From positions 186,001 through 250,000 of the forward strand of contig JAMAHW010000041.1 in the NCBI GenBank assembly GCA_023627715.1: a DNA stretch of 64,000 nucleotides, read 5' to 3'. The DNA comes from Periconia sp. R9002 (taxonomy: Eukaryota > Ascomycota > Dothideomycetes > Pleosporales > Periconiaceae). A model generated the notes under the pieces. That model was not told the DNA's origin. It saw nothing but the letters and a program-made list of their open reading frames with translations, and searched no databases. The position numbers and the translations under genes were made by a program. Positions 1 through 64,000 of this stretch are shown here, piece after piece. Each line of letters opens with the position of its first letter. Positions within the stretch are counted from its first letter, which is position 1.

Positions 1-174
1 AGCCTTGCTGACGGTCTTGCTCATGTCTGCGTTAGCTTCCATGTCCTGGAAAGTGACCTCCTCTTTTCCCCATGTATGAGAGAGTATTGCGTACGGAGGC
101 ACATCGCCGCTGTTCGTTTCGCGAAAGGCGATGCTGCCGTCCAGATTGCGCTGCAAGAGGCGTAAGAGAGCCAT
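1..174 (-). CDS. HET-domain (heterokaryon incompatibility-like) protein, 5' end only
   Basis: Only the first 58 codons are inside the window; the gene runs off the left edge. From the ATG at 174 the peptide contains VPPYAILSHTWGKEEVTFQD, which matches the conserved start of the HET domain (Y-A-x-L-S-x-x-W-G followed by E-V/P-x-F-x-D). HET proteins of filamentous ascomycetes trigger cell death after fusion of unlike individuals, or serve as NLR-like sensors; the function of this one cannot be told without the rest. The reading frame is open from the ATG to base 1. Confidence is high for the family and nil for the C-terminal domains. Confidence 0.85.
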   Translation of the reverse strand, partial: MALLRLLQRNLDGSIAFRETNSGDVPPYAILSHTWGKEEVTFQDMEANADMSKTVSKA

Positions 175-1298
175 GGTTATAGGTCAGTGCGATCTTGTGG
201 CACGCGCGACTGGTGTAACCCGTTCGGTTCGATCGATATACAGGCGCAAGACATTCGAAAATCAACTAAGTAGAAGCAAACGTCGAGAGAGGAAGAGTGT
301 CAGGTAAGACTGGACAGTAGTGGTTGTAGGTATGCACTGCCCACCAGGCTGCATCGTGGCGCAGACAGGGAAGGGACGTTCATGTTGCCTGGATGTTATT
401 GGTAGTTTCTCGCACCGAGTCTCATGCGAACTGACTCCGAAAATTCGCAAATAATACATGATTTGCAAATCTACAAGATCCTGTTTAGTTGCCTGTGTGC
501 CCGTCCTGGCCAAGGACGTTACCTAGTGTACCCCCCCTCCACCTGTGTCGATACCCAGGGTAGCGATACTCTGTGAGGATCAAATTCAATTTCATACAAG
601 GTCCTGTGCAGTCGCTGTTGAAAAGTGAATTTGCTCCAGGCAGAGTGTGCGCATGGCGCAAGACAAAGCAGCAAGCAACAAAGCCAGTGGCAACCAGTCG
701 CTGTAACGATCCTCGTACATTACTACATTGGTAGACTAGTGATGTAAGCTAACTAGCCACGCTTAACTTACATCCATGCGCCACAGCATGGTGTTAGAAT
801 ACCGATCACGAGATAATATCCTTCCGACTTTCCTGTCATTTATGCACGCCCCCGTGCATCATTATCCAACTTTCTCAATCAGAAAGGTTGAGGTTAGGTA
901 CCGATTACTGCGTCTTTACCGATTGATCCAACAATACCAAACCCGCGCGCCATATAATATATACCTACAGTATAACTCCTCCAACACTCGAAAACCCCAA
1001 ACCAAACAAAAGTATCAATACATGCAGCTAAATAGAGTACGTGGATGTCAAGAATGAAAGGAGGGGCGGCACGTGGTATATGCACTCACATGAATGACAA
1101 TTTCAGGAAAATGTGCAACATGACCAAGATCTGTTCGATATTGTAAAACTATTCAGAAAAGAAAGGATGGATATCAAAAAATGAAAGAAACAGCGCTAAT
1201 ACTATCAATCTAGCTTACCCCCGCGCTATTCCTCTTATCCTCTACAGGATCTTTACTCTATCGATCTCACTCTACCATTACTCAACAGGAGACTTGAT
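175..1298. other. Intergenic, no gene seen
   Basis: This is 1.1 kb between the start of the HET gene and the 3' end of the transporter gene. It should hold the HET promoter and the transporter terminator. The short open frames on both strands show no family resemblance or splice pattern. Confidence 0.5.
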
Positions 1299-3479
1299 CT
1301 AGCTCTTAACCTTCTCCCCCACAACCTCTGGCGGCGTCTCCGCGCCAACGCCCTCATGCACCTCCTCTCTCGCAGCAACCTTCCTTCCCCGACCCGTGAT
1401 ATCGAGCCAGATAGCCTGCAACGTGCGCCCACTGGTTCCGCGACCCTCCCAAAGCGGGTACAAGCCAACGGCAAAGCAGCTGAAAAACATCCACAAGATG
1501 CCGACGACGACCCAGCCGGTGAAGAACTTCTTGGAGAAGACGTAGCCGGTGCCGTACATGGGCATGGGCCAGAGGACGAGGAGGGCGATGGTCATGAAGA
1601 CGGTCATCCAGCGGGCGATGCGGCTCGCCTTGAAGAGCTTGGCTTGCTCGGCTTCTTCTTCGGCGATGGAGGCGGTGCGGCCCTCGCCGGGGACGAGTTC
1701 GAGGTCGAGATGCGCGGCGGCCGCGAGGTCGTGGTCGTCGCCTTTGCGGATCGCTTTCATGGAGACCCAGTCGTAGTTTTGCGGGCCGAAGGCGTAGGTG
1801 AGGACGGGGACGAAGACGAGCGGGGAGAGGAGCGCCACGACGTTGCCGGCAAGCATGGGGTTGTTGGCGCCTGTGGAGTCGACGGTGAGCTCGCCGTATT
1901 GCTTCTTGGCGGTTACGAGCCAGGCGATGAGCGAGCAGACGAAGCCCAGGGGTGGGGTGAGGGTCGCGGCCCACCAGTTTTGCTTGCTCCACATGAGGGT
2001 GAGGGTTGCGGGGAGGACGGCAGACGAGATGATGACACCCATGAGGAGGTAGAGGTAGCCCATGGAGATGCCGATGTAGTAGAGCGCGGTCGACCACGCG
2101 GCCATGACGACGGCGAATCCGACGACCATGACGTGGGACATGCCGATGAGCTGTTTACCGGTGGCGGAGGGGTTGATGTAGGTTTGGTAGAAGTCGTAGG
2201 TGAAGATGGAAGAGACGGCGATGAGTTCGGCTGACATGGCACTGGTGACGGCCATGAAGACGAGGAGAAGGGTTGCTACGGCACCACCACTTCCCAGCAG
2301 GGCGACGGCCGCCGTGGGCAGGACGAGTCCGGCTGTGACATCAGCGTGTGCCATGCGTTCGGGGTAGGTGGGGAAGACGGGATTGTTCTCGAGAGCGAGG
2401 GCCGCGAGGCCCATGGTGGTGGCGGCGAGCCAGGGGATCGCGAACCAAGAGAGTCCGCCCATGATGTAACCGGGGAGGGCGTCGACGGGGCTGGCGGCGA
2501 TGGCTTTGTTGTAGTAGCCGTTGTCGCAGAAGACGGTGCCAAAGTTACCGACAATGTTGATGACGAAGAAGATGGCTCCCTCCTTGGAACGCATGGTCAA
2601 GTACGAACCGCCGGCGTTTCCTTCGACGGGATGGCGCTTGGCAGCTTCTTGGAGGAGATCGAATACTTTGCCCGGGCTTCCGAGGTGCTCATTGGTGGCG
2701 TAGGTAGTGAAGGCGAACATCAAGAGAATGACGAGGATGACGACGGTGTGGGCGTAGTCCGTCAGGAAAGTAGCTTTGATGCCACCGAACATGGTGTACA
2801 AGACGACGCCGACTGGGAGAAGGAAACAAGCCGCAGCAGTTGGCATGCCCGTAAGCTGGGAATGTAAGTACACGAAACGGTATTTTGAAGGGACGACTTA
2901 CTGAAGTTACAACCGCACTGCCTCCAGTCAACAACATAGACGTCACGAGAATGTTGGTGAACAAGCCAAACACCATGAAAACGATATGCGTAACCGCGCC
3001 GTAGCGTGCACGAATGACTTCTAGGAACGTATGCGCGTTGGGTGCTCGGCGTTTCAATTCAATGGCAATGGTCGCGAAAAGGATAATTTGTACTGTGGCA
3101 CCAGAAGCGTACCAGAAGGGACCCGAAACGCCATAGTTGTATGCGACTGCGCTACTCTGGAGGAGAGTTGCAGCCCATGTCCAGGAGGATACTACGGCGG
3201 AAGCCACGAGACCTGACTTGACTGTTCGCCCAGCAGTGCTAAACATCTCGGAGGTTTGGAGTTCATAGTTGTATCTGAGAAGTTAGCGACAGCCGTGTGA
3301 ATATGAAAAGACAATCCAACCTACCTCTTGAGCACGAAAGTCGTGAGAATCATACCAAAGCTACACTATGTCAGCACACATACACCCCGCATCCGCATAG
3401 CAACTTACGAGAAAGCAAACCCCAACCCAATGACAATGCCATAGCCAACGCCCTGACCAAGAGGCGGAGTTGTTGCCAT
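1299..3479 (-). CDS. dur3: Urea/polyamine active transporter, DUR3 type (sodium:solute symporter family)
   Basis: Four exons, 3409-3479, 3325-3360, 2902-3274 and 1299-2855, join in frame to 678 residues; the introns are 48, 50 and 46 bases, all GT-AG. The start ATG at 3479 gives a short N-terminus followed at once by a membrane segment. About residues 40-75 read [20 protein letters not shown] and [13 protein letters not shown], hallmarks of fungal DUR3. Many hydrophobic segments follow, as expected for the roughly 15-helix SSS fold, then a charged cytoplasmic tail. Family members import urea, and in yeast also polyamines, at the plasma membrane with a cation gradient. Length is normal for the family and no breaks are seen. 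The 292-residue open frame on the other strand is a shadow of this gene. Confidence 0.93.
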
Positions 3480-5551
3480 GATGAGCAACCTCGTGGAAGC
3501 AAGTCGTCAACAAAAACCGGCAATCCAAGTGATGACTCGGGAGCTTGAGCACAGACCGTCGTAGCAATCCAAGGTCAAAACACAACAGACTCGTGTGAGT
3601 GTCACCTCACGATAAACAGCTCTCCGAGGGTGGGAAAGCAATCGTTTATAAGCACCCCGCCGAGGCCAGCTATATCAGCCTAGATCGACAAGCGCTGTGA
3701 AGAGATGCAATTGAAAGAGACTAGCTAGGTGACTCCCGCGGGCGCGATCGCGTGAAGAACCTATAGCTGAAGTGTGGAAGCTCGAAAAAGGCGTCGCCAA
3801 GCGTCTTTCACGAGCAAGCCAGCAATTGAAAGCTTTTCAAAAGCTCCGACGGCGGCGATTGGGAGGAGGTGGACGAAAGGAGGTACGATACGAATCAACG
3901 ATGAATTGATAGCGAAAAAAGAGGGGATTGGGGTGAGATACCCGCACATACATAAGGTAGTTACATAGCTAGGTGCATAACCGCCTAGCCGCGTAGGCGC
4001 AATCCATGCTATATCTCCGCCGCAAAGGGCAGAGAAATGCGGTTTCGTGATGGCGCGATTGGGTATCCGTGGGGAAAGCCAGAGCTCTGTGTATTTGCCG
4101 TGGGGACGATCTGGGCCGGAAACTGATAAGCAAGCGACTCATGGGATGGGTAAGTAGGGGACGTGTGTGGGAATGGTTCGTCGTCGAGATAAGCTGTGCA
4201 ACAGCTTTTTAGTCAAGAGCGATGTACATGTGCGGCGTAGGGAAATGGTGGGGCATCAACCAATGGATGGAATCTGTTCTCCAGTCTGGTAAGTTTGAAG
4301 GTGTTGTACAAGGAGCGTTGTGAGGGTGCCGAAGTTTTGAGGCTGCGTTTCACGAGGACTCTAGATCTCAAACTCGCAACACAAAAGCATAAACGAACGC
4401 GCCACAGGCTGTGAGAGAGAAACGTGGGACCCCATTATCTCACTCGTATTGTTGTTACGTCGTGGTCAGCATCTCCGCGCTGCATCATGGCGTTCAGGCT
4501 GTCGTCTCATCAAGACTCGCACTAGCCATCTAGCAGCCGTTGGTGCTATCAAGCCGCCCTCATTCCAGCTTAGCGCCTTCGTACCCTATTGGCTGAAATC
4601 CTCGTTTCTTATCTCGACCCTTCGAGCTGGGCTGTGAGTACTCGATACCGTGTGGTAATGTCAAAACTCCAAAGATTGTCGTCCAGATAGCCACAGGACG
4701 GTCGAGAACAAAAGAGGCGCCGATGTCGCTTGAAGTCTTGCACGCGACAGACATGTGTTTCTATAGAGAATGACAAAGTTATATGACGGAAAGCAGCTGT
4801 GATTTGAAGTGGGATGTCTGAAGCCGACAAAGGCAGCGCGTGGGGGGAACGTCCGACTGCCAATTTACTAATCCAACACGCAGGCGGATGATCTGCATTG
4901 TTTGTTTCCACTAACCATCTCTTTAATTATAATTCCATGTTTTCTTTTTTTTCCATTCCGTCTCTATCGGGGTCGGACTCAAGCAATTGGGCCAGAACTC
5001 CCCACGGGATTACTCAACGGGGACAGGGAATATCGAACGGTTCTCAATGTGTAAAGAGGTTTTCAAATGCGAAAATGCGGGATGAATCGTGTATTCGTTC
5101 GTCGGTGAATGTACTGTACAGGTAGTGTGTGATGTATGCGCGCGTGTGCATGTTGAAGCGAGTGACCACAATGGATTTATTTGAGCAACCCAAATATGTC
5201 TCCCTTTCGCCGATTCACGTCCACTTTCGCTTGAATTGATTGAAGTGTCTATCGAGACGACGAAATATGCCAGGAAAGTCACGGTGGTTAAATGGTCAAT
5301 GTTGGCAAGCCAATCAGTGCGGAAGGCGCGTCGCGTCGCATGAGGTGGAAGGAGCGGCCACGCGCTTTCCTTCTGACTCAAACCCTAACTCAACACCACT
5401 TCACCCTCACACAGGCACTGCAAACACTTTTCACGGTACATTTCATGACAAGAAGAATGAGATGAGGTATATTATACTATAAAAAGACAAGACCGCTCCT
5501 TTTTGATGCATCGCTACAGCACTTTTCCGTTTCCAACGCTCAACACAACGC
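3480..5551. other. Intergenic between transporter genes (DUR3 upstream region)
   Basis: This is 2.07 kb between two genes on the minus strand. The right-hand part should include the 3' end of the nucleoside carrier gene and the left-hand part the DUR3 promoter. No coding frame here resembles a known protein. Confidence 0.5.
3610..4440. promoter_or_regulatory. Cluster of HGATAR (GATA-factor type) sites upstream of DUR3
   Basis: HGATAR hexamers occur at 3610-3615 (CGATAA), 3907-3912 (TGATAG), 4124-4129 (TGATAA), 4187-4192 (AGATAA) and 4435-4440 (TTATCT, the reverse form). In ascomycetes, urea permease genes are known targets of the nitrogen regulator AreA/NIT2, which binds this hexamer. The hexamer is common by chance, so this is suggestive only. 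Confidence 0.35.
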
Positions 5552-7464
5552 TTACGAGGCGGGGGCAAGGGTCTGGAAGTTGGCCTGGTCCTGGATGACC
5601 AACCCGGCAACGCTGGCACTCGTCAAAGTGGAGAAGACACCAGAGATGAGGGCGCTGAAAGCGAGACGCGAGACGTCACCGCTGCGGGCCGGCGAGATTT
5701 GCGACAGCACACCAATCTGCGTACCGAGCGAACCAATGTTTCCGAAACCGCACACGGCGTATGTGGCAATGAGCTTGGAGCGAGGGGAGAGCTTGTGGTA
5801 TGGGGAGTCTGGGTCCTTCTTGGCCACGAGGGTGTCGAAGGCCACGAACTCGTTGGCAATGACCTTGATACCAATGAGACGGCCGACAAGACGGAGCTCG
5901 GTGATATCGCGCTTGACACCGAGAAGGAAGGCGATGGGGACGCAGACGTAGCCCAGGACGAGCTCAAGAGTCAGGTCGTACTCGCCATCCAGGTTGATGT
6001 AGCGACCCCACCAGGTGAGGAGACCGTCGATGAGAGCGATGAAGGCGATAATGACAAGAAGCGTACTGACAATCATACCAGCAATCTTGATACCCAACCA
6101 AGCTCCGTTGGCGAAGGCGTGAAGACCATTGACGGGCTTGTTATCGTCATCCTCGGGAATGACGACGCGTCCAGAGGTAAGAGTCTCCTCCTCCTCTGGG
6201 TAACGGAGCTTACTGATGGCGAGCGAAGCAGGGATACTCATGACGCAAGACGAGATCAAAGCTTGAGGGTTGATGCCCATGTTGATATAAGCGACCAAGA
6301 CACTGCCGGCAATGGTAGCAAAACCGGAGGTCATGACCTGGTGAATCTCGGCGCGGGTGAGATGGGCGACGAAGGGCTTGATCAACATGGCAGACTCTCC
6401 CTGACCAATAAAGGGCGAGGCAGCAGCGACGACGGCTTCAGCACCGGACACGCGCATGGACCAGAAGAAGAAGACGGCGAACTTTCCAATGAACCACTGG
6501 ATGAAACCATAGTAGAACAGAAGCTGAACGAGAGCCACGAAGAAGATGATGGGGGGAATGACACTGATCAGGAACCAGGTCAATTTAGCCGTATCCGGGC
6601 TTGTGAGGAACGAGGTACCGTCACCGGCAAAGTGTAGAAGCTCGCGGGCAAGAGTGGAGACGAAGTCGAAAATGTCATATCCAGCCTTGGTGCGCAGGAC
6701 GAACAAGGCAATAATGAACTGCATGAGCATTCCAACAATGACGGTGTGCCAGACAATAGCCTTGCGATTGCGGGAAGTGGCCCAGAAGCCGAAGATGAAG
6801 ACGGCCAAACCGAACAAGCTCACGGCACGGTTGTCGCGGGTGTTGTCTTCGGATTCCGCACTTGCGAAAGCACCAACTACCATGACGGCGATTGTCAATG
6901 CAGCCCCAGCGGGAACGCGCAGCTTCTCGGGGATCAGAGCAGCGAACTTGACGCCCGTGTTGTTCCATACAAAATGCATTGGCCTGGTAACGTAGGACAC
7001 GGGGACGTAGAGGGTGATGATACGGAGCATAATGGCCAACCATAACAAGAAAGGAATGACCCAGTTCTTGTCATGGCGATGGACGACGACACTTGCGATC
7101 CACCAGCTAGAGGCCCGAATATTAGCTCCGACAATGGGAGAAATCTCTCAACTTTTGCTTACCCGGTGAAGAGCATGGCGAAGAAGATGTGGAAGAAGAC
7201 GCGGTACGTGGTGTAGAGGCTGCGTCGCGGGACGTCCTCGGTGGAGGTGGGGAACGAGGCGCTGCCCTCCTTTGTGGAGTCGTACATGCCCGTCTTCTCG
7301 ACATCGTGAACGGCGTGCTTGTCGTCGTAGGGTGTCTGGATGGCGGGCTTCTCGTCGTAGGGAGCCGGGCTGGCGTCGGTGCCCACGTGATGGTCCTTCA
7401 GGCTCTTGCGGTCGGCATCGGCACTGAGGATGGGGTCATGATGCTCACGGGCAAGGTCCGCCAT
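5552..7464 (-). CDS. Concentrative nucleoside transporter (CNT/NupC family)
   Basis: Two exons, 7163-7464 and 5552-7106, with a 56-base GT-AG intron (7107-7162) encode 618 residues. The first ~100 residues are a polar, acidic cytoplasmic tail ending in the first membrane segment (FFHIFFAMLFTG, continued by WWIASVVV across the splice). The C-terminal half carries the CNT signatures: the GQGESAML loop and CGFGNIGSLGTQIGVLSQI, followed by the gate region around SRLAFSALISGVFSTLTSAS. CNT proteins import nucleosides with protons or sodium at the plasma membrane. Length fits fungal CNTs. The long opposite-strand frame (5699-6637) is a shadow. Confidence 0.93.
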
Positions 7465-10400
7465 GGCTGCTTGAAGATTCCTAGGGGAGGGGAATTTGAA
7501 GAGGGCGAGGAATTCACGGCGGGATGAAGCGGCGCATGGTGGGATTTTTATTTTGTTCCGAGTGCCAACCGCTAGCTCTCGACAAACGGAGACGGCGTGC
7601 GACCATCTCGGCCTCGACGAACAGGATTGTCACCGTGCGCCCGACACCCTTGACAGCTGCCTGTTGCGGCTAGCCCCGTTTGCCCGCAGTCTGCCCGTTG
7701 CGCCACCCTGATTGGCTTGCGCTGCTTGATGATCCCTCGCCACAGCTGCTTGTCCTCCTCTCCTCCTCCATCCCGTCTCCCCAAAGAGAGAACCATTGCT
7801 GCCACCGCCGCCTCTCATCCAGCCATGCGTGTCAAACAGAGGCCGCCATGTCTTGCCCCTGGCCGCTGCCTGCTAGCCTTTCCTAGTCCGTGGCTCTCTC
7901 GACCTTTCCTTATCACGAGTCGGGACCGACCAGCGGCCCCCATTGGACCACTTTTGATAGCGTAGCTGGCGTAGCACGCTTTGCGGAGAGATAAGCGCGG
8001 CGATTCTCTGCGGGGGGCTTCGGTTGAGGCTCCATGTTTGGCTTCTGGAATGCTACGCTTCATCCACCCTTGCCTGCCAATTTTGGTTATCATCGCCAAC
8101 CCCGAAAGAAGCCATCCTCTCAAATCCTCAAATGTTCTCCAAACGTTTCTACACCCAAAAACAATTGTCACTTCTTCGCTCTTCAAGTCTATCCCACTAC
8201 ACAGCTGCCCTTGTTCTTCAGGCAATTTACCGCAAACAAAAAGCAATATTTTCGAAGCAACACGTCTGGCCAGCGTCACAACGTGGTAAGCTGCGCTAGT
8301 CCGGTCCTTGGCCTTGGTTCCGTTGGTCTCGTGTCAACATCCCCAATCTGGCCTCGGGATCGCCTATCTCCACCTGCCCTCCACACAATCCACTCTCCTT
8401 CGCCTCGGAGGTGGACCATGGAAATTGAACTCGGGACATGAGAATGGGAGCCGCAAGAAATTGCTAATTCTATCCTCCTCTGCGCCAGGAACAACTTGAA
8501 CAAGTACACATTGGGTGGTGCGGTGCTGACGGTCATCAGTCTTCTCTTATCTTTGCCATCAGTACCATTTCCCTACACGGTATGGAGTGTGGTGAGACGA
8601 TTAGGTAGTTTGTTTGTAGGATTGCCGCGGTTACGGTTCTGGACCCTTTGTCCTACTTTGCTGCTTTGCAAATACGGTTTACGGTAAAGTTCCAACTGCA
8701 ACATTGGATTTCCAACGACGTGGATCGCCGTTTGGTCGTTGCATCGTTGCGCGATGGTCTGATAGGGCTGGTTGCGTCTTACTTATCTCAAAACTTGTTC
8801 CTTGGCTGTTCAGCTTTCAGCTTGCTCACTTACTAGAAATCAGAGTTTCCTCATTGGACGCTGCCAAAACATTGTGAGGCACGGTAGTACTACAGCTAGG
8901 AGCATCGTGTGGTGCAGTAGGTTCACATGCCAGGCATCTCACCCTCCGACGTCCGTATTGCTGGCGCCTGTGCTTATCTCTGCTCGAGGTTATCTCTGTT
9001 ACGCCAGCTCCGTACGATGCTGTCTATTGGTGTGGGCGACCATGTCAATTGGTTTTAACTTCCGGGGAGACGCATCGGATTTCGCCTGCGAGCAATACCC
9101 CCCGTCCTCGGTACTTGCAGCAAACACATGCATGGGAACTGCACGGCACTGTCAGACCAGGTCGCCGGGCCCTTTTGACTTTTGTTCGCTCGCACTTCGT
9201 CGTTCGTTTTCAAGTTGAAGTTGTAGCACCAACGTTTGAAGAGAGCTTTGGGGAATTGATGCTAATCATGCTGACGTCAACGACCTGACTCTCGTCGCTA
9301 CGACATTCTTCTGTTGTGTGTAGGTCGTGTGACTAGGGTGTGTGTAGGTTGCGTTTCGCCGGGGCATTTCTGCCACAACGACAGCAGATCAAATCTTCTT
9401 CTCATACACATTGTCATATACCATTCTTCCCTCATTCGCCCTCACACACTCCCTTCTTTACTCCTTCCTAACTCCTTTCATGCACTAGTTCACCCCTTCT
9501 TCCCTACATCCTCCAATCCCGCACATACCTCCGTCCAACGTCGTTGTCCAGTCCACGAATAACCTAGGTACCACTGCGGCGAACGCGGACGGAAGCAACA
9601 ACACTACCCATTTCATCTATTTACTAATTACCCATACACATGAACCTGTCTCCGATTAACCTTTGCAGGACAAACCATCATTGTTCTTGATGGCAAAGTT
9701 GTATCACATACCTGAACCGATGGATATGTACCTAGGTAATTAGTAAAAAGGACTTGTCTAGGTACCTATGAGTGCTCCCCCTTCGTATTGCGGGGCAAAT
9801 AGCATGTATATTTCTACAACTACCTAGTTCTTGAATCTCCTTCTATTCCAAACCCTCTTGCTAGTTATAGATACATACATACATACCGTCCAATCCAGCC
9901 CCACCCAGTCCTTTCAACACCCCCCCTCCCCCCTGATCGATCACCTTATCCAACCATCCCTATCCCATCCCATCCCCAAGTACCTACCTACCTACCTACC
10001 TACCTACCTACCTACCTACCTACCAGTAATCATCTTTAATTCAGTCTTCTCTTCCTCAACCAGCCATCTCCTCTATACCGCTGCTAAATAACATTAATGT
10101 TGTATCAAAACTAGTGTTTTGTTGAACTTGTTGTTATCTGGCAATTGCGTGCGTCAATCGAGACGGACGGATACCTTACTCTGGGTACATACATATGACG
10201 TACGTACGCGTTGAAAGGAAAAGAGGCACACCTGTACATAGAGTCATCTGATTCAGATAGGAGGAGAAGTTGTGCCGATATATGTACGTATGTATGTACT
10301 TGTTTGAAAATGCGCATTCTTACATATGTACCTATGTAGATGAAATGTAGAAGAACGTAGGTAAATGATTGATGATGATGCCGGGATCTCATAGAAGAAA

Positions 10401-10597
10401 AAAACGTCAAAAAAGGAAATAAACATCCTGCCTATATACCCATCAATCCCTTAAAAATGAACGCCAACCATCCATCCATCGCGCCCATATGATTTCCTTT
10501 CCCTTTCGCTATCCCATCCAAGAACATGAGAAGAAGAAAAACCAAGAAAAACCTCAAGCGTAACGCCGCCGTAAATGCGAAACCCCTCATCACGACG
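7465..10597. other. 3.1 kb gene-free stretch
   Basis: This stretch includes the promoter of the CNT gene and the 3' flank of the RMD5 gene. Open frames up to 154 codons exist on both strands, but none has a credible protein composition, splice structure or family match. The only clear structures are the TACC microsatellite near 10.0 kb and several TACCTAGGTA-like palindromes at 9.56-9.83 kb. Confidence 0.5.
9981..10024. repeat. (TACC)11 microsatellite
   Basis: Eleven perfect tandem copies of TACC span 44 bases in non-coding sequence. The array is preceded by C-rich and CCATCC-rich low-complexity sequence. Confidence 0.95.
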
Positions 10598-11965
10598 TCA
10601 CAAAAACACCTTGATAGCATCCTTAGGATGGCTCTCGCCGGGACAATACGGACACTTGAACCTCCCACCCTTGCTCAAACGATGCAGCGATTCGTGCGCA
10701 ATGACGTGGCCGCAGGGCATCATGACGGGGGGGTTCTGATCGGTGGACTGCTCCTTGGAGACGGGGCAGACGAAGATGGAGTGGAAGTGGTAGGAAGGTG
10801 GGAGTGGGATTTCGACCTGTTTGTCTCAGTTAGTTTGTTTTGTTTTGTTGTTTGGGAGGAGAGGGAAGGGGGGTGAAGAGCTTACGGGGAGTTCGTTCTG
10901 CGTCGTCCATTCTGTGCGCGTCTTCTCCATGATGCTTTGGAGTTTTAGGAGATGCGGTAGTGCGATTGCGCCGGCGGTAGCTGCGATGTAGAGAGGTGAG
11001 TCGGCGCTGAGACCGAGGAGTGAGCAAAACTCGCGCGTGAAGCTCGTAGCCACGTCCTCCCACGCCGCGTCGTTGATAAAGTACCGCGCGTACGGCGACT
11101 CGAGGATATTGGGCCAGTACGCCATGGCGCCCATGAGCTGCCGGACCTCGCCGGCGTAGCGTCGCTGGAACGTCACGAACTCGCGGCGGGCGTAATTCCA
11201 CGCTTCCAGAGGACCAGTCGCGATTTCAGAGTCGTCCTCCATCAGATCGTCAGATTGCGCTTTGTAGCCCGCGTAGTGGCACACGAATTGCAGTCTGCAG
11301 AGCTCGAATTCGAGATTGCTGCCCCTAGTTTCGAGAACGTCGCTGCGCTGTCTCGCCCATACGATGGCTGGACCGAGGTTTCGCTTTTGCCGCAGTTCGT
11401 CCAGGATGTGATACATCTCTATGAATTGCTCCTGCAGCTTCTCCGAATTCAATGTGCCTTCTGCTAGATCCTTCTCTCGTGGTTCATTGAGGGCGGGATT
11501 CGGTGTGTTGGGGGTAGGTTCGGCGTGTGGAGGGTGACGGTTTGCTTCTTTAACGAAGGTGGAGGCTACGGCGAACTCGCCTTCACGAAGAAGGTGCATG
11601 GCAATGGCGCGGTTGATGAGTTGGGGGTGGGAGGAGAGGGCATCGTTGGAGGCGGAAGGGAGAGGTTTGTCCTTGAATTTCTTGTCGAGTGCCTTCCCGT
11701 ACTTGTTCAGGCCTGAATAGATGGGCTTCAGATCCTTCTGGGCTTGCTCCAGGCTTCGCTTGAGGGGGTCTTGCAGCTTTGCGAGGGTCAAGGGCGCGGT
11801 TTGCGGCTGGTCGGCGATGTTATTGCGAGCGGCGGTGAGCAGGTCGATTGCCTTTTGGACATCGTCAATGCTGGATCGGAGGTTTGCTGTCTTCTCGAGG
11901 GTCTCTAGCTGTTCTAACAGCTCCTGCATGCCACCTGATGTTGATGGCGGCGGTTGCGGAGGCAT
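10598..11965 (-). CDS. RMD5: GID/CTLH E3 ubiquitin ligase RING subunit RMD5 (GID2)
   Basis: Two exons, 10886-11965 and 10598-10816, with a 69-base intron give 432 residues. In order: an N-terminal helical region; a LisH-like segment near residue 110 ([19 protein letters not shown]); CTLH/CRA helices ([15 protein letters not shown] and [11 protein letters not shown]); and, mostly in exon 2, the degenerate GID RING with [25 protein letters not shown] and [14 protein letters not shown]5 with its partner FYV10/GID9 forms the catalytic pair of the GID/CTLH ligase, which in yeast degrades gluconeogenic enzymes. FYV10 homologues lack this CPVS...CGH arrangement, which favours RMD5. The RING-like cysteines and histidine are all present. 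Confidence 0.93.
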
Positions 11966-12410
11966 CTCGGAGGAGAGCCGAGGTAGGCGTGGGGGTTTGA
12001 GGGGGGCTTGTAGTTTTGAGGGTGGAATGAAAGTTGGAAAGCCCGTTACGGGCGAGCCTGGTCAACTCATACAAGAAAGAGGGTATAGCTATGTCGTGGT
12101 GGTGCTGGTGTTGGCGATGGCGGCATGCATCGGTGAGTGGTGACTACTATCTAATCGATCTACGCCAAGCTTTATGACGCGGGGACAGCCGAGCTTCATT
12201 CCTTATGCATGTGCTCGTCTCGTCTCCTGTACCACCCTCCTAGCTCCCTTCAATACGACATGCTCCCGTTTAGACGATGATGCGAATTATCATGTGCAGT
12301 AGTCTGCCCTTGCCATTTCATATTCGCTTCACCTTCGCTTCACCGCCTCCTTCACTCGGAGAGCCTGTACAAACACCATGAACAGATAGCCTTGCGGAAT
12401 TAAACACATC
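11966..12410. promoter_or_regulatory. Bidirectional promoter region between RMD5 and the STB6-like gene
   Basis: This is 445 bases between two divergent start codons, so it should hold both promoters. It is pyrimidine-rich toward the right-hand gene. No specific binding site is claimed. Confidence 0.5.
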
Positions 12411-15002
12411 ATGTCTTTCGCTATACCTACACCACCTTCTCGGGACCATGACAGAGACCTCCGTGCCTATGCGTCGCGTACTCAGACCGACACCAACTCT
12501 CTCTCTCGCAACGATTCCATCAAAAGCCCACCCTCCGAGTCAGCGCGCACAGCATCGACTGGTGAACACGCTACACACCAGCGTTTCGTGCTCACAGACC
12601 ATGTTGCTTTCAAATACCTCGAGGAGGATCCGGGCACCACCGTCCTCTCTCGCCGTGAGAAGCTTGAGGGATACGAGGTATATCTGGTCGAGCAATGGGC
12701 ATGTTCTCGCGTTCACCCTACCTTCATCATCACAACGTATACTGGCGATCCCAAAGATACCGCCTGGGCCGGCGTCATCAGCGTTTCCAAGGATGAATCC
12801 CAGTGGTCTCCAACGATGAGGATCTATTTCAAGGCGCTCAACGAGTATCATGCTCGCCGGAAAGAGACTAACCTGGGTACGCTAATGATTACCAATCTAA
12901 ACGGCTTTCCATCGTCCTTGACCATCATACCCATCCCGGACGGTGACCTGAGAAAGAACCGGGAACTTTTTTTCGTGAATGAGAACCTCAAGAGACTGGG
13001 CTGTTCTGGACGTCTGGGCATCAAGTTGGCAGAGCCGAGCAGTGCGACTCAAGCCAAATTCTACCAGCTCTACCGGACGAGCGACAAGGTGCCATTTCAC
13101 AGCGCAGTGATCGAGCTGGTCAAACTCTGTCAGGTCGCCTTGTTCGTTTTTGGAAAGCTGGCTCCCGAATACGCAGATGGCCTGCTATGCGACATCACCG
13201 AGAGGGCCATAAACGATTGGTGGGTTGAGTTTGGCGCTGAATATTACACTGTTGAGCCCCACGATGGCATTCTTGGGCCCACCACAGTCGCCGCGTTATT
13301 AGGGCTGCTCATGGGCGCGAGGAACAGGCTGAGTGCCTGCAATGCTCCCGTCGCCAAAGACGTGTTCGACATGGACAGCACCGTCAAAGCCATCTCGCAT
13401 TTCCAAAAAGCACAGCGCATACCCAAGACGCGCATTCTGGATCGACAAACCCTCGAGCGCCTGCGAAGAGCAACCGCAAAAGCAGCTACCAAAGAGAGTT
13501 GGGCTGTCCCCCGCGCGTTCAAGAGTACCGTGGCCGAATTAGGTGGAAAGGGCGGTGAAATGGTCATGGGCATGGTTGGAGCAGGAGAAAAAGCTGGCAT
13601 TGCTGATATCGAGACAGTGGATATCGACCGATTCATCGACCTTGTGTCGGGTGAACGTGCCAAATGGCTTTGGTATGGGAAGCCACGAAAAAGCAATACA
13701 AATGACATGTTCAATCGACTCCCTGGCGCAGAAGATGCTTCTGCGACTTCTGATCTGCACAAGGGAGATTCTTCACAAGAAAATCATTCGGCAACCACCC
13801 GCAACAGCATCGAGATGGGACTCGCGAAGCGGACCGAGTCTGCGTGGATCAACGACACTTTTGAGAAGGAACGTGACCCGTACTCAAAGCGAGGGGCGAT
13901 CAAGAGAGCAACTGACAAAATTGAATCTGGGACTGGGTTCCACCGGATCAAAGACAAGGTCAATCGACGAAACCACCAGTCTAAGCCCTCAAAGGATGAT
14001 GTATCGTCCCCTATCCATCAGCAAAATCGAGACAGTACCCTAGCTGCTTTGATCCGCCGTGAGAATTCAAGGCGAAGCGCAGAGTTGGGACGAGCTTCCA
14101 TGGAAGCAGACCCCGCCTTTACCAAAGTGCTGACCGAGACGCCCCGAAACTCAGCGAGTACTTTGGCTGTTGAAGAAAATGCATCTCTGAAAAACAAAAC
14201 TAATGACGACTCACTTGCAACTGGCAAGCCTAGTCATACGGAAAAAGAGGAATCGAAACCGCCAACTGCCGAACCTTCTATTGCGGGCTCTATATACCGG
14301 GGTATCGACCTCAACGACAAACTTCCCTTCGAAGAGGCCAGCACGGTCCCTCCTTTCCTCCGTCGAACGCACTCCACTGATCAGCTCGCCTCATACCTCC
14401 CATGCCAGCGCAACGACAACCGCTGGCCCCGCCACCTCTCTTTCAGCATTGCCGAAGACAGCGTCCTAACCTGGAACAGCATCGTTCCTACGACCGTCGC
14501 CCCTTCATCGCCCCCACAAAACCTCCGTGCCGAGCTCGCCACCCATCGGGTTCTCAGCGAAGAAGCAAAACGACTCTACCACCACCTCTCCCTCGTCTCC
14601 GCACACGACCTCGTATGGTCGCAAACGCATCTTTCCACTGTCACCGGCCTCGACACCTCAGCCGAGCAAGACGCCGAACAACTCGATACCTTGTATTACC
14701 CAGCCCTCGAAACTTACCAAGGGCTCCGCGAGGACGCGCACGAAATCATCTCGTCGAACCGCGTGCAGCTTACCGACGCACTGCGCGAACTCGCAAACGT
14801 GGGAGATAAGCTCGAGTACGAGATTGGCGGGCTCAGGAGTCGCGTGGATGACGTGGAGGATGGAGTGGCGGAGCTGGAGAGGCTGGTTGTGGATGTTGAG
14901 GAGAGGGTGAGGGAGCTGGAGAGCGTGCTGGGTGGGACCGAGCGGGAGGGTTGGATGAGGTGGATGCTGAGGATTTTAACGGGAATTGATGCGCGTGATT
15001 GA
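12411..15002 (+). CDS. STB6-like (putative Sin3-binding) protein
   Basis: An intronless frame of 863 residues. After a Ser/Thr-rich N-terminus, residues about 57-110 read FVLTDHVAFKYLEEDPGT and GYEVYLVEQWACSR, which I recognise as the conserved N-terminal domain of fungal STB6/STB2-type proteins, named from two-hybrid binding to the Sin3 corepressor in yeast. Residues about 280-345 (DGILGPTTVAALLGLL ... ISHFQKAQRIPKTRILDRQT) have the pattern of a peptidoglycan-binding-like helical repeat. A long disordered charged region follows, then a predicted coiled coil near residues 770-845. A role in chromatin is inferred from the yeast name only; no DNA-binding motif is visible. Confidence 0.6.
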   Translation: MSFAIPTPPSRDHDRDLRAYASRTQTDTNSLSRNDSIKSPPSESARTASTGEHATHQRFVLTDHVAFKYLEEDPGTTVLSRREKLEGYEVYLVEQWACSRVHPTFIITTYTGDPKDTAWAGVISVSKDESQWSPTMRIYFKALNEYHARRKETNLGTLMITNLNGFPSSLTIIPIPDGDLRKNRELFFVNENLKRLGCSGRLGIKLAEPSSATQAKFYQLYRTSDKVPFHSAVIELVKLCQVALFVFGKLAPEYADGLLCDITERAINDWWVEFGAEYYTVEPHDGILGPTTVAALLGLLMGARNRLSACNAPVAKDVFDMDSTVKAISHFQKAQRIPKTRILDRQTLERLRRATAKAATKESWAVPRAFKSTVAELGGKGGEMVMGMVGAGEKAGIADIETVDIDRFIDLVSGERAKWLWYGKPRKSNTNDMFNRLPGAEDASATSDLHKGDSSQENHSATTRNSIEMGLAKRTESAWINDTFEKERDPYSKRGAIKRATDKIESGTGFHRIKDKVNRRNHQSKPSKDDVSSPIHQQNRDSTLAALIRRENSRRSAELGRASMEADPAFTKVLTETPRNSASTLAVEENASLKNKTNDDSLATGKPSHTEKEESKPPTAEPSIAGSIYRGIDLNDKLPFEEASTVPPFLRRTHSTDQLASYLPCQRNDNRWPRHLSFSIAEDSVLTWNSIVPTTVAPSSPPQNLRAELATHRVLSEEAKRLYHHLSLVSAHDLVWSQTHLSTVTGLDTSAEQDAEQLDTLYYPALETYQGLREDAHEIISSNRVQLTDALRELANVGDKLEYEIGGLRSRVDDVEDGVAELERLVVDVEERVRELESVLGGTEREGWMRWMLRILTGIDARD

Positions 15003-16075
15003 TTAATCACGTGTGGAGAGCCAAAAATGTATATAGCGACTATGAGGGCCTTGGCCCGGGTTTTTTTTTCGTGTTAATGATTCTCCATTTTGAATATATT
15101 GTATTTATCTTAATAACTCCCATCTATCTCATCGAACTTGCATGTACATCAATTGCTTCTATCATTTCACCTGGTCAGTATGTATGCGACTCAAAAAAGC
15201 CTGGTGTTGGAAGATTCAAATGTTGGTTATTGGGATCGCGGAGCACGTGACAGTCTCCTTCACCGCCAAGAACGGACCCCGCCATACATCACACCACCTA
15301 ACACCCCAATCCCAATCCTCGAACACCAAGAAACGAATCCAGTTGGAGCAGCGAATTGGATGATTGGCCTCCTTATTATCCCGTAGATTGACCTAATCCT
15401 TTTGAGGACGATGAGGTTGAAGAATCGGAAGGTGAGGTGGTGAAACAGGAGGATGAGATTCATGAGTTGGGGTATAGATATGAACCTGATGATGTGGTGC
15501 TTGAGCCTTTGGATCGCAGTTCGCGAAGCAGAAGATCAAGAGCGAGCTTTCGGGAGGAATTTGATTGACTCACAAGGAACGTGAAGAGGGATTAAGATGC
15601 TGCTGCCGCCAACACAAGCGTTTTGCGAGCTCATTAATTAGGATTCATTGACTGACAAGGCAAAGGGAGAAAGAGTACCTATGTAGATTCCAGTGGATAG
15701 AGTTGGATTCTTGGACAAGATGAACATGGAAACTCAAGTGCTCCTTGTAAAGCATCATCAATATCTACTGTCGTATCCTCCATGTGTTGATCTATGATAA
15801 GGTTGCAGCCAATATGTCAGGGTCATGGATCTGTATGATGCGTACCTATGTATGTATTGGTAGAGCTAGCTAGCTACCTAGCTATCTACCTACCTATGTA
15901 GATGTCTGGCTCCGGCCCTCCGTGCCTTCCTCCTAGGTGTATACCCTGGCAAATCCTGTTCCGTTTTAGTACGTGCGCTTAGTCACGCCGTCCCCCACCT
16001 GCTGCGAATGCCATAGACACGCCTCCCTCCCTGCCTCCCTTCTTTTCTCCTCCGTCGAATTTTTCAAGTTTCAGC
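15003..16075. other. Intergenic, holding one coding-like remnant
   Basis: This 1.07 kb region contains the remnant described at 15302-15568 and, near 15.85-15.90 kb, simple TAGC/CTAC-rich sequence. The right end is pyrimidine-rich and is the likely promoter of the next gene. Confidence 0.4.
15302..15568 (+). pseudogene. Possible gene remnant with internal TGA
   Basis: One frame reads HPNPNPRTPRNESSWSS ... DDWPPYYPVD, then TGA at 15389-15391, then PNPFEDDEVEESEGE and about 45 more charged residues to a TGA at 15566-15568. The composition is protein-like on both sides of the stop. There is no ATG and no clear intron that would remove the stop. It may be the decayed 3' end of a small gene, or chance. 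Confidence 0.25.
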
Positions 16076-17296
16076 ATGGAGGATTCGAACAACACCATAA
16101 CACCACAGTCACAACAGGGTCTTCGCAATGAAGACAATCAGACCATAGTCACAGAGGTTATCCCAGGCACCACCGGGAACTCTACCAGTCTTTCCCCCAC
16201 GGAAAAACAGCTTGCTGACGAAGTGTCCCAGTTGAAAATTCTGCTTGAAGCCGAGAAACGCAAGAACGCGAACTTGGTAAAGGAGAATACCACTCTTCAA
16301 AGCATGGCCGCCCGTTTGGGGCTGGAGCTCGATCGCCTCAAGCAGCAAATGAGGAAGCGAGAATCAGGTGAGTCGAGTGATTCTTCCCATTCGAAGAGAC
16401 ATCGTGCTCAGACTGAAGATGATATGCCATGTGACACCGCGACTGAAGACTCCTCTGGAGCCCTGTCGCGGGTAACGCATACCTTGCCTGCTCTGGGGAC
16501 CAGGCGGACACATTCTCAAGCCCAGGGCAAAGACGCTTCACACGAAAGTGGAAGATTAAGCCTTGGCCATGCCTCCAGTATCACACTCGGAAACCGTCCA
16601 GATCTGTCTTTACCGCGTGTCGAAGAGGAAACAACTCTCAGGACGCCACGGTCTACGGTTCCGAGCGGGGCTGGTGGCTTCATTCTGGCACGGCCTCGGA
16701 ATGGCTCTTCATCCGGCCAGCATGGTCCTGCACAAAGTAAATCCCAGAACGATCCCGCTACGGGCGATGCTCCCAGTGGCTCTCAGGGTGGTCCTGCACT
16801 CAGTGGACCCCCGATGGCTCAAGGATCGCAGGCTCAGGGTGGCTTTGGGTCGGCCCAGCCGCAAGCTACGACGGCCGTGCAATTGACCATTCCTGAATGC
16901 TTCTTTTATGATCCAGCTCGGGATCTGAGACGCCCATTCAGCGACCTCCCGGTCGCCGTTTCACGCCGGCTGATAGACGTCTTTAGTCAACAGTGTCGGC
17001 TGAACAACTCCACCACCGACAAGTATCAGACAATAATGAAGCCATATAATCAGTCAAATCATTTCAATAAACCGAAATGCATTCGGACTTATACGGTTAT
17101 TCGAAGCTCGAACTCCCCGTCCATTCAGCCAGGATCACGGGCATGTTCATCGTGCATCAAGGCAAAAGCACCATGTGTTGTACTTCGAAAACATCAGAAC
17201 GACAATACTGGTGTTTTGGTTTTCTTGCCCTTGCCACCAAGTAGCTTGCCTGCTGGCGCTACGTGGCAAGATATCTCATATTGGCTGGCGTCTTGA
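16076..17296 (+). CDS. Module-B protein: coiled coil plus C-terminal C-x2-C-x6-C-x5-H domain
   Basis: A 406-residue frame with no family I recognise. Residues about 40-95 form a coiled coil (ADEVSQLKILLEAEKRKNAN ... AARLGLELDRLKQQMRKR), followed by a basic patch (SKRHR) that could be a nuclear signal. Then comes a Ser/Gly/Gln-rich linker and, from about residue 272, a domain shared with the gene at 21649-22882: YDPARDLRRPFSDLPVAVSR, CIRTYTVIR, RACSSCIKAKAPCVVLRKH and TWQDISYWL. The spacing C-x2-C-x6-C resembles the first half of a Zn2Cys6 cluster but sits at the C-terminus. Immediately downstream lies a hairpin repeat array. Nucleic-acid binding is inference only. Confidence 0.75.
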   Translation: MEDSNNTITPQSQQGLRNEDNQTIVTEVIPGTTGNSTSLSPTEKQLADEVSQLKILLEAEKRKNANLVKENTTLQSMAARLGLELDRLKQQMRKRESGESSDSSHSKRHRAQTEDDMPCDTATEDSSGALSRVTHTLPALGTRRTHSQAQGKDASHESGRLSLGHASSITLGNRPDLSLPRVEEETTLRTPRSTVPSGAGGFILARPRNGSSSGQHGPAQSKSQNDPATGDAPSGSQGGPALSGPPMAQGSQAQGGFGSAQPQATTAVQLTIPECFFYDPARDLRRPFSDLPVAVSRRLIDVFSQQCRLNNSTTDKYQTIMKPYNQSNHFNKPKCIRTYTVIRSSNSPSIQPGSRACSSCIKAKAPCVVLRKHQNDNTGVLVFLPLPPSSLPAGATWQDISYWLAS

Positions 17297-19480
17297 GAAA
17301 CGGGGATAAAGTCGATATATCTCCACGTTTTTCTCGAAGCTGTGCCTTTTGATCTCCTTTGTCTTGGAGATTTTTGTCTGTTTTAATTCCCTATTTAGGG
17401 GGTTTTATCATTTGATCTCTTGTTCATTGGGGGTCTTTTCATCCTTCTTCTACCTTGTAGGGGTTTTGCTTTGATCTGCCGTTTGTTGAAGGTCTCTTGA
17501 TCCTTCTTCTACTTTGTAGGGGTTTGCTCTTGATCTCATATTCATTAGAGGTCTTTTCATCCTTCTTCTTCTTCTACTTCGTAGGGGTCTTCTCTTGATC
17601 TCCTGCGGCTTGGAGGTCTCCCTGCTCTCCTGCTTAACAGTTATAGCTTTGCTCGCAATTGAGTGCCTTCCTGGTCCTCTTTCGTCCTGGTCCTCGTCTA
17701 TCAGGTTTGGTTTGCGCCCTTTCGAAGCCTCTCATATTGGCTTCGTTCGCTAACACTTCCTTTGTTTCTTCGGACTGAGTTTAAGGGCAACAATATTACG
17801 AGCAAACACCAGGGCCATGCTCTCCCCTCTACTGAAGAAGATGGCGAGTTGAGTGCCAACGACGTCACTGAAGGCGTATCCCACGGCAGCACGATGATAG
17901 ATTCTCCGCAGGAGGCGGTGATTGGTTTGAACGAAAAGCAGGCGTTGGAAGTATATCGACATGGTTAGGAATGGGCCATCGATGTTGGCGGCTACTAGCG
18001 CACGGCCTCTGTTGGGCTCAATGTCACTGGCAAATTGCTAGCGCCCGATGGTCAACAAGATATGATTCACAGCGACCTTTTCTATCAATGTGCCAATTTC
18101 TCACAACTGTCTGGAGAATGATTTCGTGCCTGGGTTGACGGAAATCGTCGTTGGGGTTGAAACTACAATTGGGTGCCTGTGCCTCTCTACCGAAAATGTT
18201 TCTATTTTATTTTCTCATGCTTCTCTATATGGATTGAGAAGGAGCAAAGGAAATGGCTAGTCTTGTACCCCATAATGTATCCTGTCACTCGCAACTCAGA
18301 CTTTCAAAATTGTTTTGCTCTTCTCATTTATGCCTCTGATGTCTAGAGAAGGCTTCGAATCGTTTTGGTAGTTGTTGTTACTTTAAGACGGAGAAATTCA
18401 AGCTCACGAACATCAAAACTGAATGACGCACCACTTTACGCAAGGCGGCAGCAATCTTGCTAAACTATGAGATGGTGGCGACACTGCGAGTGAACATCCA
18501 GTGTCTTTCATCGCATCTGTCGCGGTTTGTGTGTAATTGTTGATAGATTTCTTTGATTTTTCTATAGACTTCTCTTGCTCGTTGATTGCTAGCAAAGTAG
18601 TAGCAATAGGTGAAGCAAACAGCTAGCATGTACATAAAGAGCTCTCTCTCACTATCTGAATATGTTCAGCTTCTTCCTTTGAGCACAGTTAGCCCCTATA
18701 GCATCTCACAGCAACACTCGCGTCTTCCTGAAATATCATCTTGTTATAGAATTGCCCTTGAGTTGAAGACGTGCACATGCCGCCCAGAAGTACCTGGATT
18801 CCTTATATTGTGGAATCAGGAAGCTTGACGTGGGCCATTAATGTGTTCAATGATATTGACGATTGCAAGGCCCAAGTCTCGGCTGGCTGATTTCAATCGA
18901 GAAAGAAAGTGACTATTTTGCCAGTCCCAGACTGCCTGAAATATGCTGCTTGGGGATAAGTTCTCAAAAGATGAAGGCATCGAATTGAGCCTCGAGACGC
19001 AATCTATCAAATTAAATTTAGATATTTTATAGTACCGCAGTACTAAGGGCTACCCCTACCCATACAAAAACAGTATTATATAAAAAAACACAAGAAAACC
19101 GAAAATCGAAACGACAGATTGCCTTCAATTGTACACGCTCATTAGTAAGGACGTCTGTTCAATGTCGTGGTGTCGTTGGGGCATTGTCACTCATCTCACG
19201 GCGTGATGAGTGGATTTCTGTCATTGTCTTGCATTGTATAAAGGCCACGAACTGACTTGATGCTAGTCCCGGCATGACGCTAACCCGAATTTAGGTTAGA
19301 TGATTGAGCAATTGGTTACTCGCTTCACTGCGTTTGCTCCCAGGATTATATATATACACCGACTCCACAGGTCAGTTACTCGCGATCTGATTCCGCCCCG
19401 CCTGCCCACCAACCCAAAGCACCTGCAGTGTTCTCAATCTTCAGTTGCAGGCTACGAACGTGGAAGCAATACACACTACA
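17297..19480. other. 2.2 kb without a supported gene
   Basis: After the tandem array the sequence has short open frames only. One at 17663-17968 (+) has an acidic, protein-like end but no ATG-led domain and no similarity to neighbours. The right end is the promoter of the F-box-like gene at 19481. Confidence 0.4.
17340..17625 (+). repeat. 3' tandem array (about 58-65 base units) with hairpin-forming cores
   Basis: The array starts about 44 bases after the stop of the module-B gene. Imperfect units start with GATCT and carry an inverted repeat: CCCTA-TT-TAGGG in the first, then CTAC-CTT-GTAG, CTAC-TTT-GTAG and CTAC-TTC-GTAG. A second pair, TCTCC...GGAGA or CTCC...GGAG, is present in the first and last units. 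Loops vary while stems are kept. Confidence 0.8.
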
Positions 19481-20973
19481 ATGGATCCCTCGTCTTCGAC
19501 ATGCGCGCCTTCATCTGCGCCTGTGCCTGCGCCTACGCTCGCGGTATCTAGTCGAGGATCAGATCACCACCGCCCTACCGAGGACTTGAATTCACAACAG
19601 CGCTGTGACGAAGAATTAGGCCAACCGGTGGATAATAGTACCAGTAAGTTCGCTGACGCCCACTTTGCAACTAAGTCCCTAACTGGAGCACAGGTCGATA
19701 TTCCAATACTTCCCTTCTGCTCGCATTACCGCTTGAAATAATCCAGATGGTCTTCGGTAGGGTAGACATCAAAGACAAGTGCGCGCTCCGACAGACATGC
19801 CGAGAATTCGAAAAGATACTGTATGATACATTCTTTGACGAGGTTTGCGGAGATCTAAGCATTACGATCCATCCTATTAGTACGGAAAGACTACGATACA
19901 TTGCGGAAATACCACGACTAGCCGCGAAGGTGCATTATGTGAACATCACCACGTACATGCTCCGGGATCATGGTGGTGACTCTATACACTGGCAGGCATA
20001 CGATAGGCTCTGTGTGGAAGAGAATGAAGCAATGAGCCAGGCTGAGGACATCCCTGCCTACTGTCGTTCCATCATGAAGTCTCTGTGGGCCATGCCGAAC
20101 TTGAAAAGTGTGACGGTGTCGGATGTAGACCATCCATGGCGCACCACAACACCGTACATTTTAGGCAAACGCATGATTGAACGGATCACAGGTTGCATTG
20201 TCGAGCAGGATCTACTGGAGGAATTCACACCCGAACAGTGGAAACATCGCCAGAAGATCTCAACACAAATCCTTCCCCATCTCGCGGTCCTGCTTCGGAC
20301 CCGAAACATTGCATTAGACGCCATGATTCGCATACGCGGCGACCTCGAACACCACATACATAATACTGACCATGTGCACACTACACAATTCTTCGCGGCG
20401 TGGCATTTTGTCGCACCGCATATCCGAGATTTCATTGTTGATTGGAACTACGACAAGGATAACGCAGGTACGACGGAGGCCTTGTTGACTGGAGCGGATC
20501 CAGAGACATATTGTATACAGAACTCAGACTTTGGAGTTTTCGCACCGCCATTTCCCTACCCGAGGGTCAAAACCGGTTTCTCCCCAAAGCTCAAGAATTT
20601 GATACTGCGAAATATGGAGATCAAACCAATTTCTTTGATTGATTGCCTACAGACCTGCTCAAGCTGTATCAACATTGAGATCCAAGATGTCATTCTGTTT
20701 TTTGATTCGAACGATTGCATTACTTGGCAGGACGTGTTCCAGGTCATGCAGACGATGCGCTTGAATTCACTCCGTCTGTACGCTCTCGGCCATTACCCTG
20801 ACGATAGAGGCGAAATACCGCAATACGCCAAAACGATCGCGTCAGTATACGACTATGAAATACCCATATTGCTCGCGGAGCTTGTTCAAGATGCTGGCTT
20901 CTCGTGGATCAATCTTGAAAAAGCCGTCAATCACACTAATGAGGTATTGAGGACGCAGACCAAAGTCGGCTAA
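19481..20973 (+). CDS. F-box-like protein, family 1, copy 1
   Basis: Two exons, 19481-19643 and 19694-20973, with a 50-base intron give 480 residues. Exon 1 encodes a Ser/Pro-rich leader. Exon 2 opens with LLLALPLEIIQMVFGRVDIK followed by DKCALRQTCREFEKIL, an F-box-like helical start, and continues into an alpha-helical/LRR-like region typical of fungal F-box proteins (LKNLILRNMEIKPISL). It is clearly paralogous to the gene at 37163-38731: HPISTERLRYIAEIPRL here against HPISTEKLQSIASMPRL there, and WMLRDH/YMLRDH. F-box proteins usually bring substrates to SCF ubiquitin ligases; whether this one binds Skp1 is not known. Confidence 0.8.
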
Positions 20974-21648
20974 TGTCGCGCTATTATGATACAGCCTGCG
21001 TGTCTGTTGCTGGCGCTGGACGGTGTAATTATTGCCAGTATCCATGACGCTGCGTTGAACCGCCTCTCCCTGCCAAACAAAGTGGGTGAGAGCCAAATGG
21101 ATACTGAAAGAGGCAATATACTTCTCACGGTCAATATGACAGGAAATGAGGGTCTCGGTTGCTGTACAATTTGGAGTATTTATTGATCGAGCGGAGGTTT
21201 CTTTGCATGACAGAGAGTGCAGTTAGTTAGTAATAGTTTGTGCCGCGTCAGTGGAACGGAATTAAATACTGGTAATGTCAACCTTCGACTTTTTCCTTTC
21301 AAGCTTTTTAGTTTTGGCGAGAAGGCGTAGTAGTGATGGTATGAACAGCACTGAGGTACTCATTACCAGCATTGTAGTGAATGATACGAAGAATAAGAAA
21401 AATATGAAAATATTCATTGTGCATCACGATAGCACTTGAGTATTGTTGTTTCATGAAGCTAATGAGATTGATCAACTGCCGAGATGGAAACACTCAACCT
21501 GGCACTTACGGTACATGCTTTCGCAATCCATTCGCCCCCTCCCCAAAGCCAGTGCTCTATTCGGGGAAGCGCAAACAAACGTAACAGTATCATGTATTTG
21601 ATAGCAGCCGGTACAGCATGGTTTCCATTAGGAAACATGATTCCTCCC
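20974..21648. other. Intergenic between convergent genes
   Basis: This is 675 bases between the 3' ends of the F-box-like gene (+) and the module A+B gene (-). Apart from the hairpin at 21617-21639, nothing notable is seen. Confidence 0.5.
21617..21639 (-). other. Single inverted repeat just after the stop of the A+B gene
   Basis: GTTTCC-ATTA-GGAAAC forms a 6-base stem, extended outward to 9 pairs with one bulged base. It lies about 10 bases past the stop codon at 21649-21651 and is the only such structure in this 3' flank. Confidence 0.5.
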
Positions 21649-22882
21649 TCAAATCCAAAACTCCAAATCCCTCCAAGTACCCTCAGGGGAGAGGCACGAA
21701 TCCGGTTTTGGGAGAATGACAAGGACGTTGCGGTCCAAAACCTCGTGCTTCCGGAGAAGAATGCAAGCGTGGCTATTCTTAACACAGTTGCGACACGCCC
21801 TCTCCAATCCCTTTTTGTAGACAGGACCTTTCCAGTTATGCACGAATGCCTGGATACACCTGTTCGATCTCAAGTATGTCGACTGAGTGGTAGGATTGAA
21901 TACGGATTGAATGGTTGCCTTAGCTCGGTTGCTTTCAAAGGCGGAGATGAGGTGCTTTGCGACGTCACTAGGCAGATCGGCCAGCGGTTTCCGAGATTGG
22001 CTGTCAGAGTCGTAGACGAACACTTCCAGGAACATCTCGGGCAGGGTTCTGGTAGCAGGAAATCTGACACAATTCGTGGAGGTCGGATGGAACGCATCCT
22101 CCGATTCCCCGCCTTCCACATTTCGGTTGAAGGTAAGATCGGAAAGAGAATCATGTTCCTGAGAACTTGGTAAAAATCTCGATCTTTTTGAGCGAGAACG
22201 CCAGTCTCCTTCGTCTTTACCCTCCAAATCGTTGAATCTCTCTCTAAGTTCGGCTTGCAACTGTTCTTTATCCTGTATAAGACGCTGTCCCAATTCTTGT
22301 GTGAGACGAGGTCCGATTTGTTCCTGCCGATGCTCGATCTGTTCCTGCCGACGTTCCATTTGTTCCTGCCAACGTCCCATTTGTTCCTCCCAATACTTGT
22401 GTTGTTCTAGCTGTTCCAAGCAATACTGTAGCTGTTCCGCGTGACGGTGATCCAACTGAACAAACATGTCGGCTTGATCAGCCTGGGCCTGCTCCCGGGA
22501 TTTGACTGCACGAATAGATGCCCGAATACCCCCATACGAACTTGCAGGATTTGCTCCGGATGAGATTTGGGGAACGTCGGATAGCTCTCCAAGAGGATGG
22601 TCATTCCTTCCCATCTGACCTACATCGACGGTAGGCGAGGAACGGACGGAATCGGTCGTGAATGGTGCTCGATCAGACCCACCCTCATGACTTACTGGAG
22701 GACAAAGAATCTATAAATTGTCAGAGACCCGCATTCAAAGTGAGAAAAGGGATAAATACCGTGCGACGAGGGTGTCGAATACCACACATATCACAGATAC
22801 CCTCGCAAGTCCCAATACTCCGCTGGTCTGGCGGATGGTGCAACCACGGTTGGGCACAGAGCCCGCACACTTGACCTTCCAT
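21649..22882 (-). CDS. Module A + module B fusion protein
   Basis: Exons 22760-22882 and 21649-22710 (49-base intron) give 394 residues. Module A is residues 6-44: CGLC, H, then TCEGICDMCGIRH and a last C encoded just after the splice. The intron falls at the same place and phase as in the gene at 29119. A Gln/Glu-rich coiled coil with WQEQMERRQEQIEHRQEQI repeats follows, then a basic patch (RSRSKRSR) and, from about residue 270, module B ending RACRNCVKNSHACILLRKH and GTWRDLEFWI. Sequence upstream of the ATG still reads FDPQQRAILSKLL, like the pre-finger segment of the paralogues, so an unseen 5' exon or a lost start is possible. A donor-like site at 22695 could give a second intron. Confidence 0.7.
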
Positions 22883-23882
22883 ATTGACTAGCAATTTGCT
22901 CAAAATCGCTCGTTGCTGAGGGTCAAAACAAGCTCTGGACCAGCGCTGAGGCGCCAACGTAGTTATGGTGGCGGCCGTGGAGGGTAGACAACAGAAGAGG
23001 AGTCTTGGGGCTGAAAAGTTTTTGAGGTGATAGTTTGCGCGCTACGCATACGCACGCAAATTTTGGCGGTTTTCGTTTGCTGCAGTTGTTGCCTTCATTG
23101 GCTGCGTCATGTTTGTTGACGTATGGATAACGAGTTGTCGGTGGAAAGTAGAAAATGCTTTCACTGACCCACCCCTCATGATTGTCAGCTAATGCGACAC
23201 TTTCATCATGACAGAAAGATTCAAAATACTACGGGGTCAATCGAATGCACCAAATTCAAGGCCAGAAAAACCATTTCGCATCATAGCAGCACCGAGTTGT
23301 GTTGGCAAATCAAGCAGGATAACTAGTATTGCAAGGCCACCAGCTTGCTAACTGTGTCCCTTGAGTTGGTAGTCAGGCAAAATAGCTTTCTGGTGGGAGA
23401 CAAAGTTTTGTTGCTTCCGCTATACAATTATGGATTATCGCTACTGTCTACTGAGGTACCTATGTATCGATGAGGCATACCATTGTTGGAGGACACTGGT
23501 GTAAGAGCATGAGAGTTGGAGGAGAAGTGATTAATTGATGGAGCAGTACTATGAAAGATGTGGTGTATATACACGGGGACACGTGACCTGAAAACAGCGG
23601 TACATTCACTCAAACAACCATCACCCGCTATCCTCTTTTTGCCGAAGCGCCACATACCCTACAACGTCACTTTGTACGATCTGGCGGTTTCATAATAAAC
23701 ACAGTACGCTAAACGCTTGGTAAATTTTTTAATGTGCACACACAGTGACAATTGGTACACGAAGATGCAAAGTTTCTGCCTGAAGAGATGTATTATTGGA
23801 ACATTTGTGGAGTATTCGTCTAAAGAGACAAGGCTACCTATGTATACTAATTTCCCTCAGTAGCCAAACTCCAAAGCAGACT
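22883..23882. other. Intergenic, 1.0 kb
   Basis: This holds the promoter or missing 5' exon of the A+B gene and the 3' flank of the A+C gene. In the flank, GGCTAC at 23832-23837 and GTAGCC at 23860-23865 form a 6-base stem with a long loop. No other feature is seen. Confidence 0.4.
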
Positions 23883-25514
23883 TTACTGCTGCAGCGAGGC
23901 ACCAGTTTCCAGAATGCACCCCTCTCCAACGGCCCCAAGAGTCGGGTACCTCAACTTGACACCATTTGCCTCCGCTGGAAGAGTGCGGTTGAAGCTGGTT
24001 ACCCAATTCGCCGTGGTCAGCCAATGCACACGGCCAGACTCGTACAGATAGTTCACCTGGCTTTGTGTAAGATTGTGGTTATACATACATCCTTCAACGT
24101 CATCCTTGTATGGGCAAGCAAACCCCCGTCCCGGAACGATATTGTAGATAGCCGGACAGGTGCCAGTGTCCTGGTCCTTGGCAAGTCCTTGCACCTTGTA
24201 GTTGGAAACTGGTACGTTGTACCTATTTTCCTTGTGGTTCCAGTCATACTTAATGGCTAGTCCTTGTTGTTCTGCCTCTTGGATCGTCCAGCGTGGTTCA
24301 AATCCAGCCCATGGGACTCCACCACCGCGCGGCGTGGATCGCGTCTTTGTCACATCATGAGCCGACCATGGCAAATCATATCCGGCATTGATGACTTGTT
24401 CGATCTCAGTCTTATTCCATTTGTGCAGTGGCTTGCTAGGCCAAATCCGTGGTGGTTCACCAGCCGGTACCCGAGCGTCTGGGGGGTTATGCCGATGACG
24501 ACGGGGGCGTGAACGACGAGTAGCAGAAGGAGGGCCTTGGAATGGTGAATGACTATGGGATTGGTAGGTACGTGGACGCTGAGCTGGAGGGGAGCTGGAT
24601 CCACTATCATCATGCCTGCGTTTCCGTCCGGTTGCGTTGAACAGATCCGACGGCGCCGTTGTATACATATCTACAGGAAGGGCAAGGGAATCATTTCGAT
24701 AAGATCGCGCAGGATTCAAACGGCGGGAAGAATTTTCTTCGCGATGTGTTTCGTCGGATCGTTCGTGGGTAGCCGCATGAGTTGGCACCACCCTGTATGG
24801 CGATGTAGGTGACACCGGCGCGATTAGATCATCGGTTAATTCGACGTCTGGTTCATGTGCATTGGAAATAGCAGTGGCCGCAACAGAGTCCTCGGCATAC
24901 CCCCCTCGAAACATCCATGCCTGTGGAGTAAACATGGGCGGAAAAGGAGCATCCTTGAAGATCCACCCTTCTTCCTTGAGTTTGGTCTCCCAGCTACTGT
25001 CAGGTCGGACCGCGAGACCAACGGGAAAAGCAATACCAATTCCAACATCAAAGTATTGGCGGAGCGTTGCCTCGGTCGCATACACGCGCTCGCAGATCCT
25101 CCCGGGGTTATGCATGATTCCACAGAATCCACACGCCGCCTCGCATGTTCGAAATGTGTTATGGAGTTCTGAATGAAAGCGAACGGGATTCAGGCATCTT
25201 GAGCAGTGGCCATTTGCGTTCTGGTATTCATCAATGTGGGGGAAGTTGGGCTTTGATGTCACAGGCTTCGAGGTTGAAGTAGACGCCCACCGGTGGTAGA
25301 AAGCGGGCGATGCCATACAGAAACCGGTCCGGAGTTTGAAATTGAGCATACGTGATTGGGATCTGCTCTGGCCGTTAGTTTTGTCGTCCACAGTGATGGC
25401 AGTGAAGGCTTGCGGACTGACTTTTGCGACTCTGCCAGGGTATCGACCCGCACCAAAACAACGAGGAATACCTTCTCCGGTCGAAGGAGATGCTTGGGGT
25501 GCTTGACGATTCAT
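23883..25514 (-). CDS. Module A + module C fusion protein, probably frameshifted near its N-terminus
   Basis: The unspliced frame from the ATG at 25514 is 543 residues. Module A is residues 104-141 (CSRC, H, CEAACGFCGIMHNPGRIC). The middle is basic and Ser/Pro-rich, with RKRRH and RRSRPRRHRH as likely nuclear signals. Module C lies at about 453-480: C-x13-C-x8-C-x3-H in GFACPYKDDVEGCMYNHNLT, preceded by GYDLPW. A good intron lies at 25363-25421 (GTCAGT donor, AACTAAC branch, AG). Splicing it recovers the paralogues' segment RFLPPVGVY...KAQLP, but then the frame stops at CAT-TGA, because a run of five G at 25238-25242 is one base too long for the finger frame. So either the gene has a +1 mutation, or the base is an error, or the unspliced form is used. 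Confidence 0.7.
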   Translation of the reverse strand: MNRQAPQASPSTGEGIPRCFGAGRYPGRVAKVSPQAFTAITVDDKTNGQSRSQSRMLNFKLRTGFCMASPAFYHRWASTSTSKPVTSKPNFPHIDEYQNANGHCSRCLNPVRFHSELHNTFRTCEAACGFCGIMHNPGRICERVYATEATLRQYFDVGIGIAFPVGLAVRPDSSWETKLKEEGWIFKDAPFPPMFTPQAWMFRGGYAEDSVAATAISNAHEPDVELTDDLIAPVSPTSPYRVVPTHAATHERSDETHREENSSRRLNPARSYRNDSLALPVDMYTTAPSDLFNATGRKRRHDDSGSSSPPAQRPRTYQSHSHSPFQGPPSATRRSRPRRHRHNPPDARVPAGEPPRIWPSKPLHKWNKTEIEQVINAGYDLPWSAHDVTKTRSTPRGGGVPWAGFEPRWTIQEAEQQGLAIKYDWNHKENRYNVPVSNYKVQGLAKDQDTGTCPAIYNIVPGRGFACPYKDDVEGCMYNHNLTQSQVNYLYESGRVHWLTTANWVTSFNRTLPAEANGVKLRYPTLGAVGEGCILETGASLQQ

Positions 25515-27527
25515 TGCTGGTGTGTGTAAGTAGGCGTGGGCGGTTTACCTTTGCCGGATTTAAGGTTGTGTCGCGCGCAGGTCACGTGCTCCCGGTGTAT
25601 AGTGCCTCCGATCCATCCCCTTTGAATTTCTTTCCACCCCCTCACTACCAATACAACGATTGACTGACAACACCGCTTTGCCTCATACTACGCGCTACTT
25701 GCATTGTTGTTCTATCCTTGCATTCTATCTGGAAATCATTCACTTTCATATCACCATCTGCACCTTTACCGTTCACCCCAGCTTCAAATACGGACTACTC
25801 ATCCCCCAGCTACAATAAAGGTATGACTGCTTGCGAACCTGTTCCTTCACATGTCCTGACCTCCAAAGGATGCCTCCCACATCAACCTTAGCCCGCCGCA
25901 CACGCTCGAACCGAGGAGGGGGAGGGCAGCTCGAGCGCTCTCGGTCCCCAGGCGAACGACGATTGCGAAATTGAGGAAGCAGACGTGAACTCTCGACCGC
26001 GCGCTCGTAGCATATTTTCGAAAAGGCATGGCGAATCTACCAGTCGCCACCGAGCTCGCCCCTTCCCGCGCATCGTTACCTCTCCCCTGCCCCCTACAAC
26101 CACCTCCCAACCGAAGAAGAGCGCTTGCAATCTCATGCGTGGCTCTGGAAGCAATCCGAAAAATCTACAAACTCTTACCCTTGCGATCCTCGCTAACCAC
26201 GGAAAGCAAAACGCAGAATCGCGCGCTCGGAATTCGGACGCAGGGGATGAAGTTTACGATAGAACTTGACAACAACTGTGGATAAGGAATACATTGGCGA
26301 TTGGGAGACGGATACGCTGGGACGTAGCACGGACTGGGTTCTTATCCTTCCTGTACTCTGTTGTTGAAACAAGCTTTGTGGCATTGCGTGGATCCCGAGT
26401 AGCGCCCGCTGTGGGCCATCCGTAATACCCCGGTATTGCCAACCGCGGTTCGAGCGCCCCTTCAAATCTTGTCCGCGAGCGCTTTGGTACATTTTGGAAT
26501 TACCTGCTCTAGTTTGAGGGTCATTGGGCTATCACGGATCTGCACAAATAGAAATTGAGACTAATCATTCTGCATCTTGCCTTCAACACTGAGACGTGTA
26601 ATTCTAGTCGGCCGGAGTTACGTTTCAGCTGTACTTACCGTTCAAATCGGTTTTTTGTTGGATTTGGCCTGCTTGAGATCCTTACGTGACCACTTATGTT
26701 CAGACGCAGTACACCCTCACCTACGTCGCCATCTACTTCAATTCCTTCGACAATAAAAATTCCAACTCAACTATCTTGCGCTTGAAAATTGCATCCCATT
26801 AATCTGAGAAGAATGATGCATACATTTAGCGATTGGCCGTTTACATAGGTGAGCTATTTAATAGCAATCAATGAACAAATCAATGATATCAATGATATTA
26901 ATGAAATCCATCAATCTATCAATAATGACAATTAACAGCGACAGTATCTATCTAGCACGCTACTCTTCATCCTTTCACCGTTCACTATTGAGCCATTTGA
27001 TAGTATATTTCAATCAATTTTTAGCCCGTTCTATGACGATCTTCTTTTTCGAATGACTTGAGTATCCACATTCATCAGGTTGTTGAAGCACTCAAGTGAG
27101 TATCATTGATGGCCAGATCAGAATTTGTGTAGCCACCGAGTTTGTCGAGCTTTCCAGTTGAAATGAAAATGGCTATTATAGTGCGTTTTATCTGACTTCC
27201 AACTACATAATCATTCTGTTCAAGGTTGTCTGACTTAAGCCTGCCGCACTTTAGGTAGTTACTGTGATAAGATGAAGTCAATTGTGCTGGCTGCCATAAT
27301 TTTGCTACATAATGTAGAGAAATATCATTGAATGAACAAACAATCGGCTCTATCTTTGGAAAATCATTGACTCTGGTGTCAAGAAACCTGCAGGCGGTCT
27401 GCCTCATGCCCCAGAGGTGAACACGCACAATGCCAAGCTTCTGTATGAGGTTAGCGCGGGAGCTAGACGTACATATCCTTCTCCCACCACACGAACCTCT
27501 CTTTCTCCTCACCTTGAAACTTCTATC
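25515..27527. other. 2.0 kb region with a decayed coding stretch
   Basis: The left end is the promoter of the A+C gene. A decayed reading-frame mosaic lies at 25868-26270. The rest (26.3-27.5 kb) is AT-rich toward 26.9 kb and shows no supported gene. Confidence 0.4.
25868..26270 (+). pseudogene. Possible decayed gene or transposon relic
   Basis: An ATG after a CAAAG acceptor-like site starts MPPTSTLARRTRSNRG. The coding-like signal then moves between frames: ANDDCEIEEADVNSRPRAR in one and, further on, HLPTEEERLQSHAWLWKQS in another. The frame jumps fall in G- and C-rich runs. The pattern is that of a gene with several indels. I suspect a mobile-element relic but cannot assign a family. Confidence 0.25.
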
Positions 27528-28341
27528 ATGGATCACATGAATATTGATCAAGGCCACGGCGCGCGCGCCAACTCAAACCAACCATCTAACCCCTTTCAAA
27601 CCCACAATGTGAGTATATAGCGCCATCCGGTTGAGACTACACAGCTGACTTGAAAAGACACTCCAAAACCCACAGGGCCAGCCCGCACCAGGCGTGAATC
27701 CAACGCCATCATATCCGGCACAATATGGTCAAACGGTTAACGCAAACCAAGTTATCAACATATATTCGGGAGCGCACGTTGTTTTCCAAGGAGGGCAATC
27801 GACGATTGGTGGAAACCAGTCAACGCCAGAAATGCCAGAACCCGCTTACCCTCACGCAGGATCAACCACAGTCGGTCTAGACGAAATATCTGGAGCTGGA
27901 AACTTAAATAGACCTGACCAGAACCATCCCCAACCTCTAATTCTGCCTTCGTATTTTCAGGAATTCCCATGGACAACATCTTTGGGACCAGCGCTACAAC
28001 AGAGGTTGATCGAGCGCTTCTGGCAAGAAAACCCTCAAATTCAACGCTTCTGGCAACGAAACCCCCAAATTCAAATTCAAATTCAACCTCAAACTCGACC
28101 TCAACCTCAACCTCAAACCCAGTCATTCCCATATACAACATCGAGGGGACCAACTATGCAACAGAGGCTGGCCGAGCGCGACCAAGAAAACCTTCAACCT
28201 CAACCTCAACCTCAACCTATGAGGTTTACAACGGCCGTGGGACCAGCTCTCCGGCGGAGGTTGGCCGAGCGCAACCAGGAACATAGCGGACTAGACGGTG
28301 GTTATGACCTTCTAGATACCGCTCCGGACGGGGATACATAG
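27528..28341 (+). CDS. Low-complexity repeat protein, family D, copy 1
   Basis: Exons 27528-27608 and 27658-28341 (49-base intron with GCTGAC branch) give 254 residues. The N-terminus is MDHMNIDQGHGARANSNQ, and the intron follows an AAT codon in phase 0, as in the gene at 44 kb. The second half has three imperfect copies of a unit around TTSLGPALQQRLIERF (TTSRGPTMQQRLAERD, TTAVGPALRRRLAERN) separated by Pro/Gln-rich linkers. It ends YDLLDTAPDGDT, like the original end of the 44 kb paralogue. No catalytic motif is seen. It is followed within 20 bases by a hairpin repeat array. Function unknown. Confidence 0.65.
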
Positions 28342-29118
28342 AATCTCACGCTGGTTCCTCGACGAAAGTCGGGGTTTTGTTATCCACCCGATCCAGGTCA
28401 TACTGGGTTTCTCGTTATTCACCCGATTCAGCTTACGCTGAGTTGCTCTTCACCCGATTCAGCTTACGCTGAGTTGCTCTTCACCCGATTCAGCTTACGC
28501 TGAGTTGCTATTCACCCGATTCAGCTTACGCTCGAGGCGTATTACTCAGGAATCACTCAGTTTTTATGTTTCGTTGAAAAACGAGCGAGAGCAAATACAC
28601 TGAAAAAGAGATAATCTAGAACAACCAATTCAAATCCCACCATGTCATATCTTCTTCATTCTGACCTGTGATGTATGCGAAAACACCACTGGCGATGTTA
28701 TTGACGAGCTATGTTTTAATATGTTTGACTCATGACCTTGGTACGATGTTTGTGACATGGAGTGTCGTCACCTGTATCTACGCAAATTATTCTTGACGTA
28801 TTGGGTAAGACTTCCACGTCAACGAAATCGATATTATGTAACCGTATTTTATTGATGTATTCTTCTAGGCCAGTGATTGAAGTCAACAAATGAACGGTGC
28901 CAAGAACCGAAGTGAAGTGAAACGCAACCTCTCACCTCAAATATATTTAGTTTTTACTAGTCTTATCATTTTACTCACTCACAATCACCTGAAGATCACG
29001 ATCAACTCCCGACATAAATACTAGCCTTTCTCAACCTTCTCACATCACTAGCAGCTACACCGCATCAACCCTTACGCCAATCTCTGGAACGTCTGAGATA
29101 GTCAACCTAATCGAAACC
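28342..29118. other. Intergenic between two + strand island genes
   Basis: After the hairpin array the remaining ~570 bases hold the promoter of the next gene. No other feature is seen. Confidence 0.4.
28346..28545 (+). repeat. 3' tandem array with covarying hairpins after the 27.5 kb gene
   Basis: The array has six units of about 31-35 bases joined by CACCCGAT-type linkers. The unit cores are CGAC-GAAA-GTCG, CCAG-GTCATA-CTGG and TCAGC-TTAC-GCTGA (the last repeated). Stem sequences differ between units but remain self-complementary at the same position. Confidence 0.85.
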
Positions 29119-30208
29119 ATGCCACCGCCGGTAGCGGACAGCTCCTCCCCACGAGGGCCATTATTGATTTTACCCCCGTACGGCCGATACCTGCCACCAA
29201 TCGGCATCTACTATGACCCAGAAGATCCCACCCTCAAAACACAATTACCTGATGGGATTGAGGACTCGACAATACCTGATCCGTATTGTGGCCGCTGTCT
29301 AAAACTACGCTCAAGCCACCTGAGCTCCCAGCGACATATCATGACGTGCTCCGACATTTGTGGCTTCTGCGGTGATTTACATCTGAAAGGAACGGTAAGA
29401 ACTGCGCAGTCATTCTAGAGCTCACGATACTGACAACACATAGATTTGTCCCCAGCTGTACGGTACAGAAGCGTGGTACAATAGAACACAGGTGTGTTGA
29501 ACTCCAGGTACAGAGTCGTTTGTTATCGAGACACCACGTGGCGTGATGTATTGAGACATTCATGACTTATGGTATCACCCCTGGTTGAGTTAAGCTGACG
29601 TTGTACGCACGATATAGGTGGACGTATTCAGAATTCCAGAATCTCTGCGTTTCCGCCCGAGCAAAGACGAAGAGCGACAGCTCCAGCGACTCAGTTACAT
29701 TGAACCAAACGCAAAGTACGCCCCCGGTCGTCTGCCTGAGTTTACGAGATTCGCCTGGGCCTTGCGCAGCCTACCCAAAGATGCTTCGGTCCTCGCAACG
29801 CGCATTCACAACCCATGCATTGAAAAAATGAGCCTCGAATGTGAGCGGGCGGCGGCTCTCAAGCAGAGTATACCCGACCTAGCAGTAATGAAAGCTGAAA
29901 TGGCGCTTCTAAAGCAGTTGTCAAATGGACACAAGAGGATCCACGATGAGACACAAACAGAGCAAAAGGTACTCCGACAGATGCTCCAGGAGGCCAACAA
30001 GGAGATTACGAGGCTTAAGAAGAGGGTTGAATTTTTGGAGAAGGAGGGAATATGCTCGAATGAGCAACTCGGTTCTAAGCGCCGACGAGTTGAGACCGAT
30101 AATGCTTCAGACACGCGTCCGAACGACTCTGAGATGGCCACATCTTGCAATGGCGGGGTGGTTGAAGTGGATTTTGACTTATTGGATAGGATGCTGGGCG
30201 GTGAATAG
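29119..30208 (+). CDS. Module-A protein with C-terminal coiled coil
   Basis: Three exons, 29119-29394, 29444-29491 and 29618-30208 (introns 49 and 126 bases), give 304 residues. Residues 24-44 are the pre-finger segment YLPPIGIYYDPEDPTLKTQL. Module A is residues 57-98: CGRC, H, TCSDICGFCGDLH, then the last C after intron 1. The second exon is only 48 bases (ICPQLYGTEAWYNRTQ). Exon 3 matches the 51 kb paralogue (RPSKDEERQLQRLSYIEP), then forms a coiled coil (EANKEITRLKKRVEFLEKEG) and a basic patch (SKRRRVE). It has no DNA-binding family that I can name. A perfect palindrome starts three bases past the stop. Confidence 0.8.
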
Positions 30209-31652
30209 ATTGATCACGTGATCAGAACAACCATGATCATACCGCGTGTTTACGGCACCTAGCATAGAAACTGACATGGATATAAATACAATATTAACAT
30301 ACTATTTTATCCCTGCTATAACTCTTGGTTACCGAAGGTTATAATGCCTGGCTTTCACGTGGCGAGCCGTATTGAGGCACTGGTAATGTACTATAAGACT
30401 CCCGGTCGCGTGTAGCAAACTCTGTATTCGCACTATAGATATACTCCTCAGAAGATTGCGATGCCCGCTTTTCACAATGACATCCGACAAACCCCCACCG
30501 AAGATATCATACATATGCCCGGAGCAATACTGTACGACGTCCATGGTTGAAAGCATAGTTCGTGGGTTTTTTCATGATTTTTTCATTTTCATGATGGTGG
30601 GATCGCCAATGTACGCAGTCAGCCGTGGCGTCAAATATCATGACGTTGCGTGGCATCAGCCCCCGTATCGCCGCATTTGGCTTTTTGTACCCAACCTCCA
30701 ACTAAGCCTTGCATTCAGTGTTCCCTGATTTCCCCAGCCCAATACCCATCCCCGTGGAGTGGCTTATCTACGTCGCCTTTTTCTTAATTGGCTTGGCGCA
30801 TACCCATCCACATCATTGGTCGGGCCACACTCAACGAACGGTCAGCCTCTTACTATTTGCATTATCTCCAAAAAGGTCGCATATCTATCAGGCAACTGTT
30901 TGGGGGGGGGGGGGCGCCGAAGGTATGGCTGTCTCCACGTTTCTTGTCAACGTTATTCGTATTGCCATATCCATGCTCGCATCAGTTCCACTGGAATCTT
31001 GCGCCCCCACAAACGGCAGGATGGCACGTTTTGTACTACAGCATGGAATGGCGCAGCGATTCCTAAAGTGAACAAGCTCCAAGCCATGTTTCAGTGCTCG
31101 TGTGCTGCGGAGTAGAAACGTGAAGTGCAAGACAAGGTCTCCCTCCCTTCAGCCTTGTGAATTCCGGTGATGTTCGATGCAGGCTGACAAGACTATATAG
31201 ACTGATAAGGCTAAGAAGAGCAAGTTCGTATTGCATGTGAACATAAAAACACGTGGAAATCATTGCACTACAATAATATACAGAGCGTCCCTTCCATGGT
31301 GATGCAGGGAAAAGACCCCCAACCCGATAATTCCAGCTAATCAACCAGAGACGGTGCTGATCTGCACGATCGTACTTTGCATGATGCATTACTCGGGACC
31401 GGTGAGAGAGGCTGCTATCGTGCAGCTGTTGCCTTGATCTCGCCTACGGCCATCAGTGGTGACCATCATTAATACTATCGGCGTCGAAAATGTCCTCTGG
31501 GTTGAAGCTCTGTCTTTAGAAGTGCATTGAGAATCGGCTGAGCTAGGTAGCGATTGCGGCCGATAAGAGGTATACATCGTATGGAACCCCTGTATCTATC
31601 GGCGTGGTGGATATTATCTTCGTTAAGAATCATCTCGAGAATACATCAAATT
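30209..31652. other. 1.4 kb without a supported gene; contains a G13 run
   Basis: This is convergent intergenic sequence. A run of 13 G lies at 30902-30914, a place where base counts are often unreliable. Short frames around it differ only by reading through that run and are not credible genes. Confidence 0.45.
30211..30224. other. Perfect 14-base palindrome right after the stop of the 29 kb gene
   Basis: TGATCACGTGATCA is self-complementary throughout and begins three bases after the TAG. It also contains the E-box-like core CACGTG. Confidence 0.6.
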
Positions 31653-33406
31653 TTATTGGTTTCTATCCGGACCCAAATCTTTGATCAACCGTTCTAGCGA
31701 GGGAAAAAACTTGAGAGAATATGGGGCCATCCATTGCTCTAACCAAACGAGCGCCTGGAATTCAATCTTCCGGTGAAACATGACTTGTAGAAGTCGAGCT
31801 GATATACTGAGACGCTGAAGTTGGACGGAAGTAATTCACAATCCGCAACCACTGACGGCTCACCTATAGCGGTAGGCTGATTGCATTTCATCTTCGGAAT
31901 TCCGACTAGCTTCTGCGGTGGTGGGCATTGCCAGGACCTCGGAAGATTGAGACTCCTCATCTATCGTTTGCTGAGCTGCAGAGTCCGAGCGCGAACGTTG
32001 AGGAGTGATGCAATCCGCGCTGAGTTCTTTGGCAGGATTCTCGGCGCCCAGTTCCCACAGTCTTGGACTAGACGTACTGATGATGGCGGGTGGGTCTCTG
32101 ATTCTCATATCAGGGGCGCTAATACGAGCGAACAGGACGTGGCCCCGTCCGTCAACAGCATAGATTTCGAGGAATGATCGTTTTTCTCTGACACAAACTG
32201 AGACCCCGGAAACTTCCTTTGCTATGTTTTTGAATGTTGAATTCCATTTGAGGGGGTGTTCAAGACAGCTAAGTCCCCCGCCGTAGGCTCCGCACAGGGT
32301 AAGGAGCCGCATCATACCGTCCTCCACCGTTATGACGAAGTGACCATTAGGACTCACGGTTGCTGTATGCATGAACCTGCCTGTAGCATTCTCTGGGAGA
32401 ACTTTCCAATGCGACATAGGGCCATCCAACTGGTCTTCGGACTTCTCCATCGGTGCTATGAAACTTCGAAGCGTTGGTGACCCAAGCTTCTGGTCAACAG
32501 CACAGAAGATGTACGGAGTGCCGGAGGGTGATTCGAAAATGGAAACCGATGCAATTTCGCCTCTTTGGCGCTGCAGTTGTCTTCGTTAGCTTTGCCTTGG
32601 AGCAGGAAAAAGTAACTTACAACTGCATTTGACCTCCACCCGCCGTCAAGCTCCCAGGTGCATATGGTCTTTGGGGGAGCAAAAATGCGCGGCTGAACGT
32701 CCCAGCAAAAGATGCGATTGCTGGAGGTCACGCCAAAGACGATGAATCGGTTGTCGCGAAGGAAGGACGAAAACCCCACATATCTCACGGCGCTAGTGCT
32801 CTGCGAACACTTCATGATGGCGCGGAAGTTAGGCTCACAGTTCCATCCATTCCTATTGGAGTATTGGAAAAGTTTCACTCCATTCACTCCCTCCCCTCCT
32901 ACCGCAACCCAAGCCGCATCGGTTTGCCGCGGATCACGCGATTCCACCTGCATGATCGCTACAGACTTGGCAATCCATGTCCCTTTCTGGTCAATTCTGA
33001 CTTCTTCCAAGACGCTTTTTCGGACCAGGTCGGCGTCTCTGTCGTATTCATACACGATGAGGCGGTAATGTGTCACCACGGCGAGGAGAGAAGGAGATAT
33101 TGCAACAGCTCGAATTCTTTCATCGTCTTGTCTCTGCTCAATTACGAATTCACTGTTTGGAGACAGTTTCTTGCCGTAATCCTTATGATCCAGGTCGTAC
33201 AGCCGCACTTTGGTCGGAGTGGCAGTCACGAGCCATCCAGTAGTTGAAATATCTGTGGATATAACTTTTTGATCGCGGAAATTAAATTTGATCCGACGGC
33301 GTTGCTGCTGGAGCTGCGTCTGGGAGACCGAGCCCAGAGAAGCGGGTGGAGGGGTGAACGACTCCACCGCAGAGGCGCAGGAGTTTGACCGGTTCGACAT
33401 GGACAT
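31653..33406 (-). CDS. Beta-propeller-like protein of unknown function
   Basis: Three exons, 32621-33406, 31864-32570 and 31653-31806 (introns 50 and 57 bases), join in frame to 548 residues. Without the last splice the protein would stop after 498 residues at a TGA that overlaps a good donor (AG|GTGAGC), so the three-exon form is preferred. After a Ser/Gln-rich N-terminus the protein has WD40-like strands: KVRLYDLD, RIRAVAISPSLLAVVTH, AAWVAVGGEGVNGVKLF, FIVFGVTSSNRIFCWDV and GHFVITVEDGMMRLLTL. No enzyme motif is seen. A WD-type scaffold is plausible; the partner is unknown. Confidence 0.7.
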
Positions 33407-34163
33407 GATGAGAGAAAGGATCAGTATTGCCCCACAGCGGCAGGACGTTGATTGGTGAAATTCAGATCTAGTAGATGTGTTCTCGCGCGTGCGATTGACA
33501 CCGGCTACCGTTGTTTTATGTATAAATCAATAGGAATTGTTGCAACGGCGTCGGATTTGGAGACAGAAAATTTAGCGCCTTGCGAATTCAGGAAAACGGT
33601 GGCGATTATCTATGAGTTATGGGGAGCACAGTTATCTCAACACCCATAGCTCAGCTTCTGGTACTATACTAGATAGAGTGGGATGCATACCGCGGCGCAA
33701 ACAGACATGGCCCAGCCCCCACACATCGCGGTCTCCTCTCCCCACAGCCCCAGAGGCGTGATTGGATGCCTTCTCCAGGTCAAAAATGATTGACACAGCC
33801 GACTGCCCTTCTAGATAAAAAAACAAGTCCCTCGATACGGACGTACGAAAAATCGCGCTTTTGCGTCCAATCCATGAGCGCAGTGGTTTGGGGGGAACAA
33901 GGTATCCAGAATGAGGGGTGCGATATCTATACGAAGCATTCCGCCAAGCAACTCTCGCCCGAAGGACGATTTTATCCACTCTCTGGAGGGAACGAATACG
34001 GATGAATCATGTGTTGCCCGGAATTTACGACCTGCACGTTGTCTGCAGGCAGATTCGTCGTCCCCTCATTTCTTCAAAATAAAAGCCATAGCCTCATGCT
34101 GGTTTGGAATATTTCAGTAATTTCTCGGTGTCGTTCATAGTCAATCTTCGTATAGATTCCAAA
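33407..34163. promoter_or_regulatory. Divergent promoter region
   Basis: This is 757 bases between the start codons of the propeller-like gene (-) and the amino-acid permease gene (+). No specific site is claimed. Confidence 0.4.
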
Positions 34164-36718
34164 ATGGCGAATCGCTCTGAGCATCTTGATCGCACGCTCA
34201 ACCGACCACAACTTGCTGGTAAGCAGCCTTGTCTTTTTCTCGTAAAGCAACACTGCTCACAACTACTACGCAAGGCATTGGCATATCGGGATGTGTAGGT
34301 GTCGGCGTGTATGTGACGTCCGGCGGGTTAATTACCACTGTTGGATCGCTCGGAGCACCCATTAGTTTCGTCATAGCAGGACTTATCGCAGCGTGCGTAC
34401 AATATACAATCACAGAAATGGTAACAAGTCGTCCTTTGACCGGGGCGCTCATTGATTTACCTCACACGTTCTTGGATCCTGCAGCCGGCTTCGCCGTCGC
34501 CGCACTATATCCGTAAGGGATACACAGAGTATATTGTACTTCGTCTTTTATTGACCTGTTCCAGGCTTGCCAACATCTTTTCAATGGCTGCCTTGACGGC
34601 GCACTCCGCGGAACTGACTGCTTTCCTGAAGGCAAAGCCAGAGAAGCACCCCCCGGGACTGGAGGCTGGCATCAACATCGCCTTCATTGCTTTGACCACA
34701 TTCAGTCACTGTCTCGGTGTAAAAGTGAGTTGTGTTGAGCCTTGCCGAGACTACTTGCTAATATTGCCTCAGTTGTACGGCCGAATTGAACGAGTCAGTT
34801 ATATCGCGTCCCCGAAGATTGCTATTCTAATCTTGCAGGTTGTGATGATCTTCAAACTTTGTCTTTTCGTTCTCGTGTGCGTCATCATGTTGATCATAAA
34901 TGTTGGAGGTACGAGATTAGAGGCGAGGGTGTAATGTATGAGCCTGAGCTAACAAAAACCTACCAGCGGTGGGACAACGTGGAGGGCCTCTCAAAGAATC
35001 TTATAGCGCAAGTAAGTCATTCCAAATTCTGACCTTGACGCATAGTTAACTTCGTTGCAAGACTATACGACGTATGCCTTTCCTCCTGGTTGGATGCCGG
35101 GGGGTTACAGGAGCACCATCAATCAAGTCACCCGACACACTGGCGTCCCGGACACAGAGTTTGGAATTCCTGGCGGCGGTGGCCGGCTTTTTGGATTGGT
35201 GTAAGACAAACCAAACACAAAACGATCGTTCTCTGACAAAACCTTCTAGGACCGCTGTTACCTTTGCTTTATTTTCATGCACAGCGGGTGAGATGATTGC
35301 CATGACCGCCGGCGAAGCGAAGGAGCCGTGGAAAGATGTGCCTGTAGTCATTTCGTTTGTTTATATCATTCAACTTTGTATCATTCCGTTTGTTCTCATG
35401 TCTGGTGCCGCAAATGTCAATTATGCGGACCCTAACCTAGCTACTGTATGGGGAGCTGGGGATGGCGATGGTAAAATGACTGTGTCGCCGTTTGTTGTCG
35501 CTATTCAGACAACTGCAATCGCAGGTGCTTCCAAGGCTTTCAATCTCTTTTTCATCATTACGGCCTACACAGCTGGGTATACTATACCATCTCTACTCCA
35601 TATGTGAAAGCTGACTCGCGTTAGAAATACGGCGCTCTACGTGGCATCGAGAGCGGCTTTCACGCTCGCGCAAACGTATCTCCCCAACCGTTTGGCTGAT
35701 ATATTCGGACACACTAATCCCGGACACACTCCGATTGCTGCCATTCTCCTGTGCGCGTCTTTCGGATTCGTATCACTTGCGGGGCTAAGCAATCACGCTT
35801 TCAACCAGGTCGAGTGCTCCACATTCCAGACTTATACATCTACTTACTATTGTGTAGCCCCGTGAAACGATGTCGGCCTTTTACACTGGGTCAATTGCAT
35901 GTGTGTATATTTGCGAATGCCTGACGTTCCTCAAGTTCAAAGCCGGGTGCGCATGACATTTTCCAATGCACGAAAATAAACACTAACATTCTACAGTCTT
36001 GACAGACTCGAGAAACGAAAGATAGTGAGCAGGAACGAACCGCTTTATATTAAGAAGATGTTCAAGTCGAGATGGCAGCCTTTGCCGGCCTATATCGGAA
36101 TCATCGGCTGCGCTTTTGTTGTTGTATGGTCGGGCATCCCACCGTTGTACATCATATGCGCCAAATCGTCACTGACCGACACCCATCATCTGAAAAGTAA
36201 TTTTGCGCTTGGCTTCGACATATTCGGTGCTTGGATAGGGGTGCGTAATCGCGTTTTCTCGTGCCGTGTCTATGCGCCCGCTAACGACATTACAGCCTTT
36301 TCTATTCGCAACCTTCTACTTCACCTACAAATACATTACACCTCAGTCTGTGAGCGTTGACATACGCGATTTAACATCCGGAGACTATGTCCTCGGGGAT
36401 CTGGATCTTGCCGTGATGGAAGGCCAAAACCCAGAAGAATCAAAGATGCATCCTAATGACCGCCGACTGTCTGAACCCATTACGTCAGTGTTGGATGAAG
36501 ATATGGTTCAGATGTCGCCGGTACATAGAAGTAGCGTCACTCATCAATCTTCTTTCTTCCCTCCAAATGTCTCTGAAGAAGAGATGGATATCGAGGAAAT
36601 GAATGTTCAGGCTCGAAAGGAAGAACGAAAGAAGATTAGGGACATACTGGAGAGTAGGCCATCACGCATGCAGAGATCATTGGCAAGGGAGCTTTGGAGT
36701 TGTGTTATTGCAGACTGA
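34164..36718 (+). CDS. Amino-acid permease (APC superfamily, YAT-like), with one frame break
   Basis: About eleven exons: 34164-34218, 34275-34512, 34565-34724, 34773-34793, 34839-35011, 35046-35200, 35250-35576, 35625-35808, 35858-35946, 35997-36240 and 36296-36718. Twelve-helix APC features are clear: GIGISGCVGVGVYVTSGGL, ALTAHSAELTAF, LYGRIERVVMIFKLCLFVL (across a 45-base intron), CTAGEMIAMTAGEAKEPWKD and TALYVASRAAFTLAQTYLPN. The reading frame changes within exon 5: after INVGG (34908-34910) the good frame resumes one base off as YEIRGEGVMYEPELTKTYQRW. No acceptable intron repairs this, so a one-base loss (mutation or sequence error) is likely. All other junctions keep phase. A plasma-membrane amino-acid importer is expected if the gene is intact. 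Confidence 0.8.
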
Positions 36719-37162
36719 TTGTGCTTTTCAGGCCTGACATTAGAGAATGTAAAAACAATGTTTATGAAAAGTAAGTTGGATTCTCCCAGAAAGAGAGTAG
36801 GCGGTGATTTTCAGTCTGCAGTTGAGTGTTTAATCTGTCGTAAATCCAATTTAGAAAGCACGTGTAATTGATCCTGACTCGTTATATCCAGCTACATACG
36901 GATCGAATGATGGTCTCTTCATGCATGCTTACATCCCACCACAAGCCAAACCCCGACATTCTCCAGGCATATGGAGGCATGGAAGCACTCCCGGCCACCA
37001 TTTAGTCATTATCCAATGCCAAATCTCAACTCCATCTGACATAGCGGGATTGGGTATCCCAAAATTGCAAATGGTATTAACTGCACATCGCTGGTGATAA
37101 CAAAACAGATGAATGGGATGTCGTCACTACGTCTGAGAACTATCATACATTTTGGCAACCCC
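36719..37162. other. Convergent intergenic, nothing notable
   Basis: This is 444 bases between the 3' ends of the permease gene (+) and F-box family 1 copy 2 (-). No tandem array follows this F-box copy. Confidence 0.5.
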
Positions 37163-38731
37163 CTAAAGACCCTCAGAATCCGCGATCCCCTCTTCCAGAT
37201 CAGAATCCACGTCACTCTCCTCCGTAGCTGTGTCCGACGGTGACAAATCCTCATGTTCACCCTCCACCATCTTCGAACCCACTTCATGCTCATCCTTCAT
37301 AAGTTCTCTATGAGTATACCGCCAGGCCTTCTTCAGATTGATCCATGAGTTGCTGTCATCACGGAGAAGGTTCCTCAGCAGTATGGGTATGTGGAGGTCC
37401 CAAACTAGCAATTCAACCCTGGCATATCCTGGTGCTTCATCTAGATCGTCAGGAGAATGACCGAGAGCGTGAAGAAATAGCTTATGCAAAGCCATATTCT
37501 GCATTAATTTGAACAACCCCTGCCATCTAATGGAATTGGAGTTCGCAGATTCTCTAATCAAAATGGCCTGGTCGATATCAATGTTTGTACAATTGTCGCA
37601 TGTGCGTAAAAAGTCAGCAAAAGATATTGCCCCGATCTCAACCTCATCCAATACCAAACGAGTAAGCCTCATATTGACCGGCTGAGCATTGAACGCTTGC
37701 AATTTTGGAAAGGGGACCGTTGGAGAGTGTAGACCCCTCATGCAAAATGTCTCGGGGTCAATGTTGCTCACAAATTCTTCAGTAGCTCTCCTGGAGTCTT
37801 CTTTATGTCCCGCTCCCAAAACGAAGCCTCGAATGAGTGGTGCAACAAGGTTCCATGCGTCGAAAAATTTCGATGTGAGATCAACAGCGGGATTGGGAGT
37901 AATGAAGCGTGCGGACTCCAGATAGCCACGAATAGAGATCACTGCATCCAGGCCAACGTTCCTGATTTTAACCAAACTCGCAATATGGGGAAGGGTTTCT
38001 ATCAAAATCCTTAGGCGATGTGCCAACTGCTCAGGTCTTTCATCATCCCATAAGGGGTGCTGCATAATCTGTAAGTCCTGCTGGATATCGCAGCCCGTGA
38101 GAGTTTTGATTTTGCGTCCTCCTAATATATTCAAGCCTCTGCCTGTATCATAATCACAAAGAATATCATAATCCCAAAGACGGCCTGCATCGAAGACAAT
38201 TATACTCTGCAAATTCGGCATAGCCCACAAGCAATTCATGATTGCTCGGCAATAGGTAGGCGTGACCTCAACACCATTTTTGACGTGACTCGTTGCCTCT
38301 TCTTCTTTTGCACATAACCTGTCGTACTCTTGTTGCAATCCTGGTTCCAAGGGTTGATGGTCCCGGAGCATCCATGTAGCGATAGTAACGTGGGCCACCT
38401 TCTCGGCCAGTCGAGGCATTGATGCAATAGATTGAAGTTTTTCCGTGCTGATTGGATGAACGACAACGCATAGATCTCTGCACAACTCGTCGAAGAAGCT
38501 TTCGTATAGTATTTGCTCAATTTCTCGACACGTCTCTCGAAGGGCACACTTGTCATCGAGGTTCAAGAGCTCGAAAATCATCAAAGTCAATTCAAGTGGT
38601 ATCTTGAGCAGACTATTCATACGAGGGTGTTTTGGTGCGTCGTGGCCGGGCTCCTTCAGGCTTATTTTTTCCACCGAGCGGTCTGGGACACTAATGCCGC
38701 CAAAATTGAGCTCAGATATGTTGCAGTCCAT
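37163..38731 (-). CDS. F-box-like protein, family 1, copy 2
   Basis: A continuous 522-residue frame. I take the ATG at 38731 (MDCNISELNFGG) because the upstream part of the longer frame is promoter-like. The F-box-like start is LLKIPLELTLMIFELLNLD followed by DKCALRETCREIEQILYESF. The rest aligns along its length with the gene at 19481-20973 (WAMPNLQSIIVFD here, WAMPNLKSVTVSD there; shared ALGHSPDDL/ALGHYPDDR). It lacks the intron that copy 1 has before the F-box. The C-terminus is strongly acidic (ESDVDSDLEEGIADSEGL). Substrate adaptor for an SCF ligase is the usual family role, not shown here. Confidence 0.8.
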   Translation of the reverse strand: MDCNISELNFGGISVPDRSVEKISLKEPGHDAPKHPRMNSLLKIPLELTLMIFELLNLDDKCALRETCREIEQILYESFFDELCRDLCVVVHPISTEKLQSIASMPRLAEKVAHVTIATWMLRDHQPLEPGLQQEYDRLCAKEEEATSHVKNGVEVTPTYCRAIMNCLWAMPNLQSIIVFDAGRLWDYDILCDYDTGRGLNILGGRKIKTLTGCDIQQDLQIMQHPLWDDERPEQLAHRLRILIETLPHIASLVKIRNVGLDAVISIRGYLESARFITPNPAVDLTSKFFDAWNLVAPLIRGFVLGAGHKEDSRRATEEFVSNIDPETFCMRGLHSPTVPFPKLQAFNAQPVNMRLTRLVLDEVEIGAISFADFLRTCDNCTNIDIDQAILIRESANSNSIRWQGLFKLMQNMALHKLFLHALGHSPDDLDEAPGYARVELLVWDLHIPILLRNLLRDDSNSWINLKKAWRYTHRELMKDEHEVGSKMVEGEHEDLSPSDTATEESDVDSDLEEGIADSEGL

Positions 38732-39294
38732 GGCTGTGGCGGGCGGTATATGCGGATCGTACGTAGTATAAGAGCAGAATAAGTAGAAGAGACAAAAACG
38801 CGTTGCGGCGTTGCGCGTCGTGTAGGCGCAGATGTTTGCCAAGACGCTAGTGGGATCCTGTGCTCAACTTGAACTGACCAATCATTACTGATACTGTCGA
38901 TGTACACCTTAATGGTTCACTGTTCAGCTTTATAAGCCTACTTAGTAGTGTTTGCAAAGGGATGGGTTTATCTAAACTTCAGCGGTGGCCTGCGCCTCTG
39001 CTTAGGAGGTAAATGCATTGCTCTCACTTACGGAACAAAGGGAGAGAAATGTATTCTGACGTGTTTTGTAGAAGAATTGGCCATGATGCAGGCGAAATAT
39101 CTATGCAACCGAGGTTTACAAACATTTTCATCTCTTGCAAATGCCAATCCAGATGGCTGGGTCGAATGCTTGGCCCTAGTACGCACAGGTCTGAACAACT
39201 GCAAGTTTAGACGGCACGCCAGCCCGTAAGAACAGCTATGCATTGAAATATTCAGAGAGACAATAAAGATACATGGTTTATATATTCTAATCTC
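38732..39294. other. Intergenic, no gene seen
   Basis: This is 563 bases, probably the promoter of F-box copy 2 and the terminator of the cytochrome-domain gene. Short open frames only. Confidence 0.5.
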
Positions 39295-40113
39295 TCAATC
39301 GTCATCATCATCCTCATCGTCGTCGTCGTCGTCATCATCATCTCCTCCTCCAAAAGCGCCCGGCACCGCTGCCACTGCCCTGCTCGAAGCTGCAACAGGT
39401 CCCAAAGCCTTAGCAGCGACTGCCTCAAACTGTGCCGACCTCGCAGCCCCCAGCCTTGCCGTGAATGGTCCAAACCCCCGCTCGTGGAAATCCAAAAACG
39501 CTCCAGCATTCGTCGCGTCCCCAGAAGGATTCTTTTCTGACAGTGCCCAGCCCATAACCGCATTCCCAGATGCGTCAATCTTCGTACCCAGGGTAGGATC
39601 AAGGCAATTCTCGCAAAGGAACGTGAAACTCAAGCTCGTCGCATTTGTGACCACCCCATCAGCAAGCGGGCGAACAGCAAAGGAACCGGTGACTTCAGGC
39701 GGGTTATCTTCATTGGTTGCTTGTCGAAAAGATGCCATGACACCACCACGACCGTCGGGCCATGCCGCGAGTATGAAGTTGCCCTCCATATCGCCTGTGA
39801 GACCGAAGGCACCCCAGCCCCGTCCATTCACCAGCGGGAAGGTCATCTGTCCGATGAAAGAGGTGGAGCTTGCGTTTTGTGGGAGGGCGAAGGCAAATCC
39901 GAAGGAGGTGCGGGCGCCGAAGAATCGTTCCATGGTCAAGCCTGTGGTTTGCTCGACAAAGGGTGCGGAGAACGTGGATGCGGAGGATGTGGGTTTTTCA
40001 GCGGAGGTGAATGTGGATAGTAGGAATGATGCGACGAGTGTTACGAGGAGGATATCGTAGAGTCTGACGAGTAGACGTCGTTGGGAGTGGGCGTTTCGCT
40101 GATCGAGATCCAT
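39295..40113 (-). CDS. Stand-alone CDH-type cytochrome (DOMON/CDH-cyt) domain protein, membrane-anchored or secreted
   Basis: A single exon of 272 residues. Residues about 17-37 are a hydrophobic segment (LYDILLVTLVASFLLSTF) that serves as a signal peptide or anchor. Residues ~50-235 match the b-type cytochrome domain of cellobiose dehydrogenase: FGFAFALPQ, WGAFGLTGDMEGNFILAAWP, GRGGVMASFRQATNEDNPP, PLADGVVTNATSLSFTFLC and VMGWALSEKNP. In CDH this domain passes electrons from the flavin domain to lytic polysaccharide monooxygenases; here no flavin domain follows. The last 17 residues are nearly all Asp after a Gly-rich hinge, from a GAC/GAT repeat. Heme ligands in the family are Met and His; the His in FLDFHERGFG is a candidate. 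Confidence 0.85.
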   Translation of the reverse strand: MDLDQRNAHSQRRLLVRLYDILLVTLVASFLLSTFTSAEKPTSSASTFSAPFVEQTTGLTMERFFGARTSFGFAFALPQNASSTSFIGQMTFPLVNGRGWGAFGLTGDMEGNFILAAWPDGRGGVMASFRQATNEDNPPEVTGSFAVRPLADGVVTNATSLSFTFLCENCLDPTLGTKIDASGNAVMGWALSEKNPSGDATNAGAFLDFHERGFGPFTARLGAARSAQFEAVAAKALGPVAASSRAVAAVPGAFGGGDDDDDDDDDEDDDDD

Positions 40114-41004
40114 AGCTGAGGACTGGGATAATGATATAGATTGGCCCTGAAAGCTATCGATATACTCGCATCAATATTTGTCAATCACCAAAAAAATATG
40201 GAACTATGAATGCGATGAGCGTTGAGTTTTCCAAATGGTGTTCGAACATACCTTTTATACAGTGAACGCAGTGATGGCTTGGCGGTAATCGCAAACGCCT
40301 GAGGCACATCTGCGACGAAAAATGTACGTAAATGGCAGTGCTGGATATTCCGGGAATTCGAAACCGTGGTTCTAATCCCACCAGGAATAGATTGATACTG
40401 AAAATATTCCCTGCCAACCTCCCTATTCCAAGCCGCATGACGGTCTTCGAGTGCCCAAGCATTGTCCAGACTCCATCACAAGCCTCGCAGCCAACCTGAT
40501 ACATCAAGCTGTTTGCTTGGTGGTCTTGTGACAACTTCCGCTCTTGGCCCCACAACGTCTCCGCCCTTGACACCAAGGCATGAATAAACCGATCCCAAGG
40601 CGTAGAAAAGCATGCCCAGCGTTGCCGGAGGTATCGTTTCATGGCGGGGGTGTGGAGTCCTCCGCATGTCGTTCGTGCAAACAGGGATGATCTCTACCGA
40701 TTAATTCTAGACGTTTATATGTTTCAACAATACCAACAAGCAGGTGTAGACGGCTTGGCAAAGGGTAAAACGGCAAGCTTGAGTTTCATAGTATTACACG
40801 AAACATTCTAGCGCGAACCTTCAGTAATCCTTCGCTTACCAAGTTTCAGTATATTGCCCGCGCGTAATTGATATGAATCCATTCGTGTACGTTTAGTTAT
40901 CAAAATGATATGTACTAACAAGCACATTGACCCGAATCGAACATGTTCGACAGTGTAGTATTGCTTCAAGTCTGATCGTAAAAAACACGTAATCCTCAGG
41001 GCGC
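40114..41004. other. Intergenic containing one doubtful frame
   Basis: Apart from the doubtful frame at 40181-40642, this region shows nothing; the left end is the cytochrome-domain gene promoter. Confidence 0.4.
40181..40642 (-). CDS. Hypothetical 153-residue open frame
   Basis: An ATG-led frame starting MKRYLRQRWACFSTPWDRF, with several paired cysteines (GCEACDG, HHCVHC). I recognise no family and see no introns. It lies upstream of and in line with the cytochrome-domain gene. It may be a small lineage-specific gene or a chance frame. Confidence 0.25.
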   Translation of the reverse strand: MKRYLRQRWACFSTPWDRFIHALVSRAETLWGQERKLSQDHQANSLMYQVGCEACDGVWTMLGHSKTVMRLGIGRLAGNIFSINLFLVGLEPRFRIPGISSTAIYVHFSSQMCLRRLRLPPSHHCVHCIKGMFEHHLENSTLIAFIVPYFFGD

Positions 41005-42032
41005 TCAGTAAACCGTGGATTGTCTTCTGTTTGTCCTCTTGAACCCCTCTTGTTTCCCAACGCGTCTTGTATATGTAGGCCCACCGAGTTGTGTTTGAGC
41101 AAAGCGCGTGACTCTCAAGGCTCGTTTGAAACCAATGTTGTTCCACTCAACGAGGGAATCGCCGCTTTCTTCCACGACATCGAAAACCCTAGCAGCGATC
41201 TCGGTCGCGAGGTCTTCTTCCGGCCCGTCCGGTTCCAATTTCTTGTTCAGACGAGCGCTGAATTCTTCCAGTTTGTCGAAGATCACTTCATCATGGGGAT
41301 TCTCTTCTGATATTTCGCGCTGCACAAAATAAACAGTGCTCACCTTCTCATCCGCGAGCATTTGTACAACAAACCATGTTGCAGTTTGCGCAACGAACTG
41401 TCCGCCCTGGATGACACTGGGAACCTCTAGCGCGACTGTATTGAGTGAGTTGCAACTTTGCTGAAGATCATCTGTAAAAACACATCTAAAGCCATACGGA
41501 TCCCAGGCATCTATAACGCTCCTTCCGAATCCACGTTGGCGAGGGATGACGACGTTGCGAATGTATGGTGACAAGCACTTCGGAACGCCCCTGAGGAACT
41601 CATGTGCAAATTCGATTCTCTGGGGGAGAACAAAGCGACTGCGGGAGCAGATGCCCAGGAATGTAGGAGAAGGCGATGACACGCGATCGATGTGTTTGTT
41701 AGATCCAAGCATGTCGTGCCAGATTGGTCGAAGTCGACGTAAGAGGTCCTGAGTCTCTGTCCTGATATCTTTCGACACAAAAAGTAGAGGGGTAGAGGTG
41801 ATGAGTGTGAAATCAAGGGGTGTAGCCATGGTGTTCAGATCTGCACATCCTTAGCAACTAGGTAGCGCGCAATTATCATTTGCTCCCCTTTCGAAAAGCT
41901 CATTATGGAAAATGAGGATAGCTTGTTCTTACCGGTGCTCACAACGAGAAAATCCGCTCTGGGCTCCATGGCATACTCGTATATACGATCGCGCAGCTCT
42001 CGTGGAAGAGAGCGCAAACGGAAACTGGTCAT
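41005..42032 (-). CDS. Fungal F-box-like/2EXR-type hypothetical protein
   Basis: Exons 41933-42032 and 41005-41840 (92-base intron) give 311 residues. The start MTSFRLRSLPRELRDRIYEY is typical of a large fungal group of short proteins with an LP-E-LRDRIY-x-A helix, related to F-box starts. After the splice comes DLNTMATPLDFTLITSTPLLFVSKDIRTE. The rest is mixed alpha/beta without a motif I can name. It does not belong to either of the two duplicated F-box families in this window. An in-frame stop sits directly before the chosen ATG, which supports the start. Confidence 0.65.
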
Positions 42033-43037
42033 TTAGCCAAGCCGATCGCATGGGGTGGTGTTCGACGTACTGCCCAGTACTGGCTGTGGATAGGGTTGTA
42101 CTATCACTCATCTTGGGTACTTCTTAGCCGGTTCTGCGTGTAGATTAAAAGCGACGTTGCAACTTTTAACTTTCTCCTACATAGATAAGTGAGTTAGCAC
42201 GTGTGGCTGTGCAACCTTGGCGTAGTTATGCTTATTTCGGAATAGTCACCATGAACCACAACCGACAACCTTACAACATTTTGGTCGTCTGAGGTAACTT
42301 TTAAATTTGGAATTGACCAAAACAGAGATGGAGTGAATCCAAATGGTGGTTTTCGAGTTCTAAACGGCAGATTTGGAGACCCAATGCAAAAGTATGTGAA
42401 GACTGAAGGTACTTTAACACTGAAAGGTACTTTAACATTGGCAACGTCACTGGTTTCCTCACACCCATCAATACAACACAGACATCCAACACGGAATTGA
42501 AATCTGATTTAGAAAAGACCTTTGATTTAGTCAACGGAAGCCTCAATCGCGAATTATCATTCTTTCATTATTTTTCCGCCGTTTTGGAATACGCGACGAA
42601 GCTATTTCAGCTCATTTACCTTCACAATAGTATGCCGCAACTGCACGCTGAGCTCAGCTCTTCCCTCCCACATCACATATAATACAATAAATCAATCACA
42701 ATCGGCAGAATATCAACAGAAAGACAAAAATTGCCACCTTCTGACTCACCGGAGAACTCAAATGGACACAAAGTCCTACAAGACAACTGAAACCTGACTG
42801 CTCTGTATACCACATCCTCGTTAGCAACAAAAAAAAAAGACTTGATTCGACCTACTTGAACCACTCGTTAAACAAAATGAGCAAGCTTTGGATTAAGTTT
42901 TGCGGTAGGTAGTTGCTGTATATTCATATATTCATCGGCGAGACATAATCACAGTTTTCTTTTCGGTCGAGAGATGTACATCACAATGACAGTAGGGGCG
43001 CAATAATGAGTAATTGATTGATTGACTATGGATTGCT
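42033..43037. other. Intergenic, nothing recognised
   Basis: About 1.0 kb between the F-box-like gene promoter and the left repeat array. Short frames show no family resemblance. Confidence 0.4.
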
Positions 43038-43310
43038 GATAACTCAATGAAGAGCAATAGACTCAATGAAGAGCAGTAGACTCAATGAAGAGCAATAGAC
43101 CCAATGAAGAGCAATAGACCCAATGAAGAGCAACAGACTCATCGAAGAGAAAGAGGCTTATGAAAAAGCGAGGGGCTCATTAAAGAGCATGGAACTCAAT
43201 AAAGGGTATAGAACTCAATGAAGAGCAGGGAACTCAATGAAGAGCAGGGAACTCAATGAAGAGCAGGGAACTCAATGAAGAGCAGGGAACTCAATGAAGA
43301 GCAGCACTCT
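43038..43310. repeat. Left outer minisatellite (about 19-base unit)
   Basis: More than a dozen tandem units of the form ACTCAATGAAGAGCAGGGA, with CTC-N6-GAG conserved inside each. The inner edge (43315-43460) and this array reappear in reverse complement at 47338-47645, making this an arm of a large inverted repeat. Confidence 0.9.
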
Positions 43311-43469
43311 TGTATAATTAAGCTGTGTTAGTAGTATGCTTACGGATTAGCAATCACACTTTTTTCTTATCGAGTGCACCACAACTAAAATTAAAGACAT
43401 ACAGTGAATATCTAAATTAGTAGACTACCTAGGTATTTATTGTTGAAAAACTCAAGCCAAGGGCATTGT

Positions 43470-43880
43470 TGGGAGCAATGGACCGTGAATCGTCAACAGG
43501 CTCGTTGGTGAGCAATGGATTGGACCGTGGATGGTTAATGAGATCGTTAGTGAGCAAGGGGACCGTGGATGGTCAATGTGATCGTTAGTGAACAAGGGAC
43601 CGTTAGTGAATGGTCAATGAGCTCGTGGGTGAGCAAGGCGACCGTGGATGGTCAATGTGCTCGTTGGTGAGCAAGGCGACCGTAGATGGTCAATGTGCTC
43701 GTTGGTGAGCAAGGCGACCGTAGATGGTCAATGTGCTCGTTGGTGAGCAATGGATTGGACCGTGGATGGTCAATGTGCTCGTTGGTGAGCAATGGATTGG
43801 ACCGTGGATGGTTAATGTGCTCGTTGGTGAGCAATGGATTGGACCGTGGATGGTCAATGTGCTTGTCGATGAGTGAGGTA
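43470..43880. repeat. Left inner minisatellite (about 35-42 base unit)
   Basis: The tandem unit carries two small inverted repeats: GCTC-GTTGGT-GAGC and GACC-GTGGAT-GGTC. It ends a few bases beyond the stop of the family D gene, so it lies in that gene's 3' flank. Its reverse complement form recurs at 46960-47190. A 77-codon frame through it merely translates the repeat. Confidence 0.9.
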
Positions 43881-43885
43881 CTCAA

Positions 43886-44760
43886 TTAAAACCAGGAGGA
43901 AAAGGTAGAATAAAGGGCTCGTGGAGTCACGAGCGAGGACGATACACGCCTATTATGTATCCGGCGCGACCTCCAGATCATCTTCTGGCCGAAGCACAGA
44001 AGACGCCGAAGCGACATTCGGATTAACACGCGGATTTTCCCTCGCTCGACGTAGGACTTTTTCGTCGATATCCAGTGGATCTCCCTTGATCGGCGTAGGA
44101 CTTTTTCGTCGATATCCAGTGGATTCTCCCTTGATCGGCGTAGGACTTTTTCGTCGATATCCAGTGGATTTTCCCTTGATCGGCGTAGGACTTTTTCGTC
44201 GATATCAAGCGGGGTTGCCTCCATTAGCTTGTCAAGCGACGTATTTTGGTCGATGGGACGAGGAGTTGCCCTCAGTCGATCTTCGAGCGCCCTGTTTCGG
44301 TCGATGGGACGGGGAGTTGCCCTCATTCGATCTTCGAGCGCCCTGTTTCGATCTTCGAGCGCCCTGTTTTGGTGAGAGGGGTGAGTTCGACTCTCTTGCC
44401 GGCTGTTGTTGGGCCGATCTTGGGGATGGTTTGGACCAAGTCGTAGGTTTTCGACTTCTTGCTCTAGTCTTGCTACTCTAGCTTCCATCTCGCTATTGTT
44501 TTGTATGGTTTGAGCCAGGGTTGGGTTGTTTATGATTGTGACAGGGTTTCCCGCGGTGATGATGAGTGTTATTGGAGTGCCTGACGGGATCAGGTAACGG
44601 CCGGGTAGTAACGGCAAGGCGCCTAAATTTTGTCGGTTTTGCACATTATCCTGTGCCTGGAGGATGTTAGCGCCAGTGTATCAGTATCATACGGCCGTAG
44701 ACTTACATTGGAGGCTTGTTGAAGGAATGGAGGATTGATTCCGGGTGTTGTATTCGCCAT
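43886..44760 (-). CDS. Low-complexity repeat protein, family D, copy 2 (C-terminus frameshifted)
   Basis: Exons 44707-44760 and 43886-44656 (50-base intron) give 274 residues as the frame stands. The N-terminus is MANTTPGINPPFLQQASN, with the intron after AAT in phase 0 as in the 27.5 kb paralogue. Then come a hydrophobic stretch (PSGTPITLIITAGNPVTIIN), a coiled coil (MEARVARLEQEVENLRL) and RALEDR repeats. Near the end are four 45-base repeats encoding NPLDIDEKVLRRSRE. One copy (44071 side) has lost a T, so the end reads out of frame. In the undisturbed frame the protein would end RPEDDLEVAPDT with TAA at 43953-43955, close to the paralogue's ending. Confidence 0.65.
44036..44205 (-). repeat. 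In-gene 45-base tandem repeat with one 44-base copy
   Basis: Four near-identical copies inside the family D gene. Units of 45 bases keep the frame; the junction at about 44070 reads GGATCTCCC where the others read GGATTCTCCC or GGATTTTCCC. Confidence 0.9.
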
Positions 44761-45374
44761 TTTGAAACTGGTAGCGAATTTGACAATGGTGATTTGGTGA
44801 TCAAAGGTTGTGGGCTACGCCTTGAGGTGTTTCGCGCCTTGCGACTGGCACGCTAGTCTATTTTAGGATCTTGGCGCACTGAGCATCAATCTAGGAGCAA
44901 TTGACTCATACGTACAGGGTAGGCGGTGTGTCTGTGGTCTCCTTGTATAGTAACGAATAATATGTCTTTATTTACTTCATTGGTTCTCCTCAAAAGCTGA
45001 CGGTCACCATTTGCTGACTGCCCATTCAAACTAACACTGATTTCAACGGGCGTACATGTCAACTGGTGCCTTGTATGGATAAATCGAGATATTGAGAAGC
45101 ACTAGTTGGGCAAAATGTAGTATTTAATCAAGAGTCTTGTATTCAGTTCCTATTTACTTATATGTATGTTCAAAGGCGTGGGGGTGTGAAGCAGATAATT
45201 GATAGTCATGTGGCCTTGCACATTCACCTTTGCACTGGCAGCACTGCTATGGGCACATGTGTGTAAGAAGAGGCGCTAGCTTCTTGGCAGCCTCCACGCA
45301 ACTTGACGAATTTCCTCGTCTCTCCTTCCCTCCACATACACACATCCCATTCCTTTGCGCCACCACAGCTCACC
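44761..45374. promoter_or_regulatory. Divergent promoter region at the centre of the inverted unit
   Basis: This is 614 bases between the start codons of the family D gene (-) and the chimeric gene (+), and the likely promoter of both. No conserved site is claimed. Confidence 0.4.
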
Positions 45375-46031
45375 ATGGCGAGCTCTCGTCAAAACTTGAA
45401 TTCTTTTACAAATTCAAATCAAGCTTCCAATCCTCAAAGCCCTGCCGCCTCCCATGGCGCAGCCAGCCAGGTCCGTACGACCAAATACAGCGGTTGCAGC
45501 AACGACGAAATTCAAGAAGATTTGCAAATCTTGGAAGACTTTTTGAGTCCCCTCTATAAGCCATTTGCTACAATGGAACAAATACGAGATGTCTACGACC
45601 TTGATTTGCAAGTCGAACTCAAGTACAACCGCGGACCAGAAATCAGCTCTCGATTTAGCGATGCGTGGGAGCGTTGGTGGCATCGTGTCCAGTCCATGCC
45701 AGACAATGTCCGAGCAGAGTATGCTTTCACGTCACTGACTGACGTCACTCATGTCAGTAATCACAGCTACGATGAAATCGATGAAGAATTGAAAAATCTG
45801 GAAGATTTCGTAGGTCCCTCATATGAGGGATCTGCTACAATGGATCAAATGCGGGATACCTACGACCATGACTGGCAGCTCGAATTGAAATACAAACGCG
45901 GACCAGTGATTGCCTCTCGCTTTGACAAAGCGTGGGAACTTTGGCGACAGCTCGTCAACTCCCTGCCCAAAAATATCCAAGCGGATTATCCGTTCATATC
46001 ACTGACTGACACCATCAAGTTCGAAGGATGA
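45375..46031 (+). CDS. Two-repeat protein of unknown function (5' half of a chimeric locus)
   Basis: An ATG-led frame of 218 residues (MASSRQNLNSFTNSNQASNP) with two ~88-residue repeats. Repeat 1 includes DEIQEDLQILEDF, ATMEQIRDVYD and SSRFSDAWERWW; repeat 2 includes DEIDEELKNLEDF, ATMDQMRDTYD and ASRFDKAWELWR. A weakly similar pattern (TMQIVKGFW ... FDPIWDRYRSL) is at the start of the module-C protein at 52982. The stop TGA at 46029-46031 overlaps the next ATG as ATGA. No known family. It may be translated alone or coupled to the next frame. Confidence 0.6.
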   Translation: MASSRQNLNSFTNSNQASNPQSPAASHGAASQVRTTKYSGCSNDEIQEDLQILEDFLSPLYKPFATMEQIRDVYDLDLQVELKYNRGPEISSRFSDAWERWWHRVQSMPDNVRAEYAFTSLTDVTHVSNHSYDEIDEELKNLEDFVGPSYEGSATMDQMRDTYDHDWQLELKYKRGPVIASRFDKAWELWRQLVNSLPKNIQADYPFISLTDTIKFEG

Positions 46032-46873
46032 CTGGACTAGATATTCGCAAACGACCTCAAAATTCCGAAGCCTTCCTTCCTTATCATGTCGCGCATCGGC
46101 ATATGCTCATGGACCTTGCAGTTGTTTTCATCAAGCAGAATCCTCACATTCAGCTTCACGTCGCTGCTGAATTCGATTGCAAGGCAGAGTGGAATAAAGT
46201 ATATCGCACGAAGTGGAAATCCTGGGCACCTTACATATATCGGTTTTTTTGGTCACGACCATCTGAGTGCATGAGTGAGCCACTCATCGATTTGGATTCA
46301 GAAGTTCTCGAAATCTCACATCAATACTATACACAAAATCAATTCTACCCTTTCGAATTTCCCGGCGGAAACCACTCCACCAATTTCCTTCGATTGCGGT
46401 CCCTGCTCTTAATAGAAGTCGAAATCAACCCTATTTACTTCTGTTCATTCCTGTCCCGAACCAAGCTCCGGGACATAGAACTGAACCGCGTTTGTCTTGA
46501 GAACGATCCACCCCAAGGATTCCAGCACTGGGTACACATATGGACTATACTGCGAGCCAATGATCAATTGGAGTGCCTAGCTTTAACTGAGCTGGCATAT
46601 TGGGATTCCCCTGACACCTTTGAATTCGAGGTACCGCAATACGCCATCAACTCCCCCAGTAATGCCTCCTGGGAGGACCGTGTCCGAATCGAGTGCGTTT
46701 TACGTAGTTTAATCGCAACATATCAACCCCACAATATACCCAACCTAGCATCGCAATCCTGGGTTGATTTTAGAGGTGTGCGGTCTGAGATAGCACGACT
46801 AGATGCGGCGGAAGACTCAGAAGTCTCAGAGGTCTCAGAGGATTCTGAAGATTCTGAAGATCCTGAAGATTAA
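46028..46873 (+). CDS. C-terminal half of an F-box family 2 protein, lacking the F-box
   Basis: A 281-residue frame beginning MTGLDIRKRPQNSEAFLPYH. It aligns with the second half of the proteins at 48 and 56 kb from their TGLD motif onward (NPHIQLHVAAEF here, RPHIQLHVTARF there; LRDIELNRVCLE against LRDVELIDVSLE), ending in a Ser/Glu/Asp-rich repeat tail. The F-box half is replaced by the unrelated two-repeat frame, to which it is joined one base out of frame through ATGA. In the full-length 48 kb gene the same GGATGACTGG bases are internal codons. Either a fused product arises by frameshift or reinitiation, or this half is silent. Confidence 0.6.
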   Translation: MTGLDIRKRPQNSEAFLPYHVAHRHMLMDLAVVFIKQNPHIQLHVAAEFDCKAEWNKVYRTKWKSWAPYIYRFFWSRPSECMSEPLIDLDSEVLEISHQYYTQNQFYPFEFPGGNHSTNFLRLRSLLLIEVEINPIYFCSFLSRTKLRDIELNRVCLENDPPQGFQHWVHIWTILRANDQLECLALTELAYWDSPDTFEFEVPQYAINSPSNASWEDRVRIECVLRSLIATYQPHNIPNLASQSWVDFRGVRSEIARLDAAEDSEVSEVSEDSEDSEDPED

Positions 46874-46959
46874 GAAATTTTCTGCGGAATTTTCCGCTCA
46901 GATGGATCATTCTTAACCACGGAGCGCGAGCCCGAGTAGCAGATGATCACTGAGCCTAT

Positions 46960-47190
46960 TGATTGCTCATCCACGAGCTCATTGACCCTCCACGGTCCAT
47001 TTACCCTTCACGGTCCATTGCTCACCAACGAGCCCATTGACCACCCACGGTCCATTGTTCATCCATGAGCTCATTAACCATTCACGGCCTATTGACCCTC
47101 CACGGTCCATTGCTCATCCATGAGCTCATTGACCTTCCAAGGTCCGTTGCTCCCAACGAGCCCCTCGGCGCCCCTCGGCGCCCCTCGGCC
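46960..47190. repeat. Right inner minisatellite, inverted partner of 43470-43880
   Basis: Units include GCTCATCCATGAGC, GCTCACCAACGAGC, GACCACCCACGGTC and GACCTTCCAAGGTC, all small inverted repeats. Arms vary together (CAT/ATG; CTT/AAG). It lies in the 3' flank of the gene ending at 46873 and ends in three GCCCCTCGGC copies. Confidence 0.9.
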
Positions 47191-47337
47191 ATCATCAAGC
47201 TTTTCAACGATAAATATCCAGGTAGTCAATCAAATTAAATACTCATTGTTTGTTACTCAATGACAGTTGTAGTTCAATTAATAAGAAGAAAAAATATAAT
47301 TGCTAACTGGTAAGCATATTACTAACACAGCTAGCAC

Positions 47338-47645
47338 TGCTCTTCGTTGAGTTCCTCGCTCTTCACTGAGTTCCTTGCTCTTCATTGAGTCCTACTCTTT
47401 ATTGAGTCCTACTCTTTATTAAGTCCTACTCTTTATTAAGTCCTACTCTTTATTGAGTCCTACTCTTTATTGAGTCCTACTCTTTATTGAGTCCTATTCT
47501 TCATTGAGTACCCTGCTCTTTATTGAGTCCTACTCTTCATTGAGTTCCCGCTCTCTATTAAGCTACTGGCTCTTCATTGAGTTCATTGCTCTTCAATGAG
47601 TGCACTGCTCGTTACTGAGTCCATGGCTCGTTACTGAGTCCACCT
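47338..47645. repeat. Right outer minisatellite, inverted partner of 43038-43310
   Basis: About a dozen units of the form CTCTTCATTGAGTCCTA, the reverse complement of the left array unit. The spacer inside it (47200-47337) also matches 43315-43470 inverted, for example GACTACCTGGATATTTAT against GACTACCTAGGTATTTAT when read from the left side. Confidence 0.9.
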
Positions 47646-48437
47646 CACCATGTCAGAAGAATTCAGTCAGGCAGACGCTGCCCAGCGACAAAACAAACTT
47701 TACAGAATGTGAAGGGTAACATCGAAGGGGTTCCAGTGGCATAATGTACATGTATTATCGTTATCGGGCTAGTTGTGGTGCTGGGATCTGATTCTCAGTA
47801 GATGGGCATAGAAATTCAAGGGTAGGCCCCTCATATAGCCCTCTAGCAATAACATTGTATAGCCATCGGCTGAATTTATGCCAAATGGTACTTCCCTATT
47901 CATAAGAAGTTCGAAATAATGCAACCGATTTCGAGAAGCACTCAGGCGTCAAATCCCCTCAACCGGCAAGATCAATTATGATGACTAACGGCGATCGTTT
48001 GGCAACTTTCGAGCTACCTCCAGGTTTACACATAGAAGTTTTTTGGCGCCGAAAAAAGACAAAAAAACAGTTTGAGTTCGCAACCGCCATAGCCCTACCG
48101 TTGAGGATGTTTCAGAAGCAAGCTCTGATGGTTATGTATGCTTCACAGATTTCTTGGCGGGGGATACCTCTGTCGCATCATAAGCATCAATGTAGCTGCC
48201 ATAATCATAATGCTCATGCGCCTGGTTGCATTGTCTCCTTGACGTTGATTCGTCCCTTGAAGTTAGCGTGAAAATTGTCACTGGTAGGCCTTCACCGTCG
48301 CCTTTACCTTCACTTTCACTTTCACTCCCTCTTTCACTCTCACTTCACCTTTTGCAACTAAAAGAGTAGTGGCTTGGCATCAGGAAACACCTTTCAAAAT
48401 CCTAGTCCCGGCCCTTCTCCTTCCCTCCCCCACCGCA

Positions 48438-49853
48438 ATGCACAATGTATTCAGTAAGTATGGCTAGGCTTTGCACAAAAAGGCACCCTTGCTAAATTTC
48501 ATGCAGCACGTGCAATCACTTGTTCCCTGCGGGCAACCATGTACCCCAGCCAAAACCGGTATTCACAGTCTCCCAGTCGAACTCACACAGAGGGTCATCG
48601 AGTATCTCGACAACAAGAGTCTTGTAGCTCTCCATTCCACCAGCCCACAACTTCGGGCGCACAGCGAGCGCGACTTCACCCAGCGTCTTTTCACCTCCGT
48701 GACTACTCTCTTGCACCCTATCGGCCTTTCCATGCTCACAGAGTTGAGTCGTTCTGAATATCGCGCCCAAAAAGTCCGGTTCGTAACGATTTATTCAAGG
48801 CCAATACAATCCAGAGAAAATGAGGACGGTGTCACCGCGCTCCAGCCTCTACAAGCCCAAGAGAGCGTCCAATCCCTAGTCAAGCTCTGGAAGGCCCTGC
48901 AGAAATTTCCCAACCTCAGAATCGTTGCTGCAGCCGATTTTGACGATGAATGGGTTATTGATGAGTTCAAGGAGTATCGCCAGAGTAAGCCTTTTGGACA
49001 CCGTCAAATCCAGCGGATGACTGGGCTGGATGTACTGGGGCCCCCCCACAATCGCCAACTTTACTCGCCGAGTCACGCTCGGTTTCGAGAGAACTTGATT
49101 GAGTTTTTGATCTGTTGGGTCCAGAGTAGGCCCCACATCCAGCTTCATGTTACAGCTCGATTTGACCGTCCAAATGAGAATTGGGATGATGACTTTCGAA
49201 AATGGAAAGAATGGGCCCCTTCAGTTCACCGCTTCAGTTGGCTTGGCTCATCCCAGCCTCGAAATCATCCTGTTCTTGAACTCAATCCGGAAATCCTCTG
49301 GGTTAAAGGTGAGAAAGACATGACTTACGAGTTTTGTGATTTACGGATTCTCAGTCACCTGGAAACTAATCCTCTGCTGCGACTGAGACACTTGAAGTTA
49401 CACGAAGTTGTACTTGAGGTGGTGCAAACTATGAACCTAATAACGAGAGGTCTATCTGCACTTCGCACAGTAGAAATGGACGGCGTGGCGCTCATGTTAG
49501 AGGGATTTGCTATGGGTACTTGGGGAATAAATTGCTGGACGTTGGTGTGGTCTGCACTCCGCGAGAATGTAAACCTGAAATCTCTGAGATTATCAAGACT
49601 CTCTTGGATTGAAAGTGCTGAAGACATCCAGCAAGACGCACCAGCATATGCCATCAATTCCAACGAAGTATTCGGTACCTGGTTTAAAAAGAACAGTGCT
49701 GAACACGACGGTTTGCTGGATTGGTGTCTTTTGATTCTCGAAGATGAGTATTCACTGGAGGAACTACCGAATAGACCATCCCATATCTGGGTAGACCTCC
49801 GTGAAGCTCTCAGCTTCCCGGAAAGGTTTCTCGAATACGTTAGGAGTCCTTGA
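48438..49853 (+). CDS. F-box-like protein, family 2, copy 1
   Basis: Exon 1 is only 9 bases (48438-48446, ATG CAC AAT), then a 60-base intron, then 48507-49853; 451 residues. The paralogue at 56 kb also has a 9-base first exon in the same phase, which supports this model over the internal ATG. The F-box-like start is IHSLPVELTQRVIEYLDNKS followed by LVALHSTSPQLRAHSERDF. Downstream are LRR-like segments (LRLRHLKLHEVVLEV, LRTVEMDGVALML) and a shared end PSHIWVDLREAL. Copies of this protein's C-terminal coding sequence appear, decayed, at 50411-50563. A 3' hairpin array follows. Substrate recognition for SCF is the family role, unproven here. Confidence 0.8.
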
Positions 49854-49984
49854 AAATCGGCATAAAGTGATGAAGACAAGAATCCAGTCCCAGCGACTAA
49901 ACATTGGACTTCTACTTATCGCATCTATTGACCGTTGTCTACAGTTCATGGCGCTCTCCGCCATGTTTTGTTTCACTGTCTATT

Positions 49985-50170
49985 TTTCTTCATAGCGTTT
50001 TTCGCTGTGTCCTTGCTTAATCCACCTTCATGGCTTTTTTCGCTGTGTCCTTGCTTCTTTCTCATTCATGGCGTTTTTCGTCGTGTCCTTGCTTCTTTCA
50101 CATTCATGGCGTTTTTCGCCGTGTCCTTGCTTCTTTCACATTTATGGCGTAATACGCTGTGTATGTACTT
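49985..50170 (+). repeat. 3' tandem array with hairpin cores after the 48 kb gene
   Basis: Units of about 46 bases built on CATGGCGTTTTTCGCTGTG and a TCCTTGCTTCTTTCACATT linker. Stem variants are AGCG-TTTTT-CGCT, GGCG-TTTTT-CGCC, GGCG-TTTTT-CGTC (a G-U pair in RNA) and GCG-TAATA-CGC. Confidence 0.85.
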
Positions 50171-50375
50171 TTCTTGCTTTCATAGCGTTATTAGATGTAT
50201 GTTCATGCACCTTTTAGTTTATGGGGTTCATCACTTTCTGTCCTCAAGCTAGCGTTTAATGCTATATTTCAACTCGATCGAACTTCTGTACTCTCCGCTA
50301 TCTGACTCAACGCCGCCTGTGATTAATTAATTTGCGTATCATGATGTGCATTAAAGTAAACAGAGCGACACTCAT

Positions 50376-50377
<2 letters not shown>

Positions 50378-50407
<30 letters not shown>
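50378..50407. repeat. T30 homopolymer
   Basis: Thirty consecutive T lie directly before the duplicated F-box gene end. The length is probably unreliable in assembly. Confidence 0.9.
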
Positions 50408-50410
<3 letters not shown>

Positions 50411-50411
<1 letters not shown>

Positions 50412-50563
50412 GAGACCCTCTCATATCTGGGTAGACACCTCCGTGAAGCTCTCGCGGTCCCGGAAGACACTCTCGAATACCTTAGAAGACGCCGACAATT
50501 TGATAAGGTGCTGAAGACAAGAGTGTAGTCCCAGCGACTACAAATTGGACCTTCACTTCTCCC
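50411..50563 (+). pseudogene. Duplicated 3' end of F-box family 2 copy 1
   Basis: This matches 49777-49918, including about 60 bases past the stop (CCATATCTGGGTAGAC...CCGTGAAGCTCTC and CCCAGCGACTA), with indels that destroy the frame. It contains no hairpin array and begins right after the T30 run. Confidence 0.8.
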
Positions 50564-51006
50564 AGGATTACCGATACCTTGTTTCCTACTAACTCTCACC
50601 ATCGGAGAAACCTGCGGTAATATCGCCGTAACCTTCCCCGCGATCGTGGCGCAACCTCAAATGACCCGGCGATGGTACCCACGCGAGGGTCTCTCCAAAC
50701 GGCCGATCGAGTCACATACATTTCAGCATGGGGAATTTGAATGGGGTAATTGTCTGGGAGCGGCTTGCACATGTTGTTAACCGCATGTGCGTTTATAACA
50801 GTCTGGATGGTGAATGAATTGGGAACTTGTGATATTTATTCATTTGTCAAGCGATTCTTCGTCGTTTACATAAAATTAATACAATGCCCTGAATTCTTAG
50901 AATACACTCATGGATTCTCAAATGCGAGAATTGGCCATTCTCTTGACATGTAGTAATGATATCATTCTAAACCAGAAGCTTGGATCCCACTACACCTTTA
51001 AGTTCC

Positions 51007-51895
51007 TTAGTCTTGTTTAGTTCTTGCTGATGAACCATCACCATGGTGCCGTTTTGACATGCGCTCGTCCGGTGGGCTTGAAGAGCGCCTATGCTTCCTA
51101 CTCGCTCGCGCGGCCGCAAGTTCACGCTCCAGGGTCGCAATTTCCGCTCTGTACCTCCTCTCTACCTCTGAATCCGAGTGGCCCGTTGGGCGGGGAGGTG
51201 GTGTCGTCGGGTATGCTGGATGCGCTGCGAATGCATAAGTCAGAAACTGAGCTGGCGAAAAATAGGGCGAGATACTTGCCTTTCGGTACTCCAAATGGAG
51301 ATTTTGGAAAGTATTCACCGCCCCGCCTCAAAGCATTGTGATATATTGTTCTAGCCTCTGCCCTAGCATTGGTTGAGGCAAAAATCACAGTCGCTGGAAC
51401 GGATTTCGGAGAGGGGCCTCGCAATGACCAAGCAGCTGCAGTAAAAGCAGGCAGCGATCCCAAAGCTGTTTTTGTTCCGCGCTCGATGTATCCGTCCCTT
51501 TGGAGCTTTTCTTCGTCTTTGGGGGTGGGACGGACATGGGTCTCAGGTGAAAGTGGCCCTTTAGGTGCGAGTCTCTGGCGCTCCTTCAGCCATCCAATTG
51601 ACGCATAGAGCTTGGGGCAGCGGCTTCCAACTGGATGTACACTACCACAGAATCCGCATTGTCCCTTGCATTGCCACATTTGTCGCTGATCGGGTGGATG
51701 CTCGCGACGTAGTCCGAAACAACGTCCGCAAGTAGCCTCGGCGCTTTTGCGAGATTCCATCAGAGCAGGAAGTTGATCACTGATTCCTTTGATTGTAGGA
51801 TCAATGTACTCGCCGGGAGGGGGTAGATAGGTGACGGGAGGGTAAGTCGTAGACTCATCGTGCGGTCGGTCGGGTGGTACAGGTAAATTAGCCAT
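51007..51895 (-). CDS. Module-A protein with coiled coil, divergent partner of the module-C gene
   Basis: Exons 51280-51895 and 51007-51224 give 277 residues. The 55-base intron has a GC donor (GCAAGT) and AG acceptor; reading through it would lose the conserved C-terminal type. Residues 23-43 are the pre-finger segment YLPPPGEYIDPTIKGISDQL. Module A is residues 56-93 (CGRC, H, QCKGQCGFCGSVHPVGSRC). RPTPKDEEKLQRDGYIE and LPAFTAAAWSLRG match the 29 kb paralogue. The C-terminus is a coiled coil (SEVERRYRAEIATLEREL) with a basic patch (RKHRRSSSPP). It is transcribed away from the module-C gene at 52574. Function unknown; two zinc sites are inferred from the eight Cys/His. Confidence 0.78.
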
Positions 51896-52573
51896 GACAG
51901 GCTTTTGAATACATACGGCGGTTGAAGTTGGAAGAGAAAAAAGCAGTGACGGGATGGTGCTGGGAAGCTGTAGCTTAGGTCTTGGCGTTGGGTGCAGACA
52001 GCAAACGTAGATGAGCTCACGTGATTGTTGGGTACATAGGTATGTATGTACAATCATCACCTGCAATAGCATTGATTAAGGTACTCTACTCCACGGGATT
52101 AAATGAATTGCGGTCCAACTCAACATTACAAGCGTTCACAGACTTCCAATTAGTACATATCAGTTGATGTATGTATGTATGTAGGTATGCGTGTGCTAAA
52201 AGAAGCTGAGTGAATGTGTAGACGCCACGAAATCTATATCAGCATACATCATGTACATCATACGCAATTGAGGATTGGAAGAAATTAAATCACAGACATG
52301 AAGTGCAAATAACATTTACAGTGATATGATGCCTTATAATGTGAAACCATACACTCAAATCTATTCTACGCCAGGTAGACTTACCGACCTACCCACCTAC
52401 GTACTCAGCGTTAGTGCCACGCTAGTGGCTTTGCCGCCGTACGGCATCAAAAGCTTTCCCACAGTCTTTCCTCCCCTTCTCTTCCTTTGTCCTACACGGT
52501 ATGTTTGAACCTACCCCCTACCTCTCCCTTTCTACCTCTCCCTTTGTCGAGGTAGCCTGCTAACAAAGCTTAG
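51896..52573. promoter_or_regulatory. Shared upstream region of the divergent A and C genes
   Basis: This is 678 bases between start codons, containing ATGTATGTATGT simple repeats near 52.17 kb. A GTATGT donor at 52500 and a GCTAAC branch with AG acceptor at 52572 suggest a 5' UTR intron just before the ATG of the right-hand gene. Confidence 0.45.
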
Positions 52574-54094
52574 ATGGTCGATCAAACAGATCAGAATGCA
52601 GGTCCACCACCATCCAACAGTCAAAACAGTCTAAACAGTCAACTGAGTCCCGGTGACCATGCCCTCTTACAGCAAATACGTGAGCAAATGCGTGAGGAAG
52701 CACTAGAGCTAGAGCGGATTCTCCAACGAATGAAGCTCTGGGGGGAACTAATTGATAACCTTCTGTCCACCGCACCGCTACCCCAATTCCCACAGCAGGC
52801 AGAGTCCAGCCGCTCACAGGAGCCGGTAGACTTAAGCCGCTCGCAGCCCCCACGGTCAAGTCACTCGCAGCAGGCACATTCCAGCCGCTCACAGGAGCCG
52901 GTAGACTCGAGCCGCTCGCAGCCAATACCGTGAAGTCGCTCACAGCCCACACTAATCCCAGAGGATGAACTAACCCCAAACATGAGTCGTTCATTATCTC
53001 AACTCCTTCGTGACGTGGAGAGATGTGAGAAGAACTGGGATCTGGGCACTATGCAAATAGTCAAAGGTTTCTGGACCCATGAAGCACGGTCTAAGATCCG
53101 CACGCACAACAACGGAATGTATCAGTCAACTTTCGATCCTATCTGGGATCGTTATCGGTCACTATTGATGAAAGTGCCCCCGGAGCATCAAGACGTGTTT
53201 CGCGTCCCTCAGGCCCTCCTAAAGTCTCGCTATGCGAATGTGGCAACTGCAGCAGCACAGAATCCTGCACCAAACCCTGCATCATCCAAGAGGAAGGGTA
53301 GGGATGATCCTGCCCCACAGAGTCCAGCGTCCTCCTCTACATCATCCAAAGGGAAAGGGAGAGCAGGACCTGGTTCACAGTCCCATGGGCCTGAACAGAG
53401 GCTTCCTCGCCCGCACGGATCACCACAGAAGCCGCTCATTGAGTGGACAGTGGATGAGGCCGTCCGCGCCATCGCCACCGGTTACGATCTTCCTTGGAGC
53501 AAAGACTGGAAGAAGATGCCAGTGCAAAACTCTGCAGTCAATTGGGACAGGCATCAGCCCAGCTGGAATGCCAACGACTTCCCGACCACAGACGTTCGCA
53601 TTCATTACCGGGTTCAAAATGGCAAGTTTGATACCATGCACATGGGTCCTGCAAAGCTTGGTCTTCCAGCATCTCAGGACCCTGGTATCTGCTATGGTAT
53701 CTATTTGACGCCGCCAGGTAGCAAGTTTGCTTGTCCGTACAAAGATATGCCAGACCAGTGCATGTGGAGCCACAACCTCACGCAAGCGCAACTGGACTAT
53801 TTGTACAAGACCAACCGCATCAGCTTCCTCCTGGCTGCGAACATTGTCACCAGCTCCAGGAACCACCGCCCTGCGGGTAAGCGAACTTTGCTTGAGTATC
53901 CAGACCCAATCCCAACCGCCCAAGGTAACCTCAGTGTGGAGGCAGACAGCACCGACCGTGGCAACCGTCGAGGAGGTGGTCCATTCCCTGGTCCCTCTAG
54001 TCCCCAAGTTTCCGCTTCCGCCCTCTATCGCGCTCCCCGTTCACCTCCGGAAGGCCCTCAGCCCAAGAGGTTGAAGAGGGAGTGGCAGGATTGA
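52574..54094 (+). CDS. Module-C protein, interrupted by one in-frame TGA
   Basis: The frame is open from the ATG at 52574 to 54094 except for TGA at 52931-52933. It could be annotated as two frames, 52574-52933 and 52982-54094 (370 residues). The sequence on both sides belongs to the same Ser-Arg-Ser-Gln repeat tract (DSSRSQPIP, stop, SRSQPTLIPEDE), so one ancestral gene is likely. In order: a coiled coil (LLQQIREQMREEALELERIL), the SRSQ tract, a helical region (TMQIVKGFW ... IWDRYRSLLMKVP), a Ser/Lys-rich linker, then module C: TGYDLPWSKDWKK and C-x13-C-x8-C-x3-H in KFACPYKDMPDQCMWSHNLT, with QLDYLYKTNRISFLLAANIV. This is the same C-terminal domain as in the 25 kb fusion protein. A 3' hairpin array follows. 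Confidence 0.7.
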
Positions 54095-54239
54095 AAGGCT
54101 TTTCGCATGGCCTTGACGGTCCGTGTCTCTTTACTTTACTTTTTTTTTTCTTTTGTTTGTTCCTTCTTCCTAGTCTCCCTGACTCGGTCCCACGTTTTCA
54201 TTCTCGGTTTTGTTAACCGGGTGCTTCTTAGCCCTATAG

Positions 54240-54560
54240 GCTGGGTCCATTTCATCGCATTTCTTGGTCCTTTGGGCCAAGTTTCGTTGCAATTCTTGGC
54301 CATTAGGTCATGTCCCTTCTATCACAATTCTTGGCCATTAGGTCAGGTCCCTTTCTATTCACAGTTCTTGGCCGTACAAGCCAGGTTCCCTATCTTTCTT
54401 GGCTGTCTAGGTCATGTTGCTTCTCATGGTCCTTTGGGTCAGGTTTCGCTGCAATTCTTGGCCATCTAAGTCAGGTCCCTTTCTATCCCAATTCTTGGCT
54501 GTCTAGGTCAGGTTCCTTTCTACCACAATTCTTGGCCGTCTGAGTCGGGTTCGTTTCTTT
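54240..54560 (+). repeat. 3' tandem array with wobble-paired hairpins after the module-C gene
   Basis: About eight units of ~37 bases, for example CTTGGCCATTAGGTCAGGTC. Cores pair as RNA: UGGCC-AUUA-GGUCA, UGGUCC-UUU-GGGUCA, CUUGG...CCAAG and UGGC...GCCA, with G-U pairs. It starts about 150 bases after the stop. Confidence 0.8.
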
Positions 54561-55439
54561 CTTGTTCTCGGATTTCATGTGCTTATCAACTGGTTTTCTT
54601 TTGTTTGTTTTCTCTTGACATTCATGGCGTTATTGGCTGAGCTACTTTTGAATCAATCGTCCTGGTCTTCCGCATGGAATCTTCACTCATGCCAACGCCT
54701 TGAACCAACAGACCGGGTCTCATTTTTACTTCGCTGCTTTGTACGCCATACACATGAGTTTCTCTCTTCCCCATCGCGCTCGACGAATGGATTGTCCTGC
54801 AGATCACCACGAAAACTCAGAGATCGTCACTCGAGCCGGCACACCAGTTCAAAACACACAGTCTGTCATCATTTACCACTCATCTGGTCGATTGAAAGGC
54901 TTTCCTTGGCGGCAGTATACTTCACCGGAAGTGGATACAGAGTTCTTGCTCATTCCAAGATGAACCCTGAAACATTTGTTTCGCAGCTGGCGCCCTCGTC
55001 CGTTTCCATCCCAGGCTTTCTACGTCGCCGTCGCAACACATTTCCCGCATTTATGGACGGTCAACCCATCTCTCCATAACACCTCAAGCCCGAAGGTTTG
55101 AATCCAGTTCCCCGAGCGCTCTTTGAATAACTAGCTAACACATAAACAGGAAAACGATTTGAGATAACCTTGTTGCTCGCCGCACACCATGACCGTTACG
55201 TCCACCGAAGCAACCTAAGTCTATACCATTTGCGATCGAAAACCGCATAATAATGACTGCGGATACCGGATGGACTTTTGAGATATTCTGAGACTGATTG
55301 GAGAAGACACATACATTGAAATACCTGCGGTTTCAAACCAGTTTCCACATCATGGGTGGAGCTTATACAAAGGGAATGACGGAGATGGATGCTATCAAGG
55401 TGCGGGATATCGCGACAGGTGGAGGATCACAGCCACAAA

Positions 55440-55560
55440 TGTTATACAGACCATGTCGACGGTGGTTATCATGCAAGTGCCGCTTTCTTTGATTGTGGCA
55501 TCAATATATTCACTTGGGGCAGATAGCTGGCGGACGGGTACAAGGACGAGACTGGAATAC
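55440..55560 (-). pseudogene. Relic of the N-terminal segment of a module-A gene
   Basis: On the minus strand, CTATCTGCCCCAAGTGAATA aligns with the same segment of the 51 kb gene. One frame reads SAPSEYIDATIKESGTC (against PPGEYIDPTIKG), while the YLP part is in another frame. No finger follows. It is upstream of the F-box gene at 56 kb. Confidence 0.5.
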
Positions 55561-56002
55561 AACGTTGATGTTACCACAGAGTTTGGTTTGATGTTGAGCA
55601 TTTAAGACCATGCTTCTAGTCCAAACTCTCTACCCGCCTGGGATTTTCATATCACACCATAGAACTTCAGAAAACTTCAATGATGGTGAAACAATGTCGG
55701 AGCTTCCATCAAGTATGGCTTTTTAATCATTAATTGGGTTTTGGAAGAATACGGCCGGATTTCGTCGACTAATACTGGACAAATGCAGAAGTTGCACCTG
55801 ATTTCCTATAAAGCATTCGATCAAACATGACATTCTTTCGCCACTCCGTACGCTTTATCATTGGCCACCATAGGAACAAACGCTCTTGAGGCTGACATTA
55901 CAAGACAAGCTTCTTGGCACGTGCGCCCACACAACACCCAAGTCGCGCCCATCCTACCTGCTCCTTCTACTCCTTCACCCCCCAACTTCATATCATTTCA
56001 TC

Positions 56003-57358
56003 ATGGAGCCGGTGAGTTTTTCAAATTCCTTTCTTTCTATGATAGTGCAATGACTAACATGAATACAGCATAACAGTTCCCCTCAAACGTCTGGACAGCT
56101 CATGCCGCATATTCACACGCTACCGATCGAAATGACGCAAAAAATTGCCAGATATCTTGATAACCGGAGCCTTATCGCTATTCATTCAGCAAGCCAACAC
56201 CTCCGCTCGCAAACCGAGTACGTTTTCGCTCAAAGTTTGCTGACAGCGGTGACGGTCCTTGCACACCCTATTGGACTGTCGATGCTCACAGAACTGAGCC
56301 GGGACCCAGAACGTGCCAAGATGGTTCAATATGTGACCATATTTTCCCAACCAACAACGGGAAGGGAGGATGAATACGGTGTAGCTGCAGCGGGACCTGT
56401 TAGTGCCCAATTCAACATATTTGCCTCCTACCAACTCCTTGAGGCCTTGCAAAAACTACCCAATATCAAAGTTCTGTCCGCCGCTGACTTCATCGACGAT
56501 ACATGGATCACGAGAGAATTTTCAGGATTTGAACAGAGCAGGCCATTCGGAAGCCGTCAAATTCAGACATTGACCGGATTGGATATCCTTGCACCACCGG
56601 AGGACCCTGCTCGCTATCTACCACATTACATTGCACATCTAAAATCAGTTATGGATGTCCTGAGATATGTGAAGCTGCAAAGACCTCATATACAGTTACA
56701 CATCGCAGTTCAGGACAATGGCTCATCAACTCGGAGCCAGAATGTGTTACTTCAGAAGTGCTGGGAAACCTGGGCGCCGCTCATTGATCACCTTAGCTTG
56801 AAACCACTCCGCGCAGGCGTCAAATTCGGGGCGCTTAAACTGGTGGATCCGGAGAGTTTATCTATGGAGGAAGAGGCTTACCCGTACTGGCGGGTGAATA
56901 TGTCCCTGAAAACCAGCGGGAGGAATCCCCACACACCCCTCCGATTGAAACGTTTGAGATTGCATAAAGTTGGACAGTACGACCATCAACTCATGCCATT
57001 CTTGCAGCGCTGCAATCTTCGAGATGTTGAGTTAATTGATGTCTCGCTGGAGGATTATCACTCGCCGGGATGGGAGCAGTTCTGGCCCTTGTTTTTGAGA
57101 TTTGACGAGCTCCAATCTCTCCATCTATCTGCACTCTCCAAGAGTTTAATGTTGGATGGCTGGGATGAAGAAACACCCGAATTAGCGATCAACATCCATG
57201 GTGCTTGGATTGGTCGTGCACAAATTGAGTGTGGTTTGCGCAGTCTTATTCAAACCAGGCAGTCAACGATCGGGCCAATGGAAAAATGGGTCGACATCAG
57301 CCAAGCAGTCACGAACGTGCTGAGTATTCGGGCGGCGGAGCAAGCTGAAGCTATTTGA
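56003..57358 (+). CDS. F-box-like protein, family 2, copy 2
   Basis: A 9-base first exon (56003-56011, ATG GAG CCG), a 57-base intron, then 56069-57358, give 432 residues. The start is IHTLPIEMTQKIARYLDNRS followed by LIAIHSASQHLRSQTEYVF; then AHPIGLSMLTELSRDPERAK and KPFG/RPFGSRQIQTLTGLDI as in the 48 kb copy. LRR-like segments follow (LRLKRLRLHKVGQYD, LRDVELIDVSLEDY). It is similar to copy 1 along its full length. No tandem array follows, only a small hairpin, TGAGT-TCCATT-ACTCA at 57373-57388, 14 bases past the stop. Function beyond the F-box-like start is unknown. Confidence 0.8.
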
Positions 57359-60300
57359 ACCAAAGATCCTTCTGAGTTCCATTACTCATTTCAAGTCCCG
57401 TCTCTCCACAAAACTACTACAGGTATGTATCCTATCCCCCAACCCTCCCTCAAATACCTAACAAACACCCAAGCAACGACCATTCACACGACCCTACTCC
57501 TCGCCGCACTCCATAACCATCACCTCCACCGACATTCATTCCACTCCCGACCCACCGAAACCCGCATGATAATGATTGGGAAAACTAGGCCCAGGCACCC
57601 TAGATAGTTTTCGTACTATCTCAAGCGTCTAAAACTGATGATGATTGGGAACACGGGATCGAGTTTTTCGGGGGGTCTAGGAATGTTGCAAAAGTTACAA
57701 TGAGGATGGTAAGGATAAAATGGACGACTGATAGGATTCCATGGGTCCTCAACCGGCAGCTTAATTCCGTATTATCCTAGAGCTGTATCATCTCTCGAGC
57801 AATCAAGTGTATTATAATCTCTTCTATTCTTTGTCTCTCCTCCCCTCTCCTCACCGCAAAACCCCGGAAAAACCACATACATACATACTGAATCACCGAC
57901 TTACCAAAACCTCCACCCTCCACACACACCCCAACACCCCCCCGCCCCGAACCTAAACAAAAAAATGCATTATCCCCCCCCCTCCCCTAGGTGTGCAAAA
58001 AGCCCACACTTCACAACACTTACCACTCCACATACCACTCCACATAGCTCTCTCCCCCCTAAACTTACACTTATCTTAATAGTAAGTATAATACTAAGAG
58101 CAGTATTCCAAAAAATGCTTTCTCTAATTCTACCTACTTAGGAATATAGATTTTGTTTATAGATAAACTACAGCTAATAGTTACCTATGTGCACATCCCA
58201 GCCACGGACGTTACCTTGAAACCCAAACCAGTTGTTGATACCGTGACTGATTTCACCAATCAATAGCGAACAAGAAGACACTTTTGATAGATGTACTACA
58301 GTTCTTTTATAATATATTATAAGTGCGAAGAATATTCACACCCGCGTGCCTGCCTTATGTACATAAGCAATACGACGTACAAGATAGTTCTGAAAAGGAT
58401 ACGGAGGTGAATGCGATGACGTCATTCCATATATCGCCAAACGACAAGGGGTTTTCATGGACTCCGGTGTTGACATCACGGCATCGTATGAGTTTGTTGG
58501 ATGGGAATCTGGTGTGTCGGGTATGCCGGTGTGGGTTTTGAAAAGGGAGGAGGCGGTGGATGGTTGTTTTCTTGGGAGGGTGTGTTTGGTGGGTGACAAT
58601 GGTGTGGTTTTACTGCTATTGTGATGGTGGCTCTGCGCTGCGGGAGTCATGGAGGCTGTGTACACATATATCAATGATGTATGTTATCACCTAATGGAAT
58701 CTTCGAAAAGCATACATAGTATATGCAGTTTGATGGACAAATACAAAATTCCCTGGTGTTAGCATCACGTTCAGATATATAGTGGAAAATAGGCGAATTT
58801 ATTTTTGAATGATAAACCTAACATATCGCAAGAGACCTTCCCTGTCCACTACTACCCTTATGTACATACCATCCAAAACAGCTTACAACATCCCAAACAT
58901 CACGTGCCCACCCGCCACGCCACTCTCCACATCCCACACCCCGTCCATCGCTCGCTCGTGAGGCAAATAACCGTGCAACAAGACATGGGCAGTGGCGCAA
59001 GACACGCGGGTACCCGGCGCTACGCAAGCAAAAAACGGTTGCCAATGAGAAACGAACCCCCCAACTCCCGCTCCGCTACACCTCCTCGTTGGGATAAAGT
59101 GACGACGGTGGTGGCGACACAAATGAACGATCCCATATGCATGGAAGCATGATAGACGCGTGGCCGTATGTACTACAACGACCTTTTTTAGATATTGTGC
59201 GTCCTCTGAAGGACGAAGCAAAAAGAAGGCCGAGCCGGTACTTGCATGATACGCTCGGGCATGCGAGCCGCGGGGAAAAAAAAAGGACAGATAGATCGAG
59301 AGATGCGGGATCGGGGCTTTGCCATGTTTGGAGGGAGGGGGGGAGGTGTGATCGGGGGTTTTCTTGTTTAAATGTTCGCTCTCTCCTGATACCTTCACAT
59401 CTGGGGCGACTTTTGCAGGTGGCAGTTCGTGATTTTTGCAGGGACCACACACAAACATCGTCATGTCCTTACCGGTAGTAGTTGATGCGCCTATTTTAAG
59501 GTGTGCTTGCCGCATGGTTATGGATGGAAAGAGGGTGCTTCTTTGCATCCCTGGCCACATTCTTGATCTCATCGGTCTCGATCATTCTTTTCCCTCCGTT
59601 AGCGAAGTGGATGCCCACCAAAGAGGAATGACGAGACTTGGCGAATTTCTCAAAAGGACGCGAAGGGCTGCTGTACGTTGACGTTGTGGTACCCGTAACG
59701 GCGGGATTTCACGAGACACATTTCACACTGCAGGGCATCAGTCAATATATCGTTACAGATGGTGTGTGTGTCGGCCACGCTCCCCGCTGCACTCCCCACC
59801 TACCATTCTGGAGAATATTCACAATTATGTGGCGATTTTTGGGGCGGGCTACTGCGGGATGGGAATATTTCAGGAAGACAAATCAGATTTGTATGATTAA
59901 AAAGGTCTGCGCTAGGCCTACCGTTTTCGGCTGCAGTGCTTCGTTCTCGACGAGGTTTCTAATCAAACTCCAAATGTACACCCTGCAGCTCGCAGACACA
60001 TGGCGCAGTAGTCTACCCGACCCAATAGACTTGAAGCGATAACGGCACCGGGTAACACGCCAGGGGTGTCACTGCGTTGGCCTTCCTAACCCGTTGTTCT
60101 TGTCCTCCCAAACTCAACCCTCGCCGACTTGGGATTTACACGTCTTTTGTAGAAAAAGGACTTGCCGCTGGAGGCGCAGAGAGGAAGGAAAGACACACGG
60201 CGATGTTGAGATGGCGAAGAAGTGTAGAGCGTCATTCGGGAGATGGAACTGCGCGGGTAATCCAAGGTACTCGGTAGCTGGTCCTGCGCCCATATTAATA

Positions 60301-63300
60301 TTTCGCGACTTGGCATTCCATCAACTGTTGCTTCGTCTGTGAATTGCTGAAGATCAGCGGGAAGAGATGACAAGCTCCAATGCGCTGGGTGGTAGATTCC
60401 ATTACGTAGGAAGACGCCGATTCTCAACACGGCTTTTGCTGAATATAGCGATATCCTGGGCTTAACGAGGGCTCTTGCTCGCAGTGGGCTGATATTTCCT
60501 GAGCGGATAGCTCCGTGGACGATGTTATTGAATATCTCCTTGCATGAGGAGTGGACGCGATAATAACGAGATGGAGAGCTCGTGGAGGGTGCGCACGGAT
60601 TCCGATTACGCCAGCCGGACTAGCAGATAGTGTATGCACGTCATCAGGGATCGACTGCTGGTGGTGGTGCTGCTGCTAGTGTTAGCGAAAGTAAGCTTGT
60701 GGTGTGCATGCAAACCCATGACGCATGGGCATCGAGACAGCGAAAGTGACTTTTGGTAGTGATTTGTGAAGGAACTTTGTGGGACGAGACGGAATCATCC
60801 AAGCTGCAAACGAGTGTTGACGACGAGACCGATAAAGGATGACAGCTTTGCACGAGCAGCTTGTTGACCGTTCACGCGGCGAGGGCGAGCGTCAGCAGCC
60901 AACAGGAGACCAGCCGCCATGTACCCCGTCGAAAAGGACGTCGTGCGTCTATGCAGGCTGCGGGAATGCTGAGGCTTGGGTTGAACTGGGAATATCGACT
61001 TCACAGAGTTTTTTCCCCCACCACGCTACCTGGATGTGCTGAACGAATCTGGGTCTGTGGAACCTCATCTGCCCCTCTTTTCCCAGCCATCTGTTGGACG
61101 AGACAGGGTTCCGTGTTGCGTGAATTTCGCAGGCGGAATGGATGTGATGAAGCTTGTCGAAGTTGTGGCGTCGTTGTCATGCGGCCGTGTGGGGAAGGGC
61201 GAGACTAGCAGAAGTGACAGGCAGACCCAAGGTGAGGGGATGAGGGGGCCGGGGCAGTGCAGAAGGGCCAGGGCAGGGCAATTCACTCGAGACCGAATCC
61301 GATGGCCCTGTCGTATACACTTGGTTGTTCGCATCTGATCCTTCCGAGGGTACGAGGGGTGACAAGCGCGTTAACCCCCGTGCTAAGCGTGCCTAGCCTA
61401 GACGATGTCGACTCGAGGGGGAGGGAGTTGAAGGGAGATAAGGCGGGGTAGTTGGTCAAAGGTGACATGACTCTACATGTTGATAGCCAGAATCAGCATC
61501 AATTCACAACGCACAGCATAAAAATAACTTACCGTACTCTGCTGGTGACTAACCACCGTACCGTAATGTACCAAAGTACAGGTGGCACCTTGCCGATTTG
61601 GGGCTTCGTTGCCACGGGTCATGCTAGCGCTTGCTTCGACCTCACTCCCTCCCTCCCAGTCTCCCAAGAACCACCATCCATCATCTGACCGTACCTCTTT
61701 GCCATATCTTCTCGTGCTTACTGATGGATCAGCTGCGGAACCCAAGACCGTTGTCGTCATCCTCAATGTCTCGGTCGCCATTGTTTCCTTCTTCGGGCGG
61801 TGGCTTCGTCTGTGTGATGACATTGAGACTGGCTGGATTCTCGCCGGCTTCCACGGCATCGTGCTGGAGTGTTGAGGAATGAAAGTGCTCGGTCGGTGGT
61901 GAAGACTGTCGTGCGGACCTCCTGGCTTGTCGTCAAAGCATTCGAGGTGCTCAATCCAGGGAGCTGTTGATCAATATCTGTTTGCTGGAGCCGAATATTC
62001 TATCGTCTGCTGCTGGAAGCGCCAGGATTCAGCATGAATGGGGTGAGAAAAGGGTTTATCGTCATGGTTCTAGGTTCAGCCGTGAGCAGATTTGAACTGA
62101 GCCTTCGTCTCCACCTTTTTATCGGTTTGCTATCTCGTCCTTCTTCCATCGCTCCAATCCGGGCGAAGCAGACGCCTACCATGATGACCGACACGAAGCA
62201 AATCACCGGCTAATTAGCACGTCCATTGTGAAGCAAAATTTTCATACCGATCAGTAGAGCGCCATCCCGAACATTGGGGACATGGCCAGGGGCGTCTGTC
62301 AACTATAGAGGCATATATACTCGCAACCTTGTCGGCAGAGCGCCACAATCAGTTGCTGCTGCCAGGAACAGCAGACAATCCTTTGCAGCTTCCGAATTAG
62401 TGAACAATCGAACGTTTCTCTTTACCGCTGCACGTGCGCGCGGCTCGCTCTGCTCTACTGATGCTACCACACGCGACATTAACGCTACCGGGCCGAATTT
62501 CCTTCCAGTGAAGCGAGACGTAAAAGCAGCACGTTGGTAAACACAATATGCGGCGACAAAGGGTGTCTGCATCCTGCCCTTCGCGTGGAAGCGGCAGAAT
62601 CTCCGCCAGATGCAAGACACCATGCTCGTAGCCATGCTCCACGGTTTTATGACGCAACCTTCTTTGGACGACAGGTCCTTGGGCCTGTTTGATACGTGGT
62701 CGAACAGAACGTGCATGACAGTCTTGTTGCTGTGTTGAGGCTCCACCGCGGCCCGCTTGCTGCAGGGAGTTTAGCAGCAGGGAAAAATGTACAGGTTGGA
62801 AGGCAGCTGTTAGTCTGGAAAGACGTCTCGTGTACCATCAACTGCCAGAAGGGAATTTGAGGAAGAATTCGTGCAGCGGAACAACGTACTGGGGCAAGCC
62901 ACCGTGTTCGATCTCCCGCATGGTGGGATCGCTGCACACCCTCAATAATTTCAATTTACATGGCATGCATGCAGCAGCAGGGCCCTGGAAGAGGGCGATT
63001 CGACAGCGGATGAGGTCCCGCGGACCGATGCTTGTTGATCTGCATGCGCAAGGAATTGACCCCAGACTGTGCAGAATACCTGAGTTTGAACTGGTAGCTG
63101 CAAGCAGACGCGGACCTAGAGCCGATGCCAGGTACCTCGCCATAACCATGCTATCTTTGTTGGCCGCCGTTGGCTCAGCGAAATTGGTGGTTATCCATGA
63201 TTGAACCTTCTTCGAGAAAGTCCGGATGTTGGTCTCCCCGCTGCTTCTGGCATGTGGTCCGATAGCAGTGTGGGCGGGCGACCGGTCTACGGACTCGCTT

Positions 63301-64000
63301 GCGTATTGCCTCTGCGAACTACCACGTCTGCGGTCGGAATCTGTCTAGCGTTTTGCACAATAGCAGCCACGATTTTTTTTTGAGAGTTTTCCAGCGTGGG
63401 TGTGGGCTGTTTAGGAGGGCAAGCGAAGGCAGTCCTTTCGATGGGGCGCGGCAGACATGGATAGCCGGATGGGCGCAGGGAGTTTATCATGCACATGAGG
63501 ATTTTTGGACAAATTCAGAGAGGCTATATCTGTGTGTTCTCGAGGCATAATATCGCGATTAGCCGACGGCACGGCACTGCGCTGCGTGGCTGCGTGCATC
63601 TGACGACAGCATCTGCAAAATCTCGTGCATCCAGCAGCACAAAAAAATGGACATCTGGGTGGGTGGTGAGGAAAAGGATAACGCCACGGGTCTGTCTGCC
63701 GTTAGTTACAGTCGATGTACCTAGGACTGTAGGCTCGAGACTCTTCTACGCTTGCAGCGGTTAGTGCGATGCACTACACTACACGCAATGCGCAAGTGGC
63801 ATAGCATCTCAGATGGGGACTGGCGTTGCTGCGCCAAGCGGAGGCCGCTATATATTGGTGTGCGATCATCAGCCGCATCGTGTGGGCGAACACGCGCGCG
63901 GCATGCTGGGGCTGGGGCTATCAACTGTCTGGCCGTCCAGTGGTGAAGGAGAGGTGGTGGATTGTGGTGGGCGAGGTTATCACCAGGTGGGCCACGCCAT
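57359..64000. other. 6.6 kb with no gene I can support
   Basis: Sequence at 57.9-58.05 kb is very C-rich. Many open frames of 60-230 codons overlap on both strands from 58.8 kb on, as expected of GC-richer non-coding DNA. None shows a domain, a signal peptide or a consistent splice pattern, and none resembles the island families. It may be a promoter region of genes beyond the right edge or true gene desert. Confidence 0.45.

Follow-up and report, generated by a model that had tools for sequence, protein, structure and literature searches.

Tandem hairpin arrays follow the stop codons of a subset of genes in an accessory island of Periconia sp. R9002 and may form structured RNA tails

Noncoding minisatellites are built of head-to-tail copies of private units in variable copy number. 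Several copies of a stem-loop on one mRNA can also serve as landing sites, as with the localisation elements of yeast ASH1 mRNA and the sites bound by Smaug/Vts1. In Mimiviridae and in pithovirus, transcript 3′ ends lie at hairpins, a relationship termed the ‘hairpin rule’ (PMC4402537). On a smaller scale, mono- and dinucleotide repeats mark gene ends across eukaryotes (PMC11686069). Among the literature matches listed, and judged by titles and abstract openings, we recognised no precedent for tandem hairpin arrays after fungal genes.

Here we describe such arrays in a window of 64,000 nt from Periconia sp. R9002 (contig JAMAHW010000041.1, positions 186,001 to 250,000, assembly GCA_023627715.1). 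Six island genes, with stops at 17296, 28341, 43886 (minus strand), 46873, 49853 and 54094, have tandem hairpin arrays 3′ of the stop in sense orientation. A sequence-only reading had pointed to tandem arrays at these six stops, and we found them at 6/6, with short inverted repeats within the units as described. The units span 17–60 nt, run head to tail and are in most cases private to each gene. Tandem Repeats Finder (TRF) places the array starts 23 nt (43886), 89 nt (46873), 136 nt (49853) and 196 nt (54094) past the stop; figures obtained apart from this set are 136 nt (17296) and 77 nt (28341). All six begin within ~200 nt of the stop. In several tails single hairpins begin ahead of the tandem array.

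We refer to the genes as A, B, C−, C+, D and E. Genes A and B, which were taken from the list of the sequence-only reading as they fall under the coding-score threshold of the automatic gene list, lack a Pfam match. Gene A (16076..17296, plus strand) encodes a 406-aa orphan and is followed by array A (17340..17620, plus), in which hairpins of the GATCTC..GAGGTC and CTTCTAC..GTAGGGG types alternate with a period of ~59 nt and many G-U pairs form on the sense strand. Gene B (27694..28341, plus) is a 215-aa ORF, and its array (28357..28532, plus) comprises a GAAA-loop hairpin, a related hairpin and then 31-nt units. Gene C− (43886..44644, minus) is an ORF of 252 aa whose coding sequence contains internal repeats; it lacks a Pfam match, and a search of the genome gave no paralog. 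Behind it lie array C-1 (43468..43885, minus), with alternating GCUC/GAGC and GACC/GGUC hairpins of four pairs and six-base loops, and array C-2 (43041..43303, minus), with 19-nt units and GCUC..GAGU hairpins. Gene C+ (46028..46873, plus), a 281-aa ORF and a distant paralog of gene D (32%), is followed by arrays C+1 (46962..47161, plus) and C+2 (47338..47643, plus), homologous to C-1 and C-2 respectively. Gene D (48471..49853, plus; 460 aa) has an F-box match, and array D (49947..50215, plus) consists of 38-nt units with a 7-pair stem and a five-base loop (CAUGGCG UUUUU CGCCGUG). Gene E (52982..54094, plus) encodes 370 aa of a family in which C-x13-C-x8-C-x3-H is invariant in three members; a search for kin of solved structure gave two matches, the best at E = 0.51, and these were rejected. 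Its array (54227..54562, plus) has ~37-nt units with a 7-pair stem of the CUUGGCC..GGUCAGG type, and a stray D-type unit lies near 54617. The proteins of genes A, D and E, the three used as queries, each have a single reported database relative, from Periconia macrospinosa.

A single ancestral unit for all arrays was rejected, as local alignments of the 15 tail pairs beat shuffles for two pairs only. The C− and C+ tails aligned with a score of 362 against a shuffle maximum of 32, and the D and E tails have one unit in common, a marginal result that 2/100 shuffles equalled. Hence the units, said to be unrelated between genes, are so in most tails, with a clear exception in the C pair and a marginal one in D and E. 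The C module occurs twice in the window, in inverted orientation, and both times follows in sense orientation a protein without similarity to the other. When simple repeats and very common words were skipped, arrays A, B, D and E matched only their own loci in the genome, and C only its two copies in the window.

To place these arrays in a genomic context, we compared the island with gene ends elsewhere. Hairpin arrays occurred at 6/18 island gene ends and at 0/80 gene ends in 24 other 10-kb stretches (240 kb) of the same genome, two of which flank the window (Fisher, p = 1.8e-5). For this comparison the island list was compiled by hand and the sample list automatically, since genes A and B and three ORF ends (36718, 51122 and 58883) absent from the automatic gene list were added to the former; a few island ends have no support other than an ORF. 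A repeat with a TRF score of at least 80 lay within 600 nt of one of the 80 sampled ends; it was of CAG type and no hairpin was seen in it. As expected from the sequence-only reading, the core genes (DUR3, CNT, RMD5 and STB6-like) had no arrays at the four stops tested (1299, 5552, 10826 and 15002). Confined to the window, the comparison of 6/18 island with 0/4 core ends falls short of significance (p = 0.54). Arrays were also absent from paralogs at 21649-22614 (minus), 23883-25514 (minus), 56102-57358 (plus) and on contig C8. The idea that each island gene tends to carry an array, as a property common to the island, therefore stands for one third of its gene ends and fails for the remainder. 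The observation is real, but less general than first stated, and is in that sense partly confirmed.

We then asked on which strand the hairpins form. A strand-specific hairpin score over the 500 nt past the stop gave sense z values of 3.92 (17296), 2.95 (28341), −1.26 (43886), 1.41 (46873), 2.17 (49853) and 3.25 (54094); three of the six exceed the maximum of 2.35 at the sampled ends (n = 78 of 80 with a usable 500-nt flank). In 250-nt windows the array at 49853 reached z = 5.92. The arrays at 43886 and 46873 were missed by this score because their stems have four pairs. Hairpins with four pairs and a six-base loop numbered 13 in C-1, 12 in C-2, 10 in C+1 and 13 in C+2, against shuffle means of 0.8–1.5. 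Sense and antisense counts of these short hairpins revealed no sense preference in C-1 (13/16) and C+1 (10/10) and a sense lean in C-2 (12/3) and C+2 (13/6). C-1 antisense stems are longer than the sense stems, and at 4 pairs the stem-score test put C-2 below its own shuffles (z −1.9), as it demands four Watson–Crick pairs and most C-2 stems hold one G-U.

In the other four tails, stems of at least six pairs scored 41.6 on the sense and 5.6 on the antisense strand in A, 35.4 and 0 in B, 36.0 and 11.3 in D, and 39.5 and 0 in E, differences matched by 0/200 shuffles in each case. These long stems depend on sense-strand G-U pairs and are nearly gone on the other strand. Sense folding was stable at 17161-17460 (z −6.4), 28381-28500 (−4.6), 43561-43860 on the minus strand (−6.1), 49921-50220 (−4.8) and 54181-54360 (−5.0); antisense 17161-17400 likewise folds well (−5.3). 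In a strand-symmetric count pooled over the six tails, G-T pairings numbered 55 (shuffle mean 33.3) and A-C pairings 28 (shuffle mean 28.4). Tail C− ran contrary to an RNA reading, with 5 G-T versus 15 A-C. Overall, the hairpins seem to behave like RNA, a point new in this analysis. Structures acting at the DNA level, such as cruciforms or recombination or replication signals that lie behind genes by coincidence, would suit the near equality of strands in C-1 and C+1 and the inverted duplication of the C module. We regard them as very improbable, since the A, B, D and E stems rest on sense G-U, which cruciform DNA would not prefer, and C-2 and C+2 are also sense-leaning.

The changes among array copies allow a further comparison. 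Pairing was kept in 31 of 51 distinct stem changes, where the mutation spectrum seen outside stems would give 17.7 (p = 2e-5). In this count the structures had been chosen from the very sequences scored, copies within an array are not historically independent, and a change on both sides of a stem is entered for each side. Distinct pair types by column comprised 19 G-U, 6 A-C and 13 other (p = 0.007), and seven pairs across five families have more than one Watson–Crick type. Covariation in C1 was 0.456 versus 0.193, a value reached by 0/500 shuffles; C2 was marginal (36/500), and D, E and A1 showed no excess over column shuffles, so that 1/5 families passed this test. Identical units entered these tables once; one longer-loop unit whose stem pairs and end units of other loop lengths were left out of the C1 rows, B contributed two distinct units to the stem-change count, the CTTCTAC..GTAGGGG hairpins of array A stood outside that count and the stray unit near 54617 outside D. 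The proposal that structure rather than sequence is kept is supported within arrays by sense G-U stems in 4/6 tails, pair-keeping changes and pairs with more than one Watson–Crick type.

The main rival is that these are neutral minisatellites, in which inverted repeats promote slippage and duplication and transcription-linked C-to-T and A-to-G changes yield sense G-U without any function. Private units, varying copy number, paralogs without arrays and the failure of D, E and A1 in the covariation shuffles all agree with this, and transcription-linked mutation would fit the strand-biased composition of tails A, D and E. Their pyrimidine contents (0.654, 0.640 and 0.668) lie above all 79 sampled tails usable for composition (maximum 0.630), while B, C− and C+ are inside the sampled range. 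However, non-stem positions of the same units changed 14 times from C to T versus 19 from T to C, and 4 times from A to G versus 2 from G to A, and thus show no clear transcription-type bias. Together with the excess of kept pairs, the pairs with two Watson–Crick types and the lack of hairpin arrays at the sampled ends, this makes a neutral origin unlikely, if still a serious contender.

No known RNA family was matched in the whole window at the Rfam gathering threshold. Vts1/Smaug, Puf and Ssd1 recognise the patterns CNGG, TGTANAT and CNYTCNYT. None of these was enriched in the six tails, and they were rejected as the signal: in no tail were fewer than 16/200 shuffles as high, the lowest case being CNGG in B (20/200). 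Since most tails have no common unit and the three motifs are not enriched, a reader of the signal would need to recognise shape. A rival reading is a 3′-end rule like that of giant viruses, whereby hairpins instead of a sequence signal set the site of cleavage and polyadenylation. Sequence-unrelated hairpins close to the stop in six tails would fit it, and mimiviruses and pithovirus use such a rule (PMC4402537). We think it improbable here, given tandem arrays in place of one palindrome, their restriction to 6/18 island ends and the absence of a polyadenylation or hairpin-cleaving enzyme among the Pfam matches of the 29 window ORFs scanned.

With a probability of roughly one half, we favour a reading in which the arrays work as RNA and give some of the island genes a structured tail, either a 3′ UTR or a 3′-end region. 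Position and orientation after the stops, sense stems in 4/6 tails, pairing maintained through G-U and two-sided changes, and absence at sampled ends are direct observations; counting against structured tails are the 12/18 island ends and several paralogs without arrays. If transcribed, as we infer, each array would present a pyrimidine-leaning strand with several to ~12 small hairpins. A hairpin near the stop may have been multiplied by local duplication, independently in most genes, and copies may have been retained because a row of hairpins makes a multivalent platform for binding or a physical obstacle. Such a row could affect mRNA fate (stability, localisation or translation) or 3′-end formation. 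A bolder version, which we hold to be rather improbable, is a sequence-free structural code in which arrays arise gene by gene, tag the mRNAs of an island that changes fast and is nearly private, and are read as shape only, so that RNA form rather than a common motif would mark the group; its reader might be island-encoded, possibly the gene E protein with its conserved CCCH-like pattern. The interpretation originally offered is partly supported, with the 3′ UTR or terminator role a putative one.

Taken together, this array set in one accessory island points to a structural gene-tail signal, seemingly shaped by RNA folding over sequence. If transcribed and functional, it would be a nuclear eukaryotic gene-tail signal whose shape is kept while its sequence is reinvented for each gene, and would be invisible to motif searches. 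It predicts that breaking a stem has an effect that disappears when the stem is restored with other letters. Small duplications in gene tails could then rapidly build multivalent RNA elements. If the arrays are neutral, the loci remain a clean test of the influence of transcription on repeats.

Like the giant-virus hairpin rule, the six tails have gene-end hairpins without a conserved nucleotide sequence. They differ in that the hairpins are small and come several to a tandem array, that the genome is nuclear and fungal, that a minority of genes (6/18 in the island, 0/80 sampled) rather than genes in general carries them, and that no viral enzyme was found among the 29 scanned ORFs of the window. 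As with ASH1 elements or Smaug/Vts1 sites, each tail has several stem-loops on a predicted mRNA; unlike them, the six tails have no common loop motif and CNGG is not enriched. With the simple repeats of PMC11686069 they share a place near gene ends, but those units are 1–2 bases long and the present ones are 17–60 nt with hairpins. Finally, they resemble minisatellites in being tandem copies of a private unit in variable copy number, and are set apart from them by strand-specific, RNA-type pairing in four tails and by their concentration after the genes of one island.

The sequence-only reading had placed hairpin arrays behind six genes of the island, the accessory gene stretch of the window, and a tandem array was indeed found 3' of all six stops (17296, 28341, 43886 on the minus strand, 46873, 49853 and 54094; genes and tails A, B, C-, C+, D and E, respectively). 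Arrays A, D and E have periods of about 59, 38 and 37 nt and stems of about seven pairs; array B has a period of 31 nt, with stems of up to nine pairs including G-U. Tails C- and C+ carry two arrays each (C-1, C-2, C+1 and C+2), with periods of 17-42 nt and hairpins of four pairs and a six-base loop. Pyrimidine content in tails A, D and E exceeds that of every one of 79 sampled tails, and is unexceptional against them in B, C- and C+. A stretch spanning the 3' end of gene D and the first part of its tail (49769-49923) recurs some 640 bases further on, following a 30-T run (50409-50564; pieces 75-89% identical). The similarity ends where array D starts, and the copy has no array.

The broader proposal that each island gene tends to carry its own array holds for 6 of 18 island ends, but the remaining 12 ends and several paralogs lack one. 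No array was seen behind the paralogs of gene A at 21649-22614 (minus) and on another contig, C8, of gene E at 23883-25514 (minus) or of gene D at 56102-57358 (plus). Gene D is distantly paralogous to gene C+ (32%), and the arrays of the two are unrelated. The gene A proteins (16076-17296 and the distant paralog on C8) have a C-terminal C-x2-C-x6-C motif, which we take to recall half of a fungal zinc cluster, and a W-rich tail.

To assess background frequency, we ran TRF on 20 other 10-kb stretches of the genome, two of them flanking the window, and on four more, scoring 80 gene ends. Tandem repeats were present in the 20 stretches, none comparable by our reading of the unit stems, and a repeat of score at least 80 lay within 600 nt of only one of the 80 ends (a CAG-type repeat). 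The array excess is clear against the sample (6/18 versus 0/80, p = 1.8e-5), but not when only the four core ends are compared (p = 0.54). The core genes, at the left of the window, encode, by Pfam, a sodium:solute symporter family protein (previously read as DUR3), a concentrative nucleoside transporter, a CTLH-domain protein (previously RMD5) and a protein of 863 aa, for which there is a weak peptidoglycan-binding match. Scored for hairpins on the sense strand, the 500 nt that follow each stop gave 3.92 for A, 2.95 for B, -1.26 for C-, 1.41 for C+, 2.17 for D and 3.25 for E; maxima were 2.35 in 78 sampled ends and 1.26 in the 12 array-free island ends, and the four core ends scored negative. 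Tail D is exceptional only in shorter scoring windows (z 5.92 in 250 nt). The C tails deviate not in this score but in their number of four-pair hairpins with six-base loops: 13, 12, 10 and 13 in the four arrays, where shuffles average 0.8 to 1.5 and reach at most 4 to 7. Among the sampled stretches, one (L019, 1415-1538) contains 9.5 copies of a 13-nt unit (98% identity), with only short stems possible and no scored gene end within 600 nt before it; another, just left of the window (L014, 7080-8025), has a 126-base unit repeated 7.6 times, possibly a coding repeat.

The unit sequences had been described as unrelated between genes, which fails for C- and C+. Aligned over 715 columns, their tails agree at 69% (segments within 43041-43873 and 46962-47643); the alignments take in the linker that joins the two arrays and end before the coding parts, and comparison of the two proteins gave no similarity. 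Either one gene acquired a copy of the other's tail, or both derive from an inverted duplication in which one coding part was replaced; either way, tail and coding part are separable. Within the gene C- reading frame, 44032-44350 holds 45- and 51-base tandem repeats, multiples of three and apparently protein repeats. The ORF at 45303-46031 has an internal coding duplication of 247 bases (45497-45743 and 45764-46010, 73%), and its protein matches effector-associated domain 4 below threshold.

In the pairing tests, where structures were picked on the same sequences that were tested and copies within an array have a common history, sense and antisense stem scores (G-U allowed, at least six pairs) were 41.6 and 5.6 for A, 35.4 and 0 for B, 36.0 and 11.3 for D, and 39.5 and 0 for E. 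The difference was reached by none of 200 shuffles in each. Short hairpins leaned to the sense strand in C-2 (12 versus 3) and C+2 (13 versus 6); no such lean was seen in C+1 (10 versus 10) or C-1 (13 versus 16), the latter having longer stems on the antisense strand. Read in the sense direction, the arrays had low fold z-scores, and 17161-17400 folds on the other strand too. Pairing holds for 91-96% of cells in the chosen register and for at most 57% when it is slid. Column-wise pair types in six unit families comprised 19 G-U, 6 A-C and 13 other (p = 0.007). A standard pair was kept in 31 of 51 distinct stem changes, a two-sided change entering twice, against 17.7 expected from the changes at non-stem positions (p = 2e-5). 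Transcription-linked damage would leave a C-to-T excess; non-stem positions show 14 C-to-T and 19 T-to-C changes, so no such excess is visible there. More than one Watson-Crick type occurs at seven pairs in five families, and at one pair in family D, G-C, A-U and the intermediate G-U are all present. Covariation in family C1 (0.456 versus 0.193) lay above all 500 column shuffles; the C1 swap could be a single ancient event that was then multiplied with the copies. In C2, covariation was equalled by 36 of 500 column shuffles, and in D, E and A1 column shuffles were not exceeded.

The arrays lie behind the stops in a defined orientation, pair strand-specifically in four tails and are rare elsewhere in the sample; most likely they are structured gene tails acting as RNA. 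Hairpins near a stop would have multiplied locally into an array, whose copies would be retained for hairpin number and shape. The arrays would be transcribed, and the tails may act in mRNA fate or 3'-end formation. Three protein-binding patterns known to us were not enriched in the six tails and an Rfam search matched no family, so any reader would have to see shape. Protein E (52982-54094), its paralog (23883-25514, minus) and its Periconia relative have in common an invariant C-x13-C-x8-C-x3-H pattern that resembles CCCH fingers, a reading unconfirmed by Pfam and by solved-structure comparison. As a lead only, protein E is a candidate reader of tail shape.

The source assembly comprises 42.9 Mb in 267 contigs (window, C41:186001-250000), and the genes between about 16 and 58 kb of the window mostly lack a Pfam family. 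Among about 5.8 billion proteins searched, proteins A, D and E found one relative apiece (for A, among the 8000 best candidates, which were scored), all from Periconia macrospinosa (Pleosporales). The three probably lie on one contig, since each is listed on a contig of 1,324,167 bases. Because these sole listed relatives come from one species and from contigs of the same size, the island (16000-58000) may be common to both species.

The closest precedent known to us is that of Mimiviridae and pithovirus, in which hairpins without conserved sequence mark gene ends (PMC4402537). Unlike in that system, the hairpins in the island are not general among genes, and no viral enzyme was matched among the 29 ORFs scanned. 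With one feature in common and these two differing, we do not assign the arrays to it. As repeats, the arrays are minisatellites, from which four of the six tails are distinguished by strand-specific pairing.
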